DNA of 64,000 bases from Microbacterium suwonense (GTDB taxonomy: Bacteria; Actinomycetota; Actinomycetes; Actinomycetales; Microbacteriaceae), in contig NZ_AP027728.1 in assembly GCF_030296555.1 (NCBI RefSeq), forward strand, positions 310,001 to 374,000, given 5' to 3'. Positions 1 to 64,000 of this stretch are shown piece after piece. Numbering within the stretch: the stretch's first letter is position 1; each line of letters opens with the position of its first letter. Made by a program: the position numbers and the translations under genes. Below the pieces are notes generated by a model that ran no database searches, had not been told where the DNA came from, and saw only the letters and a program-made list of their open reading frames with translations.

Positions 1-78
1 TCCAGTCTGCGCCAGCACCCCGACCTTCGTCTATGGGATCCCTATGAGAGATCTGTGGGTGAGGGACCGGCGTCCTAG
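1..78 (+). other. Possible 3' end of an upstream gene
   Basis: Frame 1 is open from the window edge to a TAG at 76-78, giving 25 codons that end EGPAS. The stop overlaps the gnd stop tail to tail, as convergent genes often do here. The fragment is too short to identify and could be open by chance. Confidence 0.2.
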
Positions 79-1523
79 TGCGTGTCCTCGGCCTCGACCT
101 CGGTGCGATCGCCCGACCACAGCGTGTGGAAGGTGCCTTCGCGGTCGACCCGCTTGTAGGTGTGTGCGCCGAAGAAGTCGCGCTGACCCTGCACCAGCGC
201 CGCCGGCAGACGGTCGGCACGGATGCCGTCGTAGTACGACAGCGACGACGAGAAGGCGGGGGCGGGGATGCCGGCCTGCGCCGCAGCCACGACCACGCGA
301 CGCCAGGCGGCCTGTGCGCGCGTGATCGCCTCGGCGAAGTACGGCGCGGTCATCAGCACCGGTAGCTCGGGGGTCTGCGCGTAGGCGTCCGAGATGCGGT
401 TGAGGAACTGCGCACGGATGATGCAGCCGCCGCGCCAGATCTTCGCGACGGCGCCCAGGTCGATCTTCCAGTCGTATTCGGCGGCGCCGGCACGGATCTC
501 ATCGAATCCCTGCGAGTAGGCGACGATCTTCGAGGCGTACAACGCCAGTCGCACGTCCTCGATGAACGCTTCCTCGTCATCGACGGAGAACGCCTCGGCG
601 GGGCCGGGCAGCCCCGCTGCGACGGTGCGCTGCTCGGGGTGCGAGGACAGGGAGCGGGCGAAGGTGGCCTCGGCGATGCCGGAGACCGGCACGCCCAGCG
701 AGAGCGCGGTCTGCACGGTCCAGGCGCCGGTGCCCTTCGCGCCCGCCTGGTCGAGGATGACATCCACCAGCGGCTCGCCGGTGGCGGCATCGACCTGACG
801 GAGCACCTCGGCGGTGATCTCGATCAGATACGACTCCAACTCGCCGGTGTTCCACTCGGCGAAGATGTCGGCGATCTCGGCCGGGGTCTTTCCCGTGCCG
901 CGGCGGATCAGGTCGTAGGCCTCGGCGATCAGCTGCATGTCGGCGTACTCGATGCCGTTGTGCACCATCTTCACGAAGTGGCCCGCACCGTCGTGTCCGA
1001 TGTGCGTGACGCACGGCTCGCCCTCGGCGACCGCAGCGATGCTCTTCAGGATCGGTCCGAGGGTCACCCACGACTCGTCTGAGCCGCCGGGCATGATGCT
1101 GGGGCCGAGCAGGGCGCCCTCCTCGCCACCGGAGATCCCGGCGCCGACGAAGTTGATGCCCGTCTCGCGGACCGCCTTCTCGCGGCGGATGGTGTCGGGG
1201 AAGTACGCGTTGCCGCCGTCGACGATGATGTCACCCGGCTCGAACACCTTCACGAGCTCGTCGATCACCGCATCCGTCGGCCCGCCGGCCTTGACCATGA
1301 TGATCGCGGTGCGCGGCTTCTGCAGCGACGCGGCGAACTCCTCGTACGAGTACGCCGGAACGAACTCCGCCTCCGGATGCGAGGCCACCAGCTCATCCGT
1401 CTTGGTGCGGGAGCGGTTCAGCACCGCCACCGTGTTCCCCTCGCGGCTGGCCAGGTTGCGGGCCAGGTTCGACCCCATCACAGCAAGTCCGACGACTCCG
1501 ATATTGGCTGATGCTTCGGGCAC
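75..1523 (-). CDS. gnd: 6-phosphogluconate dehydrogenase, decarboxylating
   Basis: This cytosolic enzyme oxidises and decarboxylates 6-phosphogluconate to ribulose 5-phosphate with NADP in the oxidative pentose phosphate pathway. The 482-residue length is that of the long GND family. Visible motifs are the dinucleotide fold GLAVMGSNLARN (residues 12-23), VDGGNAYF (about 101-108), the substrate loop GGEEGALLGPSIMPGG (about 132-147) and the catalytic KMVHNGIEY (about 185-193). The start is GTG, preceded at six bases by GAGGAG. The 41-residue membrane protein lies upstream on the same strand but has its own promoter-like box. Confidence 0.96.
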   Translation of the reverse strand: MPEASANIGVVGLAVMGSNLARNLASREGNTVAVLNRSRTKTDELVASHPEAEFVPAYSYEEFAASLQKPRTAIIMVKAGGPTDAVIDELVKVFEPGDIIVDGGNAYFPDTIRREKAVRETGINFVGAGISGGEEGALLGPSIMPGGSDESWVTLGPILKSIAAVAEGEPCVTHIGHDGAGHFVKMVHNGIEYADMQLIAEAYDLIRRGTGKTPAEIADIFAEWNTGELESYLIEITAEVLRQVDAATGEPLVDVILDQAGAKGTGAWTVQTALSLGVPVSGIAEATFARSLSSHPEQRTVAAGLPGPAEAFSVDDEEAFIEDVRLALYASKIVAYSQGFDEIRAGAAEYDWKIDLGAVAKIWRGGCIIRAQFLNRISDAYAQTPELPVLMTAPYFAEAITRAQAAWRRVVVAAAQAGIPAPAFSSSLSYYDGIRADRLPAALVQGQRDFFGAHTYKRVDREGTFHTLWSGDRTEVEAEDTH

Positions 1524-1607
1524 TGAGAGCTCCTCGATCGTGGTGCAGGTGCTTTCAGCGTATCCGCTGGCGGGCGACCGGGATCCCGCGTTTCATCGAA
1601 GGACGGC

Positions 1608-1733
1608 TCAGTCCTTGCGGTTGGTCGCGCGGCCCATCCAGTACATGGCCCCGATGGACGAGACGGTGCCCACGACGACGATCGCGCCGATGAGCCAGAA
1701 GACGACGTGGGAGAGGAAAGCGGCATCGAGCAT
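1608..1733 (-). CDS. Small single-pass membrane protein (41 aa)
   Basis: This short ORF encodes 41 residues with one hydrophobic helix (about residues 9-33, starting HVVFWLIGAIVVVG) and a basic C-terminus ending NRKD. I do not recognise a family. Support comes from position and signal: the start codon is preceded at six bases by TAGGCT, the box seen before many genes in this window, and the gene fits exactly into the gap between gnd and rplY. It probably sits in the cytoplasmic membrane with its basic end inside. Function unknown. Confidence 0.6.
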   Translation of the reverse strand: MLDAAFLSHVVFWLIGAIVVVGTVSSIGAMYWMGRATNRKD

Positions 1734-1739
1734 GCCAAC

Positions 1740-1745
1740 AGCCTA
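1740..1745 (-). promoter_or_regulatory. -10-like box TAGGCT, leaderless start
   Basis: TAGGCT ends six bases before the ATG of the 41-residue membrane protein. There is no room for a ribosome-binding site, so a leaderless transcript is inferred. Confidence 0.5.
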
Positions 1746-1758
1746 GCGAGCTTTCGGG

Positions 1759-1764
1759 TACGAT
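1759..1764 (+). promoter_or_regulatory. Candidate -10 box TACGAT for rplY
   Basis: TACGAT fits TAnnnT and lies in the gap divergent from the small membrane protein. It would give a 5' leader of about 150 bases, in which I see no recognisable element apart from the ribosome-binding site. There is no clear -35. Confidence 0.25.
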
Positions 1765-1919
1765 GGAGAGGTTCCTCGGCGAGGGATGCCGCCCGTGCGC
1801 GCATCCGTGATCGACGCGGCGATGTGAGCCCTGGTGGTCTCCCTCTTCGCGTCCGCATTCGAGGCGCCGAAACCCATCGACCACCGTGCGGCCCCGCCGC
1901 ACGTCTGAAGGAGAACATC

Positions 1920-2537
1920 ATGTCCGACGACAACAAGGTCCACGTCGACCTCCGCACCAACTTCGGCAAGGGCTTCGCGCGACGCCTGCGCGCCGAGGGC
2001 AAGATCCCCGCGGTGGTCTACGGCCACGGCGGAGCCCCGCTGCACGTGGCGCTGCCCGGTCACCAGACCTCGCTGATCATCCGTCGCGCCAACGCGCTGC
2101 TCGACCTCGACATCGAGGGCAAGTCGCAGCTCGTGCTGGTCAAGGACGTGCAGCGTGACCCGGTGCGCCAGATCATCGAGCACATCGACCTGCTGGTGGT
2201 CAAGAAGGGCGAGAAGGTCGCCGTCGAGGTGCCCGTCATCGTCACCGGCGAGTCGTTCTCGGGCACCATCGTGACCGTCGACCTCGCGACCATCAAGCTC
2301 GAGGTCGAGGCCACGCACATCCCGCAGCACGTCGAGGTCTCGGTCGAGGGTCTCGAGGAGGGTGCGCGCATCACCGCGGGCGACGTCACGCTGCCCAAGG
2401 GCGCCGCTCTGCTCGACGACCCCGAGGTGCTGCTGGTGGCCGTGTCGCTGCCGGCTGCCGAGGTCGCCGAGGACGAGGGCGACGCCGAGGCCACCGAGGC
2501 TGCGGCTCCGGCCGCCGAGGAGCCTGCTGCGGAGTGA
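1920..2537 (+). CDS. rplY: 50S ribosomal protein L25 / general stress protein Ctc
   Basis: This protein binds 5S rRNA in the large subunit. Its 205 residues are the long Ctc-type form: an L25 domain (about residues 5-95, with RTNFGKGFARRLRAEGKIPAV) followed by the TL5/Ctc C-terminal beta domain (about 100-185, with GEKVAVEVPVIVTGES) and an acidic Glu/Ala tail. The start is the ATG after AAGGAGAACATC; open frame upstream of it is unlikely to be translated. A strong hairpin follows the stop. pth comes next on the same strand, a common actinobacterial pairing. Confidence 0.95.
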   Translation: MSDDNKVHVDLRTNFGKGFARRLRAEGKIPAVVYGHGGAPLHVALPGHQTSLIIRRANALLDLDIEGKSQLVLVKDVQRDPVRQIIEHIDLLVVKKGEKVAVEVPVIVTGESFSGTIVTVDLATIKLEVEATHIPQHVEVSVEGLEEGARITAGDVTLPKGAALLDDPEVLLVAVSLPAAEVAEDEGDAEATEAAAPAAEEPAAE

Positions 2538-2552
2538 TCCGCTGATGGATTC

Positions 2553-2588
2553 GACAGAGGGGGCGCGAGCTATCGCGTCCCCTCTGTC
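2553..2588 (+). terminator. Hairpin between rplY and pth
   Basis: A 16-bp stem with one G-T wobble (arms 2553-2568 and 2573-2588) and a GCTA loop lies 16 bases past the rplY stop. No T-run follows, as is common at this GC. It probably terminates or attenuates rplY transcription before pth. Confidence 0.7.
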
Positions 2589-2624
2589 ATATCGCTGGTG
2601 AGGCTGCGAGAGGAACTGAGGAGC

Positions 2625-3206
2625 ATGGCATCCACCTGGCTGATCGTGGGCCTGGGCAATCCCGGGCCCCGTTACGCCGCGACCAGGCACAACGTGGGTC
2701 AGCTGGTCGTGGACGAGCTCGCCGCCCGTCGGGGTGAGCGCTTCCGCGAGCACAAGGCCGGTGCCCGGGTGGTGGAGACCTGGCTGCGCCCCGGTGGCGA
2801 CAAGCTGGTGCTGGCCAAGCTCAACTCGTTCATGAACGTCTCAGGGGCTCCGGTCGCCGCGCTCGCGCGGTTCTACTCCGTGGAGCCCGAGCACGTCGTC
2901 GTGATCCACGACGAGCTCGACATCCCGTACGACAGCATCCGCCTGAAGGTGGGCGGCGGGCACGGCGGGCACAATGGGGTCCGCGACATCGCGCGCGCCC
3001 TGGCCACTCCCGAGTTCCCGCGAGTACGGGCGGGAATCGGGCGCCCGCCCGGCCGCCAGGACCCGGCGGACTGGGTGCTCGCGCCCTTCGGGCCCACGGA
3101 GCGGAAGACGCTGCCGAACTTCCTCTCCGATGTGGCGGATGCCGTGGAGCAGCTCGTCGGCGAAGGGCTGCTGGCCGCCCAGCAGAAGCACCACTCGCGC
3201 GGCTGA
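2625..3206 (+). CDS. pth: Peptidyl-tRNA hydrolase
   Basis: This enzyme hydrolyses peptidyl-tRNA released by drop-off so that the tRNA can be reused. The 193-residue protein has the Pth signature: GLGNPGPRYAATRHNVGQ near the N-terminus with the catalytic His, LAKLNSFMNVSG, VIHDELDIP with the catalytic Asp, and GGGHGGHNGVRD. The ATG at 2625 follows GAGGAGC. An in-frame GTG 27 bases upstream is less likely because it lacks a site. The gene is probably expressed with, but less than, rplY. Confidence 0.95.
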   Translation: MASTWLIVGLGNPGPRYAATRHNVGQLVVDELAARRGERFREHKAGARVVETWLRPGGDKLVLAKLNSFMNVSGAPVAALARFYSVEPEHVVVIHDELDIPYDSIRLKVGGGHGGHNGVRDIARALATPEFPRVRAGIGRPPGRQDPADWVLAPFGPTERKTLPNFLSDVADAVEQLVGEGLLAAQQKHHSRG

Positions 3207-3219
3207 CGCGTTCCGGCGG

Positions 3220-3804
3220 TCAGAGGCCGCTGGAGGCGGAGGCGAAAGCGCCGATCCCCAGGAAGATCGAGACCACCAGGAAGAAGCCGACCGGACCCAG
3301 CACCGACAGCACGATGGCGGTGATCCCCAGGCCGCGACCCCGTCGCTTGGCCGCTGCGACGATGCCGAGCACGATCGCACCGATGCCCAGTGCCGTGCCC
3401 GTCCAGAACGTGATCTCCGCCCACAGGACCTGAGTGCGAGCGGGCGACAGCACGGCGAGGTCGTCGCTGAACGAGGAGTCGACGCTGATGGCGACGCCCG
3501 GCAGGAGCGCACCGATCTGATAGGCGATCAGGCCGCCCACGATCGGAACGACGATCGCGGCGAGGAGTGCCAGGACCAGCGCTACGGCTCCCGTCGTCCG
3601 TGTGCCCTGCGGACGGGCGGGAGGCACCTGATAGCCGCCTCCCGGGTAGCCGCCCACGGATGCCTGATAGCCGCCCACCGGCACCTGGTAGGCGCCCGGG
3701 GGAGCCGCCGGAGGCGCGGGCATCGCAGGAACGGGCATCGCAGGAACGGGCGGCGGGCCGACGGGGCCGTCCCCGTCGGGGGCGGGGAACTGCGGGGTGC
3801 TCAC
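3220..3804 (-). CDS. Pro/Gly/Tyr-rich membrane protein (DUF4190-like)
   Basis: The 194-residue protein has a cytoplasmic, proline-rich N-terminus with repeated GGY-type segments (GYQVPVGGY, ASVGGYPGGGYQVPP), then three hydrophobic segments (about residues 68-98, 122-148 and 154-185). Many actinobacterial DUF4190 proteins have this plan, and their function is unknown. Start is GTG with GGAGGA four bases upstream. It is convergent with pth and lies just downstream of trpS on the same strand. Assignment to the family is by overall plan only. Confidence 0.75.
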   Translation of the reverse strand: MSTPQFPAPDGDGPVGPPPVPAMPVPAMPAPPAAPPGAYQVPVGGYQASVGGYPGGGYQVPPARPQGTRTTGAVALVLALLAAIVVPIVGGLIAYQIGALLPGVAISVDSSFSDDLAVLSPARTQVLWAEITFWTGTALGIGAIVLGIVAAAKRRGRGLGITAIVLSVLGPVGFFLVVSIFLGIGAFASASSGL

Positions 3805-3837
3805 GACATCCTCCGGCTCAACTCCTGCTGCGGGCCG

Positions 3838-4842
3838 TCAGACCCGGCGCAGCAGCCCGATCTTGTCGTAGACGTCGGCGAGGGTGACATCGGCCACCTC
3901 GTCCGCCTTGGCAGCGTTCCCCGCCAGCACGCGGTCGAGCTCGGCCGGATCGTCGAGCAGCTCGTTCGCCCGCTCGCGAACAGGACCGAACTCGTTCACG
4001 ACGACCTCGGCGAGCCCCTTCTTGAAGTCTCCGTAGCCGCGGCCGGCGTATTCGTCCTCGATGGCGCCGATCTGCTGGCCGGTGAGGGCCGCATAGATCG
4101 TGAGCAGGTTCGAGACCCCGGGCTTGTTCTCGCGGTCGTAGTGCACCGAGCCCTCGGTATCGGTGACGGCGCGCATGATCTTCTTGGCCGATTTCGCGGG
4201 GTCATCTAGCAGCCACAGCACTCCGGCATCGCTCTCGGCGGACTTCGACATCTTCGCCGTCGGGTTCTGCAGGTCGTAGATGCGGGCGGTGTCCTTCTGG
4301 ATCACGGCCTTCGGAATCGTGAAGGCCTCGCCGAAGCGCTTGTTGAACCGCTCGGCGAGATCGCGGGTGAGCTCGACATGCTGCTTCTGGTCGTCGCCGA
4401 CGGGCACCAGCTCGGACTGGTACAGCAGGATGTCCGCAGCCATCAGCACCGGGTAGGTGAACAGGCCCACCGAGGTCGAATCCTGGCCGTAACGGGCCGA
4501 CTTGTCCTTGAACTGCGTCATCCGCCCGGCCTCGCCGAAGCCGGTGATGGTGCTGAGGATCCAGGCGAGCTCGGCGTGCGCGCGCACATGGGACTGCACG
4601 TACAGTGTCGACTTCGACGGCTCGATGCCGGCGGCGATGTACTGCGCGGCCGTGCGTCGGGTCTTCTCACGCAGCTCGGCCGGGGCCTGCGGCACGGTGA
4701 TGGCGTGCAGATCGACCACCGAGAAGAACGCGTCGAAGGAGGACTGCATCTCACGCCACTGCAGCAGCGCCCCGATGTAGTTGCCGGCCTGGAGGGAGTC
4801 GGCGGAGGGCTGCATTCCGGAGTAGAGGCGGGGTCTGGTCAC
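3838..4842 (-). CDS. trpS: Tryptophanyl-tRNA synthetase
   Basis: This class I synthetase charges tRNA-Trp. At 334 residues it has the normal length. Visible features are the HIGH-equivalent N-terminal segment [19 protein letters not shown] (residues 8-26) and the ATP loop KMSKS (197-201), with the Trp-pocket region [13 protein letters not shown] before it. The GTG start overlaps the xth stop (GTGA), so it is probably translationally coupled to xth. TAGGAT also lies six bases before the GTG and may give an internal leaderless promoter. Confidence 0.96.
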
Positions 4843-5725
4843 CGTTCAATCCTATGCGGCGCATCGTGCGCGCCCGATTCCGTCTCGGGGTACGCGTAGT
4901 CGACCACGACCGGCGCGTGGTCGCTCCAGCGCTCGGCATAGGATGCGGCGCGCGCCACGTGGTAGGACTGCGCGCGCTCGGCGAGGGCGGGGAGGCCAGG
5001 TGGTAGTCGATGCGCCAGCCGGTGTCGTTGTCGAACGCCTGGCCGCGCGCCGACCACCAGGTGTACGGACCGTCGACTTCGCCGTGGAAGCGGCGCCCCA
5101 CATCCACCCAGCCCAGCCCGGTGCCGACGGTGCCGTCGACACAGGTGATCTCACGGCCGGCCTCGCCGAGGAAGCGATCGAAATACGCCCGCTCGCGCGG
5201 CAGGAAGCCCGACTTCTTCCGGTTGCCTCGCCAGTTCTTGATGTCCAGCTCGCGGTGGCCGACGTTCAGGTCACCGGTGACGACGGCGAGCGCGTCGTCG
5301 GCCGCGAGCTCAGCCAGCCGCGGACCGAACGCCTCGAGGAACTTCCACTTCTCGTCCTGCTTCGGGGTGTCGGCCTCTCCGGAGTGCACATAGGCGCTGA
5401 CCACGGTGAACGGCCGGTCGCCGAGAAGGAAGTCGCCCTCCAGCCAGCGGCCCTTCGAATCGAAGTCGTCGTCGCCGAAGGCGGTGCGGGTGGCCAGCGC
5501 CGGCGTGCGGCTGACGATGGCGACTCCGGCGCGGCCCTTCGCCGTGGCCGGGTCGTGCACGATCGACCAGCCCGGGAACGCGGCTTCGAGGTGCTCGTCC
5601 TGGCCACGCACCTCCTGCAGGGTCAGGATGTCGACGTCGGCGGCGTCGAGCCAGGAGTGCATCCCATTGCGCACCGAAGCGCGGATTCCGTTGACGTTGA
5701 CACTGGCGACACGCAGGTGGGGCAT
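4839..5725 (-). CDS. xth: Exodeoxyribonuclease III (one frameshift in this sequence)
   Basis: This AP endonuclease / 3'-5' exonuclease acts in base excision repair. The N-terminal frame carries the ExoIII motifs [16 protein letters not shown] (metal-binding Glu), [18 protein letters not shown] and GWRIDYHLA. The frame then changes: the conserved ending [28 protein letters not shown] sequence, with its catalytic Asp-His, continues in another frame. Restoring one base near 4986-4991 (GCCTCCCCGCCCTCGC on the coding strand) rejoins a normal 295-residue protein ending IER at the TGA that overlaps trpS. I treat the break as a probable sequence error. ATG start, with TAGGCT seven bases upstream. Confidence 0.88.
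4849..4854 (-). promoter_or_regulatory. -10-like box TAGGAT before trpS
   Basis: TAGGAT ends six bases before the trpS GTG but lies inside the xth 3' end. It may be an internal leaderless promoter or a coincidence of coding sequence. Confidence 0.3.
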
Positions 5726-5732
5726 GCCCTCC

Positions 5733-5738
5733 AGCCTA
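5733..5738 (-). promoter_or_regulatory. -10-like box TAGGCT before xth
   Basis: TAGGCT lies seven bases before the xth ATG. The GGAGGGC between them could also act as a weak ribosome-binding site, so leaderless initiation is likely but not certain. Confidence 0.45.
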
Positions 5739-6887
5739 ACGAGGGCCCCCGACATCGGCGGGCGGGGGAGCGGCATCCGCTGTGGGCTCCGCCACGAGCC
5801 TGGCGAGCTCGGACTCCGCCTCCCGCACCGCCCGATCGGCGGCCCGCTTCCGGTACCAGGGGGCCTCCATCCGGGCCAGGCGTGCGTCGCGCAGTCGCGC
5901 GCGTCCCTCCGCGATGCGAGCCCGGCGCTGCGCCATCCGCCGCTCCTGCTCGGTCTGCTCCAGCAGCGGGACGTCGCGGTCGTGCGCGGCGACCGCGATC
6001 CACGCGGTCGCGACCAGCATGATCACGCCGTTGAGGCGGAACCACAGCAGCAGCCCGATGAAGATCGCGAACGTGGCCAGCAGCGGATTGGACGGCGTGT
6101 AGCTCAGCAGGAAGCCCGCCCCGAACTGCAGGATCGTCATCGCCCCGCCGCCGAGCAGCGCGCCCGGCCAGATCGTGCGCCAGTCCAGCGCCGTGCCGGT
6201 GAGGAAGCGCACCAGGGCCGCGAGTGCACTGGACATCAGCACGAAGGAGAGCAGGACGGTTCCCAGCCGGATGCCGCTGTACAGACTGTCGGAGCCGACC
6301 TCCCAGCCCAGGGTGGAGAGCAGCCAGCTCAGCACGGACGCGCTCACCGAGCTGAGCGTGGAGGCGATCACCAGCGAGATCCCGAACAGCGCCGCGGCCA
6401 GCAGATCACGCGCCTTGAGCAGGAGGTAGCTGCGCCGCTGCGGCGGCAGGGCGAACATGTCGCGGACGGCGCGGCGCGAGAAGGTGACCCAGCCGACCGC
6501 TGTCCACACGACCGTGAAGAGGGCGATCAGACCTGTCACGCTCAGCACGCTGGTGGTGCTGGTGGCGATCTCCTGCACCTGTGCGCGCGTGATGACGCCG
6601 ACGCCTTCGACCTCGCCGATCAGGTTCGGGATGTACCCGTTGATCATCGTGATCAGCGCATCGACGGCCTCAGCGCTTCCGCCGAGCCAGAGCCACAGAC
6701 CGGTGATCGCGAACGCCAGGTAGATGGCGGCGAAGATCGCGAACAGCGCCTGATAGCTGACCCCCGCGGCCAGCACGAACCCGTTGTTGAGCAGGAAGTG
6801 CCGCCACACGCGCACCGGGAACAGGCCGGCGGTTCGCCGGGCGAGAACGGCCGCGCGCCCGGCTGAGTCGATCAGTCGGGCGCGCAT
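5736..6887 (-). CDS. YihY/BrkB family inner-membrane protein
   Basis: The 383-residue protein has the YihY/BrkB plan: an amphipathic start ending in HFLLNNGFVLAAGVSYQALFAIFA (positions about 29-52), about six membrane helices to residue 300, including GSLL-type segments such as LLLWFRLNGVIMLVATAW, and a charged cytoplasmic C-terminal tail rich in Arg and Glu (about 310-383). The family was once called ribonuclease BN in error; its role is unresolved. The ATG at 6887 leaves 16 bases after sdhB. Longer open frame upstream overlaps sdhB and is rejected. No clear ribosome-binding site is visible. Confidence 0.85.
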   Translation of the reverse strand: MRARLIDSAGRAAVLARRTAGLFPVRVWRHFLLNNGFVLAAGVSYQALFAIFAAIYLAFAITGLWLWLGGSAEAVDALITMINGYIPNLIGEVEGVGVITRAQVQEIATSTTSVLSVTGLIALFTVVWTAVGWVTFSRRAVRDMFALPPQRRSYLLLKARDLLAAALFGISLVIASTLSSVSASVLSWLLSTLGWEVGSDSLYSGIRLGTVLLSFVLMSSALAALVRFLTGTALDWRTIWPGALLGGGAMTILQFGAGFLLSYTPSNPLLATFAIFIGLLLWFRLNGVIMLVATAWIAVAAHDRDVPLLEQTEQERRMAQRRARIAEGRARLRDARLARMEAPWYRKRAADRAVREAESELARLVAEPTADAAPPPADVGGPR

Positions 6888-6903
6888 GCGGAGAAACGGG
6901 CGT

Positions 6904-7662
6904 TCAGCGGCCGCCGCGGAGGACGGCCTGCTTGACCTCGGCGATGGCCTTGGTGACCTCGATGCCGCGCGGGCAGGCCTCGGTGCAGTTGAAGGTCGTG
7001 CGGCAGCGCCACACGCCCTCCTTGTCGTTGAGGATGTCCAGGCGCACATCGGCGGCGTCATCGCGCGAGTCGAAGATGAAGCGGTGCGCGTTCACGATCG
7101 CGGCGGGGCCGAAGTACTGTCCGTCGGTCCAGAACACCGGGCAGGACGAGGTGCACGCCGCGCACAGGATGCACTTGGTGGTGTCGTCGAAGATCGCGCG
7201 ATCGGCGATCGACTGCACACGCTCCTTGCCCTTCTCGGGGGTGGAGTTGGCGATCAGGAACGGCTGCACCTCACGGTACGAGGCGAAGAACGGCTCCATG
7301 TCGACGATGAGGTCCTTCTCCAGCGGAAGGCCCTTGATGGCCTCGATGTAGATCGGCTTGGAGATGTCGAGGTCCTTGATCAGCGTCTTGCAGGCCAGGC
7401 GGTTGCGGCCGTTGATGCGCATGGCATCCGATCCGCAGATGCCGTGCGCGCAGGAGCGGCGGAAGCTCAGCGACCCGTCGACCTCCCACTTGATCTTGTG
7501 CAGCGCGTCGAGCACGCGATCGGTCGCATACAGCTCCACGTCGTAGTCCACCCAGCGCGGCTCCTCATCGACCTCCGGGTCGAAGCGCCGGATGATGAAG
7601 GTGACCAGGAACGTCTGCACACCCGATTCGTTGGATGGAGCCTCTGCGACGGCGTTCGACAT
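6904..7662 (-). CDS. sdhB: Succinate dehydrogenase iron-sulfur subunit
   Basis: SdhB passes electrons from SdhA FAD to the membrane quinone site in complex II. All three cluster-binding Cys sets are present in 252 residues: the [2Fe-2S] set in SCAHGICGSD and ACKT (C71, C76, C91), the [4Fe-4S] set in CILCAACTSSC (from C164) and the 3Fe-4S/4Fe-4S set ending CTEACPRG (from C220). It is the last gene of sdhCDAB and starts two bases after the sdhA stop. Confidence 0.97.
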   Translation of the reverse strand: MSNAVAEAPSNESGVQTFLVTFIIRRFDPEVDEEPRWVDYDVELYATDRVLDALHKIKWEVDGSLSFRRSCAHGICGSDAMRINGRNRLACKTLIKDLDISKPIYIEAIKGLPLEKDLIVDMEPFFASYREVQPFLIANSTPEKGKERVQSIADRAIFDDTTKCILCAACTSSCPVFWTDGQYFGPAAIVNAHRFIFDSRDDAADVRLDILNDKEGVWRCRTTFNCTEACPRGIEVTKAIAEVKQAVLRGGR

Positions 7663-7664
7663 GC

Positions 7665-9491
7665 TCAGTACTTCCTCTCCAGCGGCGGGTAGTTCAGCTC
7701 GCCCTTGTCGTTCTTGGTGAAGACCACGGGCTTCCAGTCGAGCTTGATGTGATCCGTGGCGTCGGACGAGTGCGGGTCGCCCACCAGGTACGCCATGGTG
7801 TGCTTCATGTAGTTCTCGTCGTCACGGTTCGGATAGTCATCGCGCATGTGACCGCCGCGGCTCTCCTTGCGGTTGCGGGCCGCATAGACGACGACCTCGG
7901 CGATGTCGAGCAGGAAGCCCAGCTCGACCGCCTCGAGCAGGTCGGTGTTGAACCGGCGGCCCTTGTCGTCGACGTGGATGTTCTTGTAGCGCTCGCGCAG
8001 CTCCTCGATCACGCCCAGCACGTGCTCGAGCGACTCATCGGTGCGGAACACCTGAGCGCCCTTGTCCATCTCGTCCTGCAGCTTCTTGCGCAGCACGGCG
8101 ATGCGCTCGGTTCCCTGGTTCTCACGCAGGCCGTCGATCATGCCCTTGACGAAGTCGGCGGGGTTCTCGGGCAGCGGGACGAACTCCGCGGTCTTGACGT
8201 ACTCGACCGCGTTGCGGCCGGCGCGCTTGCCGAAGACGTTGATGTCCAGCAGCGAGTTGGTGCCCAGGCGGTTCGAGCCGTGCACCGAGACGCAGGCGCA
8301 TTCTCCTGCGGCGTACAGGCCGGGCACCGGAGTGGTGTTGTCCGCGAGCACCTGCGCATCGTTGTTAGTGGGGATGCCGCCCATCGCGTAGTGCGCGGTG
8401 GGCATCACCGGGACCGGCTCGACGACCGGATCCACGCCCAGGTAGGTGCGGGCGAACTCGGTGATATCGGGGAGCTTGGTCTCGAGGACCTCGGCGCCCA
8501 GGTGCGTGCAGTCCAGCAGCACGTAGTCCTTGTGAGGGCCGGCGCCGCGGCCCTCCAGCACCTCCTGCACCATGCTGCGTGCGACGATGTCGCGCGGTGC
8601 GAGGTCCTTGATGGTGGGGGCGTAGCGCTCCATGAAGCGCTCGCCGGAGGCGTTGCGCAGGATCGCGCCCTCGCCGCGGGCACCCTCGGTGAGCAGGATG
8701 CCGAGGCCGGCGAGGCCCGTGGGGTGGAACTGGAAGAACTCCAGATCCTCCAGCGGCAGGCCCTTGCGCCAGACGATGCCGACGCCGTCGCCGGTGAGGG
8801 TGTGGGCGTTGGAGGTGGTCTTGAAGATCTTGCCGAAGCCGCCGGTGGCGAAGATGACCGACTTCGCGTGGAACACGTGCAGCTCGCCGGTGGCCAGGTC
8901 GTAGGAGACCACGCCGGCGACCTGGGTGGCGCCCTCGTCGTCCTTCACGGTGATCAGGTCGAGCACGTAGTACTCGTTGAAGAAGTTGATGCCCAGCTTG
9001 ACGCAGTTCTGGAACAGCGTCTGCAGGATCATGTGCCCGGTGCGGTCGGCGGCGTAGCAGGCGCGGCGCACCGCGGCCTTGCCGTGCTCGGAGGTATGCC
9101 CGCCGAAGCGGCGCTGGTCGATCTTGCCCTCCGGCGTGCGGTTGAAGGGCAGCCCCATGTTCTCCAGGTCGATGACCGCGTCGATGGCCTCCTTGGCCAG
9201 GATCTCCGCGGCATCCTGGTCGACGAGGTAGTCACCGCCCTTGACGGTGTCGTAGGTGTGCCACTCCCAGTTGTCATCCTCGACGTTCGCAAGGGCCGCG
9301 GCCATGCCGCCCTGCGCGGCGCCGGTGTGCGAGCGCGTCGGGTACAGCTTGGAGATCACCGCGGTCCGCGCGTGCGGCCCGGCCTCGATCGCGGCGCGCA
9401 TGCCGGCGCCGCCGGCGCCGACGATGACGATGTCGAACTCGTGGTAGTGCACGCCGTCGCGGATGACGGAGTCAGGGGTCTGAGTGGTCAC
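7665..9491 (-). CDS. sdhA: Succinate dehydrogenase flavoprotein subunit
   Basis: SdhA oxidises succinate to fumarate in the TCA cycle at the inner face of the membrane. The 608-residue protein shows the FAD-binding [12 protein letters not shown] (about residues 23-34), the covalent-FAD His in [11 protein letters not shown] (about residue 55), the active-site block [20 protein letters not shown] and RSMVQEV with the catalytic Arg. The subunit order C-D-A-B on the minus strand is the common actinobacterial arrangement. Confidence 0.97.
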
Positions 9492-9513
9492 TGTGTTGTT
9501 CTGCCTTCTTCGT

Positions 9514-9963
9514 CTACTTGGCCAGGGCCTGGCAGGTCTGCCACATCGCGCCGTCTTCGAGGACGCCGTTGCAGGGGTCGAATGTGAACACCACCAGGGT
9601 GCCGAGGATGATCAGCAGCGCCGCGGCCAGGCCGAGGGCCCAGACCAGCGCCTTGCGCGGACGCTCGTGGGTGACGTAGTCGTTCACGATGGTGCGCATG
9701 CCGTTCGCGCCGTGGATCAGTGCGAGCCAGAGCATCAGCACGTCCCACCACTGCCAGAACGGCGTGGCGTACTTGCCTGCGACGAACGCGAAGTCGATCG
9801 CGTGGATGCCCTCGCCGTCCATCAGGTTGATGTACAGGTGTCCGAAGATCAGCACGATCAGGATCACGCCCGAGCCGCGCATGAACATCCAGCCGAGCTT
9901 CTCGAGGTTCGACTTGCGCCTGCGGCGGGCGACGGGAGCGGGTGCGGCGGTCTGCGTGGACAT
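9514..9963 (-). CDS. sdhD: Succinate dehydrogenase membrane anchor subunit
   Basis: This 149-residue subunit has three membrane helices after a basic N-terminus (about residues 27-48, 66-88 and 104-127) and anchors SdhAB while shaping heme and quinone sites. HLYINL and [14 protein letters not shown] match the SdhD family, including the His that can ligate heme. Its ATG overlaps the sdhC stop as TGATG, so translation is coupled. Confidence 0.93.
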
Positions 9964-10391
9964 CAGTGGGACCCTCCGAACGCGAGCATCAGGTGTCGAG
10001 CGGCGAAGCCGCCCACCAGGACGACCCAGACGCCGATGACGATCCAGAACAGCTGACGCTGGTACTTCGCACCCTTGGACCAGAAGTCCACCAGGATGAT
10101 GCGCAGGCCGTTCATGGCGTGGAAGACGATGCCGGCGACCAGCACGACCTCGCCGAGTGCCATGATCGGGTTCTTGTAGGTGCCGATCACCGCGTTGTAC
10201 GCCTCGGGGGAGACGCGGATCAGCGCTGTGTCCAGCACGTGCACCAGCAGGAAGAAGAAGATGGCCACACCGGTGATGCGATGCAGTACCCAGGACCACA
10301 TCCCCTCACGACCCCGGTAGAGCGTGCCGCGTGGAGCCTTCGAGGTGGTCTCCGATATCGACGGTGTCAAGCGTGGTGTGCTCGTGGACAC
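9963..10391 (-). CDS. sdhC: Succinate dehydrogenase cytochrome b556 subunit
   Basis: The 142-residue subunit begins with a GTG that follows AGGGAGG at five bases, giving N-terminus STSTPRLTPSISE. RGREGMWSWVLHRITGVAIFF is the SdhC signature with the heme-ligand His region, followed by three membrane helices with HVLDTALIRVSPEAYN and HAMNGLRI. A much longer upstream open frame on this strand is only the shadow of manC. This is the first gene of the sdh operon. Confidence 0.93.
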   Translation of the reverse strand: MSTSTPRLTPSISETTSKAPRGTLYRGREGMWSWVLHRITGVAIFFFLLVHVLDTALIRVSPEAYNAVIGTYKNPIMALGEVVLVAGIVFHAMNGLRIILVDFWSKGAKYQRQLFWIVIGVWVVLVGGFAARHLMLAFGGSH

Positions 10392-10532
10392 GTCGTCCTC
10401 CCTGCTCGATCGTGACGTCGGGTCCGTGCATCCGGGCACGCCCGACCGGCTCCATCCTATTCCTGTCAGAACACTGGGTGCGACGAAGGGGACCCTTAGC
10501 GAGTCCGGTGCCGATAGGCCGGCCTGCACCGA

Positions 10533-10538
10533 TAGGTT
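10533..10538 (+). promoter_or_regulatory. -10-like box TAGGTT, leaderless start
   Basis: TAGGTT ends six bases before the manC ATG, in the 153-base divergent gap with sdhC. No other element is recognised in that gap. Confidence 0.5.
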
Positions 10539-10544
10539 GGGGCG

Positions 10545-11656
10545 ATGGGCCGAATCGACGACTTCTACGCGGTGATCCCTGCGGGCGGCATCGGCAGCAG
10601 GCTCTGGCCGCTGTCGCGTGCGGATGCACCGAAGTTCCTGCACGACCTCACCGGATCCGGTCACTCGCTGCTGCGCGACACCTGGGATCGGCTGATCCCA
10701 CTGGCGGGAGAGGACCGCATCGCCGTGGTCACCGGCCGTGCGCATCGTGCCGCAGTGGAGGGTCAGCTGCCGGGCATCCCGGACCGGAACGTCTTCCTCG
10801 AGTCCGAGCCGCGCGAGTCCGCCGCGGCGATCGGTCTGGCCGCAGCCGTCCTGCACCGCCGCGACCCGGACGTCATCATCGGCTCGTTCAGCGCCGATCA
10901 CGTCATCCGGGGCACCCAGGTGTTCGAGTGGGCCGTGCAGCAGGCCGTACAGGTGGCGCGTGCGGGGTACATCGTGACCATCGGCATTCCACCCACCGAG
11001 CCGTCGGTCGGCTTCGGGTACATCAAGCGCGCCGGCGAGATCGTCATCGACGGCGCCCCGGAGGCCACCCTCGTCGAGCGCTTCGTCGAGAAGCCCGACC
11101 TCGCGACGGCCAAGGACTACGTGGCCAGCCGCGACTACCTGTGGAACGCGGGAATGTTCATCTCGAAGGCGAGCGTGCTGCTGGACGAGCTCGCAGCCAA
11201 TGAGCCCGGCTGCACGCCGGGCTCCTGGAACTGGCCGAGGCATGGGACGATCGCGACCGGCGGGGGCCGGCCGTGGACCGCATCTGGCCGGGACTGAAGA
11301 AGATCGCCATCGACTACGCCGTTGCCGAGCCCGCCGCCGAGCGCGGGCATCTCGCGGTGATCCCCGGCCACTTCGACTGGGATGACGTGGGCGACTTCGC
11401 CTCGCTGACCAAGCTCATCAATCACGGGCGCAAGAACGACCTGGCCGTGCTCGGCCCGCGCGCGCGGGTGCTCACGGATGCCGCCAGCGGCATCCTGGTC
11501 AGCCAGACCTCGCGAGTGATCAGCCTGGTCGGAGTGAAGGACATCATCGTGGTCGACACCGACGATGCTCTGCTGGTGACCACCGTCGAGCACGCGCAGC
11601 GGGTGAAGGGCGTGGTGGAGTCGCTCAAGCTCACCGGCCGGGGCGACGTGCTCTGA
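10545..11656 (+). CDS. manC: Mannose-1-phosphate guanylyltransferase (one frameshift)
   Basis: This enzyme makes GDP-mannose from GTP and mannose 1-phosphate for glycan and glycolipid synthesis. It has the nucleotidyltransferase loop AGGIGSRLWPLSR (residues 13-25), the metal-binding FSADHVI, GYIKR, FVEKPD and WNAGMF. The frame breaks after ELAANEPG and resumes as VDRIWPGLKKIAIDYAV with GHFDWDDVGDF. Restoring one C near 11209-11211 (GGCTGCAC) reads through to a 370-residue protein of normal length, so the gene is probably intact in the organism. Confidence 0.9.
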
Positions 11657-11820
11657 ACCTCCGGGTCGTGCCCGTCCGCCAATTGGATCCCCGCGTTCTC
11701 ATTGCGGATTTGTAACCTTTCGCCAGCACATCCGCGCCGAGTGGCGCGCCGCGGCGTAACAGTGGGTAACTTAGACCGATCCGCGATATCCGCGGGACAG
11801 ATCTCATGGGGAGGCAAACA
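11657..11820 (+). promoter_or_regulatory. Leader region of the nucleoside-binding lipoprotein gene
   Basis: The 164-base gap holds two similar elements, GTAACAG at 11756 and GTAACTTAG about 12 bases on, and a GGGGAGG ribosome-binding site just before the GTG. TAACTT (about 11765-11775) fits TAnnnT and is the best -10 candidate. No convincing terminator for manC is seen. Confidence 0.3.
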
Positions 11821-12909
11821 GTGCCCGTCTCTACGACCAAGAAGATTCTCGGGGCGACCCTCGCCGCCGGAGTCATCCTCGCCCTCGCCGGCTGCGGCCA
11901 GGCGCCGACGACCGAGAAGCCCGGCAGCGACGGCGGCGACAAGCCCGCCGCATCCGACTTCCAGACCTGCATCGTCTCCGACATGGGCGGCTTCGATGAC
12001 AAGTCCTTCAACCAGCTGTCCTTCGAGGGCGCCGAGAAGGCCGCCGACGAGATCGGGGTGAAGCTCAAGGACGCGCAGTCCAACGCCGAGACCGAGTACG
12101 CGCCCAACGTGACGAACATGGTCGATGAGGGCTGCAACGCCATCGTGACCGTCGGTTTCGCGCTGTCGGCCGCGACGGTCGACGCCGCGAACGCCAACCC
12201 CGACACCGACTTCATCCTCATCGACGACGCCGGCGGAGACGCCAAGCCCGACAACCTCAAGCCGTTGCTGTACAACACGGCCGAGGCCGCGTTCCTGGCG
12301 GGCTACCTGTCGGCCGGATACTCGCAGACCGGCAAGGTCGGCACGTTCGGCGGCATGGAGTTCCCGACCGTGACGATCTTCATGGACGGCTTCAAGCAGG
12401 GCGTCGACTACTTCAACCAGGAGAACGGCGAGAGCGTCGCCGTCGTCGGCTGGGACGGCAAGACCGGCTCATTCACAGGCGGTTTCGAGGCCAACCAGGA
12501 TGCCAAGACCGTCGCGACGAACATCATCGACCAGGGCGTGGACGTGCTCTTCCCCGTCGGCGGTCCGATCTACCAGTCCGGTCTGCAGGCCATCAAGGAC
12601 TCCGGCAAGGACATCGCGCTGATCGGCGCCGACGCCGACCTGTTCAACACCGACCCGACCACGGCCGACTTCGTGCTCACCTCCGTGATGAAGGAGATGG
12701 ACGTCTCGACCTATGAGGCCGTCATGGCCGCCGCGAACGGCGAGTTCAGCGGCGATCCGTACATCGGCACGCTCGAGAACGAGGGCGTCGGCATCGCGCC
12801 GCTGCACAACTTCGAGAGCAAGGTCGATGCTGATCTGATGGCGCAGGTCGACCAGATCAAGCAGGACATCATCGACGGCAAGATCACCGTCAAGTCCTAC
12901 CTCGACTGA
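11821..12909 (+). CDS. BMP-family nucleoside-binding lipoprotein
   Basis: This is the extracytoplasmic binding protein of the adjacent ABC importer. Residues 1-22 form a lipoprotein signal with lipobox LALAGC. The mature part has the BmpA/PnrA fold marks SDMGGFDDKSFNQ, FVL/ILIDDAGGD, FLAGYLSA and GKVGTFGGMEFPTV. I chose the GTG, which has GGGGAGG seven bases upstream, over an in-frame ATG 15 bases earlier that lacks a site. Length is 362 residues. It precedes the ATPase but is separated from it by a strong hairpin, consistent with higher expression of the binding protein. Substrate inferred from the nucleoside-salvage neighbours. Confidence 0.92.
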   Translation: MPVSTTKKILGATLAAGVILALAGCGQAPTTEKPGSDGGDKPAASDFQTCIVSDMGGFDDKSFNQLSFEGAEKAADEIGVKLKDAQSNAETEYAPNVTNMVDEGCNAIVTVGFALSAATVDAANANPDTDFILIDDAGGDAKPDNLKPLLYNTAEAAFLAGYLSAGYSQTGKVGTFGGMEFPTVTIFMDGFKQGVDYFNQENGESVAVVGWDGKTGSFTGGFEANQDAKTVATNIIDQGVDVLFPVGGPIYQSGLQAIKDSGKDIALIGADADLFNTDPTTADFVLTSVMKEMDVSTYEAVMAAANGEFSGDPYIGTLENEGVGIAPLHNFESKVDADLMAQVDQIKQDIIDGKITVKSYLD

Positions 12910-12917
12910 GGAAGTCC

Positions 12918-12952
12918 ACAGCGGGGAGGCCGTGCTGCGGCCTCCCCGCTGT
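12918..12952 (+). terminator. Strong hairpin after the binding-protein gene
   Basis: A perfect 15-bp stem (12918-12932 with 12938-12952) and a TGCTG loop lies eight bases past the stop. It probably limits read-through into the ATPase and permease genes or protects the 3' end of the binding-protein message. Confidence 0.8.
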
Positions 12953-12994
12953 CGTCTGCCCGGGCGATCCCTGGGCGCGGCGAGAAGTCACGAA

Positions 12995-13000
12995 TAGGAT
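12995..13000 (+). promoter_or_regulatory. -10-like box TAGGAT before the ATPase gene
   Basis: TAGGAT lies seven bases before the ATPase ATG and downstream of the hairpin, so the transporter and salvage genes may have their own leaderless promoter. Confidence 0.5.
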
Positions 13001-13007
13001 CGGACAC

Positions 13008-14518
13008 ATGAAGCTCGAGCTGCGCGGCATAACGAAGAGGTTCGGCGCACTGACGGCCAACGATCACATCGATCTCGTCGTCGAACCCGGGGAGATTCAC
13101 TCCCTGCTGGGGGAGAACGGCGCCGGCAAGTCCACGCTGATGAACGTGCTCTACGGCCTGTATCAGGCGGATGAGGGCCAGATCCTCATCGACGACGTGG
13201 TGCAGCACTTCGACGGGCCCGGCGATGCGATGAACGCCGGCATCGGCATGGTGCATCAGCACTTCATGCTCGTCCCGGTCTTCACCGTGGCCGAGAACGT
13301 CATGCTGGGCCACGAGACGACCTCGTTCGGGGGCAGGCTCGACCTGGCGGCGGCGCGACGGCAGGTCACCGAGATCTCCGATCGCTTCGGCTTCGACGTC
13401 AACCCGGATGCCGTGGTCGAGGACCTTCCCGTCGGCGTGCAGCAGCGGGTGGAGATCATCAAAGCGCTCTCGCGGCATGCCCGCATCCTCGTCTTCGACG
13501 AGCCGACTGCGGTCCTCACCCCGCAGGAGACCGACGAGCTGATGGCGACGATGCGCCGGCTCAAGGAGCAGGGTACCGCGATCGTGTTCATCACGCACAA
13601 GCTGCGCGAGGTGCGCGAGGTGGCCGACCGGATCACCGTGATCCGGCTCGGCAAGGTGGTCGGCGAGGCCGAGCCCACCGCATCGAACACCGAGCTGGCC
13701 TCGCTGATGGTGGGGCGCGCGGTGGAGCTGACCGTGCAGAAGGGTGCTCCCGCGTATTCCGGCAACGCGCTGGTGGTCGAGGGGCTCACCGTCACGGATG
13801 CCGCGGGCGCCGTGCTCGTGGACGATGTCTCCTTCGAGGTGCGCGGCGGAGAGGTGCTGGCGGTCGCGGGTGTGCAGGGCAACGGCCAGACCGAGCTCAC
13901 CGAGGCACTGATGGGCCTGCAGGAGAAGGTGCGCGGCAGCGTCCGCCTCAACGGCCAGGAGCTCGTCGGTCGCAGCGTGAGGCACATCCTGGACGCCGGC
14001 GTGGGTTTCGTTCCCGAGGACCGCGGCGTCGACGGGCTTGTGAAGGAGTTCTCGATCGCCGAGAACCTCATGCTGGACCGGTCGGGTGGCGCCCCCTTCG
14101 TGAAGGCCGGCGCTCTGCAGCTCGGGCTGCTGGATGAGTTCGCACGAGAGAAGATCACGGAGTTCGACATCCGGACCCAGGGGCCCTCGCAGCCGGCCGG
14201 ACGGCTCTCAGGCGGCAACCAGCAGAAGGTGGTGCTGGCGCGAGAGCTGAGCCGTGACCTGTCGCTGTTCGTGGCGGCGCAGCCCACCCGGGGCGTGGAC
14301 GTCGGCTCGATCGAGTTCATCCACAAGAGGATCATCGAGACCCGCGACGCCGGCGTGCCGGTGGTGCTGATCTCCACCGAGCTCGACGAGGTCGCAGCCC
14401 TCGCCGATCGGATCCTGGTGATGTACCGGGGCAGGATCGTCGGCATCGTGCCCGGCGACACCCCGCGCGAGCAGCTGGGCCTGATGATGGCCGGCGCCGT
14501 GAGCGAAGGAGCGCAGGC

Positions 14519-14522
<4 letters not shown>
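13008..14522 (+). CDS. Nucleoside ABC importer, two-domain ATPase
   Basis: This 504-residue protein has two ATPase domains in tandem, the layout of sugar/nucleoside CUT2-type importers. Domain 1 has Walker A GENGAGKST (about residues 35-43), signature VGVQQRVEI and Walker B ILVFDEPTAVL. Domain 2 (from about residue 250) has a degenerate Walker A GVQGNGQTE but an intact signature LSGGNQQK and FVAAQPTRGVD, typical of the family. Its TGA overlaps the next ATG (ATGA). It powers uptake of nucleosides bound by the upstream lipoprotein. Confidence 0.94.
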
Positions 14523-15798
<1,276 letters not shown>

Positions 15799-15802
<4 letters not shown>

Positions 15803-17073
15803 GCGTCCAGACACTCCAGGCCGAGCCCCGCACCATCGCCGTCGTCTCCTGGAAGACGCCGATCATCCTCGGCGTGATCACCGTCGCGGTCGCCCTGCTG
15901 CCGCTGCTGGCGCCCCGGGTCGGGGACTCGACCTTCCGCTTCGCCGCAGGCAGCGAGATCCTCGCCGTCCCCGACCTTACCTTCCCCGGAACCCCCGCTG
16001 CCTGGATCGGGGTGTTGATCGGCGCGGCGATCACCGTGGTCGCGGCCTTGCGGATCGCATCGCACCGTCGCGTTCCGCTCTGGCTCATCGCGCTGTACGC
16101 GGTCGCGCTGATCTTCGGCTTCCTGTCTTGGGCGGCCGCCGGCAGCACGGGCACACTCCCGATGATCAGCCTGCTCAGTGGCGCGCTCGCGCTGGCGACG
16201 CCGCTGATCTTCGGTGCACTGGGCGGTGTGATCGGCGAGCGCGCCGGTGTGGTGAACATCGCGATCGAGGCGCAGCTGCTGGCCGGCGCCTTCTGCGCGG
16301 CGATCGTCGCCTCGATCACGGGCACGCCGTGGGCGGGGCTGATCGCCGCGATGGTCGCGGGGCTGCTCGTCGCCCTCGTGCTCGGGGTCTTCGCGATCAC
16401 CTACCACGTCGACCAGGTCATCGTCGGAGTGGTGTTGAACGTGCTGGTCATCGGCATCACCAGCTTCCTGTTCCGGCAGGTGCTGGCGCCGAACCAGGCG
16501 ACGTTGAACACCGTCGAGCCATTCAAGCGCATCAGCATCCCCGTGCTCAGCGAGATCCCCGTGCTCGGGCCGATCCTGTTCCGCCAGACCGTGATCGTCT
16601 ACCTGATGTACGTGATCGTCTTCGTGGTCTGGTACGGCATGTACCGCACCCGCTGGGGACTGCGTATGCGTGCTGTAGGCGAGCATCCTCAGGCCGCCGA
16701 CACCGTCGGCATCAACGTGCTGCGCACCCGTTACATGAACGTGCTCATCGCCGGTGCGATCGCCGGGATGGGCGGCGCGTTCTACACTCTGGTGTCGGTG
16801 CCGCGGTTCAACTCCGAGATGACCGCCGGGGCGGGCTTCATCGCCCTCGCGGCGGTGATCTTCGGAAAGTGGGATCCGATCAAGGCCACTCTGGCGGCCT
16901 TGCTGTTCGGCTTCGCCACCAACCTGCAGAGCGTGCTGAGCGTGATCGGCTCGCCGGTGCCCAGCCAGTTCATGCTGATGCTGCCGTATATCGTGACGAT
17001 CTTCGCCGTGGCGGGTGTGGTCGGACGTTCACGTCCACCCGCCGCTGACGGCCAGCCGTACATCAAGTCCTAG
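15799..17073 (+). CDS. Nucleoside ABC importer, permease 2
   Basis: This second BPD_transp_2 permease (424 residues) forms the heterodimeric channel with permease 1. Marks are ALGGVIGERAGVVNIAIEAQ, TYHVDQVIVGVVLNVL and GLRMRAVGEHPQAADTVG. The N-terminus is longer than the family core, with extra hydrophobic segments before residue 140. It starts by ATGA overlap and ends 15 bases before cdd. Confidence 0.92.
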
Positions 17074-17088
17074 GAGCCGTGACGAATC

Positions 17089-17487
17089 ATGACCGACATC
17101 GACTGGGATGACCTGCGTCAGGTCGCGGCCGAGGCGATGCAGAAGGCCTACGCGCCGTACTCCCGCTACCGGGTGGGGGCGGCGGCCCTCGTCGACGACG
17201 GCAGGATCGTCGCCGGATGCAATGTCGAGAACGCCTCGTACGGCGTCGGGCTGTGCGCGGAGTGCGCGCTGGTCGGCGACCTGCACATGTCCGGTGGCGG
17301 GCGCCTGGTCGCATTCGTCTGCGTGAACGGCGAAGGCCAGACGATCATGCCCTGCGGCCGCTGCCGTCAGCTGCTGTTCGAGCACTCCAGCCCTGAGATG
17401 CTGCTGGAGACGGTCTCGGGCATCCGCACCATCGACGAGGTGCTGCCCGACGCGTTCGGACCGCGCGATCTGGAGGATGTCCGATGA
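17089..17487 (+). CDS. cdd: Cytidine deaminase
   Basis: This enzyme deaminates cytidine and deoxycytidine to uridine and deoxyuridine. The 132-residue protein has the zinc site NVENASYGVGLCAECALVG (Cys and catalytic Glu) and PCGRCRQLL (two Cys), the all-cysteine tetrameric type. It sits within the import locus, so imported cytidine can be salvaged at once. The stop overlaps the deoA ATG. Confidence 0.95.
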   Translation: MTDIDWDDLRQVAAEAMQKAYAPYSRYRVGAAALVDDGRIVAGCNVENASYGVGLCAECALVGDLHMSGGGRLVAFVCVNGEGQTIMPCGRCRQLLFEHSSPEMLLETVSGIRTIDEVLPDAFGPRDLEDVR

Positions 17488-18782
17488 GCGCTGCGATCGA
17501 GCCGTTCGACGCGGTCGACGTCATCCGCACCAAGCGCGACGGCGGTGCCGTCGGCGAGGCGGCGCTGCGCTGGATGATCGATGCGTACACCCGCGGCTAC
17601 GTGTCCGATGCGCAGATGGCGTCGTTCGCGATGGCGATCCTGCAGCGCGGCATGGAGCGCGACGAGATCCGCGTGATGACCGACGCGATGATCGCGACGG
17701 GGGAGCGGATGAGCTTCGCCGCCCTCGGCAAGCGCACCGTCGACAAGCACTCCACCGGAGGCGTGGGCGACAAGATCACCCTGCCGCTGGCGCCGCTCGT
17801 GGCCGTGTTCGGCGTGGCGGTGCCGCAGCTGAGCGGCCGAGGGCTGGGGCACACCGGCGGCACACTCGACAAGCTCGAGTCGATCCCCGGCTGGCGTGCG
17901 GCGCTGAGCAATGACGAGATGTTCGCGCAGATGCAGAGCGACGTCGGCGCGGTGATCTGCGCGGCGGGCTCGGGGCTGGCTCCGGCCGACAAGAAGCTCT
18001 ACGCGCTGCGGGACGTGACAGGCACGGTCGAGGCGATCCCGCTGATCGCGTCCAGCATCATGTCGAAGAAGATCGCCGAGGGCACGGATGCTCTGGTGCT
18101 GGACGTGAAGTTCGGAAACGGCGCCTTCATGCAGGACATCGACCGCGCCCGCGAGCTGGCGCGCACGATGGTCGCGCTCGGCACCGACTCGGGAGTCGCC
18201 ACGACGGCGCTGCTGACCGATATGAACACCCCGCTGGGCCTGGCCATCGGCAATGCCAATGAGGTCCGCGAGTCGGTGGAGATCCTCGCCGGCGGCGGCC
18301 CCGCCGATGTGCGGGAGCTGACGCTGGCACTGGCCCGGGAGATGCTCGCCCTGGCCGGGCAGCCGGATGCCGATGTCGAGGCGGCGCTCGATGACGGGCG
18401 TGCGATGGATTCGTGGCGTGCGATGATCCGCGCCCAGGACGGCGACCCGGATGCCGCACTGCCGACCGCGCGGGAGACCCACATCGTGCGCGCCGCCGTC
18501 GACGGCGTGGTGACCCGCATGGACGCGCTGCCGTTCGGCATCGCGGCATGGCGGTTGGGCGCAGGGCGGGCGCGGGCCGAGGATCCGGTGATCCACGCCG
18601 CCGGAATCGACCTCGCCGTCAAGCCCGGTGACCGGGTGAGCGCAGGGCAGGCCCTGTTCACGCTGTCGGCCGAGGACGATGTCCGCTTCGCCCGTGCGCT
18701 GCAGGCACTGGACGGCGCCTACGAGATCGGCCAGGCCGCCCCCGAGATCGCGCCGATCGTGCGCGAGCGCATCACCGCCTGA
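17484..18782 (+). CDS. deoA: Thymidine phosphorylase
   Basis: This enzyme cleaves thymidine or deoxyuridine with phosphate to the base and 2-deoxyribose 1-phosphate. The 432-residue protein shows the family block STGGVGDKITLPLAP, LSGRGLGHTGGTLDKLE and SSIMSKKIAEGTDALVLDVK, plus the C-terminal PYNP domain with VKPGDRVSAGQALF. It overlaps cdd by ATGA and feeds the pyrimidine branch of salvage. The next gene, add, is 75 bases away. Confidence 0.95.
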   Translation: MSAAIEPFDAVDVIRTKRDGGAVGEAALRWMIDAYTRGYVSDAQMASFAMAILQRGMERDEIRVMTDAMIATGERMSFAALGKRTVDKHSTGGVGDKITLPLAPLVAVFGVAVPQLSGRGLGHTGGTLDKLESIPGWRAALSNDEMFAQMQSDVGAVICAAGSGLAPADKKLYALRDVTGTVEAIPLIASSIMSKKIAEGTDALVLDVKFGNGAFMQDIDRARELARTMVALGTDSGVATTALLTDMNTPLGLAIGNANEVRESVEILAGGGPADVRELTLALAREMLALAGQPDADVEAALDDGRAMDSWRAMIRAQDGDPDAALPTARETHIVRAAVDGVVTRMDALPFGIAAWRLGAGRARAEDPVIHAAGIDLAVKPGDRVSAGQALFTLSAEDDVRFARALQALDGAYEIGQAAPEIAPIVRERITA

Positions 18783-18810
18783 GACCAGACTCGCGGCCAC
18801 GAGCCGAGAC

Positions 18811-18850
18811 GACGACCCGAGATGACCCGATGATGACCCGAGGATGACGG
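18811..18850 (+). repeat. Short imperfect tandem repeat before add
   Basis: The deoA-add gap holds three to four imperfect copies of GATGACCCGA at 10-15 base spacing. It is probably replication slippage; the copies contain ATGA and could affect coupling of add to deoA. Confidence 0.5.
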
Positions 18851-18857
18851 AGACGCG

Positions 18858-19973
18858 ATGACCATCGATCAGAACGGCGACATGACCGTGCAGGGCGCCT
18901 CGCTGCGTGCCCTGCCGAAGGTGTCGCTGCACGACCATCTGGACGGCGGGGTGCGCCCGGCGACGATCCTCGAGCTGGCGGAGGAGGCGGGCGTGACCGC
19001 CCCGGCGACGGATGCCGGCGCACTGCGCCGCTGGTTCGCGGCGCAGTGCGGCGCCGGTTCGCTCCCCGAGTACCTGAAGGCCTTCGATCTGGTCACCTCC
19101 GTGCTGCAGAGCAAGCGGGCGCTCACCCGCGTGGCGCGCGAGTTCGTCGCCGATCTCGCTGCGGACGGCGTCGTGTACGGCGAGGTGCGCTGGGCACCCG
19201 AGCAGCATCTGGCCGGCGGACTCAGCCTCGATGATGCCGTGCGTGCCGTGCAGCGCGGCATCGAGGAGGGTGAGGACGCAGCCGACGCCGCGGGGCACGG
19301 CATCCGCGTCGGTCAGCTGCTCTCCGCCATGCGGCAGGGCGACCGGTCGCGGGAGATCGCCGAGCTCGCCGTGCGCTTCCGCGAGCGCGGTGTGGTCGGC
19401 TTCGATCTGGCGGGGCCCGAGAACGGCTTCCCCGCATCCGCACACCGCGAGGCGTTCGACTATCTCGCCGCCGAGTTCCTGCCGGTGACCGTGCACGCCG
19501 GCGAGGCCGCGGGCCCCGGCTCGATCCGCTCCGCGCTGCTGGACGGGCGCGCGCTGCGCCTGGGCCATGGAGTGCGCATCGCCGAGGACCTGCAGGTGAT
19601 CGACCGCGAGGGCGACGAGGTGCAGGTGCAGTTCGGCGACCTGGCGCGCTGGGTACGCGACCGGGAGATCCCGTTGGAGCTCTCGCCCACCTCGAATCTG
19701 CACACCGGCGCGATCGCCCAGTGGGGCGATGAGCTCGCCGACCATCCCTTCGACCTGCTGCACCAGCTGGGTTTCGCCGTGACCGTCAACACCGACAACC
19801 GCACCATGAGCGCGACCTCGCTCACCCGGGAGCTCGCCCTGCTGGTCGATGCGTTCGGCTACGACCTGGACGATCTGGAGGCCTTCCAGTTCAACGCGGC
19901 CTCGGCGGCATTCCTCCCCGTCGAAGAGCGTGAGGAGCTCGTCGAGGTGATCGCGGAGGGCTTCGAACGCTGA
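18858..19973 (+). CDS. add: Adenosine deaminase
   Basis: This enzyme deaminates adenosine and deoxyadenosine to (deoxy)inosine. The 371-residue protein has the zinc motif HDHLDGG (family HxH), the catalytic VTVHAGEAAG, LGHGVRI and TVNTDNRTMS with the metal-binding Asp. It completes the import-and-salvage set with cdd and deoA. CGGAG precedes the ATG by six bases. A later in-frame ATG (MTVQGAS) is a possible alternative. Confidence 0.95.
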   Translation: MTIDQNGDMTVQGASLRALPKVSLHDHLDGGVRPATILELAEEAGVTAPATDAGALRRWFAAQCGAGSLPEYLKAFDLVTSVLQSKRALTRVAREFVADLAADGVVYGEVRWAPEQHLAGGLSLDDAVRAVQRGIEEGEDAADAAGHGIRVGQLLSAMRQGDRSREIAELAVRFRERGVVGFDLAGPENGFPASAHREAFDYLAAEFLPVTVHAGEAAGPGSIRSALLDGRALRLGHGVRIAEDLQVIDREGDEVQVQFGDLARWVRDREIPLELSPTSNLHTGAIAQWGDELADHPFDLLHQLGFAVTVNTDNRTMSATSLTRELALLVDAFGYDLDDLEAFQFNAASAAFLPVEEREELVEVIAEGFER

Positions 19974-19981
19974 CTCACCGG

Positions 19982-19997
19982 CGCGCCCGTCGGCGCG
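19982..19997. terminator. Small hairpin between add and the TauE-like gene
   Basis: CGCGCC-CGTC-GGCGCG forms a perfect 6-bp stem in the 30-base gap between two convergent genes. It may be a bidirectional terminator. Confidence 0.4.
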
Positions 19998-20003
19998 GCC
20001 TGT

Positions 20004-20720
20004 TCAGAACAGTGAGACGACCGCGCGCCCGAGCACGACGATCATCCCCGCCCAGGCGCACAGCAGCATGACCCGGCGGGCGAGCACGAGCGGCACGCGC
20101 CGCGCGGCGACCGCGCCGAGGATCATGCCGCCCGCCGTGCATGCGGCCAGGATCAGCAGGTCCGATGCGGCGATCGTCGGCAGGCCGCGCAGCGCGACCG
20201 ACACCGCCCCGTAGCCGAGGAACACGATCTGCGCACTGGCGGCGAAGCGGCGCTGCGGCCAGTCGTCACCGAGCGCGAACGAGGCCAGGGCGGGGCCGGA
20301 GAGACCGCTGGATGCGTGCATGAAGCCGGCCAGGGCTCCGGCGCCTATCGCGCCGGGGCGTCCGCGCAGATGACGGGCGATGCGTCCCATCCACTGCACG
20401 CTGAGTGCGATCACGCCCATGGCGCCGATCAGGAACAGCAGCGCGGTCTGACCCAGCACGACCGTCGTCAGCGCACCCAGGGGAGCCGCAGCAAGTCCGG
20501 CTGTGAGCAGCCAGAGGGTGCGCGGCCAGTCGATGTCCCGCCAGGCGCTCGGGACGGCGAACAGCGAGGCCAGCAGGGCCAGCAGCACCGCGATCGTGAC
20601 GCCCTCGACCGGACCGTACGCGAGAACGATGGGCCCGATCAGCACCAGCACGAAGGCCAGGCCTGTGACGCGCTGCACGACGGCGGCGACGATCGTGACG
20701 GCCGCGATGAGGATGAGCAT
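20004..20720 (-). CDS. TauE/SafE family membrane protein (sulfite/anion exporter family)
   Basis: The 238-residue protein has about seven to eight hydrophobic segments and TauE/SafE-type marks: the N-terminal AAVVQRVTGLAFVLVLIGP, the mid-protein AGFMHASSGLSGPALASFALG and GAVAARRVP. The family moves organic or inorganic sulfur anions, but the substrate here is unknown. The ATG has AGGAG four bases upstream. Open frame upstream of it lies in mtlD and is rejected. It is last in the mannitol cluster, after a hairpin, so a link to mannitol is not implied. Confidence 0.82.
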   Translation of the reverse strand: MLILIAAVTIVAAVVQRVTGLAFVLVLIGPIVLAYGPVEGVTIAVLLALLASLFAVPSAWRDIDWPRTLWLLTAGLAAAPLGALTTVVLGQTALLFLIGAMGVIALSVQWMGRIARHLRGRPGAIGAGALAGFMHASSGLSGPALASFALGDDWPQRRFAASAQIVFLGYGAVSVALRGLPTIAASDLLILAACTAGGMILGAVAARRVPLVLARRVMLLCAWAGMIVVLGRAVVSLF

Positions 20721-20727
20721 GTGACTC

Positions 20728-20762
20728 CTGAGGGGCGGTCCGCAGGCCGGGCCGCCCCTCAG
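20728..20762 (-). terminator. Hairpin after mtlD
   Basis: An 11-bp perfect stem (CTGAGGGGCGG with its complement) around a 13-base loop lies just past the mtlD stop and abuts the ribosome-binding site of the TauE-like gene. It may both terminate mtl transcription and mask that site. Confidence 0.6.
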
Positions 20763-20767
20763 CGAGC

Positions 20768-21928
20768 TTAGAGGGAGCCTGCGACCTCCGCGGCGCGGGA
20801 GGTGAACGCCTCGCTCACGGCGGGGAAGAGCGGATGCTGAGCATCCAGTCCCGTCACGTCCGAGGCCAGCTGCACGGCATCCTCCGTGCGCAGCCGCTGC
20901 TGCAGTTCGACGGACTGCTCGTCGGCCGGGTCGTCGAAGGCGAGCGCCGCCCGGACGGCGACCAGCAGAGCATCCGCGCTCAGCCCGTTCTCGACGGCCT
21001 CGGCCGCGGGGCCGATGAACCGCTCGTGCCGGGAGAGCTTGCGCAGCGGCTGACGGCCCACCCGCCACACCGTGTCCGGCAGCGCCGGGTTGGCGAAGCG
21101 GCGCAGGATCGTCGCCCGGTACTCGGCGAGCTCCTGCGGGTCGAGGCCGTGCTTGACGGCCAGCAGCGCGGAGGTCTCGGCGAGAGCGGCCGCCACCTGG
21201 GCGGCGATGGTCTCGTCTGCCAGCACATCCGAGATGCGCTCGATGCCGGCCTGCGCACCGAGATAGGCCGTCGTGGCGTGCCCGGTGTTCACCGTGAACA
21301 GCTTGCGCTCGATGTACGGCGCGAGGTCATCCACGAAGTGCGCCCCGGGGATGTTCGGCAGGTTCCCGCCGAACGGACCCTGTTCGATCGCCCATTCGAA
21401 GAACGGCTCGACGGTGACATCGATGCCTGCGTCCGCGGGCTGGCCGGGGACGATGCGGTCCACGGCCGTGTTGGCGAACACCGCCCGGCCGGCGAGGGCC
21501 TCCCAGCCCTCGCCGGCGCGGGCGATGATCTCCTGCTTCAGCAGGTCGGTGGCGCCGATCGCGTTCTCACACGCCATGATCTGCAGCGGTGCCGCCGCCG
21601 GATCCCGCCGCCGCAGGGCGTCGAGGATCGGTGCGGCGACGAACCGCAGCACGGTGGCGCCGACCGCGGTGGTCACGACATCGGCATCCGTGATCTCGGC
21701 GACGAGCCCCTCGGGATCCTCGGCGCTGTTGACGGCACGGAAGCCGGTGACCTGCGTGTCGGCGCCGCCCTCGCCCACTTCGTGCACCGTGTAGCCGTCC
21801 GCCGCGTTGATCGCGTCGACCAGCCCTGCGGCGACATCGGAGAACACCAGTTCGTAGCCGCCCTGGTGCAGCAGCAGCCCGACGAACCCCCGGCCGATGT
21901 TGCCGGCGCCGAAGTGGACGGCCTTCAT
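20768..21928 (-). CDS. mtlD: Mannitol-1-phosphate 5-dehydrogenase
   Basis: This enzyme oxidises mannitol 1-phosphate, made by the PTS, to fructose 6-phosphate with NAD. At 386 residues it has normal length. Motifs are the N-terminal HFGAGNIGRGFVG (residues 5-17), ACENAIGATD, and TVNTGHATTAYLG with family Lys/Asn/His-type active-site residues near VEPFFEW. It overlaps mtlF by ATGA and is the last metabolic gene of the operon. Confidence 0.96.
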   Translation of the reverse strand: MKAVHFGAGNIGRGFVGLLLHQGGYELVFSDVAAGLVDAINAADGYTVHEVGEGGADTQVTGFRAVNSAEDPEGLVAEITDADVVTTAVGATVLRFVAAPILDALRRRDPAAAPLQIMACENAIGATDLLKQEIIARAGEGWEALAGRAVFANTAVDRIVPGQPADAGIDVTVEPFFEWAIEQGPFGGNLPNIPGAHFVDDLAPYIERKLFTVNTGHATTAYLGAQAGIERISDVLADETIAAQVAAALAETSALLAVKHGLDPQELAEYRATILRRFANPALPDTVWRVGRQPLRKLSRHERFIGPAAEAVENGLSADALLVAVRAALAFDDPADEQSVELQQRLRTEDAVQLASDVTGLDAQHPLFPAVSEAFTSRAAEVAGSL

Positions 21929-22359
21929 GCCTCGTTCACCGCCGACAGGAGCTCGTACAGCTCCTCGGGAGTGGCCGCCGCGTTCAGCCTCGCCACGTCA
22001 TCGTCGTCCGAGAACAGGACGGCGATCTGCGAGAGGATCTCGAGGTGCTCGCCGTCCTTCCCCGCGATGCCGATCACGAACGTGGCCCGCTCGCCGTCCC
22101 AGTCGACGCCCCCGTCGTAGCGGGCGACGCTGAGCGCCGAGCCGAGCACAGCGTCCTTCGCGTCGTTGGTGCCGTGCGGGATGGCCAGGCCGTTGCCCAT
22201 GAAGGTGGACACCGCCGCCTCGCGGTCGTGCATGGCCTGCAGATAGTCGGCCGTCACGGCGCCCGCGGCGACCAGAGCGTCGGCCGCCTCCTGCAGCGCT
22301 TCGTCACGCGTGGCGCTTCCGGGGTGGATGCGTACGCGGTCCTGCGTGAGAACGCTCAT
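21925..22359 (-). CDS. mtlF: PTS mannitol-specific EIIA component
   Basis: The 144-residue EIIA accepts phosphate from HPr on the His in GLAIPHGTNDAK (about residues 55-66) and passes it to the EIIB domain of MtlA. HDREAAVSTFMGNG is the usual lead-in of the mannitol/fructose EIIA family. It is encoded apart from EIICB, as in other Gram-positives, with ATGA overlaps on both sides. Confidence 0.94.
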   Translation of the reverse strand: MSVLTQDRVRIHPGSATRDEALQEAADALVAAGAVTADYLQAMHDREAAVSTFMGNGLAIPHGTNDAKDAVLGSALSVARYDGGVDWDGERATFVIGIAGKDGEHLEILSQIAVLFSDDDDVARLNAAATPEELYELLSAVNEA

Positions 22360-23882
22360 TTCTCCTCCTGGTCTCGGACCATCTCCACGACCTCGTCATA
22401 CTTCGGCGAGTTCATGAAATTGTCGACGGACACGTGGATCGAATCCGGCGACTTCGACTTCGCGCGGTCGGTGAGCTGCTGCTGGGTGATGACCAGGTCA
22501 GCGGTGCCGTCGAGGTTCGCGATCGCCTGGTTGACGACGGTGATGCCCTCGATGCCGGCCTTCTTGATCTTGTTGCGCAGCACACTGGCGCCCATCGCAG
22601 ACGAGCCCATGCCGGCATCGCAGGCGAACACGATGTTCTGGATGCGGCGCGTGGCGACGGCGGTGCCACCGCCGAGGGTGCCGAGCACGCTGGACTTCTT
22701 GCCCTTGTTGGCCTCGGTCTGCGCGATGGCCGCAGCGAATGCCGCGTCACCGCCCTCGGCCGCCAGGTCGCGCTTGCGGCTGGCGAGCAGGATCGGCATG
22801 CAGACGACGAAGGTCACGGCGGCGGCCAGCACGACCGACAGGAGCACGCCGAGGTGGCTGCCCGGTGCGATCTGGAACAGTACCGCGAAGATCGAGCCGG
22901 GAGCGGCGGGTGCCACCAGGCCGGACTGGAAGACCACGTTGGTCAGCACGCCCGTCGCACCGCCGGCGATCAGGCCGATCAGCAGGGTCGGCTTGGCCAG
23001 CACATAGGGGAAGTAGACCTCGTGGATGCCGCCGAGGAACTGGATGACTGCGGCGCCGGGTGCGGTGGCGCGTGCGGCACCGACGCCGAACACGGTGATC
23101 GCCATCAGCAGGCCGAGGCCCGGGCCGGGGTTCGCCTCGATGAGGAACAGCAGGCTCTTGCCGGTCTGAGCGGACTGCTCGGTGCCGAGCGGGGTGAACA
23201 CTCCGTGGTTGATGGCGTTGTTCAGGAACAGCACCTTGGCGGGCTCGACGATGATGCTCGCCAGCGGGAGCAGCTGCGTGTCGACCAGCCATCCCACCGC
23301 ACCGCCGAGGATCTCGGTGACCCACTTCATGATCGGCGCGAGCCAGAAGAACGCGGCGAGCGAGGCGAAGAAGGCGACGAATCCGGCCGAGAAGTTGTCG
23401 ACCAGCATCTCGAACCCGGGCTTGATCCTGCCCTGCCACGGCTTCTCCACCCACTTCAGGATGAGGGCGGTGAGCGGACCGGCGATCATCGCGCCGAGGA
23501 ACATGACCGTTCCCTCCGCACCGATGATCACGCCGAAGGCGGCGACCGCGCCGACGACGCCGCCGCGGTGCCCGTGCACCATCTTGCCGCCGGTGAAGGC
23601 GATCAGCAGCGGCAGCAGGTAGCTGATGATCGGACCGACCAGACCGGTGTAGTCGGTGTCTCCGATGGTGCCGCCGCCGAGGATCGCGGAATCGGCCCAT
23701 CGCCAGGCCTCGATCGGGCCGTCGTTTCCGACCCAGCCCTTGTCGATGAACAGGGCGGTGATGATGCCCCAGGCGATGAAGGCGGCGATGTTCGGCATGA
23801 TCATGCCGGACAGGAACGTGCCGAATCTCTGCACGCGTACTCGGGCTCCGCCCGTCGTCGCTGCGGGTGACGTCGTCGTCAT
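22356..23882 (-). CDS. mtlA: PTS mannitol-specific EIICB transporter
   Basis: This permease imports mannitol and phosphorylates it. The 508-residue protein has a membrane EIIC domain (about residues 15-355, with MIMPNIAAFIAWGIITALF and the substrate-site block NNAINHGVFTPLG) and a C-terminal EIIB domain (about 400-508) with the phospho-Cys in NIVFACDAGMGSSAMG. The ATG at 23882 begins TTTSPAATTGG; upstream open frame overlaps ptsI and is rejected. It lies 37 bases after ptsI. Confidence 0.95.
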   Translation of the reverse strand: MTTTSPAATTGGARVRVQRFGTFLSGMIMPNIAAFIAWGIITALFIDKGWVGNDGPIEAWRWADSAILGGGTIGDTDYTGLVGPIISYLLPLLIAFTGGKMVHGHRGGVVGAVAAFGVIIGAEGTVMFLGAMIAGPLTALILKWVEKPWQGRIKPGFEMLVDNFSAGFVAFFASLAAFFWLAPIMKWVTEILGGAVGWLVDTQLLPLASIIVEPAKVLFLNNAINHGVFTPLGTEQSAQTGKSLLFLIEANPGPGLGLLMAITVFGVGAARATAPGAAVIQFLGGIHEVYFPYVLAKPTLLIGLIAGGATGVLTNVVFQSGLVAPAAPGSIFAVLFQIAPGSHLGVLLSVVLAAAVTFVVCMPILLASRKRDLAAEGGDAAFAAAIAQTEANKGKKSSVLGTLGGGTAVATRRIQNIVFACDAGMGSSAMGASVLRNKIKKAGIEGITVVNQAIANLDGTADLVITQQQLTDRAKSKSPDSIHVSVDNFMNSPKYDEVVEMVRDQEEK

Positions 23883-23919
23883 GGTGTCGTCTCTTTCTTG
23901 TATCGGGTGGGTGGGGGGA

Positions 23920-25575
23920 CTATTTCTGCGCTGCGGTTCGAGCGGCCTCGCGTGCGCCGGCTGCGTCATCCGCATCGAGGGCGGCCTCGGCGATGCGCCG
24001 GGCGTCTTCGAGGCTGTGCTGCCCGATCGAGCGGCGCACATCGGCCAGGGCCGCCGGCGCCATCGACAGGCTGTTCGCGCCCAGGCCGACGAGCACGACC
24101 GCCAGCAGCGGGTCGGCCGCTGCTTCGCCGCAGATGCCGACCGGTTTGCCCGTGCGGGCGCCGGCCGCACCGACCTCGCGCACCAGCCGCAGCACCGCAG
24201 GATGCCATGGATCCTGGAACGAGGCCACCGAGCCGAGCAGGCGGTCGGCGGCCATCGTGTACTGCGTGAGATCGTTGGTGCCGATCGAGGCGAAGTCGGC
24301 GTGCGCGAGAACGCGGTCGGCCAGCAGAGCACTGGCAGGGACCTCCACCATCACTCCGGCCGTGCGCAGTCCGTATTCGCGCGCGAGGGTGGTGAAGTAC
24401 GCCGTCTCCTCGACGGTGGTCACCATGGGCGCCATGACCCACAGGTCGGCAGAGGTGGCGGCATCCGCTTCTGCGAGCGCGGTGAGCTGCTCGCGCAGGA
24501 TGTCTTCGCTGGCGCGCAGCGCGCGAAGTCCGCGCAGGCCGAGGGCCGGGTTCTCCTCGTGCGCGTCGTTGAGGAACGCCAGGGGCTTGTCGGCGCCGGC
24601 ATCGAGCAGTCGCACCACGACCTTCTTGCCCTCGAACGCCCCGAGCAGCTCGGCATACGCGGTGCGCTGCTGCTCGATGGTGGGCGCCTGCGCGGAGGAG
24701 AGGAACAGGAATTCCGTGCGGAACAGGCCCACGCCCTCCGCGCCGCGCGCCACTGCGTCGGCCGCATCGGAGGGCTTGCCGAGGTTGGCCAGCAGACTGA
24801 TCGGCGTGCCGTCGGCGAGCGTCCCCGGAGTGACCGGACCGGCCTCCTCGGCCTCCCGTGCGGCGATGCGCTCGGCGACCGCTGCGAGCTCGTCCTCGGT
24901 CGGGGAATCGTTCACGGTGCCGGTCGCGGCATCCACGACCACCGTCGTCCCATCGGTGAGCGAGAGGGCGTCGGCGGCGCCGACGACGGCGACGATGCCC
25001 TTCTCGCGGGCGAGGATCGCCGTGTGCGAGGTGGGGCCGCCGTCGGAGGTGATCAGCGCCAGCACCTGGTCGAGCTTGAGCAGCGCGGTGTCGGCGGGCG
25101 CGAGGTCGCTGGCGACCAGCACGAACGGATGCCCGGGATCGGGCACGCCGGGAGCTGCGACCCCCGCCAGGTGCGCGAGCACCCGCTGGGCGATGTCCTC
25201 GAGGTCGGCGGCGCGCTCGCCGAGGTAGCCGCCGACGGCCTCGAGGGTCGCACGGAAGCCGGCGAAGGCATCGAAGACGGCCCACTCCGCTGTCGTCCCC
25301 TCGTCGATGCGGGCGTCGATCTCATCCATGAGCGTGGGATCCTCGGCGATCATCGCCTGAGCCTCCAGCACCTCCTGGGCGGCGCCGCCGGCGGCATCGG
25401 CGCGCTGCTGCAGGTCGGCAGCGACCGCGGAGACGGCCTCGCGCACGCGGCTGCGCTCGGCATCCGCGCCGGCTTCGCTGTCCTGCTTGACGGGTTCCGG
25501 CAGCGCCTGCGCCATCCTGACCACGGGACCGGTGGCGATGCCCTGCCCGATCCCCACTCCGCGCAGGGTGCTCAT
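23920..25575 (-). CDS. ptsI: PTS enzyme I (phosphoenolpyruvate-protein phosphotransferase)
   Basis: Enzyme I transfers phosphate from PEP to HPr. The 551-residue protein has the N-terminal HPr-binding part, the phospho-His in TSDGGPTSHTAILARE (about residues 180-195), and the PEP-binding barrel with GLFRTEFLF, EVPASALLADRV and GTNDLTQYTMAADR, ending in GKPVGICGEAAADP with its Cys. The ATG overlaps the ptsH stop. Its position inside the mannitol operon suggests general PTS genes are co-induced with mannitol genes. Confidence 0.96.
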   Translation of the reverse strand: MSTLRGVGIGQGIATGPVVRMAQALPEPVKQDSEAGADAERSRVREAVSAVAADLQQRADAAGGAAQEVLEAQAMIAEDPTLMDEIDARIDEGTTAEWAVFDAFAGFRATLEAVGGYLGERAADLEDIAQRVLAHLAGVAAPGVPDPGHPFVLVASDLAPADTALLKLDQVLALITSDGGPTSHTAILAREKGIVAVVGAADALSLTDGTTVVVDAATGTVNDSPTEDELAAVAERIAAREAEEAGPVTPGTLADGTPISLLANLGKPSDAADAVARGAEGVGLFRTEFLFLSSAQAPTIEQQRTAYAELLGAFEGKKVVVRLLDAGADKPLAFLNDAHEENPALGLRGLRALRASEDILREQLTALAEADAATSADLWVMAPMVTTVEETAYFTTLAREYGLRTAGVMVEVPASALLADRVLAHADFASIGTNDLTQYTMAADRLLGSVASFQDPWHPAVLRLVREVGAAGARTGKPVGICGEAAADPLLAVVLVGLGANSLSMAPAALADVRRSIGQHSLEDARRIAEAALDADDAAGAREAARTAAQK

Positions 25576-25850
25576 GCTGTCTCGTCGTGGTCGGTGGTCA
25601 GCACTTCGGTGAGCGTGTCGAGCACGGCCTCGGCGTTCTCGCCATCGGCGGTGAGCACGACGTGGTCGCCGAAGTCGATGCCGAGTGCCACGACGGCCAG
25701 AATGCTGGCGGCGTTCACCGGCTTGCCGGAGTCCTTCGCGATGGTCACCGGGATGCCGGCGTCCTTCGCCGTCTGCGCGAACAGCTTCGCGGGGCGAGCG
25801 TGCAGCCCGTGAGAGGAGCCGACGCGGACAGTGCGGGACGAGGCGGTCAT
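25572..25850 (-). CDS. ptsH: Phosphocarrier protein HPr
   Basis: The 92-residue carrier has the active His at residue 17 in SSHGLHARPA and a Ser in NAASILAVVALG at the place of the regulatory Ser-46. It takes phosphate from enzyme I and gives it to EIIA proteins. It overlaps both ptsI and the EIIB-like gene by ATGA. Compare the second HPr-like protein at 28274-28540. Confidence 0.96.
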   Translation of the reverse strand: MTASSRTVRVGSSHGLHARPAKLFAQTAKDAGIPVTIAKDSGKPVNAASILAVVALGIDFGDHVVLTADGENAEAVLDTLTEVLTTDHDETA

Positions 25851-26170
25851 GGGATGTCCTTCCGGTCTTGCGGCGCGGCCATCGCGTCGCGTACGAACTG
25901 CAGCGTTCTGCTGCCATCGAAGTCCGTGGTGACGTCGCCGGGCAGGACGACGACGGGGGAGCGGTCATCGAGGGTGGTGCGGATGCCGTCCGCGTGAGTG
26001 GCCAGATGCGGCCCGACGAGCACCAGATCGACGCCCACGGCCGACAGCGCCGCACGTTCGGTGCCTGCTTCGGCGGTCCAGGGCAGGCCTGCGTTCGCCG
26101 CGGCACGTGCCAGTCGCTGCGCGACGAAGGTGCTGGACGCCCCCGCACCGCACACCACGAGAATCCGCAT
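25847..26170 (-). CDS. PTS EIIB-like protein (lactose/cellobiose type)
   Basis: The 107-residue protein begins RILVVCGAGASSTFVAQRLA, the phospho-Cys loop (Cys about 8) of the lactose/cellobiose EIIB family, followed by DLVLVGPHL. No matching EIIC or EIIA for it is present in the window, so its partner is unknown; it could phosphorylate MtlR or serve a remote transporter. GGGAG lies four bases before the ATG. It is the first gene of the mannitol/PTS operon. Confidence 0.85.
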   Translation of the reverse strand: MRILVVCGAGASSTFVAQRLARAAANAGLPWTAEAGTERAALSAVGVDLVLVGPHLATHADGIRTTLDDRSPVVVLPGDVTTDFDGSRTLQFVRDAMAAPQDRKDIP

Positions 26171-26230
26171 CGATCTCCCTTTCCGCCTCCAGTGTCGCCC
26201 CGGCTCTCAGCGTTCTTCCAGCAGACTTCT

Positions 26231-26246
26231 TTCCGCCCCTGCGGAA
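26231..26246. promoter_or_regulatory. Inverted repeat between the mtl operon and mtlR
   Basis: TTCCGC-CCCT-GCGGAA is a perfect 6-bp dyad in the middle of the 154-base divergent gap. It is a candidate operator for MtlR or another regulator of both directions. I see no sure -35/-10 pair. Confidence 0.4.
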
Positions 26247-26324
26247 TGGCGGATGCGACGCCGCAGACGCCCGGCTGCTGGCATCATGGAGACGCGGGGA
26301 ATCAACGGCGAGAAAGGCGGGTGG

Positions 26325-28240
26325 ATGTCGCGTCGACGTCAGGACCAGCTGCTCGCCGTACTCAGGCGGGAGGATTCCTGGGTGACTGCCGCGGGGCTCG
26401 CCGACCAGCTCGGGGTGACTCCGCGCAGCATCCGCTCCTACGTCGCGGCGCTGAACGCTCGCACCCCCGGCGGGGAGGCCGTCGAGTCGGGGCCCGCCGG
26501 CTACCGCGCCGGCGCGGGCGCGGCCGATGCGGCGGGCGCGCCGGATGCCCAGAGCACTCCCCGAGCGCGGCTGCACGGTCTCATCCGCGCACTGGTCGAC
26601 CGGGCCGACGGCATCGACTTCCATGACACGGCGCTGACGATGCACGTCAGCGAGACGACCCTCGAGAACGATCTCGCCCGGGTGCGCACCCTGCTCGAGG
26701 GCGGGCAGGTCGTGCTGGAGCGCGACCGTGATCAGGTGCGGCTGCGCGGCGACGAGCCCTCGCTGCGGCGCCTGCTCAGCAGGCTCGCGCAGGACGAGAT
26801 GGATGCCGGACCGCTGCGGCCGGACGCGCTGCAGCGCGCACTCGCCCCCGGGACCGTGCCTGCCGGTCAGGTGGGGCCGTTCAAGGCAGGGCTCGTGCGC
26901 GACCTGGGCGAGCTGGGCTTCTACGTCAACGAGCTCGCGATCAGCGACGTGCTGCTGCACATCACCATCGCCGCCGAGCGTGTGGCGGCAGGTCGCCCGC
27001 TCGCCGAACGTGCCGAAGCCCCCGACGACTCCGTCGCCGCCGTCGGCGAGGCGATCGCCGCGCTCGCGCAGCGGCACTTCGGCGTCGCGCTCGGAGACGG
27101 CGACCGCGAGCATCTGGCGAACCTCGTGCTCACCCGTGTGGTCACCCCCGGCGAGCAGCGGCGGGCACACGCTCCGCATCTCGCCGACCCGGAGGTCGAG
27201 CGAGCGGTTCGCGCTGAGATCGAGCAGGCGTCCCGTGACTACCAGGTCGACCTCGTCGACGACGCCTTCATCGTGCGGCTCGCGCTGCACGTGCAGAACC
27301 TGCTGCGGCGGTCGAAGGAGCAGGCCTGGACCCGCAATCCGCTCACCCAGTCGCTGAAATCGTCCTATCCGATGATCTTCGACGTCGCGGTCTCGATCGC
27401 CAGCGGGCTGCACGACCGGCTCGGTGTGCCGCTGCAGGAGGACGAGATCGCCTACATCGCCATGCACGTGGGAGGGCGGCTCGAGCGCAGCAGGGCGGCG
27501 GATGCCATTCTCACCGCCACCATCGTCTGCCCCGGCTATCGCGAGCTGCAGGATCTGCTGCGCTCCAGCGTCGACAGATCCCTGGGCCGGCTGATCGAGG
27601 TCGTGCGAGTGGACACCAGCGTCGATCCCGACTGGAGCTCGCTCGACACCGACCTCGTCCTCAGCACGATCCCCGCGGCGGGCGCCGACGAGCGCGTGGT
27701 GCGCATCACCCCGTTCCTCGCCGAGGCGGACATCGAGCGCGTGCAGCAGGCCGCCGCACGCATCCGCCGTGCGCGCCGGCTGAGCAGGCTGCGTGAGGAG
27801 CTGCAGCGGTACTTCTCGGCCGATGCCTTCCTCGTGCCGGTGCCGGATGCCGGCGAGGAGGCGATCATCCGCCGGCTGGGCGGGATGCTGACGACGGCAG
27901 GCCTGATCGGCGAGGACTACATCGAGAACACCATCGTGCGGGAGCGGATGTCATCGACCGCGTTCACGGATGCCCTGGCAGTGCCGCACGCGCTGCAGAT
28001 GACAGCGCAGCGCACGGCCATCGCTATCGGCATCGCCGACGGATCGGTGGCCTGGGGGACGGCCGGGTCCAGGTCGTGGCGCTCGCCGCGTTCAGCGAGA
28101 GCGATCGGGATGCGTTCCAGACCGTGTTCGAGCAACTGGTCGAGGTGTTCAGCGAGCGCGACAGCGTACAGCGCATCGTGCGCCGCGCGAGCGGGTTCGA
28201 CGCCTTCCTGGATGAGCTGGTGGCCGTCATCGACGGCTGA
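26325..28240 (+). CDS. mtlR: MtlR/BglG-type PRD transcriptional activator (one frameshift)
   Basis: This is probably the mannitol operon activator, controlled by PTS phosphorylation. Domains in order are an N-terminal winged HTH (about residues 1-60, TAAGLADQLGVTPRSIRSYV), a second HTH-like region, two PRDs (about 190-420, with EDEIAYIAMHVGGRLER), an EIIB-like domain (ATIVCPGYRELQ, with Cys) and an EIIA-like domain (ALAVPHALQ, with His). The ending VQVVALAAFSES to VAVIDG lies in another frame. Restoring one G in the run at 28054-28058 gives 638 residues ending at the TGA at 28238-28240. Start ATG follows GAAAGGCGGG. Divergent from the operon it should control. Confidence 0.87.
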
Positions 28241-28273
28241 CTCCTGCAGACCGGCGGCGGCTCATCCCGGGGC

Positions 28274-28540
28274 TCAGCTGGGCCTCAGCACAGCCTCCAG
28301 AGCGTCCAGCAGCGCGCCGGCACGGGGAGAGTCCGCAACCTCGAAGACCACCTCGTCACCGACGCCGATCGCCAGATCCATCACGGCCAGCACACTGGTC
28401 ACCTCGGCGGATTCGCCCGAGCGGGTGGAGAGCAGCACGGGCGAATCATGCGCCTGCGCCAGACGGGCCAGCTCGGCGACCGGGCGCGCGTGGGCGCCGT
28501 CATCGACGCCGACCGTGACCCGCCTGCGCAGCATCGTCAT
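28274..28540 (-). CDS. Second HPr-like phosphocarrier protein
   Basis: The 88-residue protein has the HPr fold pattern. DDGAHARPVAEL puts a His at residue 17, exactly as in the canonical HPr of this window, but the usual GLHARPA is GAHARPV. A Ser lies in VTSVLAVMDLAIG at the regulatory position. It probably takes phosphate from enzyme I and could dose MtlR or a dedicated EIIA. It is convergent with mtlR and overlaps the 3' end of the phosphohexomutase gene by about 40 bases. The start could be ATG 28540 or 28534. Confidence 0.75.
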   Translation of the reverse strand: MTMLRRRVTVGVDDGAHARPVAELARLAQAHDSPVLLSTRSGESAEVTSVLAVMDLAIGVGDEVVFEVADSPRAGALLDALEAVLRPS

Positions 28541-30238
28541 CCCGCTCCGCGAGGAGCTCCCGCACCGCGGCCTCCAGCTCCGCCACCGCGGCCTTCGCCT
28601 CGGCGGCGGTCGCGCCTCTGGCATCGAGGTAGATCTTCAGCTTCGGCTCGGTGCCGCTGGGGCGCACGACCACGCGCGACCCGTCCGTCAGGGCGTAGCG
28701 CAGCACATCCCCTGCGGGCCGGCCGGAATCGCTGCGGGACAGGTCGTCGACGACGGTGATCGCCCGGGCGCCGAACGACGCCGGCGGCTGTGCGCGCAGC
28801 GATGTCATCGTGCCGGCGATGATCGACAGGTCGTCGACTCGGACGGACACCTGGCCGCTGGCGAAATGCCCGATCTCGGCACCGAGCTCATCGAGCAGCC
28901 CGGTGATCGTGGTTCCGCGCACGCGGGCGTCGGCGGCCAGGCCCAGCATCGCGACCGCGGCCGAGATGCCGTCCTTGTCGCGCACGGTCTGCGGGTTCAC
29001 CAGATAGCCCAGCGCCTCTTCGAAGCCGAACGCGATCTCCGGGGCGCGGGAGATCCATTTGAAGCCGGTGAGGGTCTCGTGGAAGTCCAGTCCGTAGGCG
29101 GCGGCGACGGCCGCGAGCCCGGGGAGGAGACCAGCGAGCAGGCCAGCGATGCGCCCGGTGCGCCCTGCCCGTCCTGCTCAGCCCGTGCGCTCTTGACCGC
29201 CTTCGCGGCCCGCCAGCCCAGCAGCAGTCCGACCTCATTGCCGGTCAGCCGCCGCCAGCCGCCGTCAGCGCCGGCGTCGGGGACGGCGACGGCGAGCCGG
29301 TCGGCATCGGGGTCGTTGGCGATGATGAACTCCGCATCCACAGCACGGGCGCGGGCGAAGGCGAGATCCATCGCGCCGGGTTCCTCGGGGTTCGGGAATG
29401 AGACTGTGCGGAAGGCGGGATCGGGGTCGCGCTGCTCGTCGACCACTCGCGGTGCGGGGTAGCCTGCGCTCTTGACGACGCGCGAGAAGGTCTCCCAGCC
29501 GACACCGTGCATGGCCGTGTAGACCCAGCGCATCTCCTGTACGCCGAACGGCGCGGGAGCGACCGCGGCGGTGGCCGCGACGTACGCGTCCACGAGCTCC
29601 TCCCCGGCGATCTCGTACGCTGTCGAGCGAGGCAGCAGACCGACGTCCCCGGCATCCGCGACGCGCTGGATGTGTCCGGCGATGTCCGCGTCGGCGGGGG
29701 AGACGATCTGCGAGCCGGCGTCCGCACCGCCGAGGTACACCTTGTAGCCGTTGTCGTTCGGCGGGTTGTGGCTCGCCGTGACCATCACCCCGGCGTCTGC
29801 GCCGAGGTGCCGCACTGCGAACGCCAGCACGGGGGTGGGCAGCAGCCGGGGCAGCAGGATGGTGCGCAGCCCGGCACCGGCGAACAGCTCGGCGGAGTCC
29901 AGTGCGAAGCGCCGTGAATTGCGACGCCCGTCGTAGCCCACCACGACGGTGGGCGTGCCGGAGACGCGCTGCAGCAGATAGCCGGCAAAACCGGCGGCTG
30001 CCTGCGCGACGAGCACCCGGTTCATGCGGTTGCTGCCTGCGCCCAGCGCTCCGCGCAGGCCTGCGGTTCCGAACGCCAGACGGGTGCAGAAGCGGTCGTC
30101 GAGATCTGCGAGCGCCGCTGCCTCGCCGGCGGCCGCGCGGGTGATCAGCCCCGCCAGCTCGTCGCGGGTCTCGGCATCCGGGTCCTGCCGGAGCCAGGCC
30201 CGCGCCTGCGCGAGCCGCTCCTCGGTCGCGGTGCTCAC
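28500..30238 (-). CDS. Phosphoglucomutase/phosphomannomutase (one frameshift)
   Basis: This alpha-D-phosphohexomutase interconverts hexose 1- and 6-phosphates, or (given its neighbour) may act as a phosphopentomutase for purine nucleoside breakdown. Motifs are FGTAGLRG, the phosphoserine loop VMVTASHNPPNDNG, metal-binding NDPDADRLAVAV, GNEVGLLLGW and the phosphate-binding PSGTEPKLKIYL. The frame breaks after LACSLVSSPG and resumes as the expected FEEALGYLVN-type sequence. Restoring one base near 29118-29124 (CCCGGGG) gives 579 residues, normal for the family. GTG start overlaps the nucleoside phosphorylase stop. Confidence 0.88.
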
Positions 30239-31068
30239 AGCGCCTCGATCACACGGGCGAGCAGCGCGGAGATCACCGGTTCGGCGGCCCTGCCCGCCTC
30301 GATGACCTCGCCGTGGCTGAGCGGGGTCTTCTGGATGCCGGCGGCCAGGTTCGTGATCAGCGAGAAGCCGAGGACCTGCATGCCGGCCTCGCGGGCGGCG
30401 ATCGCCTCCAGCGCCGTCGACATGCCGACGATGTCGCCGCCGATGGCTTTCGCCATCTGCACCTCGGCAGGGGTCTCATAGTGCGGGCCGCGGAATTGGG
30501 TGTACACGCCCTCATCGAGGGTGGGGTCGACGCTGCGCGCGATCTCGCGTAGGCGAGCCGAGTACAGATCGGTCAGGTCGATGAAGGTGGCGCCCTCCAG
30601 CGGCGAGTCGGCGGTGAGGTTGATGTGGTCGCTGATCAGCACGGGCTGACCGGGCTTCCAGCTCTCGCGCACGCCGCCTGCGCCGTTGGTGAGCACCATG
30701 ATCTTCGCCCCCGTGGCGGCCGCGGTGCGCACACTGTGCACGACGCGGCGCACGCCGTGGCCCTCGTAGTAGTGCGTGCGTGCGCCGATCACGAGCACGT
30801 TCCGCCCGTCCCGGGCGCGGATGCTGCGCAGCGTGCCCACGTGGCCTTCCAGAGCCGGCCGGGAGAACCCGGTGACCTCGGTGGCCGGGATCGTGGCGAC
30901 GGTCTCGCCGATGAGCTCTGCGGCCTTGCCCCAGCCGGAGCCGAGGGTGAGGGCGATGTCGTGGCGGGCGACCCCGGTGAGGCGCGCGATGTCGTCAGCG
31001 GCCTGGGCGGCGACGTCGAACGGACTCGCATCCGGCGCGTCGAGGGGGTGCGTGAGAGTGTCTTGCAT
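30235..31068 (-). CDS. punA: Purine nucleoside phosphorylase
   Basis: This enzyme cleaves purine (deoxy)nucleosides with phosphate to base and (deoxy)ribose 1-phosphate. The 277-residue protein is of the trimeric PNP class II: LTLGSGWG, GARTHYYEGHG, VLTNGAGGV, FRGPHYETPAE and GMSTALEAIAAREAG. The pentose 1-phosphate could go to the coupled phosphomutase. It complements cdd, deoA and add upstream. ATG start with TAGAGT six bases before it. Confidence 0.95.
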   Translation of the reverse strand: MQDTLTHPLDAPDASPFDVAAQAADDIARLTGVARHDIALTLGSGWGKAAELIGETVATIPATEVTGFSRPALEGHVGTLRSIRARDGRNVLVIGARTHYYEGHGVRRVVHSVRTAAATGAKIMVLTNGAGGVRESWKPGQPVLISDHINLTADSPLEGATFIDLTDLYSARLREIARSVDPTLDEGVYTQFRGPHYETPAEVQMAKAIGGDIVGMSTALEAIAAREAGMQVLGFSLITNLAAGIQKTPLSHGEVIEAGRAAEPVISALLARVIEAL

Positions 31069-31074
31069 GAGTCC

Positions 31075-31080
31075 ACTCTA
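31075..31080 (-). promoter_or_regulatory. -10-like box TAGAGT, leaderless start
   Basis: TAGAGT ends six bases before the purine nucleoside phosphorylase ATG, in the short divergent gap with lpdA. Confidence 0.5.
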
Positions 31081-31122
31081 GGAATGTGCGTCGCGCACTG
31101 CCAGTACGGAAGAATGGAGACC

Positions 31123-32562
31123 ATGTCTCAGACTTCCTTCGCGAATCGGCAGAGCGTGGCCGTCCTCGGTGGCGGCCCCGGCGGGTATGAAGCCGCCCTG
31201 GCCGCCGCACAGCTGGGTGCCGAGGTGACCCTTGTCGAACGCCTCGGAGTGGGCGGATCCGCCGTGCTCACCGACGTGGTGCCGTCCAAGAGCCTGATCG
31301 CCACGGCCGACGCCGCCGTCGCGATCTCGGAGGCAAGTGATCTGGGCGTGCAGTTCTACGCCAAGGGCGCGCACGGAAAGCCGCTCAAGCCGGAGATCGC
31401 CATCAACCTGGCCGCCGTCAACAAGCGACTGCTGGCACTGGCCGGTCAGCAGTCCGAGGACATGCGGGCCACGCTGCTCGAGGCGGGGGTGCGCATCCTG
31501 TCGGGGCAGGGCCGGCTGGAGGGGCCGAACGCGATCGTCGTCTCGACCGGCCCCGGCGGCACCGACTTCGACCGGGTCGAGGCCGACACCGTGGTCGTGT
31601 CGGTGGGCGCGTCTCCTCGTGAGCTCGACGCCGCCAAGCCGGACGGCGACCGCATCCTCACCTGGACGCAGCTGTACGACATGAAGGCGCTGCCCGAGCA
31701 TCTCATCGTGGTGGGTTCAGGCGTCACCGGTGCGGAGTTCGCATCGGCCTACATGAACCTCGGTGCCAAGGTCACCCTCGTCTCCAGCCGCGACCAGGTG
31801 CTGCCCGGTGAGGACGGCGACGCGGCGAAGGTGCTCGAGCAGGTGTTCACCCGTGGCGGCATGCAGGTGCTCTCCAAGGCGCGTGCCGAGAAGGTGGAGC
31901 GCACGGATGCCGGAGTGACCGTCACTCTCGCCGACGGCCGCACGGTCGATGGCAGCCACTGCCTGATGGCGGTGGGCTCGGTGCCGAACACCGCAGGCAT
32001 CGGCCTGGAGGAGGCCGGGATCGAGCTGAACGAGTCGGGGCATGTGCGGGTCAACCGCGTGGCGCGCACCTCGGTGCCCAACGTGTATGCGGTGGGGGAC
32101 TGCACGAACTTCTTCCCGCTGGCATCCGTCGCGTCCATGCAGGGCCGCACCGCCGTGTTCCACGCGCTCGGCGACATCGTCATCCCGCTCGAGCAGCGCA
32201 AGATCACCGCGAACATCTTCACCGCACCCGAGATCGCGACGGTGGGCTTCTCTGAGCAGGACATCGAGAGCGGTGCGGCCGACGGCATCGCCTACAAGCT
32301 GCCGCTGGCGGCGAACCCGCGCGCGAAGATGATGGGCATCAAGGACGGCTTCGTGAAGGTGATCGCCCGCAAGGGGTCGGGCACAGTGATCGGCGGCGTG
32401 ATCGTGGCGCCCAAGGCGTCGGAGCTGATCTACCCGCTGGCGATCGCCGTGGAGCGCCGGCTGAACGTCGACCAGGTCTCGCGGGTGTTCGCCGCGTACC
32501 CGTCGCTGTCCACGAGCATCACCGACGCCACCCGGGCGATGCACATGGTGAACATCTCCTGA
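31123..32562 (+). CDS. lpdA: NAD(P)H-quinone dehydrogenase, LpdA type
   Basis: The 479-residue flavoprotein has the lipoamide dehydrogenase fold: FAD motif VLGGGPGGYEAA, NAD motif IVVGSGVTGAEFAS, FAD site YAVGDCTNFF and the C-terminal dimer domain. The redox disulfide is missing: where true Lpd has a CxxxxC, this has GGSAVLTDVVPSKS. Mycobacterial LpdA (Rv3303c) is the same and reduces quinones, so that role is inferred. A shared promoter gap with punA lies upstream. ATG has GGAGA two bases before it. Confidence 0.9.
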   Translation: MSQTSFANRQSVAVLGGGPGGYEAALAAAQLGAEVTLVERLGVGGSAVLTDVVPSKSLIATADAAVAISEASDLGVQFYAKGAHGKPLKPEIAINLAAVNKRLLALAGQQSEDMRATLLEAGVRILSGQGRLEGPNAIVVSTGPGGTDFDRVEADTVVVSVGASPRELDAAKPDGDRILTWTQLYDMKALPEHLIVVGSGVTGAEFASAYMNLGAKVTLVSSRDQVLPGEDGDAAKVLEQVFTRGGMQVLSKARAEKVERTDAGVTVTLADGRTVDGSHCLMAVGSVPNTAGIGLEEAGIELNESGHVRVNRVARTSVPNVYAVGDCTNFFPLASVASMQGRTAVFHALGDIVIPLEQRKITANIFTAPEIATVGFSEQDIESGAADGIAYKLPLAANPRAKMMGIKDGFVKVIARKGSGTVIGGVIVAPKASELIYPLAIAVERRLNVDQVSRVFAAYPSLSTSITDATRAMHMVNIS

Positions 32563-32577
32563 GGCCGCTGGTCGTGA

Positions 32578-32593
32578 CCGGGGTCGGCCCCGG
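32578..32593. terminator. Hairpin between lpdA and accA3
   Basis: CCGGGG-TCGG-CCCCGG is a perfect 6-bp stem in the 33-base gap between convergent genes. It is a likely bidirectional terminator. Confidence 0.5.
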
Positions 32594-32595
32594 GA

Positions 32596-34365
32596 TCAGC
32601 TGATCGTGAGCAGCTGGTGCCCGGCCGAGACCGTGGTGCCGGCGGCGGCGCTGATGTTGCCGACGGTGCCGTCCTTGTGCGCCTGCAGCGGCTGCTCCAT
32701 CTTCATCGCCTCGAGCACCACGACCAGGTCGCCCTTGACGACCTGCTGGCCCTCTTCGACGGCGATCTTGATGATGGTCGCCTGCATGGGCGACTTGACC
32801 GCGTCACCGGATGCGCCGGAGTTGGCCGTGCTGGCGTGGGTGCGACGAGACGGCGGCACGGCGGCCGGACGGCCCGCGGTCCCGGCGATCGGCGCGGTCA
32901 CCCGGTCGGGCAGGCTCACCTCGAGACGACGGCCGGAGACCTCGACGACGACGGTGTGCCGACCCGGCGCCGGGGCCGGGTCGTCGAGCTCGCCGTCCCA
33001 GGCCGGGATGTCGTTGACGAACTCCGTCTCGATCCAGCGCGTGTACACGCCGAAGCGGCCATCCTCGGCGGTGAACGCGGGATCGCGCACCACCTTGCGG
33101 TGGAAGGGCAGCACGGTGGGCATGCCGGCCACCTCGAACTCGTCGAGGGCGCGTCGGGCGCGCTCCAGCGCCTCGGCGCGGTCGCGCCCGGAGACGATGA
33201 TCTTCGCCAGCAGCGAGTCGAAGGCGCCGGAAACGGTATCCCCGGCGGTGACCCCGGAGTCCAGGCGCACACCCGGTCCGCCGAAGGTCTTGAACACCTT
33301 GATGGGCCCCGGCTGCGGCAGGAACCCGCGCCCCGGATCCTCGCCGTTGATGCGGAACTCGAAGGAGTGTCCCTGCGGGGTCGGATCGTCGTAGTCGATG
33401 ATGCCGCCGGCGGCGATGCGGAACTGCTCACGTACCAGGTCGATGCCGGTGACCTCCTCGGAGACCGGATGCTCGACCTGCAGGCGGGTGTTCACCTCCA
33501 GGAAGGACACGGTACCGTCCGCACCGATCAGGAACTCGCAGGTTCCGGCGCCCACGTAGCCGACCTCCTTGAGGATGGCCTTCGACGCGCTGTACAGCTG
33601 TGCGTTCTGCTCGTCGGTCAGGAACGGCGCCGGCGCCTCCTCGACGAGCTTCTGGTGGCGGCGCTGCAGCGAGCAGTCGCGCGTGGAGATGACGACGACG
33701 TTGCCCTCGGCATCTGCCAGGCACTGGGTCTCGACGTGACGCGGTTTGTCGAGGTACTTCTCCACGAAGCACTCGCCGCGGCCGAAGGCCGCCACGGCCT
33801 CGCGGGTGGCCGACTCGAACAGCTCGGCGACCTCGTCGAGCTCGCGGGCCACTTTCAGTCCGCGCCCGCCACCGCCGTAGGCGGCCTTGATCGCGATGGG
33901 CAGGCCGACCTCCTTCGCGAAGGCGACGACCTCCTCGGCGGTCTCGACCGGACCCGGCGTTCCCGGGGCCAGCGGCGCGCCGACCTTCTCGGCGACGTGA
34001 CGGGCGGTCACCTTGTCGCCCAGGGACTCGATCGCCTCGGGAGAGGGGCCGATCCAGATCATGCCGGCGCCGATCACCGCTCGGGCGAACCCGGCGTTCT
34101 CAGCCAGGAACCCGTAGCCGGGGTGCACGGCATCGGCGCCGGAGCGCCGGGCGACGGAGAGGATCTTGTCGATCTGCAGGTACGTGTCGGCGCTGGTGGC
34201 CCCGTCGAGTGCGTAGGCCTCGTCGGCCAGCCGTGCGTGCATGGCATCGCGATCCTGGTCGGCGTATACGGCGACGGAGGAGATCCCGGAGTCCCGGGCT
34301 GCGCGGATGATGCGTACGGCGATCTCGCCGCGGTTTGCGATCAGGACCTTGGCGATATCGGGCAT
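32596..34365 (-). CDS. accA3: Acyl-CoA carboxylase alpha subunit (biotin carboxylase + BCCP)
   Basis: The 589-residue protein carboxylates biotin and carries it. The biotin carboxylase part (about residues 1-450) shows [23 protein letters not shown] (ATP loop), [14 protein letters not shown] and [17 protein letters not shown] Pro/Ala linker leads to the C-terminal BCCP domain with the biotinyl Lys in LEAMKMEQP (about residue 555). It pairs with the carboxyltransferase beta and epsilon subunits at 39.6-41.4 kb to make acetyl- or propionyl-CoA carboxylase. ATG start, TAGGCT seven bases upstream. Confidence 0.95.
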
Positions 34366-34372
34366 GGGTTTC

Positions 34373-34378
34373 AGCCTA
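34373..34378 (-). promoter_or_regulatory. -10-like box TAGGCT, leaderless start
   Basis: TAGGCT lies seven bases before the accA3 ATG, with no ribosome-binding site between. Confidence 0.5.
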
Positions 34379-34456
34379 GCGAGTGTCGGGCCGATCCTTT
34401 TGACGACTCTCCACAAGAAATCGGCCGATGCGTGGTCGCGACTGCACGGATCGGGG

Positions 34457-35104
34457 TCAGCGCGCCGTCCACAGCTGCGTCCAGACCACCCCGAGCTCGC
34501 CTGCCAGCATCCGCAGCGTCGACAGCGACATGCCGACCACGGTGGAAGGGTCACCCTCCACCCGGGTGATGAACGCGCCGCCCAGGCTGTCGACGGTGAA
34601 GGCTCCGGCGACGAAGAGCGGCTCCTCGCTGGCGACGTAGGCATCGATCTCGGCATCCGTCACGTCGGCTGCGAAGGTGACCGATGCCTCGGCGACTGCG
34701 GTCGCCTCGACGGGATCGGCGCCGGGGCGCACGCGGAACACCGAATGGCCCGAGTGCAGCACGCCGGTGGCGCCTCGCATCCGCTCCCAGCGAGCGCGGG
34801 CGGCCTCGGGCGTGTACGGCTTGCCGTAGATCTCACCGTCCAGCGCGAACATCGAGTCGCCGCCGATCACGATCCCGTCGAAGTCCGGATGCTGCTCCGG
34901 CAGCCGTCGCACCACATCGGCGGCCTTGGCCCTGGCCAGCAGCAGCACCAGCTCCCCGGGGCTCAGCGGCGCATCGCGGTCGGCTGCGGCGGACGCGGCC
35001 TCGGCATCCTCGTCGACCTCGGGGGCGAGGGTGAGCGGCTCGATGCCCGCCTGCCGCAGCAGCATGAGGCGGGCGGGGGAGGTGGATGCCAGGCAGACGC
35101 GCAT
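34457..35104 (-). CDS. maf: Maf family nucleoside triphosphate pyrophosphatase
   Basis: Maf proteins hydrolyse non-canonical or house-cleaning NTPs to the monophosphate and affect septation when overproduced. The 215-residue protein has [12 protein letters not shown] (family S-x-S-P-R), [24 protein letters not shown] (family catalytic Asp) and the mid-protein GHSVFRV. The ATG at 35104 has TAGCGT six bases upstream. It lies divergent from the RNA methyltransferase gene and upstream of accA3. Confidence 0.92.
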
Positions 35105-35110
35105 GAATCA

Positions 35111-35116
35111 ACGCTA
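35111..35116 (-). promoter_or_regulatory. -10-like box TAGCGT, leaderless start
   Basis: TAGCGT ends six bases before the maf ATG, in the 34-base divergent gap with the RNA methyltransferase gene. Confidence 0.5.
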
Positions 35117-35138
35117 TCCGGTGTGCGATCCTGGCAGG

Positions 35139-36358
35139 ATGACCTCCTCACAGCCCATCCTCGATCTCGACATCACCGGGATCGCTCACGGCGGCACCTT
35201 CATCGCCCGGCACGAGGGGCGGGTGGTCTTCGTGCCCGATGCGATCCCCGGTGAGCGCGTGCGGGTGCGGATCACGGATGCGGGCAAGGCCTCGTTCTGG
35301 CGCGCCGAGGCATTGGAGGTGCTGGAGGCGTCTCCGCATCGCCGCGCGCATGTGTGGGCCGAAGCCGACATCTCCCGCGCTCCCGAGGATCGCGTGGGCG
35401 GTGCGGATCTCGGCCACATCATTCTCGGCGCGCAGCGCGTGCTCAAGCGCAGGGTGCTGCAGGAGGCGCTGGACAAGTTCGCCGGGCCGGGCATCGAGGC
35501 GCCCGAGGTGCAGGCCGTCGACGCTGTGACGGACTCGGCGCAGACCAGGAGCGACGGCACCGGCTGGCGCACCCGGGTCTCGCTGCACGTGGACGCGGAC
35601 GGGCGGGTAGGCCCGTACGCGGCGCGCAGTCACCGTGTGATCGACGTCGCGAGCCTGCCGCTGGCGCGTCCCGCCGTGGCGGAGGCCGCCTTCGCGCTGC
35701 GCCCGCAGAAGCCGGGCCGGGTCGACCTGGTCGAGCCAGGGGATGGTCGTGTGCGCGTGCTGCCGCGGCCGGAGGGTGCGCGTCGCGGCAAGCCCCAGAC
35801 GGTGTTCGAGTTCGCCGGTGGGCGGCGCTTCCGTGTGGACGCCGGTGGCTTCTGGCAGGTGCATCCGCAGGCGGCCGACGCGCTGCATCGGGCGGTCGGC
35901 GAGGCGCTGGGGGCCGGCTCGATCCGGATGCGACCCATTTCGACCTGTACGGCGGGGTGGGGCTGTTCGCCGCCACGCTCGGCGAGCAGGGAGCACGGGA
36001 CATCGTGACCGTGGAGTCCGACCGGCGGGCGACCGAGCATGCCGCCGCGAACCTGGCGGAGTTCGACGCGCAGGCCGTCACCGGCCGCGTGGACCGCTTC
36101 CTGTCCGGGCTGCCGGAGGGGACCAGGGCCGGCGCGGTGGTGCTGGATCCGCCGCGGGCAGGGGCGGGGCGAGTGGTGGTGGAGTCGATCCATGCACTCG
36201 ATCCCGAGGCTGTGGTCTACGTCGCCTGCGATCCGGTCGCGTTGGCCAGGGATCTCGGGACGTTCCGGGAGCTCGGCTGGCAGGCCGCATCGCTGCAGGC
36301 GTTCGATCTGTTCCCGCACTCGCACCACTTCGAGACCGTCGCGCTGCTCACGCGCTGA
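35139..36358 (+). CDS. TRAM-domain RNA methyltransferase, TrmA/RlmD family (one frameshift)
   Basis: This class I SAM-dependent enzyme probably makes 5-methyluridine in tRNA or rRNA. An N-terminal TRAM domain (about residues 1-60, LDITGIAHGGTFIARHEGRVVFV) leads to the catalytic domain with GGFWQVHPQAADAL, the SAM motif FDLYGGVGLFAATL, LDPPRAGAG (family DPPR) and YVACDPVALARDL. The frame breaks after LGAGSI; restoring one C near 35923-35925 (GATCCGG) rejoins PDATHFDLYGG and gives 406 residues. The usual YxSC catalytic Cys is here VYVACDP. Which uridine is modified cannot be told. Confidence 0.85.
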
Positions 36359-36410
36359 GGTCATGTGCTGAGGTCATGCGCCGAGGTCATGCGCCGGGGT
36401 CATGCGCCGA
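36354..36410 (+). repeat. 13-bp tandem repeat before the response regulator
   Basis: Four near-identical copies of GCYGRGGTCATGY (36354-36366, 36367-36379, 36380-36392, 36393-36405) plus a partial fifth begin in the stop codon of the methyltransferase gene. Copies differ at three positions. Copy number may vary between strains. Confidence 0.8.
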
Positions 36411-36440
36411 CACTGGCTGAGTGCATGCTCCGGCACTGAG

Positions 36441-36446
36441 TAGGCT
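36441..36446 (+). promoter_or_regulatory. -10-like box TAGGCT, leaderless start
   Basis: TAGGCT ends six bases before the response regulator ATG, just after the 13-bp repeats, so the array sits in the -35 and upstream region. Confidence 0.5.
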
Positions 36447-36452
36447 GGCGGC

Positions 36453-37115
36453 ATGAGCACCGTCGCCCTCATCGACGACCATGAGTCGGTTCGTCTGGGA
36501 CTCGAAGCCGCCTGTCTGCGCGACGGTGCGCAGGAGGTCGTGTTCTCGGGTGCCACCGTCAAGGAGTATCTGGCCTGGCGATCGGCATCCGGTTCCCGTC
36601 CCGTCGATGTCGTGGTGCTGGATCTGACGCTCGGCGACGGCACCACGGTGACCGAGAACGTCGCCACCCTGGTCGCCGACGGCGCCAGTGTGGTCATCCA
36701 CAGCGTGGCCGATCGGCCTGCCGCAGTGCGAGAGGCGCTCGTGGCGGGGGCGGCGGGGGTGGTCAGCAAATCGTCCGCGCTGGATGATGTGCTCGAGGCG
36801 ATCAGCACGGTCGCCCGCGGCGAGGCGCTGAACAACGTGGAGTGGGCCAGCGCCGTGGACGGCGACCGCGACTTCGCGGATGCCCAGCTGTCCAGCCGGG
36901 AGCGCGAGGTGCTGCGACTGTACGCGACGGGGTTGCCGCTGAAGGCCGTGGCCGAGCGCCTGGGCGTGGCGTACTCCACAGCCAAGGAGAACGTCACCCG
37001 CATCCGGGTGAAATACGTCGAGGTCGGCCGTCCCGCCCCCACGAAAGTCGATCTTCTGCGCCGTGCGGTCGAGGACGGCATCGTTGCCCCGGAGGGGCTG
37101 ACGAGTGTCGGCTGA
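36453..37115 (+). CDS. Response regulator, NarL/LuxR family
   Basis: The 220-residue protein has a receiver domain (residues 1-125) with the acidic pair DDHES, the phospho-acceptor Asp in VVVLDLTLGDG (about 53-63) and VSKSS (Lys), and a LuxR-type HTH (about 145-205) with LSSREREVLRLYATGLPLKAVAERLG. VAYSTAKENVTRIRVKY is the recognition region, with YSTAKENV where most have S-x-x-TV. It probably acts with the kinase-like gene that overlaps its 3' end by 11 bases. Targets unknown; its own promoter is a candidate. Confidence 0.9.
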   Translation: MSTVALIDDHESVRLGLEAACLRDGAQEVVFSGATVKEYLAWRSASGSRPVDVVVLDLTLGDGTTVTENVATLVADGASVVIHSVADRPAAVREALVAGAAGVVSKSSALDDVLEAISTVARGEALNNVEWASAVDGDRDFADAQLSSREREVLRLYATGLPLKAVAERLGVAYSTAKENVTRIRVKYVEVGRPAPTKVDLLRRAVEDGIVAPEGLTSVG

Positions 37116-38340
37116 GGCGCGAAGCCTGCAGGACGCTTGGACGAGCCTTCCCACCCCGGGCGATGTGGGGGTGGGGCTGGGCCGGTTCACGGGTCAGCGC
37201 ATCGACCGGATCCTGGCGATCGTGGGCGCGATCGGCTCGACGGCGCTTGGCGCCCAGGCGCTGCTGAGTGCTGTGACCACGCTGACCCGCCCGGACTGGC
37301 TGCATCTGACGCTGATGCTGGTGGTGTTCGGTCCGCTGCTGTGGATGATCGTCGCATGTGCGGTCGGGCGCTGGGTCAGGCGGGTGAGCGGCACGTTCGC
37401 GGTCGTCTACGCGCTGGCGCTGCTGCTGTGGCCGGCGGTGGTCGACAGCACGCGCAACGTGCCCTCCGACCAGCCATGGATCTTCTTCCTGGTGAACATC
37501 GGCGTGGTCGCGGCGGTGCTGGCGTTCCCACCGCGACTACAGTTCGCCTGGGCGCTCGGTCTTCCGCTGATCTACGGCTTCGTGCGTCTGACCCAGGGCG
37601 AGTTCTCGCGGAGTTTCTGGGTCGCCACCGGCTTCGATGTGTCGTTCACGATCATCCTCGGGATGGTGATCGTGTCGCTGGCGTGGATGTTCCGCCAGGT
37701 GGCGGCCGGTGTGGACGACGCTCGGGCGAAGACGGTGGAGGCCTATACGGCTGCGGCCGCGGCCTCGGCCGCTGAAGAGGAGCGCGTCGCGATGGGTGCG
37801 CTCATGCACGACAGCGTGCTGGCGGCGCTCATCGCCGCCGAGCGCGCCGCCAGCGAGCGCGAACGCACCCTGGCGGTGGGCATGGCGCGGGAGGCGCTGA
37901 CCCGGCTGGCCAACACCGAGGCATCGATCGCGCATGAGGGCAGTGACGAGCCGGTCGAGCGGACCCATATCGTCGCCGAGCTGCGCCGCACGTTGTCGGA
38001 GCAGGGCGCGGATGCCGTGGTCGAGGAGCGCGGCACGCCCGTCGAACTGCCCGGCCGGGTGGCACGGGCGATGGTGCTGGCCGCCCGGCAGGCGATCGGC
38101 AACGCGCTCGCGCACGCCGCCGGCCGGGGGTTGCACGTCGTCGCGGAGTCGCACGCGCCGAATCAGCTCACGCTCACCGTGCTGGATGCCGGCCCCGGTT
38201 TCGATCCGGATGCCATCGGCGAGGATCGGCTCGGCATCCGGGCGTCGATCATCGCCCGTATGGCCGCGATCGCCGGAAGATCCCGGATCACCTCGGACGA
38301 GAACGGCACCACCGTCGAGTTGAGCTGGGAGAAGTCATGA
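37105..38340 (+). CDS. Membrane sensor histidine kinase-like protein
   Basis: The 411-residue protein has about five to six membrane helices (residues 30-200), a coiled region, then VAMGALMHDSVLAALIAAERA, where the His is in the place of the phospho-His of HisKA_3 kinases. The HATPase part is recognisable but short: QAIGNALAHA (N box), DAGPGFDPDAIGEDRLGIRAS (G box) and a final beta strand TTVELSW. The family LHD is MHD here. GTG start lies within the response regulator 3' end, so the two are co-translated. It probably controls the upstream regulator. Signal unknown. Confidence 0.78.
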   Translation: MSAEARSLQDAWTSLPTPGDVGVGLGRFTGQRIDRILAIVGAIGSTALGAQALLSAVTTLTRPDWLHLTLMLVVFGPLLWMIVACAVGRWVRRVSGTFAVVYALALLLWPAVVDSTRNVPSDQPWIFFLVNIGVVAAVLAFPPRLQFAWALGLPLIYGFVRLTQGEFSRSFWVATGFDVSFTIILGMVIVSLAWMFRQVAAGVDDARAKTVEAYTAAAAASAAEEERVAMGALMHDSVLAALIAAERAASERERTLAVGMAREALTRLANTEASIAHEGSDEPVERTHIVAELRRTLSEQGADAVVEERGTPVELPGRVARAMVLAARQAIGNALAHAAGRGLHVVAESHAPNQLTLTVLDAGPGFDPDAIGEDRLGIRASIIARMAAIAGRSRITSDENGTTVELSWEKS

Positions 38341-39338
38341 GACGCTCCGTGCGCAGCATGACCACCGCGCTCGCGCTGGGCTTCGCGCTGTACTTCGCCG
38401 CCCGCGCCATCTGGTGGACCGAGCAGCCCGCCGTGCCGCTGCTGCTGGTCGCCGCGATCGTGCTCTATCTCGCCGCTGTGCTGACCGCCGTGCTCGCGTC
38501 GTCGGCGGACGGGGTGCGGATGCCGATGGGCGCGGCGGTGCTGGCGCTGATCTCCAGTGCCGTGGTACCCACCCTGGCGAGCCTGGCCCTCGAGCGGGAG
38601 ATGCGCGGCGCGCCGTTCGCGACCTGGTACATCGGCGCGGTCGGTCTGCTCGCGGTGGTGTGCATCGTGCGCCGGCACGCCGTGTGCGGTTGGGTCGCGC
38701 TGGGGGCGCTGATCGTGTCGGCCTCCGCCTACATGGGAATCGTGGATGCGTTCACGCTGGGACTGGTCGGCTCGATCACCTGGGTGGTGGTGGCGCAGCT
38801 GCTGGTGATCTTCTGGGAGCGCGCGGTGCGCGACACCGAGAAGCTTGCGGATGCCCAGCAGGCGGTGTCGGCGTGGCATGCAACCCAGGTGGTGCGGCAG
38901 CGCGAGCGGCGGGTGCGCGCGCAGCGTGCACTGGCCATTGCGGGCCCGGTGCTCACGCGCACGGTGGCGTCGCACGGCCATCTGAACGAGCAGGAGAAGC
39001 TGGAGGCGAGACTCGCCGAGGGGACGATGCGCGACGAGTTGCGCGGCGGAATCCTGCTGAACGATGCGGTGCGTCAGGCGATCTCGGATGCCAGGAGGCA
39101 CGGTGCCGTCGTCACCGTCTTCGATGAAGGCGGGCTGGAGGGCACCGATGATGCGCGGCTCGATGAGATCCGCGACGAGCTGGCGAGCGTGGTGGCCAGC
39201 GCACGATCGAACCGGGTGATCATCCGGGCAGGACGTGACGATCAGGTCGCGGTGACCGTGGTCGGCCGGGCTGCCGGAGGCGCGCACGACGACGATGCGG
39301 TCGATCTCTGGCACGAGATCCGTCGCACCCGCGAGTGA
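38337..39338 (+). CDS. Membrane protein with degenerate kinase-like cytoplasmic part
   Basis: The 333-residue protein has about five to six membrane helices (residues 8-170), a basic coiled segment (about 180-210, with RQRERRVRAQRALA) and a cytoplasmic domain (about 215-333). That domain has LRGGILLNDAVRQAISDARRHGAVVTVFDEG, which looks like the end of a dimerisation domain plus the start of an ATPase fold, but no N or G box. It overlaps the kinase gene by ATGA. I do not know a family; a co-sensor or inhibitor of the kinase is an inference from layout. Confidence 0.7.
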   Translation: MRRSVRSMTTALALGFALYFAARAIWWTEQPAVPLLLVAAIVLYLAAVLTAVLASSADGVRMPMGAAVLALISSAVVPTLASLALEREMRGAPFATWYIGAVGLLAVVCIVRRHAVCGWVALGALIVSASAYMGIVDAFTLGLVGSITWVVVAQLLVIFWERAVRDTEKLADAQQAVSAWHATQVVRQRERRVRAQRALAIAGPVLTRTVASHGHLNEQEKLEARLAEGTMRDELRGGILLNDAVRQAISDARRHGAVVTVFDEGGLEGTDDARLDEIRDELASVVASARSNRVIIRAGRDDQVAVTVVGRAAGGAHDDDAVDLWHEIRRTRE

Positions 39339-39374
39339 GCCCGCTCGCTCGGACGGGCCCGCTCTCTCGGACGG
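39339..39374 (+). repeat. 18-bp imperfect tandem pair after the signalling genes
   Basis: Two copies of GCCCGCTCGCTCGGACGG (39339-39356 and 39357-39374) differ at one position; a weaker third copy follows. It starts in the stop codon region of the membrane protein gene. Confidence 0.6.
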
Positions 39375-39394
39375 CGGATCGCTCGGAGAGAGTG

Positions 39395-39427
39395 GGCGAG
39401 GGGCGGCGAAGCCGCCCGCCCCTCGCC
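39395..39427. terminator. Hairpin after the signalling module
   Basis: GGCGAGGGGCGG and CCGCCCCTCGCC-type arms (one bulge) enclose an AAGC-centred loop. It lies between the convergent signalling module and accE. The 154 bases from 39428 to 39581 hold no gene that I can support. Confidence 0.6.
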
Positions 39428-39581
39428 AGTGGCGGAGCAGTTACCCGAAAACTGTCCGCTGGAGGCGGTGATTGCGTCTGTCTACCCTGGGACAGAGCAG
39501 CCGCCTAACGCGAAGCGTTGATACAAGTCTGGCGCGCGTCAAGCGGTCTGTCTGTAGGTATTTCGGGGGACAAATCGGAGT

Positions 39582-39815
39582 TCAGCCCGAGAACCGGCCC
39601 CAAGGGATGTCGCGGCGCAGCGGCTTGCGCAGTCCGCGCTGCGTGCGCTCCCAGACTGAGACGCGCGGCTCCTCGGCCACGGCCTCCTCTGTCTCGTGCA
39701 GATAGGCGTCGCTGACGACGGCGATGAGGGCGGCGAGCTCTTCCTCGCTGGCGGTTCCCCGCACGATCTCGATGCGCGGCGTCTCGTCCGACCCGGCGCT
39801 CGCTGCGGTGTTCAT
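39582..39815 (-). CDS. accE: Acyl-CoA carboxylase epsilon subunit
   Basis: This 77-residue actinobacterial subunit helps join the alpha (biotin) and beta (carboxyltransferase) subunits. RIEIVRGTASEEELAALIAVV is the family core, followed by the conserved C-terminal W-x-x-x-x-R and RDIPWGRFSG ending. Thirteen bases separate it from the beta subunit gene. The ATG at 39815 was preferred because upstream frame overlaps that gene. Confidence 0.9.
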   Translation of the reverse strand: MNTAASAGSDETPRIEIVRGTASEEELAALIAVVSDAYLHETEEAVAEEPRVSVWERTQRGLRKPLRRDIPWGRFSG

Positions 39816-39828
39816 GATGCTCTGCCGT

Positions 39829-41418
39829 TCACAGCGGGATGTTCCCGTGCTTCTTGGGCGGCAGGTCGGCACGCTTGCCCTTCAGCGCGCGCAGCGCCTT
39901 GGCGATGGCTACGCGGGTGTTCGCCGGCTCGATGACGCCGTCGATCTCACCGCGCTCAGCCGCCAGGAACGGCGAGGTGACGCTGTAGGTGTACTCATTG
40001 GCCAGGCGGGTGCGCACCGCGGCGACGTCTTCGCCGTTCTCCTCGGCCTTCTTGATCTCGCCGCGGTACAGGATGTTCACCGCGCCCTGGCCGCCCATCA
40101 CGGCGATCTCCGCCGTCGGCCAGGCCAGGTTCACGTCGGCGCCGAGCTGCTTGGAGCCCATCACGATGTAGGCGCCGCCGTAGGCCTTGCGCAGGATCAC
40201 CGTCACGAGGGGGACGGTGGCCTCGGCATAGGCGTAGATCAGCTTCGCACCGCGGCGGATCACGCCCGTCCACTCCTGGTCGGTGCCGGGCAGGTAGCCG
40301 GGCACGTCGACGAGCGTGACGATCGGGATCGAGAAGGAGTCGCAGAAGCGCACGAAGCGGCTGGCCTTCTCGCCGGCCTCGATGTTGAGGGTTCCGGCCA
40401 TCTGGGAGGGCTGGTTGGCGATGATGCCCACAGAGCGCCCCTCGATCCGGCCGAAGCCGATCACGATGTTCGGGGCGAACAGCGGCTGCACTTCGAGGAA
40501 GTCGCCCTCGTCGACGACGTGCTCGATCACGGTGTGGATGTCGTAGGGCTGGTTGGGGGAGTCGGGGATGATCGTGTTCAGGCGCTGATCGGCATCCGTC
40601 GTCTCCCAGTCGAAGTCGGCGGCGTATCCGGGCAGCTCCGCCATGTTGTTGTCGGGGAGGAAGCTGAGCAGGGTGCGGGCGTAGTCGAGGGCGTCGTCCT
40701 CGTCGGATGCCAGGTAGTGCGCGACGCCGGAGCGGGTGTTGTGCGTGTAGGCGCCGCCGAGTTCCTCCATGCCGACGTCCTCGCCGGTGACCGTCTTGAT
40801 GACGTCGGGTCCGGTGACGAACATCTGGCTGGTCTTGTCGACCATGATCACGAAATCGGTGAGGGCGGGGCCGTACACGGCGCCACCGGCGGCCGGACCC
40901 ATGATGATGGAGATCTGGGGGATGACGCCCGAGGAGCGGGTGTTCATCTTGAAGATCTCGCCGTACTTGCTCAGTGCCAGCACGCCCTCCTGGATGCGGG
41001 CGCCGCCGGAGTCGAGGATGCCGACGACGGGCATGCCGCTGGTGAGGGCGAACTCCATGATCTTGATGATCTTGTCGCCGGACACCTCGCCGAGTGAGCC
41101 GCCGAAGGTGGTGAAGTCCTGCGAGTAGACGGCGACGGTGCGGCCGTGGATGGTGCCGATGCCGGTGACGACGGAGTCGCCGTACGGGCGGTTGCGGTCC
41201 ATGCCGAAAGCGGTGGTGCGGTGGCGCACGTATTCGTCGAACTCGACGAAACTGCCGTTGTCGACGAGAAGCTCGATGCGCTCGCGGGCGGTCATCTTGC
41301 CCTTGGCGTGCTGCTTCTGCTGGGCGATCTTCTCCGGCTGGACGACGGCTTCGTCGAAACGCGCGCGAAGGTCCGCGATCTTCGCGGCCGTGGTCGAGAG
41401 GTCAGGGGTGTCCGTCAC
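39829..41418 (-). CDS. accD5: Acyl-CoA carboxylase beta subunit (carboxyltransferase)
   Basis: The 529-residue protein transfers carboxyl from biotin to acetyl- or propionyl-CoA. Motifs are the N-half [32 protein letters not shown] (oxyanion hole) and [14 protein letters not shown], and the C-half [11 protein letters not shown] and [12 protein letters not shown] (second oxyanion hole). The whole matches propionyl-CoA carboxylase beta chains. I chose the GTG at 41418 (TDTPDLST) because TAGGGT lies seven bases upstream; an in-frame ATG at 41463 is the alternative. Confidence 0.94.
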
Positions 41419-41425
41419 GGATTCC

Positions 41426-41431
41426 ACCCTA
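41426..41431 (-). promoter_or_regulatory. -10-like box TAGGGT before accD5
   Basis: TAGGGT lies seven bases before the preferred GTG start. If real, it rules out the longer ATG start. Confidence 0.45.
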
Positions 41432-41526
41432 GCGTCGGCGGTCGTTGCGCCGTTGGATGCCATGCACAACGGATTCGGGAATCCCTTGGCAGATGCGGAT
41501 GCTCACGTGACTGCGCGGTGGCGTGG

Positions 41527-42362
41527 TCAGCAGCCGGGTGCGGTCGGCGCCTCGGTGCAGGTGTGCGCGACCAGGGCGGTGCGGGCCTCGTAGATGCGGA
41601 TCTCCTGGGCGGGGCCGGGAAGTGTGAGGGTGCCGCTGATTCGGAACCAGCCGGCGCCGAGGTCGATCTCGGCGGTGTAGGTGGTGTCGACATGCGCCTG
41701 GTAGGTGCCGCGCTCCTGATAGGTGTGGCTCGTGTCGGTTGGAGTGAACTGAGCGAGGTTGAGATCCTGCCAGCTGCGTCCGGCGGTGGTCGTGGTGTGC
41801 GTCTGCCCGTCGCCGTAGTGGAAGGTGAAGGATGCCGGGGTGAATCGTGCGGCGATCGCATAGCCGAACAGGGTGCCGTTGCGGGTGTGCACGCCCGCGT
41901 CTGCGGTGAAGTTGGTCGGGAGCCCGGCGACGCCGAGGTTGTCGGGTTCGCCGGTGAGGATGCTCGGTGCCGGAGCGAAGGATGCGAGGTCGGTGATCGT
42001 GAACGTGGGGGTGGCGGGCGTGCCGTCTTCGTCACTCGGTTCGGCGTCCTTGGGGGTCAGCCGCAGGCATTCGTCGAGGCTGGTCCACTCCACGCAGCGG
42101 CTGTCGAACGGATGCGTCGGCTTCGGCGGCCTCGGTGGCTTCGGTGTGACGTCGATGTTCGCGGTGGGAGCGTTCGGGGTGGAGGGGAAGACTCGGAGTG
42201 CCTTGTGGGCTGGTCGGCCTGAGATCCCGGGATCGTCTTCTCCCCGCTGATCTGGACTCCTTCTCCGTTGTTCTGTCCGGAGCAAGTCATAGTGGGAATC
42301 GGGCATTGAACTGGCGCGTCTCCGACGCCGCCGAAGATGAGGAGAAAAACTATTGGGAGCAT
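41527..42362 (-). CDS. Secreted PKD-like protein (one frameshift)
   Basis: The start region encodes a short hydrophobic signal (MLPIVFLLIFGGVGDAPVQC) in one frame, while the body (LRVFPSTPNAPTANIDVTP to the end) is in another. Restoring one base in CCCGGG at 42226-42231 joins them as EKTIPGISGRPAHKALR, giving 278 residues. The body has a Pro-rich linker, then a PKD-like beta domain with FTFHYGDGQTHTT and HTYQERGTYQAHVDTTY, and ends in a Cys-containing TCTEAPTAPGC. It is likely secreted or surface-bound. The ATG overlaps the upstream lipoprotein stop, with AGCAGG two bases before it. Function unknown. Confidence 0.72.
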
Positions 42363-42901
42363 GTCCTGCTCTCATCTCCGGTCGTGCTGATCACGCGCAG
42401 CCCGGTGGACGTATCTGCTGCGTTGAAGTCGACGAGCAATGACTGAACGGGCGCACGCCCTTCAGGAATCAGCGATGCACCTTTTGAGTCGATGACGTCG
42501 GTGTTCGAGACGTCTGCGCATATATGTAAGGAGACGGTTCCTGCATTTGTATCAGTAGCAATTCCGGTGACTGTGACAATCTCGGTATCTCCTACTAGAG
42601 AGACATTCTCGGCGTGGAGTTCGCTCAGTGACTTTTTCAGTGCAGTCGAGGCTTGGCCCGAAGCCCAATACATCACGGGTTCGAAGGTTTTTGGATCCCC
42701 TGTGTCGACGTCATTCAACGCATCCGTATACGCCCGATACGTCTCTTCCGCGGCCTTGAAAGCATCCTCGTCCGACGAGAACAGCGCGGTCTTCGTCGGC
42801 GTGGGCTTCGGCTCGGGCGTGCAGGCCGCCAGCGTCCCGAGCGCGAGCAGCCCAGCGGAGAGCGCGCCGATGGCACGGACGGAGGCGGTCGCAGAAGTCA
42901 C
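42350..42901 (-). CDS. Putative lipoprotein
   Basis: The 183-residue protein has a signal with lipobox LGTLAACTPEP (Cys about 27), then a Pro/Thr linker and a soluble domain with DEDAFKAAEETYRAYTDALNDVDTG, a pattern seen in NTF2-like or DUF-type exported lipoproteins. GC of its second half (about 42300-42650) is visibly low for the window (ATA, TTT and TCT codons), hinting at transfer or relaxed selection. GTG start with TACCGT six bases upstream. It is co-transcribed with the PKD-like gene. Function unknown. Confidence 0.8.
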   Translation of the reverse strand: MTSATASVRAIGALSAGLLALGTLAACTPEPKPTPTKTALFSSDEDAFKAAEETYRAYTDALNDVDTGDPKTFEPVMYWASGQASTALKKSLSELHAENVSLVGDTEIVTVTGIATDTNAGTVSLHICADVSNTDVIDSKGASLIPEGRAPVQSLLVDFNAADTSTGLRVISTTGDESRTCSQ

Positions 42902-42907
42902 CCGGCT

Positions 42908-42913
42908 ACGGTA
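42908..42913 (-). promoter_or_regulatory. -10-like box TACCGT, leaderless start
   Basis: TACCGT ends six bases before the lipoprotein GTG. Confidence 0.45.
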
Positions 42914-43055
42914 ACGCGAACGCGATCACCGCCGCAGAAGTTATCCACAGGATCGATATCGGCGGCAACGTGATCAGTCCGAACCAGAGCTGAAGCTGAT
43001 CAGTTGAAGAAGTGCATGCGCGCGCCTCGCAGGAGACGCACTGGTGCCCTTGATC

Positions 43056-44638
43056 TCAGAAGGGTGCGTCGATGTCGTGGGGAGCCATTTGGCGTGCGGT
43101 CTTGCCGGGTGGTGGTGTGTCCGATCCTGCCGGCCCTGGTTCCACGGGTACGAACATGACCCGTCGGGGCGGCCGGTCCTGGTGGATCCTGCCGGTGGGG
43201 CTGGTCCATTCGAGGGTCCAGTCGGGGAGCGCCGGGCGGACCAGCGATGAGCATCCGGAACATCGGGATGCTTCAGCGCATGATGGGTTCTGCAGAGATG
43301 GGCGAGATTGTTCAGCGCCGTTCTGCCGCCCTTGGCGTGGTCGAAGGTGTGGTCGGTGTCGCAGCGGTGGACGGGCATGCGGCATCCGGGGAAGCGGCAG
43401 TGCTGGTCTCGGGCCCGCAGATGACGACGCATGGCGGCGGTAGGGGTGTAGGCGTCGGTTTCGGTGACGAGCCCGGTCGGATCGAGGAACAGACGGCTCC
43501 AGCTGGTGGCACCGCTGGCGAGGGCGCGAGCGACATCGGGGTGGATGGGGCCGTGGCCATCGAGAAGGGCAGGAAGGTCGTCTGCGTCGGTGAGGGTGCT
43601 GCGGGAGACGGTCACCTGGAGGTGCGCGGTGATGTTCTCCAGGCCGGTGCCCTGCACGGTCGTAGGAGAAGCTCCGAGAAGAAGGTCGGTGAGCAGATCG
43701 GCGCGGATCTGGTCGAGGGAGCGGGTGTCGGCCGGGATGCGGGTGACCTGCGGCCCGGTGGCGATCATCTTCTCGATGTGTTCCCAGTACGCGGCCGACT
43801 CCGCATCCGCATCGACTTCGTCGGGGAAGGGGTCGCGGGTGAACGTATCGGCTCCGAAGATCGCCCCGTTGGCGTCAGCACCGGCATCGTCGGCGCGGGC
43901 GCCTCTCCCATCGCCCTCAGCGTCGGGCCCCTGACTCTCGGCATCCCGCTCATCGTCGGGGAGGGTGGGGGTGCGGTGGTCGGGGTGCTGTTTCTGGTGG
44001 CGGGCCATCCGGGTCAGGCGATCCATGATCGCCACGGCGAGGTGTTCGGGGAGGACGGCTTGGAGCAGGGCGAGTCCGTCGCCGATCGGGCGGATGTTCA
44101 CCTCGCGTTCCGCGGCGGCGACTCGATGGCGGTCGGCAATGGTGAGTCCGGCCAGTGCGGCAGCGAGTTCTCGTACGTGTGCACGGGTGCGGGCCGGTGC
44201 CTCGCGGGCCGCGAACTCCAGCGCACCGGCCTCGTACAGGGTCAGCGTGTCGGCGGGGAGGGCCCCGTCGGACACTCCCCGCGTCACTTCGGAGGAGGCG
44301 CGCAGGATCTCTCGCACGTGCCCGGCGCTGATCTCTCCTGCCCGGAACGACGCTTTCAGCGTGGGGAAGGACTCGGACAGCAGGTGCGCGTCGGCGAAGG
44401 CATGCTCGAGCGACCCTTTCGCGATCCGCCCTGCGGCAGAGTACTCCGCGATCATCGACCGCCAGATGGCGTCCCGATGCATCGGCGCCTCCGCCACGTC
44501 GGCATCCATCAGCGTCACCCGCCGTGCGAGCAGCTCCGACGCGTGCGCCTCGAGAGCGGCGATCTGCCGACGTGTTCTGATCCACTCGTCCAGCAGGGCA
44601 CCCTGCTCTTCAAGCCGGGAGATCAGTGCGGTGGACAT
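43056..44638 (-). CDS. DUF222 / HNH endonuclease domain protein (one frameshift)
   Basis: This family (13E12 repeat type) is abundant in Actinobacteria and of unclear role. The N-terminal DUF222 part (about residues 20-380) includes AEREVNIRPIGDGLALLQAVLP. The HNH part has RDQHCRFPGC, CDTDHTFDH and NLAHLCRTHHALKH, with all metal-binding Cys/His present. After that the usual ending (LPDWTLEWTSPTGR to APHDIDAPF) is in another frame. Restoring one base near 43231-43236 (GCCGGGC) gives 527 residues. Without the repair the frame would run on to 42974. ATG start with TAGACT six bases upstream. Confidence 0.85.
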
Positions 44639-44644
44639 GCCCCC

Positions 44645-44650
44645 AGTCTA
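44645..44650 (-). promoter_or_regulatory. -10-like box TAGACT, leaderless start
   Basis: TAGACT ends six bases before the DUF222/HNH ATG. Confidence 0.45.
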
Positions 44651-44756
44651 GTACAAAGATTCGAATAACGGAAGTGTTGTGGTGAAGAATCACGGGCGTG
44701 TCTCGTCACGGTTGCGCCCGCTCAACGACGGGGTTGAGCATCGGAGCGGAACAGCA

Positions 44757-45059
44757 TCACACGACGAACCGCCAGACGTACTCGAGTCCGTCGTGCTGCC
44801 GGAACCAGGCGATCGTGACGACGAGTTCGTCGAGATCACCGTCGCACAGACACAGTTCGATCGTCTCGCTCGGCAGAACCTGACCCCACAGCTCCACGAG
44901 CCGGCCGTCGTCCGCGTCGCTGCGCAGCACCTTGACGAAGTCCACGGGCTCCTTGCCGGCGTTCATCACCATGGGATGCGCGCGATCCTTTCGGGTCACC
45001 ACCCACGGCACGCAGTACGCGGTCGGCGGCGGAGGGCTCGTGTCGAGAGAATGCAGCAT
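44757..45059 (-). CDS. Hypothetical protein (100 aa)
   Basis: I do not recognise a named family. The sequence has VMNAGKEPVDFVKVLRS, IELCLCDGDLDELVVTIAWF and the ending GLEYVWRFVV, which read like a small beta-sandwich; the alternation of hydrophobic and polar residues and two Cys near the middle support a real protein. It has no signal or membrane segment. TAGCGT lies six bases before the ATG, the same arrangement as many genes here. It stands alone between two genes on the same strand, and the 118 bases after it hold only the HNH gene promoter. Confidence 0.65.
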   Translation of the reverse strand: MLHSLDTSPPPPTAYCVPWVVTRKDRAHPMVMNAGKEPVDFVKVLRSDADDGRLVELWGQVLPSETIELCLCDGDLDELVVTIAWFRQHDGLEYVWRFVV

Positions 45060-45065
45060 TCCGCC

Positions 45066-45071
45066 ACGCTA
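45066..45071 (-). promoter_or_regulatory. -10-like box TAGCGT, leaderless start
   Basis: TAGCGT ends six bases before the start of the 100-residue hypothetical gene. Confidence 0.4.
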
Positions 45072-45137
45072 AGAACTTCCGCCGACGCCGGAACGCCCCT
45101 GACGACGCGGTTCACCTGACCTGTGCAGAAGTCGCTG

Positions 45138-46070
45138 TCAGCCGGCTGATGTGGAGGGCGAGTCGGGCGCGGGAGTCACGACGATCTCAGCGGACGATCC
45201 GGATGCCGAGCTGCCCTCGGCATCCGCTCGCCTGCCTCGTCTGCCCAGTCGGGACGTGACGCCTGCTCCGAGCCGGCGTGCACCGTCCAGCATCCGTCGC
45301 TCGAGCTTCTCGCTTCCCGCCTCGGGCTCCAGTTCGGGCGGCAGCCACGGGGGAGCGGCGCCGAACGCGCGACGGGAGTTGCTCAGCACGCGCCGTCCGA
45401 GCAGATGGTTACCCGCCCCGCCGACGACCGCGCCGACGCCGAACGGCAGCGCCTTTCCCAGAAACGATGCTCCGCCACGCGCAGCGAACTGGCGGATGAA
45501 TGCCGTCTTCAGCCGATCCACCAGAGGCCCCACCGCCGCGCGCGGGAGCGACTTCGTGACCAGCTCGCCCCAGTACGACGAGCGGGTCCCTCCCTTGCCT
45601 GCCGCCTGCTTCGCCAGCTGCGAGACCAGGTCGATGCCCTCCTTGCCGAGCATCAGCGCCATCACAAGTGCCCGCGCGCGCTCCGGATCGCTGACCGCGA
45701 TGCCGTGCACCTCGGCGACGGACTGAGCGAACAGCGCAGTCGACTCCATGAAGCCGAGGGTCTCCGCACCCGACAGCGCCAGAGTGACGCCGGTGCCGAT
45801 CCCGGGTACCACGGCGGTCGCGCCGACTGCGGCGCCGCCGGTGGTCACGGCGGCAAGATAGCGGGTCTGGAGGATGCCGACGATATCGTGCGGCGTCGCG
45901 TGCGGATGGCACAGACGGATGCTGCGGATGTGAGCCACGACCAGCGGCCGCTGCACCGCGAGCACCCGGTCGAGGCTGCGACCCGAGAAGGAGCGCTGCT
46001 GCCACGCCGACGGCACAGGCGCCGGCGCATCGTCCGGAAGGACGTACAGCCTGTGGATCTTCTCTGGCAT
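45138..46070 (-). CDS. Hypothetical protein with Gly/Ala-rich hydrophobic core (EcsC-like?)
   Basis: The 310-residue protein has no signal peptide. Two stretches are hydrophobic and small-residue rich: VTTGGAAVGATAVVPGIGTG (about 95-115) and GKALPFGVGAVVGGAGNHLLG (about 205-225). They could dip into the membrane; the spacing and the segment SVAEVHGIAVSDPERARALVMAL recall EcsC-family proteins, but I am not sure. The C-terminus is disordered, basic then Ser-rich. TAGGAT lies six bases before the ATG. Function unknown. Confidence 0.7.
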   Translation of the reverse strand: MPEKIHRLYVLPDDAPAPVPSAWQQRSFSGRSLDRVLAVQRPLVVAHIRSIRLCHPHATPHDIVGILQTRYLAAVTTGGAAVGATAVVPGIGTGVTLALSGAETLGFMESTALFAQSVAEVHGIAVSDPERARALVMALMLGKEGIDLVSQLAKQAAGKGGTRSSYWGELVTKSLPRAAVGPLVDRLKTAFIRQFAARGGASFLGKALPFGVGAVVGGAGNHLLGRRVLSNSRRAFGAAPPWLPPELEPEAGSEKLERRMLDGARRLGAGVTSRLGRRGRRADAEGSSASGSSAEIVVTPAPDSPSTSAG

Positions 46071-46076
46071 GCCGTG

Positions 46077-46082
46077 ATCCTA
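46077..46082 (-). promoter_or_regulatory. -10-like box TAGGAT, leaderless start
   Basis: TAGGAT ends six bases before the start codon of the EcsC-like gene. Confidence 0.45.
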
Positions 46083-46150
46083 TGCGCGGCATCCGCGAGA
46101 ACGCCGATAGCCGCCCCCGGGGGAGACGGCTATCGGGAGAGGAGGGCGGA

Positions 46151-46843
46151 TCACACGAACAGGTTCGCGCGCTCCAGGTCCTCGGCGAAGTCGACCTCGA
46201 CGGCGTACAGGTCGGAGACGTCCATGGGCTCGAGCAGCAGGCCGTCCTCGGCGATCGCCAGCTCGAGACCGCGCTCGAAGTAGTCCTGGTCGCCGACCCG
46301 CTGCAGCTGGCGCATGAACGCCTTCTTGTCGGCGGAGGCGATGTAGTTGATGCCCACAGCCTCGCCGAGCCCGCCCTTGACGGTCTTGGAGAGCTCCTTG
46401 ATGAAGCCCTCGGCGGTGACGGTGTACTTGACCTCTTCGTCGCTGACCTTGGCGGTGTTCACGGTGACGAACGACTGGTCGCGCTCGATGAACTCGATGG
46501 CACGGCCAAGGATGCGCGGGTCGAAGACCACATCGCCGTTCATCCAGAGCACTCCGCTCCTGCCGGTCGCGCTCAGCGCTCGCAGCAGGCTCTTCGACGT
46601 GTTGGTGACGTCGTAGCGCTCGTTGTGCACGTACTTCGCTGCCGGGAAGGCCTCGATGATGGTCTCGGCGCGGTAGCCGACGACGGTGGTGATGCGGGCG
46701 TCGGTGCCGAACGCGGCACGGATGTTGTCGTGCTGCTGCTGCATGATGCTGCGGCCATCGCTCAACTCGGTGAGCGGCTTCGGCAGGGCGCGGCCGAGGC
46801 GTGAGCCCATACCGGCGGCGAGGATCACGGTCTGAAGAGTCAC
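46151..46843 (-). CDS. Nucleotidyltransferase of the LicC/sugar-1-phosphate family
   Basis: The 230-residue protein has the nucleotidyltransferase core: ILAAGMGSRLG (residues 7-17), LPKPLTEL, VVGYRAETI and the metal-binding NGDVVFD (about 102-108). LicC-type cytidylyltransferases activate phosphocholine, while similar proteins activate sugar phosphates; the substrate cannot be told here. The GTG start has AGGAG five bases upstream, one of few clear ribosome-binding sites in this part of the window. No glycan gene is next to it. Confidence 0.85.
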   Translation of the reverse strand: MTLQTVILAAGMGSRLGRALPKPLTELSDGRSIMQQQHDNIRAAFGTDARITTVVGYRAETIIEAFPAAKYVHNERYDVTNTSKSLLRALSATGRSGVLWMNGDVVFDPRILGRAIEFIERDQSFVTVNTAKVSDEEVKYTVTAEGFIKELSKTVKGGLGEAVGINYIASADKKAFMRQLQRVGDQDYFERGLELAIAEDGLLLEPMDVSDLYAVEVDFAEDLERANLFV

Positions 46844-47006
46844 GTTTTCTCCTAAAAAGAGGCTGTGTTCACTGCCGATTCATCGACAGGACACCTCTTC
46901 GTGCCAGGAACATGCTACTGATCGCACCTGAGAGACCCCCGTTCAGGTCGGTGACGTTGCCGTTTCGTGACCGTTCGCACACGTGATGCACAGGATCCCG
47001 GCTGCC

Positions 47007-47027
47007 GCGGAACCGGCGGTTTTCCGC
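47007..47027. other. Small inverted repeat in the 46.8-47.1 kb gap
   Basis: GCGGAACCG and CGGTTTTCCGC can pair with a two-base bulge. The 46844-47078 gap otherwise holds only the ribosome-binding site of the nucleotidyltransferase and the promoter of the ABC gene. Confidence 0.3.
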
Positions 47028-47065
47028 ATGTGTCGGACGGCGCCAGAACGGTTGCGCACGCTTGA

Positions 47066-47071
47066 TACCGT
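47066..47071 (+). promoter_or_regulatory. -10-like box TACCGT before a GTG at 47079
   Basis: TACCGT lies seven bases before a GTG at 47079 that opens only 23 codons (start TASLDSGDD) before a TGA. The box suggests that this GTG, rather than the ATG at 47104, starts the ABC gene, with a frame error between them. Confidence 0.35.
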
Positions 47072-47103
47072 AGTACCCGTGACCGCTTCTCTCGACTCCG
47101 GAG

Positions 47104-48986
47104 ATGACCGCATCGATACCTCTCTCAGGGAACGCGGCGGATCCTGACACGCCCGCGGCGGCGAAGAAGGCGGCGGCGAGCACGACGAAGAAGGCGGCGG
47201 CGAAGACCGCTGCCTCCCAGGGAACATCCCAGAGCACGGTTGCCAAAAAGACGGTTAAGAGCACACCGGTCAAGAAGACGGCCAAGAGCACGCCGGCCAA
47301 GAGCGCAGCGGCGGGGACTGCCGCGGCGAAGAAGGCGGCATCGACCACTGCTGCGTCGAAGTCCGCGGCAGCCAAACGGACGGCCGCTACGACCGCAGCG
47401 AAGACCGCCGCCGCGAAGAAGGCCGCTGCTGCTCGTGCCGAGGCCAAAGAGACGGCGAAGGCGTCCGAGGCGAAGACCGCCGCCGCGAAGGCAGCTGCGG
47501 TGAAGAAGGGCGCGTCGACCACGACCCCGTCGAAGAAGACCACGACTGCGGCGAAGAAGACGGCGACTGCGGCGAAGAAGGCCACGAGCTCTACCTCGGC
47601 GACGTCCAAGACCGCCGCCTTGAAGTCGCGCGCTTCGGCGTCCACGTCGAAGACTGCGACCACGCCGACCAAGAAGTCCGCACCCACCAAGAAGGCCACC
47701 GCAGCCAAGAACTCGGCGGCCACGTCCACCGCGGCGGCGAAGAAGACCGGCCCGGCCAAGGGCTCCGAGTCGAAGGTGACGAGCGGGGAGCCCGCTTCAG
47801 GAGCCGATGTCGCTCGGCCGGCGGCATCCGATCCGTCCATCATCACCTTTGTCCCCGCAGTCGGCGCTGACGCGCCGGCAGTCGGCACTGAGTCGACGGA
47901 TGCCGAAGACGCCGTCTCCGCGCGCCGCGCGACAGCCGCCTCGGACAGCGCCCCTGCTTCTGAGGAAGCCCGCTCGTCTCGTGGGGCCGCAGTGACCGAC
48001 GATACGACCGCGGCGAGTACCGCATCGGCCTCCGTCGACACCGCACCCGAACTCGACACCGCACCCGAACTCGACACCGCACCCGAACTCGACAGCGCAC
48101 CCGAACCCGACACCGCACCCGAACCGGTCTCGGCTGCGGAGCCCGCTGACCCCGCAGCCGAGACGGTCGTCACCGCTGTGCCCGTCACCGACGTGCCCAC
48201 CACCGGCACCCCCGCCGACGCCGGTGCGGCCGATGCCATCCGCATCCGTGGGCTCGTGAAGCGCTTCGGTGACTCCCGTGCCGTCGACGGCATCGATCTG
48301 ACGGTGCCCGCCGGCTCGTTCTACGGGCTGGTCGGACCCAACGGCGCGGGCAAGACCACCACTCTCTCGATCATCGCCGGACTGCTGCGTCCGGATGCAG
48401 GAACGGTGCACATCAGCGGCATCGACCAGCACGCGAATCCGCTCGGCGCGAAGCGTGTGATGGGCGTGCTGCCCGACCGGCTGCGCACTTTCGACCGGCT
48501 CACCGGCCGTCAGCTGCTGCACTACTACGGGCAGCTGCGGGGCTGGATCGTCCTGTGATCGACAAGCGCATCGGCGACCTCGCGCGTGCCTTCGACCTCA
48601 CCGAGGCGCTCGGCCGGGTCGTATCGGACTACTCGGCAGGCATGACGAAGAAGCTCATGCTCGCCGGGGCGCTGATCCATTCCCCGCGCGTGCTGGTGCT
48701 CGACGAGCCCTTCGAAGCCGTCGATCCCGTCTCGTCGGGGGTGATCCTCGACATCCTGCGCGCCTACGTCGACCACGGCGGCACCGTGATCCTCTCCAGT
48801 CACGGCATGGATCTGGTGGAGCAGGTGTGTTCCCGGGTCGCGGTGATCGTCAGCGGAGAGGTGCTCGCCGAGGGGACCGTCGACGAGGTGCGCGCCGGTC
48901 AGACGCTGGCCGCCCGATTCGTCGAGCTCTCCGGCAGCGGCGGCGAAGTGGAGGGGCTCGAGTGGTTGCACACGTTCTCCGACTGA
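47104..48986 (+). CDS. ABC exporter ATPase with histone-H1-like N-terminal tail (one frameshift)
   Basis: Residues 1 to about 240 are almost only Ala, Lys, Thr and Ser (KKAAASTTKKAAAKT, AKKAASTTAAS and so on), like bacterial H1-type DNA-binding tails. Residues about 240-370 are acidic, with five DTAPEL-type repeats. The ATPase follows (from about 376): Walker A GPNGAGKTT (about 411), signature YSAGMTKKLML, Walker B VLVLDEPFEAVDP and switch His in ILSSHG. The frame breaks at QLRG; restoring one C at 48541-48544 gives LDRPVIDKRIGDLARAF and 627 residues. The ATG has no well-placed ribosome-binding site; see the GTG at 47079. It pairs with the overlapping permease gene. Confidence 0.85.
48034..48123 (+). 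repeat. 18-bp tandem repeat coding for (L/V)DTAPE
   Basis: Five in-frame copies of an 18-base unit close to CTCGACACCGCACCCGAA encode the acidic hexapeptide repeats of the ABC ATPase tail. One copy has Ser for Thr and one Pro for Leu. Confidence 0.9.
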
Positions 48987-50527
48987 GACTGGCGCTGCTC
49001 GCGGGCGCCTTCCGGCGGGAACGCCTGGTGCGCAGCGTGCTCGGCCTGCTCGTGACCGTCGCGGTCACGGTAGCCGTCTGCATCGCGGTGCTCGGCCTGG
49101 GCAGCGCGCCCGTGGCCACCTCTCGCACCCTCATCGTCCTCAGCGCTGCGGCCGCGTTCCTCGCGTTCCTGCTCGCGCCGATGCTCACCGGATCGGCGGA
49201 TCAGCTCGACCCACGGCGATTCGCGCCGTTCGGCGTCGATGAGAAGCGGATGCCGTGGATCCTCGCACTGGCGTCTCTGGTCAGCATCCCGAGCTTCGCG
49301 CTGATCGCTGTGCACGTCTGCTTCGTCGTCGTCGCGATATCCGCTGGTCTCGCCTGGCCGGTCGCCGTGCTCTCGGGACTTGTCAGCGTGGTCTCCACGG
49401 CGCTCATCGCGCGCATCGGCATGGCCGTCAGCGCCATCGTCCTGCCCGAACGCCGCTCCCGTGAGCTCACCGTGCTGATGACGATCCCGATCATCGTCAT
49501 CGCGTTCCCGGTCGCCGCGTACTTCTCCTCCGTGCAATGGGACGGCCACGTCCCCTCGGTGGTGGCCTCGGCGACCGCGGTGGTGGGATTCACCCCGCTC
49601 GCAGCCCCGCAGGCGTTCGTCTTCCACCTCGTCGCCGGCGAGCGGGGCGCGGCATGGGCCAGCGGGCTGATCGCCCTGGCATCGGTGGTCGCGCTGCTCG
49701 CGCTGTGGGCGTACCTGGCGCACCGGATGATGACGACCACCGAGCGCCCCTATGTCACGCGCGAGCGCACCAGCCTGGGATGGCTCTCAGTGCTCCCCGC
49801 GGGCGCGTTCGGCGCCATCGCCGCCCGCAGCCTGGTGTACTGGCTGCGCGACCGCCGGTACATCGTGAACATTCTGATCGTGCCGATCGCCGGCGTGCTC
49901 ACCGTACTGCCGCTGATGGTCGCCGGGGTGCCGCCGTGGATCGCCGCACTCGTTCCGGTGCCGCTGATGGCACTGTTCTTCGGATGGCTGCCGCACAACG
50001 ACGTCGCCTATGACTCGACGGCGCTGTGGATGCACATCGCCAGCGGCGTGCGCGGGATCCCCGACCGCTTCGGACGCCTCGTCCCGGTGCTTCTGGTTTC
50101 GATCCCGGTGCTCGCGATCGCCGTGTCGCTGACGCTCGCCTTCATCGGCGACTGGCAGCTGCTGCTGCCGCTGATCGGCGTCGCGGCCGCACTGCTGCTG
50201 ACCGGGCTGGGCATATCGAGCATCGCCTCCGTCGTCGCGCCGTATGCGGTCTCCCGACCCGGCGACAGCCCGTTCCAGCAGCCGCAGCGCTCGTCGTCGC
50301 GCGGATCGTTCGGAGCCGCGAGCACCTTCATCGGAGCGCTGGTGTTCAGCATCCCGACGCTGTGGCTGTTCGTCCTCACCGTCGTCGACGGCGATCGGCA
50401 CGCGCCGGCCGCCTTCTGGACCGGCGTGATCACCGGCGTGCTGGTGCTGATCGGCGGTGCGGCGATCGGCGGAGCCATCTTCGAACGTCGCGGAGCGCGC
50501 CTGATGGAGTTCGTCGAGACCACCTGA
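48962..50527 (+). CDS. ABC transporter permease, ABC-2-like
   Basis: The 521-residue protein has about twelve hydrophobic segments (from about residue 20 to 510) with short loops and a basic start. It has the plan of ABC-2-like exporter permeases in which two six-helix halves are fused. RRSRELTVLMTIP lies in a cytoplasmic loop that may touch the ATPase. I chose the GTG with GGAGGGG five bases upstream; it lies 25 bases inside the ATPase gene. Substrate unknown. Confidence 0.83.
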   Translation: MVAHVLRLRLALLAGAFRRERLVRSVLGLLVTVAVTVAVCIAVLGLGSAPVATSRTLIVLSAAAAFLAFLLAPMLTGSADQLDPRRFAPFGVDEKRMPWILALASLVSIPSFALIAVHVCFVVVAISAGLAWPVAVLSGLVSVVSTALIARIGMAVSAIVLPERRSRELTVLMTIPIIVIAFPVAAYFSSVQWDGHVPSVVASATAVVGFTPLAAPQAFVFHLVAGERGAAWASGLIALASVVALLALWAYLAHRMMTTTERPYVTRERTSLGWLSVLPAGAFGAIAARSLVYWLRDRRYIVNILIVPIAGVLTVLPLMVAGVPPWIAALVPVPLMALFFGWLPHNDVAYDSTALWMHIASGVRGIPDRFGRLVPVLLVSIPVLAIAVSLTLAFIGDWQLLLPLIGVAAALLLTGLGISSIASVVAPYAVSRPGDSPFQQPQRSSSRGSFGAASTFIGALVFSIPTLWLFVLTVVDGDRHAPAAFWTGVITGVLVLIGGAAIGGAIFERRGARLMEFVETT

Positions 50528-50548
50528 TCCGGGCGGTCCCACGACGGC

Positions 50549-50554
50549 TAGAAT
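50549..50554 (+). promoter_or_regulatory. -10-like box TAGAAT, leaderless start
   Basis: TAGAAT ends six bases before the ATG of the DUF3039 gene. Confidence 0.5.
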
Positions 50555-50560
50555 CACCAC

Positions 50561-50827
50561 ATGAGTACTCCGCTGGACAGCCCCGATCAGGGTGGCGTGG
50601 CAACACTTGATCGCGAACTCGAAGAGCTCCTCCGCGAGGAGAACCTCGAGCCCGGCGACCATGAGCGCTTCTCGCACTACGTCAAGAAGGACAAGATCCT
50701 CGAGTCGGCCATCACCGGCAAGCCGGTGCGGGCGCTCTGCGGCAAGAAGTGGACACCGGGGCGCGACCCGGAGAAGTTCCCGATCTGCCCGACCTGCAAG
50801 GAGATCTACGAGAAGATGATGTTCTGA
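50561..50827 (+). CDS. DUF3039 protein
   Basis: This 88-residue actinobacterial protein of unknown role has an N-terminal acidic helix (LDRELEELLREEN), then FSHYVKKDKILESAITGKPVRALCGKKW and CPTCKEIYEKM. The CGK and CPxC pairs look like a zinc ribbon. It is small, soluble, and normally a single-copy gene near pncB in this group; here pncB is the convergent neighbour 26 bases on. Confidence 0.88.
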   Translation: MSTPLDSPDQGGVATLDRELEELLREENLEPGDHERFSHYVKKDKILESAITGKPVRALCGKKWTPGRDPEKFPICPTCKEIYEKMMF

Positions 50828-50853
50828 CCCCTCGCTGAGGTCTCAGACCACCG

Positions 50854-52173
50854 TCAGTCGGCGTCGACGAAGAGGGTCGGGATCGCCGGGTCGGACTTGC
50901 TCAGTGCCAGCGCACGCACCGGCAGCTCCTCCCGCACCCGCAGGTGATGCGCGCGGGCGGACTCCGTGCCGTCGTGCCCCTCGTACGCGCTGTCGATCTC
51001 GCCGCCGTCCACCAGCATGACCTGCAGCGCCCGGGAGTCCGGATGATCGGATGCCGTGTCGACCTGCTCGAAGCCGTCGGCCACCGAGATGGTCTCGGCG
51101 ACGGCGACGCCGCTCTGCAGCGAGCGGAACGCGGCCTTGCGCCCGCCCTTGGAGGCCTTGTCGGTGGACGCCTTCGCCACCGCCACCCACGAGCCGGACG
51201 GATCCTGGCGCGCCACGAGCTTGTAGACCATGCCCGCCGTCGGATATCCCGATCCGGTGACCACCGAGGTGCCGACGCCGTAGGAGTCGACCGGGGACGC
51301 CGCCAGGGCGGCGATGGCGTATTCGTCGAGGTCGCTGGTGACGGTGATCTTCGTCTCGGTCGCACCGAGCTCGTCCAACTGCGCGCGCACCTCTCCGGCG
51401 ACGATCGGCAGGTCGCCGGAATCCAGCCGCACGCCGCCCAGCCCGGTGCCGGCCACCCGGATCGCGGTCTCGACGCCGGTGCGGATGTCGTAGGTATCCA
51501 CCAGCAGGGTGGTCTCGACGCCCAGGCTCTCCACCTGGGCCCGGAAGGCGTCCTCCTCGCTGTCGTGCAGCAGCGTCCAGGAGTGCGCCGCGGTGCCCAT
51601 CGTGGGGATTCCCCACTGGCGTCCCGCCTCGAGGTTGCTGGTCGCGCTGAAGCCGGCGATGTACGCGGCGCGCGCCGCAGCGACGGCGGAATACTCGGCC
51701 GCACGGCGCGAGCCCATCTCGGCCAGCGGGCGCTCGCCGGCGGCGATGCTCATCCGGGCCGCGGCCGTGGCGACCGCGGAGTCGTGGTTGAGCACGCTCA
51801 GCGCCAGGGTCTCCAGCACCACGGCATCCGCGAACGACCCCTCGACCGTGAGGATCGGCGAGCCGGGGAAGTACAGCTCACCCTCCCGGTAGCCGCGGAT
51901 CGTGCCGGTGAAGCGGTAGTCCTCCAGATAGCGGATCGCGTCGGCGTCGACCACGTCGTTGTCTCGCAGATACCGCAGCTCGTCCTCGCCGAAGCGGAAC
52001 TCGCGCAGCAGCGTGAGCAGCCGTCCGGTGCCTGCGACCACGCCGAAGCGGCGACCCCCGGACAGCCGTCGCGAGAACAGCTCGAACACCGAGGGGCGGC
52101 TGGCCGTGCCGTCGCGGAGCGCGGCGGCCAGCATGGTCAGTTCATAGCGGTCGGTGAGGAACGCGGAGCTCAT
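50854..52173 (-). CDS. pncB: Nicotinate phosphoribosyltransferase
   Basis: This enzyme joins nicotinate to PRPP (with ATP hydrolysis) in NAD salvage. The 439-residue protein has the N-terminal FLTDRYELTMLAAAL, FELFSRRLSGGRRFG, the GTAAHSWTLLHDSEEDAF segment and the PRPP-site GVRLDSGDLP, with GVGTSVVTG. The ATG at 52173 has TACACT six bases upstream and lies divergent from nagZ. Confidence 0.94.
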   Translation of the reverse strand: MSSAFLTDRYELTMLAAALRDGTASRPSVFELFSRRLSGGRRFGVVAGTGRLLTLLREFRFGEDELRYLRDNDVVDADAIRYLEDYRFTGTIRGYREGELYFPGSPILTVEGSFADAVVLETLALSVLNHDSAVATAAARMSIAAGERPLAEMGSRRAAEYSAVAAARAAYIAGFSATSNLEAGRQWGIPTMGTAAHSWTLLHDSEEDAFRAQVESLGVETTLLVDTYDIRTGVETAIRVAGTGLGGVRLDSGDLPIVAGEVRAQLDELGATETKITVTSDLDEYAIAALAASPVDSYGVGTSVVTGSGYPTAGMVYKLVARQDPSGSWVAVAKASTDKASKGGRKAAFRSLQSGVAVAETISVADGFEQVDTASDHPDSRALQVMLVDGGEIDSAYEGHDGTESARAHHLRVREELPVRALALSKSDPAIPTLFVDAD

Positions 52174-52179
52174 CCGCTC

Positions 52180-52185
52180 AGTGTA
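52180..52185 (-). promoter_or_regulatory. -10-like box TACACT, leaderless start
   Basis: TACACT ends six bases before the pncB ATG. Confidence 0.45.
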
Positions 52186-52279
52186 TCCGCGCGGGGAATC
52201 GGGAATACTGATCACCGTGCCGGCTCATGGTGAGACCGCATCAAGACACGACGTCCTGACACAGGAGGAGGAGCCGAGC

Positions 52280-53737
52280 ATGACGCAGCCGGATGACCTG
52301 GAGAGACTGGCGAACAGCGTGCTGTGGCCCGGTTTTCTCGGCGATCGAGTGCCGGACTGGCTGACGGATGCCCTGCAGAACGGCCTGGCGGGAGTCGTGT
52401 ACTTCGCACAGAATCTCGTCGGCGACACCGCCCAGCTGAGCGCGCAGATCCACCGCATCTCCCCGCATGCACTGATCGGCATCGACGAGGAGGGCGGCAG
52501 CGTCACGCGCCTGGAGACCGGCACCGGCTCCACCGTGCCCGGCGCCGCCGAGCTGGGTGCGCTCGACGATCTCGACGCGACCCGCGCGACCGGCCGCGAG
52601 ATCGGTCGCCGTGTGGCCGCCGTCGGTGCGGATGTCGTCATCGCCCCCGTCGCCGATGTGAACACCGATCCCCGCAACCCGGTCATCGGCGTGCGGGCGT
52701 TCGGCTCCAGCACCGAGCTCGTCTCGCGTCATGTGGCGGCCGCCGTACGCGGCATCCAGTCCACCGGCGTCGCCGCCTGCGCCAAGCACTATCCCGGCCA
52801 CGGCGACACGCACACCGACTCGCATCATGACCTGCCGCGGATCACGCTGGGACAGGACGAGATCGACCAGGTGCACCTGCCCCCGTTCGCGGCGGCCGTC
52901 GATGCCGGGGTGCGGGCCATCATGACCGCGCACATCGCCGCACCGCAGTGGGGTGAGGCGCCGGCCACCCTCAACCCGCTCGTGCTCGGACGTCTGCGCG
53001 CGGACGGCTTCGACGGGGTGGTCGTGACCGACGCCCTCGACATGGCCGCGATCCGCGAGAGCGTCGGGATCGGCGGAGGAGCGGTGCAGGCGCTGGCCGC
53101 CGGCGCCGACCTGCTGTGCGTCGGCAATCCGACCAATCCGGGTGAGGCGATGCTGCCCGATCAGGACGAGCGGGACTATCTTCAGGCGCGGGATGCCGTG
53201 GTCGCGGCGCTGCGCTCGGGGAGCTGCCGCGTGCGCGGGTGGAAGAGGCAGCCCGTCGCGTCGCCGCGCTGGCCGGTGCAGTGCGCTCGCGCGGATCGGT
53301 CGCCGAGGAGCCGTTCGACGCCGACGGCATCGCCGACCGCGCACTGCGCGTCGACGGATCCTTCCCGCCCCTGCCGGACGCACCTACGACCGTGATCGAC
53401 CTGCGCCGCGCCTCATCGCTCGCGGTCGACAGCGCGGCATCGCACGTCGCAGAGGCGCTCGCGGCCGGAGGCGAGGTGGTGCGGCTGGATGCGGAAGGGG
53501 CCGCGGATGCCGAGATCGCCGCAGCCGGCGCGCCGAGCATCGTGCTCGTGGATCGCTTAGACCCGGATGCCGCGCAGCGGACCGTGCAGGAGCGCATCCG
53601 CGCGGAGCTCCCCGGGATCGTGACGGTCAACGTCGGTCTGGCCGTCGACGCCGCCGAGCCCGTGATCACGGCATCCGCGGCGAGTCTGCTCTCCGCTCGC
53701 GCTGCCCGCCGGGCGCTGCTGCGAGGAGCCGGCGGAT
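52280..53737 (+). CDS. nagZ: Beta-N-acetylhexosaminidase NagZ, GH3 (one frameshift; end fused in this sequence)
   Basis: NagZ removes GlcNAc from muropeptide disaccharides in wall recycling. GH3 motifs are GIDEEGGSVTRL, ACAKHYPGHGDTHTDSHHDLP (general acid/base His) and VVTDALDMAAI (nucleophile Asp). There is no signal peptide, so it acts in the cytoplasm. The frame breaks after AALRSG; one G restored at 53218-53221 gives ELPRARVEEAARRVAAL and the C-terminal domain. That then runs without a stop into MurQ. Adding two bases (GA) after 53737 would create GGATGACC, a TGA stop for NagZ overlapping an ATG for MurQ. GAGGAGGAG precedes the ATG at 52280. Confidence 0.87.
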
Positions 53738-54675
53738 CCGACCACGACGAGCTGCGATCCACCCTCGCCACCTTCGCGACCGAGCGGGTGGATCCGCGTT
53801 TCGCGGAGCTCGACCGGCTCGACACCCGCGACCAGGTGCGTCTGATGGCCGAGCACGGACACCGCGCGGTCGATGCGGTCGCCGAGGCGAGCGAGAGCAT
53901 CGCCCGGGCGGTGGACGGCATCGTCGAGCGGATGCGGCAGGGCGGCCGGCTGATCTACCTCGGCGCCGGCTCTCCCGGCAGGATCGGCGTGCTCGACGCC
54001 AGTGAGATCCCGCCCACCTTCGGCGCCGACCCGGGCCTCGTGGTCGGGGTGATCGCCGGCGGCGACCGGGCGCTGCGTGCGGCCGTGGAGAACGCCGAGG
54101 ACGACGCCGAGGCCGGTGCCGCCGAGCTCGCCGAGCTGGAGGTGGGACCGCTCGACAGCGTGGTCGGCATCTCGGCATCCGGACGCACGCCCTATGTGAT
54201 CGGGGCGCTGCGCGAGGCCCGTGCGCGCGGCGCTCTCGCGATCGGGGTCGCCGGCAATCGGAGCGCGCAGCTGTCCGCTGACGCCGACATCGCCATCGAG
54301 GCCGAGGCAGCGCCCGAGATCGTGGCGGGCTCCACCCGGCTGAACTCCGGAACGGCGCAGAAGCTGGTGCTGAACATGCTGTCGACCCTGGCGATGGTCA
54401 AGCTCGGCAAGGTGTACGGCAACCTCATGGTCGACGTGCAGTCCACCAACGAGAAGCTGCGCGCCCGTGCGGAGCGCATCGTCATCACGGCGACCGGCTG
54501 CACCGCCGAGACCGCCGCGCGGGCGCTCGCCGCGGCGGATGGCTCGGTCAAGCTCGCGATCGGCATCGTCATGACCGGATCGGATGCCGAAGCGATGCGC
54601 CGCGCGCTGCAGGCGGCGCACGGCGATCTGCGCACCGCGCTCGCCGCTGCCGGCGGTGAGGACGCGGGCGCGTAG
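53738..54675 (+). CDS. murQ: N-acetylmuramic acid 6-phosphate etherase
   Basis: MurQ cleaves the lactyl ether of MurNAc 6-phosphate to GlcNAc 6-phosphate and lactate. The about 313-residue SIS-fold protein has [18 protein letters not shown] at the N-terminus, [21 protein letters not shown] (usually GAGTSGRLG...ECPPTF), [23 protein letters not shown] and [15 protein letters not shown]. No start codon is present before SDHDELR; the frame is continuous with nagZ. An ATGA overlap lost by a two-base deletion at 53737/53738 is the simplest explanation, a real fusion the alternative. It shares the wall-recycling locus with nagZ and murI. Confidence 0.88.
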
Positions 54676-54678
54676 GCT
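54673..54678 (+). promoter_or_regulatory. -10-like box TAGGCT before murI
   Basis: TAGGCT starts in the murQ stop codon and lies eight bases before the murI ATG; GAGGA just before the ATG could equally serve as a ribosome-binding site. Confidence 0.3.
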
Positions 54679-54686
54679 TGAGGATC

Positions 54687-55550
54687 ATGAACGACGCGCC
54701 CATCGGCATCTTCGACTCCGGGGTCGGCGGGCTGACGGTTGCCAGAGCCATCCGGGCGCAGCTGCCGCAGGAATCGCTCGTGTACATCGGCGACACCGCC
54801 CACTCGCCGTACGGGCCCAAGCCCATCGCCGAAGTGCGGCAGTACAGCCTCGAAGTGCTCGACACGCTGGTCGATCAGGGTGTGAAGATGCTCGTGATCG
54901 CCTGCAACACGGCATCCGCCGCCATGCTCCGCGACGCTCGGGAGCGCTACGACGTCCCCGTCGTCGAGGTGATCGGACCCGCGGTGCGCCGCGCGGTCTC
55001 GACCACCCGCAACGGCCGGATCGGCGTGATCGGCACCGTCGGCACGATCAGCTCCCGCGCCTATCAGGACATGCTCGAGGTCAACGCGAACCTCGACGTG
55101 TTCACTGCGGCGTGCCCGCGCTTCGTCGAGTTCGTCGAGGCCGGGATCACCGGCACCGCCGAGGTGCTCGCGGTGGCGGAGGGCTACCTGGCGCCGCTGC
55201 GCGACGCCGGCGTCGACACGCTCGTGCTCGGCTGCACGCACTACCCGTTCCTGCGCGGAGTCATCGGCTATGTGATGGGCGAGGGGGTCACGCTGGTCTC
55301 CAGCGACGACGAGACCGCCGCCGACGTCTACCGACAGCTCGTCCGGCGCGACCAGCTCGCCTCGGGGGCCGCCGTGCCGACCTACACCTACGAGGCCACC
55401 GGCGCCTCGGCCGACGAGTTCACCGCTCTCGCCAACCGGCTGATGGGTCACGAGGTGCGCGACGTGCAGCTCGTGCAGACCGGTGTGATCACCCTGCCGG
55501 ACCTGTCCGATTTCGAGGACGCCGAACCGCCGGCCTCCGCCCAGACCTGA
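54687..55550 (+). CDS. murI: Glutamate racemase
   Basis: This cofactor-free racemase supplies D-glutamate for peptidoglycan. The 287-residue protein has [16 protein letters not shown], the first catalytic Cys in [20 protein letters not shown], and the second Cys in [11 protein letters not shown] chose ATG 54687 (NDAPIG) over a TTG nine bases earlier. It follows murQ by 11 bases, so wall recycling and precursor synthesis are linked here. Confidence 0.95.
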
Positions 55551-55568
55551 CCCCTCCGAGAGGACACT

Positions 55569-56308
55569 ATGACCGACATCGTGCGCGCCGACGGCCGCTC
55601 CACCGATCAGCTTCGCGAGATCACCATCGAGCGCGGATGGTCCGCGAACGCCGAGGGCTCGGCCCTGATCAGCTTCGGCGGCACGAAGGTGCTGTGCACC
55701 GCGTCGTTCACCAACGGCGTGCCGCGCTGGCTGACAGGGAAGGGCAAGGGTGGGTCACCGCCGAGTACGCCATGCTGCCTCGTGCCACCAACAGCCGCAA
55801 CGACCGCGAGAGCGTGAAGGGTCGCATCGGCGGCCGCACCCATGAGATCTCCCGCCTGATCGGCCGTGCGCTGCGCGCGGTGGTCGATACCAAGGCGCTC
55901 GGCGAGAACACGATCGTCATCGACTGCGACGTGCTGCAGGCCGACGGCGGAACCCGCACCGCGGCGATCACCGGCGCGTACGTCGCGCTGGCCGATGCCA
56001 TCGAGTGGGGACGCGAGAAGAGGTTCATCGGCCGCAACTCCACGCCGCTGCTGGACTCGGTCGCCGCCGTCTCGGTCGGCATCATCGACGGCGAGCCCAT
56101 GCTCGATCTGGCATACGTCGAGGATGTGCGCGCCGAGACCGACATGAACATCGTCGTCACCGGCCGTGGGCTGTTCGTCGAGGTGCAGGGCACCGCAGAG
56201 GGGGCGCCCTTCGACAAGCGCGAACTGGATGCGCTGCTGGAACTCGGGGTGAACGGCTGCGCGAGCCTGAAGGAGCATCAGCTCGCCGCGCTGTCGGTGG
56301 ATGCCTGA
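55569..56308 (+). CDS. rph: Ribonuclease PH (one frameshift)
   Basis: RNase PH trims tRNA 3' ends phosphorolytically. [27 protein letters not shown] start and [15 protein letters not shown] are in one frame. From [17 protein letters not shown] on, with [40 protein letters not shown] and the acidic site [15 protein letters not shown], it is in another. One G restored in GGG at 55748-55750 gives [12 protein letters not shown] and 246 residues, the family length. The 3' end overlaps rdgB by one base. Confidence 0.92.
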
Positions 56309-56901
56309 TGCGGGTCGTCCTCGCCACGCACAACCCGCACAAGGTCGCCGAGTTCGCACAGATCGTCGCATCGACCAGGCCCGACCTCGAGGTCGTCGGC
56401 TACGACGGCCCTGAGCCGGTCGAGGACGGCGTGACCTTCGCGCAGAACGCGCTGATCAAGGCGCGGGCCGCCGCCGCGCACACCGGCCTGCCCGCACTCG
56501 CCGACGACTCCGGCATCTGCGTGGACGTGCTGGGCGGCTCGCCCGGCGTCTTCTCGGCATACTGGGCCGGGCAGAAGAAGGATGCCGTCGCCAACCTGGA
56601 GCTGCTGCTGGACCAGCTGCACGACATCGCCGACCCGCATCGCGGTGCGCAGTTCCACTCCACGATCGCCCTGGTCACCGCCGAGGGCGCCGAGCATGTC
56701 GTCGAGGGCATCTGGCCGGGGCGCCTGGCGCACGCGGCGGCGGGGGAGGGCGGCTTCGGCTACGACCCGATCTTCATCCCGGACGGCCAGGATCAGGCAT
56801 CCGAGCGCACCGTCGGCCAGTTCACAGATGCCGAGAAGCAGTCCCAGTCGCACCGCGCCCGAGCTTTCCGCGCTCTGGTACCGCTGCTGGCCGGGCTGTG
56901 A
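56308..56901 (+). CDS. rdgB: XTP/dITP diphosphatase (RdgB/HAM1)
   Basis: This house-cleaning enzyme removes dITP, dHAPTP and XTP. The 197-residue protein has LATHNPHKVAEF (residues 4-15), VTFAQNALIKARAAA, LADDSGICVDVLGGSPGVFSA (catalytic Asp), GEGGFGYDPIFIP and SHRARAF. The ATG overlaps the rph stop (TGATG). The rph-rdgB pair is widespread in bacteria. Confidence 0.95.
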   Translation: MRVVLATHNPHKVAEFAQIVASTRPDLEVVGYDGPEPVEDGVTFAQNALIKARAAAAHTGLPALADDSGICVDVLGGSPGVFSAYWAGQKKDAVANLELLLDQLHDIADPHRGAQFHSTIALVTAEGAEHVVEGIWPGRLAHAAAGEGGFGYDPIFIPDGQDQASERTVGQFTDAEKQSQSHRARAFRALVPLLAGL

Positions 56902-56920
56902 GGGCTCGTCCCGCTGTTGA

Positions 56921-56935
56921 GAACCGTTACCGTTC
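56921..56935. promoter_or_regulatory. Dyad upstream of the cation exporter gene
   Basis: GAACCGTTACCGTTC reads GAACnGTnACnGTTC on both strands (12 of 15 positions symmetric). It lies 41 bases before the -10-like box of the CDF gene and could bind a metal-responsive regulator such as a Zur/Fur- or ArsR-type protein. None is encoded in the window. Confidence 0.35.
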
Positions 56936-56975
56936 CCGACTGCGCGGAACGGCCACAGGGCGGCTGAACCCGGCC

Positions 56976-56981
56976 TAGCCT
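56976..56981 (+). promoter_or_regulatory. -10-like box TAGCCT before the CDF gene
   Basis: TAGCCT ends six bases before the ATG, but the spacer GGAGGT is itself a good ribosome-binding sequence, although too close to act. Confidence 0.4.
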
Positions 56982-56987
56982 GGAGGT

Positions 56988-57908
56988 ATGCACGATCACG
57001 CGCCCGCAGCGGGCGGCCTCCGCGATGCCGGTCACCGGCGCCTGCTGGCGGTCTCTCTCGGGCTGACCGTCACAGTGATGGTGGTGCAGGTGGTCGGGGC
57101 GATCCTGTCGGGGTCGTTGGCGCTGCTGGCCGACGCCGCGCACATGTTCACGGACTCCTCAGCACTGGTGATCGCGCTCATCGCGACGGCGGTCGCCGCA
57201 CGTCCCGCAGACGACCGCCGCACGTTCGGCTATCAGCGCGCGGAGGTGTTCGGCGCGCTGATCAACGCGATCATCCTCAGCGTGCTCATGGTCGTCGTCG
57301 CCGTGCAGGGCGTGCGAAGGCTCATCGAACCGGGAGAGGTGGAGGTGGCGGGCCCCCTCATGCTCGTCGTCGCCGTCGTCGGCATGGTCGCGAACGCGAT
57401 CTCGATGTGGATCCTCAGCCGCGCCCAGCGGACCAGTATCAACGTGCGCGGCGCCTACCTGGAGGTGATGGGCGACCTGATCGGCTCGGTGATGGTGATC
57501 GTCGCCGCCGTCGTGATCGTCGTCACGGGCTGGATGCCCGCCGATGCCATCGCCTCGCTGGTGATCGCCGCGATGATCCTGCCCCGGGCGATCTCACTGC
57601 TGCGCGAGGTCTTCTCGGTGCTCGCCGAATCCGCGCCGAAGGGCATGTCGGTCAACGAGATCCGCGAGCACCTGACGAAGTACGACGGCGTCGTCGATGT
57701 GCACGACGTGCACATCTGGCAGCTCACCCGCGGTGCGCCGGTGTTCACGGCACATGTCACGGTCGCCCCTGACGTGTACTCCGCGGCGCGCTCGGCGGAG
57801 CTGCTGCAGGAGCTGACCTCGTGCCTGGCCGAGCACTTCGATGTCGAGCACTCCACATTCCAGTTCGAGCCGGCCGATCACGACGACTGCGAGGCGACGC
57901 ACGCCTGA
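56988..57908 (+). CDS. Cation diffusion facilitator, CzcD/ZitB type
   Basis: This 306-residue protein exports Zn2+ or a similar divalent cation by proton exchange. A His-containing start (HDHAPAAGG) leads to six membrane helices; the metal-site helices show LALLADAAHMFTDSSALVIAL (H-D pair) and GAYLEVMGDLIGSVMVI. The cytoplasmic C-terminal domain (about 215-306) has VDVHDVHIWQLT and EHFDVEHSTFQFEP, with His residues for metal sensing. The metal cannot be told from sequence alone. Confidence 0.92.
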   Translation: MHDHAPAAGGLRDAGHRRLLAVSLGLTVTVMVVQVVGAILSGSLALLADAAHMFTDSSALVIALIATAVAARPADDRRTFGYQRAEVFGALINAIILSVLMVVVAVQGVRRLIEPGEVEVAGPLMLVVAVVGMVANAISMWILSRAQRTSINVRGAYLEVMGDLIGSVMVIVAAVVIVVTGWMPADAIASLVIAAMILPRAISLLREVFSVLAESAPKGMSVNEIREHLTKYDGVVDVHDVHIWQLTRGAPVFTAHVTVAPDVYSAARSAELLQELTSCLAEHFDVEHSTFQFEPADHDDCEATHA

Positions 57909-57932
57909 CGGCGGCGCAGCGCTCGCGACGGC

Positions 57933-60409
57933 TCAGGTCTCCTGCCGGACCTCGCGGGGATCCTTGTCGGGCCGCAGTCCGCGCCAGCGTGCGTGACGCA
58001 GGATGCCGCCCGGCGACCAGTTCGCGAACTCCACCTCCCCGACCAGCTCGGGACGCACCCATTGCGCGTCCGAGGCATCGGCGGACGGCACCCCTGCGAG
58101 CCCCGGCGACGATGCGCGCAGCGGCTCCAGTCGGGCGGCGAGGTCGCGCAGCATCCGGTCGGTGAACCCGGTGCCGACGCGGCCCACGTACCGCAGGGAG
58201 CCGTCCTGGTCGGGCACGGCGAGCAGCAGCGAGCCGATCGTGCCGCTGCGGTTGCCGCGGCCGGGACGGATGCCGACGATCACCGCCTCCTGCGTGCGGG
58301 TGTGCTTGAGTTTCAGCCACGACGACGATCGTGCTCCGGGACGGTAACCGGACTCCGGGTCCTTCGCGACGACCCCCTCCAGCCCGTACCGCGCACTCAC
58401 AGCCAGTGCCGCGTCGAGATCGTCGAAGACGGGCGGAACCTGCACGGGAGCGGTCACATCGGCGGTGAGCTGCTCCAGCAGCTCCCGGCGCTGCCGCAGC
58501 GGCAGCCGGCTGAGATCGTGCCCGTCCAGCCGCATCAGGTCGAACAGCACGTACCTCACCGGTGTTCGCGCGGCCTCGCGCTCGATCTCGCGGGCGCGGG
58601 TGAGGTGCATCCGGTCCTGCAGTCGGCTGAAACTGGGTCGCCCCTGCGCGTCGAAGGCGACGATCTCGCCGTCGACGACGGCATCGGATGCCGGCAGGCT
58701 CAGCGAGCTCGGGGAGGTCAGTTCCGGGTATCGCCCGGTGATGTCGGTGCCGCTGCGTGCTCGCAGCGTGAGGCGGTCGTCGGCCCAGGTGCCGATGGCG
58801 CGGATGCCGTCCCATTTCACCTCGGCCCAGGACGGCGTGCTGAGCGCCCGGGCCAGGCCCGGCGTGCCGGTCTCGGCGAGCATCGGACGGATGCGGGCAG
58901 CGTCGCCCCTCTCGCGTGCTGCTTCGTGCGCGTGCTCAGGAGCATCCTGCAGTGCCGGCTGTGACGTGCGCTGTGACAGGTGCGGGTTCGTGCGCTGTCT
59001 CGTGTGCTGTTTCGTGCGCGGTGCACCGGCATCCGGCATCCGATGCAGCAGCCACTGCGACTTCTCGCCCTCGCCTTCGGTGCGGATCAGGGCGAGCCGC
59101 GCCGAGCCGAGCCGGCCGCCCGCTCTTCCGGTGAAGGTGCCGATCACCTCGTCGTCGCGCCATTTCTCCAGCATCACCGTGCCGATGTCCCAGACGGTCA
59201 TCGACCCTGCGCCGTACTCACCCTGGGGGATCTCGCCCTCGAATGTGAGGTACTCCAGTGGGTGCGGCTCGGTCATCACGGCGAGATGATTGCGCTCCGA
59301 GGTCTCGGGGACCCCTTGGGCACAGCCCAGCTGATCAGCACGCCGTCACGCTCGATGCGCAGGTCGTAGTGCAGGCTGCTGGCGTGATGCTCCTGGATCA
59401 CGAAGCGCGGCGCCGTCGCGGTAGCGGCATATGCCGCGCGCGGCATGGGCTCGGGAGTCTTCGCGGCGTCGCGTTTGGCGAGGTAGGAGGCCAGTGCCGG
59501 ATGCGGCGAAGCGAGCGCGGCGAGCGGATCGATGCCGGCATCCACCCGCTCCAGCACCTCGGCGAACTCGAGGTGCCGCAGCTCCGGATCGTCCAGCTCT
59601 TCCCAGGTGCGCGGCGCCGCCACCAAGGGATGCGCGCGGCCGCGCAGCGAGTAGGGGGCGATGGTGGTCTTGGAGGTGCTGTTCTGACTCCAGTCGATGA
59701 ACACCCTGCCGGTGCGCGCGGTCTTTGCCATCGTGTGCGTGGCGATTTCGGGATGATCCGCCTCGATCAGCCGCGCGAGCTCCTTGGCGACGGCCGAGAC
59801 CTCGTCGCTGGTCTGCCTGCCGGTGCCGTCGTCGGTGGTCGGCAGACGCGCGTACAGATGGATGCCCTTGCTGCCGCTGGTCACCGGCAGCGGCTCCAGA
59901 CCCATGCCGGTGAGGATGCCGCGAGCGATCCGCGCGACCGCGGCGCACTGCGCGAGCCCCGCACCGGGGCCGGGGTCGAGATCCAGCACGAGACGGTCGG
60001 GTCGGCCGCGGCCACCGGAATGCGTGAACCGCCACTGCGGCACGTGCAGCTCCAGCGCGGCCACCTGCGCGAACCACGCCAGCGTGGCGACGTCATCGGC
60101 GAGAGGGTACTCCTTCGGCCCCTCGGAGTGCTCGATCGGCATCCGCCGCACCCAGTCCGGCGCGCCCTGCTCCAGTTGCTTGGCGAAGAAGCTCTCCGCC
60201 GGAGCATCCGTGGTGCCGACCCCGTCCACCCAGCGCTTGCGCGTGACCGGGCGGCCGCGCAGGTGCGGCAGCATGACGGGCGCGACGCGGGTGCAGTACT
60301 CGAGGATCTCGCCCTTCGTCGTGCCGGTCTCGGGGTAGACGACCTTGTCGAGATTGGTCACGCGCAGGCGACGGCCATCCACCCGCACGACCTGCCCGCT
60401 CGCTGCCAT
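57933..60409 (-). CDS. ligD: ATP-dependent DNA ligase LigD, Pol-PE-Lig (one frameshift)
   Basis: LigD repairs double-strand breaks with Ku. The first frame has the polymerase/primase domain (about residues 1-290: [43 protein letters not shown]) and the start of the phosphoesterase domain ([22 protein letters not shown]). The frame breaks at WAVPKG; one base restored in CCCC at 59312-59315 rejoins [18 protein letters not shown] repeat-rich hinge leads to the ligase domain with the AMP-Lys in EVKWDGIRA and [14 protein letters not shown]. The repaired length is 825 residues. Domain order matches mycobacterial LigD. ATG start with TACTCT six bases upstream. Confidence 0.92.
58988..59023 (-). repeat. 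12-bp tandem repeat in the LigD hinge
   Basis: Three adjacent copies of a 12-base unit close to TCGTGCGCTGTC (plus strand) encode part of a His/Thr/Gln/Arg-rich linker between the phosphoesterase and ligase domains. The linker is likely flexible and variable. Confidence 0.6.
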
Positions 60410-60415
60410 GTGCAC

Positions 60416-60421
60416 AGAGTA
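60416..60421 (-). promoter_or_regulatory. -10-like box TACTCT, leaderless start
   Basis: TACTCT ends six bases before the ligD ATG, at the edge of the tandem repeats that separate ligD from ku. Confidence 0.45.
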
Positions 60422-60452
60422 GTCGGCACGGGTAGTCGGCACGGGTAGCCGG
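60420..60452. repeat. 13-bp tandem repeat between ligD and ku
   Basis: TAGTCGGCACGGG occurs twice in tandem (60420-60432, 60433-60445) with a partial third copy. The array lies where the -35 region of ligD would be. Confidence 0.75.
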
Positions 60453-60486
60453 CCCAGGGAGATCGGCCCAGGGAGATCGGCCCAGG
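60450..60486. repeat. 14-bp tandem repeat between ligD and ku
   Basis: CGGCCCAGGGAGAT occurs twice (60450-60463, 60464-60477) plus nine bases of a third. It adjoins the 13-bp array and shares a TCGGC/TCGGCCC-like core with it. Confidence 0.75.
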
Positions 60487-60518
60487 TCAATCCCCTGGCC
60501 GTCTCGGCTGTGACTGGT

Positions 60519-60524
60519 GATACT
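60519..60524 (+). promoter_or_regulatory. -10-like box GATACT before ku
   Basis: GATACT ends six bases before the ku ATG and follows a TG, giving an extended -10 form. It deviates at the first base from TAnnnT. Confidence 0.4.
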
Positions 60525-60530
60525 TGTGTG

Positions 60531-61382
60531 ATGAGGAGCATCTGGAAGGGCGCCGTGACCTTCGGCCTGGTGAACGTGCCGGTCAAGGTGTACTCGGCGA
60601 CCGAGGACCACGACATCTCGCTGCACCAGGTGCACGACGAGGACGGCGGCCGCATCCGCTATCAGCGCGTCTGCGAGCTGGACGGCAAGGTCGTCGCCTA
60701 CGCCGACATCGACCGGGCGTACGTCGACGAGGACGGCCAGACCGTCGTGCTCACCAAGAAGGATCTCGAGGCGCTGCCCGCGGAGAAGAGCCGGGAGATC
60801 GACGTGGTCGAGTTCGTGCCCAGCGATCAGATCGACCTGCTGACCCTGGACAAGCCCTACTATCTGGAGCCGGACTCGAAGTCGCCGAAGGCGTATGTGC
60901 TGCTGCGCAAGACCCTGGAGCAGACCGACCGCACCGCGATCGTGCGGTTCACACTGCGGCAGAAGACCAGGCTGGCCGCCCTTCGCGTGCGCGGCGACGT
61001 GCTCGTGCTGCAGACGCTGCTGTGGGCAGACGAGGTGCGCGAGGCATCGTTCCCCGCGCTGGAGGAGGATGTGAAGATTAGCAAGAAGGAGCTCGAGCTC
61101 TCTTCGGCGCTCGTCGACAGCTACTCCGGCGACTTCGAGCCGGAGGAGTACGTCGATGAGTATCAGAAGGAGCTGCGCACCCTGATCGAGGCGAAGATCG
61201 AGGCCGGCGAGACCTTCGACGTAGCGGAGACCTTCGCAGAGGAGGATGAGGGGACCGGCGGCGAGGTCATCGATCTGATGGAGGCGCTGCGCGCCAGCGT
61301 GGAGAAGACCAAGGCGGCGCGAAAGGATGCCGAGCCGAAGGCCGAGGGCAAGAAGACCGGCGGGAAGAAGCGGGCCGGCTGA
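60531..61382 (+). CDS. ku: Non-homologous end-joining protein Ku
   Basis: Ku binds broken DNA ends as a homodimer and recruits LigD. The 283-residue protein has the bacterial Ku start [41 protein letters not shown], the core with [10 protein letters not shown], and the C-terminal DALRASV-type segment followed by a Lys-rich tail ([13 protein letters not shown]) that can bind DNA or LigD. It is divergent from ligD across a repeat-filled 121-base gap. Confidence 0.95.
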
Positions 61383-61388
61383 GCCTTC

Positions 61389-62147
61389 TCAGTGCTTGCC
61401 GTCGCCGTCCAGGTCGGGAGCGCGGTCGAACACCTCGGCGTCCAGTCGCAGCGCCTGCGCCTCGACGGCATCCGTCTCGGTATCCCCGCCGGCCTCGGCG
61501 TACTTCGCCGCCTTGCGGCGTTCGCCGAGGTAGTGCCAGAGCACGATGAGCGCCGAGCCTGCGACAGCAGCCAGCAGGATCAGATCGATGTAGTCCTTCA
61601 CGAAATCAGCGATCGGGGGAATGTAGCCGATCGCGTAGCCGAACATCGTCAGGCCGAAGCCCCACAGGACCGCGCCGATCAGGTTGTACAGCGAGTAGCG
61701 CTTCCACGGCATGTGGCCGACGCCCGCGGCGACCGGGGCGAAGGTGCGCACGATCGGCACGAAGCGGGCGAGGATCACGGTGATGCCGCCGAAGCGCTCG
61801 AAGAACGCATTGGTGCGCTCGACGTTCTTACGGCTGAACAGACCGGACTCCTTGCGCTCGAAGACCGCGGGGCCGCCCTTGTGGCCGATGAAGTAGCCGA
61901 CCTCTCCGCCCACGAAGGCCGAGAGCCCGATCAGCAGTGCGACCAGCCAGACGTTCACCCCAAACACGCCGTTCGGGAACTGGTCGGTGCTGTGCGACAG
62001 CAGACCCGAGATAACCAGGAGCGTGTCGCCCGGCAGCAGGAAGCCGACGAGCAGTCCGGTCTCGGCGAAGATGATGAAGCACACGACCAGCAGAGCCCAT
62101 GCGCCGGCCCACCCGATGATGAAAGCGGGGCTGAGCCAGTCGGGCAT
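61389..62147 (-). CDS. DedA family membrane protein
   Basis: The 252-residue protein belongs to the DedA/SNARE-associated family, whose members can flip undecaprenyl phosphate or other lipids. Marks are ETGLLVGFLLPGDTLLVISG, FVGGEVGYFIGHKGG, FFERFGGITVILARFVPIVRTFAPVAAG (family Arg) and GAVLWGFGLTMFGYAIG. The C-terminus is charged. The ATG at 62147 (PDWLSPAF) is chosen; an in-frame TTG at 62183 (LHSLIQAPTAF) is possible. Neither has a clear ribosome-binding site. tRNA-Leu lies 85 bases upstream on the same strand. Confidence 0.9.
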   Translation of the reverse strand: MPDWLSPAFIIGWAGAWALLVVCFIIFAETGLLVGFLLPGDTLLVISGLLSHSTDQFPNGVFGVNVWLVALLIGLSAFVGGEVGYFIGHKGGPAVFERKESGLFSRKNVERTNAFFERFGGITVILARFVPIVRTFAPVAAGVGHMPWKRYSLYNLIGAVLWGFGLTMFGYAIGYIPPIADFVKDYIDLILLAAVAGSALIVLWHYLGERRKAAKYAEAGGDTETDAVEAQALRLDAEVFDRAPDLDGDGKH

Positions 62148-62231
62148 GAAGGCCGTCGGAGCCTGAATCAGGGAGTGAAGCAAGGGGAGGATTCCCGTCG
62201 TTGGTTTTCGGCGGTGAGGAGTGAAGCTACG

Positions 62232-62313
62232 TGCGGGAGATGGGACTTGAACCCACACGCTCGAAAGCACAGGAACCTAAATCCTGCGTGTCTACCAATT
62301 CCACCACTCCCGC
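62232..62313 (-). tRNA. tRNA-Leu (anticodon UAG)
   Basis: The 82-base class II tRNA has a perfect 7-bp acceptor stem (GCGGGAG with CTCCCGC) and A73. The anticodon stem is CAGGA/TCCTG around TTTAGGT, so the anticodon is TAG, reading CUN Leu codons. A long variable arm (GCTTTCGAGC) and the T loop TTCAAGT are present. The 3' CCA is not encoded. Confidence 0.97.
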
Positions 62314-62374
62314 GCGTGGTCAAGTCTAGCGATCCGAGGGTGGGGGTTTTCCGTAGATCTGCCGAGGAGTTCCT

Positions 62375-63565
62375 GTGGATAACTTTGACGGGCCGATCGC
62401 CGGATCTGCCATGATCTCGGGCGTGAGTCATCCGTCCTACGTCGTCGCCGAGCGGGTTCGGCGACGATTGCGCCTCGAGCACACCGATCCGTCCTCGAAT
62501 CCCGACGAGGCGCGGCACATCGCCCAGACCGAGGTGCGCCGTCACAACGACCTGGCGCTGCAGCGCGGCGAGGCGATCATCGACGACGAGGCGGCGCTGA
62601 TCAGGGACGTGCTGGCCTCCGTCTCGGGGTTCGGCGCGCTGCAGCCGCTGCTCGATGACCCCGAGATCGAGGAGATCTGGCTGAACGGCCCCGACCGCAT
62701 CTTCGTGGCCCGCGGCGGTACCACCGAGCGCGTCGACCTCCGGCTGACGGATGCGATCATCCGCGACCTGGTCGAGCGGATGCTGCAGTCCACCGGACGG
62801 CGGGTGGATGTCAGCCAGCCTTTCGTGGACGCGTCGCTCCCGGACGGCTCGCGTCTGCACGTCGCCATCGCCGACGTGGTGCGCGGCTCGTGGGCTGTCA
62901 ACATCAGGAAGTTCCTGCCGCAGCATCGCACCCTGGAATCCCTGGTCGCGCAGGGGTCGGTGCCGGCGCACATCGCCGACCTGCTGCGGCAGGCTCTGCT
63001 CGACGGGCGCAGCATCATCGTCTCGGGTGCGACTCACGCGGGGAAGACCACATTGCTCGGCGCGCTGCTGGCATCCGTCGCCGATCAGCAGCGGATCATC
63101 ACAGTGGAGGAGACCTTCGAGCTGGCCGTCGAGGGGCCGGATGTGGTCGCGCTGCAGGGGCGGCAGGCGAGTCTGGAAGGCACCGGTCAGATCACGCTGC
63201 GCCGGCTCGTGAAGGAGGCGCTGCGGATGCGGCCCGATCGGATCGTCGTGGGAGAGGTGCGTGATGCGGAGGCCCTCGACCTGGTGCTCGCGCTGAATAC
63301 CGGTGTTCCCTCGGCGGGAACGATCCACGCCAACTCTGCCGATGAGGCGCTGGAGAAGCTCGCCCTGCTGCCGCTGCTGGCCGGGCGCAACATCGACAGG
63401 GCCTTCATCGCTCCTGCCCTGGCCACCTCGATCTCGTACGTCGTGCACTGCCGTCGCGACGCCGATGGGACGCGCCGGGTCGTCGAGGTGGTTGCACCCA
63501 CCGGCGAGGTGCAGCACGGTCGCATCCTGACCGCCACGATCCACCGGGCTGGAGCACCGGTATGA
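62375..63565 (+). CDS. CpaF/TadA-family ATPase of a Tad/Flp pilus
   Basis: This VirB11-like secretion ATPase drives assembly of Flp-type pili. The 396-residue protein has an N-terminal domain with IRDVLASVSGFGALQPLLDD and EEIWLNGPDRIFV, and the ATPase core with Walker A GATHAGKTTLL (about residue 218; HA where most have GS), ITVEETFEL (Asp box form), RMRPDRIVVGEVRDAEALD (Walker B) and the His box AGTIHANS. The GTG at 62375 (DNFDG) follows GAGGAG at five bases; ATG 62411 is an alternative. It overlaps the next gene by ATGA. Confidence 0.92.
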   Translation: MDNFDGPIAGSAMISGVSHPSYVVAERVRRRLRLEHTDPSSNPDEARHIAQTEVRRHNDLALQRGEAIIDDEAALIRDVLASVSGFGALQPLLDDPEIEEIWLNGPDRIFVARGGTTERVDLRLTDAIIRDLVERMLQSTGRRVDVSQPFVDASLPDGSRLHVAIADVVRGSWAVNIRKFLPQHRTLESLVAQGSVPAHIADLLRQALLDGRSIIVSGATHAGKTTLLGALLASVADQQRIITVEETFELAVEGPDVVALQGRQASLEGTGQITLRRLVKEALRMRPDRIVVGEVRDAEALDLVLALNTGVPSAGTIHANSADEALEKLALLPLLAGRNIDRAFIAPALATSISYVVHCRRDADGTRRVVEVVAPTGEVQHGRILTATIHRAGAPV

Positions 63566-64000
63566 CCCTGCTGCTCGGCGCGCTGCTGGCAGCGGGGCTG
63601 CTGCTGTGCGCATCGCCCTGGCTGTGGCCGCCCCGCGAGCACGCACCCCGAACCGCGCGCAGGAGCCGGGTGCGCAGGCTGCTGGAGGAGGCGGGCCTTG
63701 CTCGCGCATCCACCCGCACCCTTCTGATGACGATGATCTCGGCGGGACTGGTCGCGGCATCCGTCGCCTGGCTGATCACCGCACTGCCCATCCTCGTGCT
63801 GCTCGCCGGCGTCGCCGCCGCGTCGGCACCCGTGCTGTACCTGCGCGGCCGGCGACTGCGCCTACGCAAGGCGCGCCGCCAGCTGTGGCCGGATGTCTGC
63901 GACCTGCTGGTGGCCGCGATCCGGGTCGGGCTCTCGCTTCCCGACGCGGTGGCGAGCCTGGCCGACTCCGCCCCACCGGCGGTCCGGCCGGCCTTCGCCG
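63562..64000 (+). CDS. TadB-like pilus assembly membrane protein (partial)
   Basis: The first 146 residues are present and the gene runs off the window. A hydrophobic start (TLLLGALLAAGLLLC), a basic stretch, a two-helix segment (about 55-95) and then LWPDVCDLLVAAIRVGLSLPDAVASLA, the cytoplasmic start of the T2SF/GspF-like domain, match TadB. It follows the TadA-like ATPase by ATGA, the usual tadA-tadB order. Confidence 0.85.
   Translation, partial: MTLLLGALLAAGLLLCASPWLWPPREHAPRTARRSRVRRLLEEAGLARASTRTLLMTMISAGLVAASVAWLITALPILVLLAGVAAASAPVLYLRGRRLRLRKARRQLWPDVCDLLVAAIRVGLSLPDAVASLADSAPPAVRPAFA

Follow-up and report, generated by a model that had tools for sequence, protein, structure and literature searches.

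The stretch of Microbacterium DNA analysed here, hereafter the window (64,000 nucleotides, positions 310001–374000 of a genome recorded as a single contig of 3,163,981 bases), raises the question of whether genes that lose their reading frame at a single site are broken in the organism or only in its recorded sequence. A preliminary description had listed eleven such genes, each lacking one base, and had proposed uncorrected homopolymer deletion as the cause. The GC content of the window is approximately 69%. In the relatives search, 34 other genomes belong to the same genus, and the closest named loci found for an intact window protein are likewise from Microbacterium, with amino acid identities of at most 86%, a value from which the window's own record was possibly excluded. 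The window shows extensive collinearity with five congeners (G033, G029, G021, G002, and G034), which match 50.7–57.1 kb of it, with DNA identities of 70–86% in the longest matches.

Breaks were called using tblastn with intact congener ORFs against the window, a break being a single relative protein that runs on in another frame. When every ORF served as a query, numerous shadow-frame matches and apparent gains appeared; most of them disappeared once the queries were restricted to ORFs picked by codon-position GC. Both counts used here required two or more relatives: the strict one demanded an identical small net in them, and the looser one accepted any net of up to 40. Individual sites respond to the filters: the phosphohexomutase break is lost if match overlap is limited to 20 residues or fewer, and the break in the ABC transporter ATPase gene is supported by five relatives in one scan and by one in the looser and strict counts.

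Compared with intact congener genes, all eleven named genes are indeed broken, ten of them firmly and the PKD-labelled gene on weaker similarity (Table 1). Alignment of the sites to close relatives, which the preliminary description had suggested as a check, assigned the one-base-loss class to every one of them. Nine breaks lie within approximately 10 bases of the positions given earlier, but two were placed elsewhere, namely those of the TRAM methyltransferase (previously 35923–35925), which was moved by protein similarity, and of the PKD-labelled gene (previously 42226–42231), which was moved by similarity and a profile. The DUF222-type break, previously at 43231–43236, was also shifted slightly, to approximately 43224–43231.

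Table 1. Frame breaks in the eleven window genes (window coordinates), with their support, adjoining G/C runs, and family or domain matches of an intact relative.
Gene	Position	Strand	Support	Adjoining run	Matches of intact relative
xth (exodeoxyribonuclease III)	4985–4993	−	5/5 relatives, net −1	GGGG 4989–4992	TIGR00633
manC (mannose-1-phosphate guanylyltransferase)	11208–11210	+	5/5 relatives, net −1	CCC 11205–11207	TIGR01479 (under its cut-off); ManC_GMP_beta-helix
PRD/PTS-EIIA regulator (mtlR-like)	28054–28061	+	5/5 relatives, net −1	GGGGG 28054–28058	Pfam HTH_11, PRD, PTS_EIIA_2
Phosphohexomutase	29114–29125	−	4/5 relatives, net +5 (gene strand), loss class modulo 3	CCC 29118–29120; GGGG 29121–29124	Pfam PGM_PMM I–IV; NCBIfam match (under curated cut-off)
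TRAM-domain RNA methyltransferase	35909–35913	+	3/5 relatives, net −1	GGGGG	Pfam TRAM, tRNA_U5-meth_tr; NCBIfam match (under curated cut-off)
PKD-labelled gene	42159–42179 (approximate)	−	3/11 homologous loci cross the break
DUF222-type gene	43224–43231	−	Frame switch in 11/11 homologous loci	GGGG 43224–43227	DUF222
ABC transporter ATPase	48537–48543	+	5/5 relatives, net −1	GGGG 48539–48542	ABC_tran
nagZ-type beta-N-acetylhexosaminidase	53210–53221	+	1/5 relatives (G033), net −1	GGGG 53218–53221	GH3; NF003740 (under its cut-off)
rph (ribonuclease PH)	55746–55751	+	4/5 relatives, net −1	GGG 55748–55750	TIGR01966
ligD (DNA ligase D)	59307–59317	−	3/5 relatives, net −1	GGGG 59307–59310; CCCC 59312–59315	NF007210

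Several of these sites call for comment. The manC break adjoins no run longer than three bases, and that of rph touches GGG runs only. The earlier statement that the missing base is G or C in every gene goes beyond what the comparison shows. The fifth relative, G029, reveals the phosphohexomutase break solely through another ORF, with a net of +8. The interval given for the ABC transporter gene depends on one antisense ORF, and the sense ORFs of G033 and G021 put the break at 48540–48543. The DUF222-type and PKD-labelled genes have no counterpart in the five syntenic regions and were compared with homologous loci elsewhere in the genus. For the latter gene, the upstream matches of the three crossing loci are weak (25–41 bits); a profile of the 11 relatives matched the upstream piece with an E value of 1.5e-5 and the downstream piece with 1.8e-109, in different frames of the loss class. 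Family searches on intact relatives support the other gene names, but "PKD protein" is not borne out: the single intact relative submitted to Pfam yielded no domain. Both genes reside in a segment (window positions ~41500–45250) that is unmatched by the longest matches of the five syntenic regions, and positions 40001–44000 combine a lower GC content (0.655) with a high GC skew. Their homologues are located elsewhere in congeners; in G115, both are found on one contig, approximately 1 kb apart.

The breaks extend far beyond the window. Six 60-kb stretches of the same genome were sampled in 400-kb steps (regions A–F), of which A–D and F were compared with stretches drawn from relatives; none were drawn for region E (2300001–2360000), which lies outside the comparison. 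The strict count gave 34 breaks in 214,876 bp (window plus five stretches), versus a single break when the same method was applied to 523,277 bp from the relatives. They are distributed as 7 in the window, 2 in A, 12 in B, 7 in C, 1 in D, and 5 in F, and the density of approximately 1 per 6.3 kb, if extrapolated, probably corresponds to several hundred such breaks genome-wide. The estimates of completeness (96.1%) and contamination (3.9%) for the whole genome would fit split marker genes in a single-contig genome as well. The claim that no gene is broken twice is correct for the compared part of the window. Elsewhere in the genome it fails, since no fewer than three genes, those for a phosphofructokinase, a PaaC, and a transporter, carry two breaks apiece. 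The sole strict break among the relatives, in G034 (L028–L031, concatenated position ~67870), has a net of −1 against two relatives and is either an error or a real pseudogene.

The breaks point towards loss. Among the 34 strict breaks, 29 have a net of −1, two of +2, two of +5, and one of −2, the +2 and +5 nets belonging to the loss class modulo 3; a one-base gain (+1) was not found among them. Breaks seen through a single relative comprise 18 with a net of −1, one of +4 (gain class), and two of −4 in this genome, so that all 18 exact one-base breaks with such support are losses. The corresponding breaks in the relatives have mixed nets (−1 five times, +1 eight times, −2 and +2 four times each, and −4, +4, and −5 once each), indicating no loss bias there. 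The looser count yielded 12 clusters in the relatives and 46 in this genome, of which 44 belong to the loss class. The other two, both of the gain class, are a window cluster at 18784–18810 with discordant nets (+25 and +32) and the region B break whose net is −2. In addition, approximately 7 kb of the window was without a relative in this count, and therefore more breaks may exist there. The break with a net of −2, seen against three of three relatives, lies at L076:773–775 (genome 1120773–1120775) and apparently reflects the loss of two bases.

The sequence context of the breaks was analysed for 47 located breaks, i.e., those with an exact net of −1 whose local identity to a relative reached 60% or more (30 of them through at least two relatives), one site of poor local identity and all sites with other nets being excluded. 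Of these, 34 touch a G or C run that is either exactly four (22 breaks) or five (12 breaks) bases long, versus 5.4% of random places, and the other 13 touch no run of at least four. Six-base G/C runs occur at only 0.7 per 100 kb in 424 kb of this genome versus 4.2–17.1 in five relatives, while four- and five-base runs in the same sample are within the relatives' range, the fives not being clearly depleted. A process that mostly shortens sixes, and fives only rarely, would be expected to leave scarce sixes beside normal fours and fives. A/T runs, which are rare in this genome, showed no visible depletion in the sampled 424 kb. Over the whole genome, GGGGGG is present 52 times on both strands, versus 320, 355, 363, 457, 458, 549, 557, 860, and 1120 times in nine hand-picked single-contig congeners, two of which are also among the five comparison relatives.

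Collectively, the single direction of the breaks, their concentration at homopolymers, the scarcity of long runs, and the damage to indispensable single-copy genes described below leave little doubt that the breaks are homopolymer-length deletions left uncorrected in a long-read assembly, present genome-wide, and errors of the sequence rather than of the organism. The cause proposed in the preliminary description thus gains support from loss-only breaks beyond the window, the depletion of six-base runs, and the genes affected. The assembly would under-count the lengths of G and C runs, so that runs of six or more would mostly be recorded too short and runs of five occasionally; the consensus would have been left uncorrected afterwards, and every under-count within a gene would appear as a one-base frame loss. 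We infer both the longer runs in the reads and the run lengths before the loss. Since the genome is a single contig, the platform was presumably an error-prone long-read one, most likely of the nanopore type. Against this reading count the 13 located breaks that touch no run of at least four bases, the fives that are not clearly depleted, the uneven density (from 12 in region B to 1 in D), and the one single-relative net of +4, as well as the insertions and the excess at A/T runs reported for another assembly (PMC12007338).

Such errors are familiar from nanopore assemblies, in which residual homopolymer-length indels are reported to shift reading frames and to be detectable against related genomes (Kastor, PMC12007338; Homopolish, PMC8011154), and the present genome resembles the long-read-only bacterial assemblies described in these sources. 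PMC12007338 describes the Pss508 assembly (59% GC), in which most deletions come after homopolymers four to five bases long, errors are approximately twice as numerous at A/T as at G/C runs, and insertions occur too. Unlike in that description, no one-base insertion is found here, the runs at located breaks consist of G or C, and the GC content is ~69%. A literature search for a frameshifted nanopore genome of Microbacterium brought up a single paper, on phage isolation.

Within an artefactual origin, run length alone may not account for all of the breaks, part of which may have arisen where base modification at a motif disturbed the signal. The motif CTCCTC/GAGGAG is indeed found near 8 of the 47 located breaks versus 0.55 expected, in regions A, B, D, and F, and some of these sites have no long run. 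Sites in this context lie in L072–L077, L081–L083, and L087–L089, and the enrichment may reflect either sequence context or base modification. Nevertheless, a search for a methylation-type motif by k-mer depletion and context enrichment found none consistently affected among the k-mers examined, and GAGGGAG is not depleted (45 copies, i.e., 10.6 per 100 kb versus 8.4–18.6 in the relatives). This contribution is considered rather unlikely.

If the deletions were instead real, they could represent gene decay in a strain with a deletion-biased mutator background, and the breaks do stand in the recorded sequence itself. However, the genes for translation initiation factor IF-2 (infB) and proline–tRNA ligase (proS), both outside the window, are broken against three of three relatives each (at genome positions 1141379–1141388 and approximately 1146902–1146941, respectively), and whole-genome family searches found each of them only once, as two adjoining pieces in different frames. 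Growth is not possible without infB or proS. Their breakage would thus be intolerable for a living cell, indicating that the breaks are not biology. A glyceraldehyde-3-phosphate dehydrogenase gene, a fabD-type gene, and the twice-broken phosphofructokinase gene, also outside the window, were not spared either. Moreover, decay should produce gains alongside losses, yet the well-supported breaks include no one-base gain. In-frame stops within matches, as judged from at least two relatives, number 13 here versus 41 in the relatives' larger sample, which is proportional to the sequence compared and no excess; this count also takes in stops that precede a true start or fall between adjacent genes. 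Furthermore, apart from the breaks, collinearity between the window and its relatives is preserved. Pseudogene formation is accordingly very improbable. It is scarcely credible that the deletions are physically present and that hundreds of genes, including infB and proS, are kept functional by ribosome or RNA polymerase slippage restoring the frame at G/C runs: slippage is conceivable at the 34 located breaks that touch runs of four to five bases, but the sampled 424 kb (with a relative for comparison over ~290 kb) contains ~2,700 such runs (646 per 100 kb), of which the located breaks touch only 34, and efficient slippage at these runs would wreck far more genes than it saved, while the 13 breaks that touch no run of this length and the differing contexts offer no common slippery site, the relatives do not display the pattern, and the genome-wide scarcity of six-base runs would be left unexplained.

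In all likelihood, then, the breaks are an ordinary artefact of sequencing rather than a real biological feature, and their significance is limited to a warning about data from this genome, which represents its species in the collection searched. By extrapolation, gene content, pseudogene counts, completeness, and protein lengths derived from it are probably wrong for several hundred genes. Comparison of the GGGGGG count with that of congeners provides a fast, read-free test of quality.
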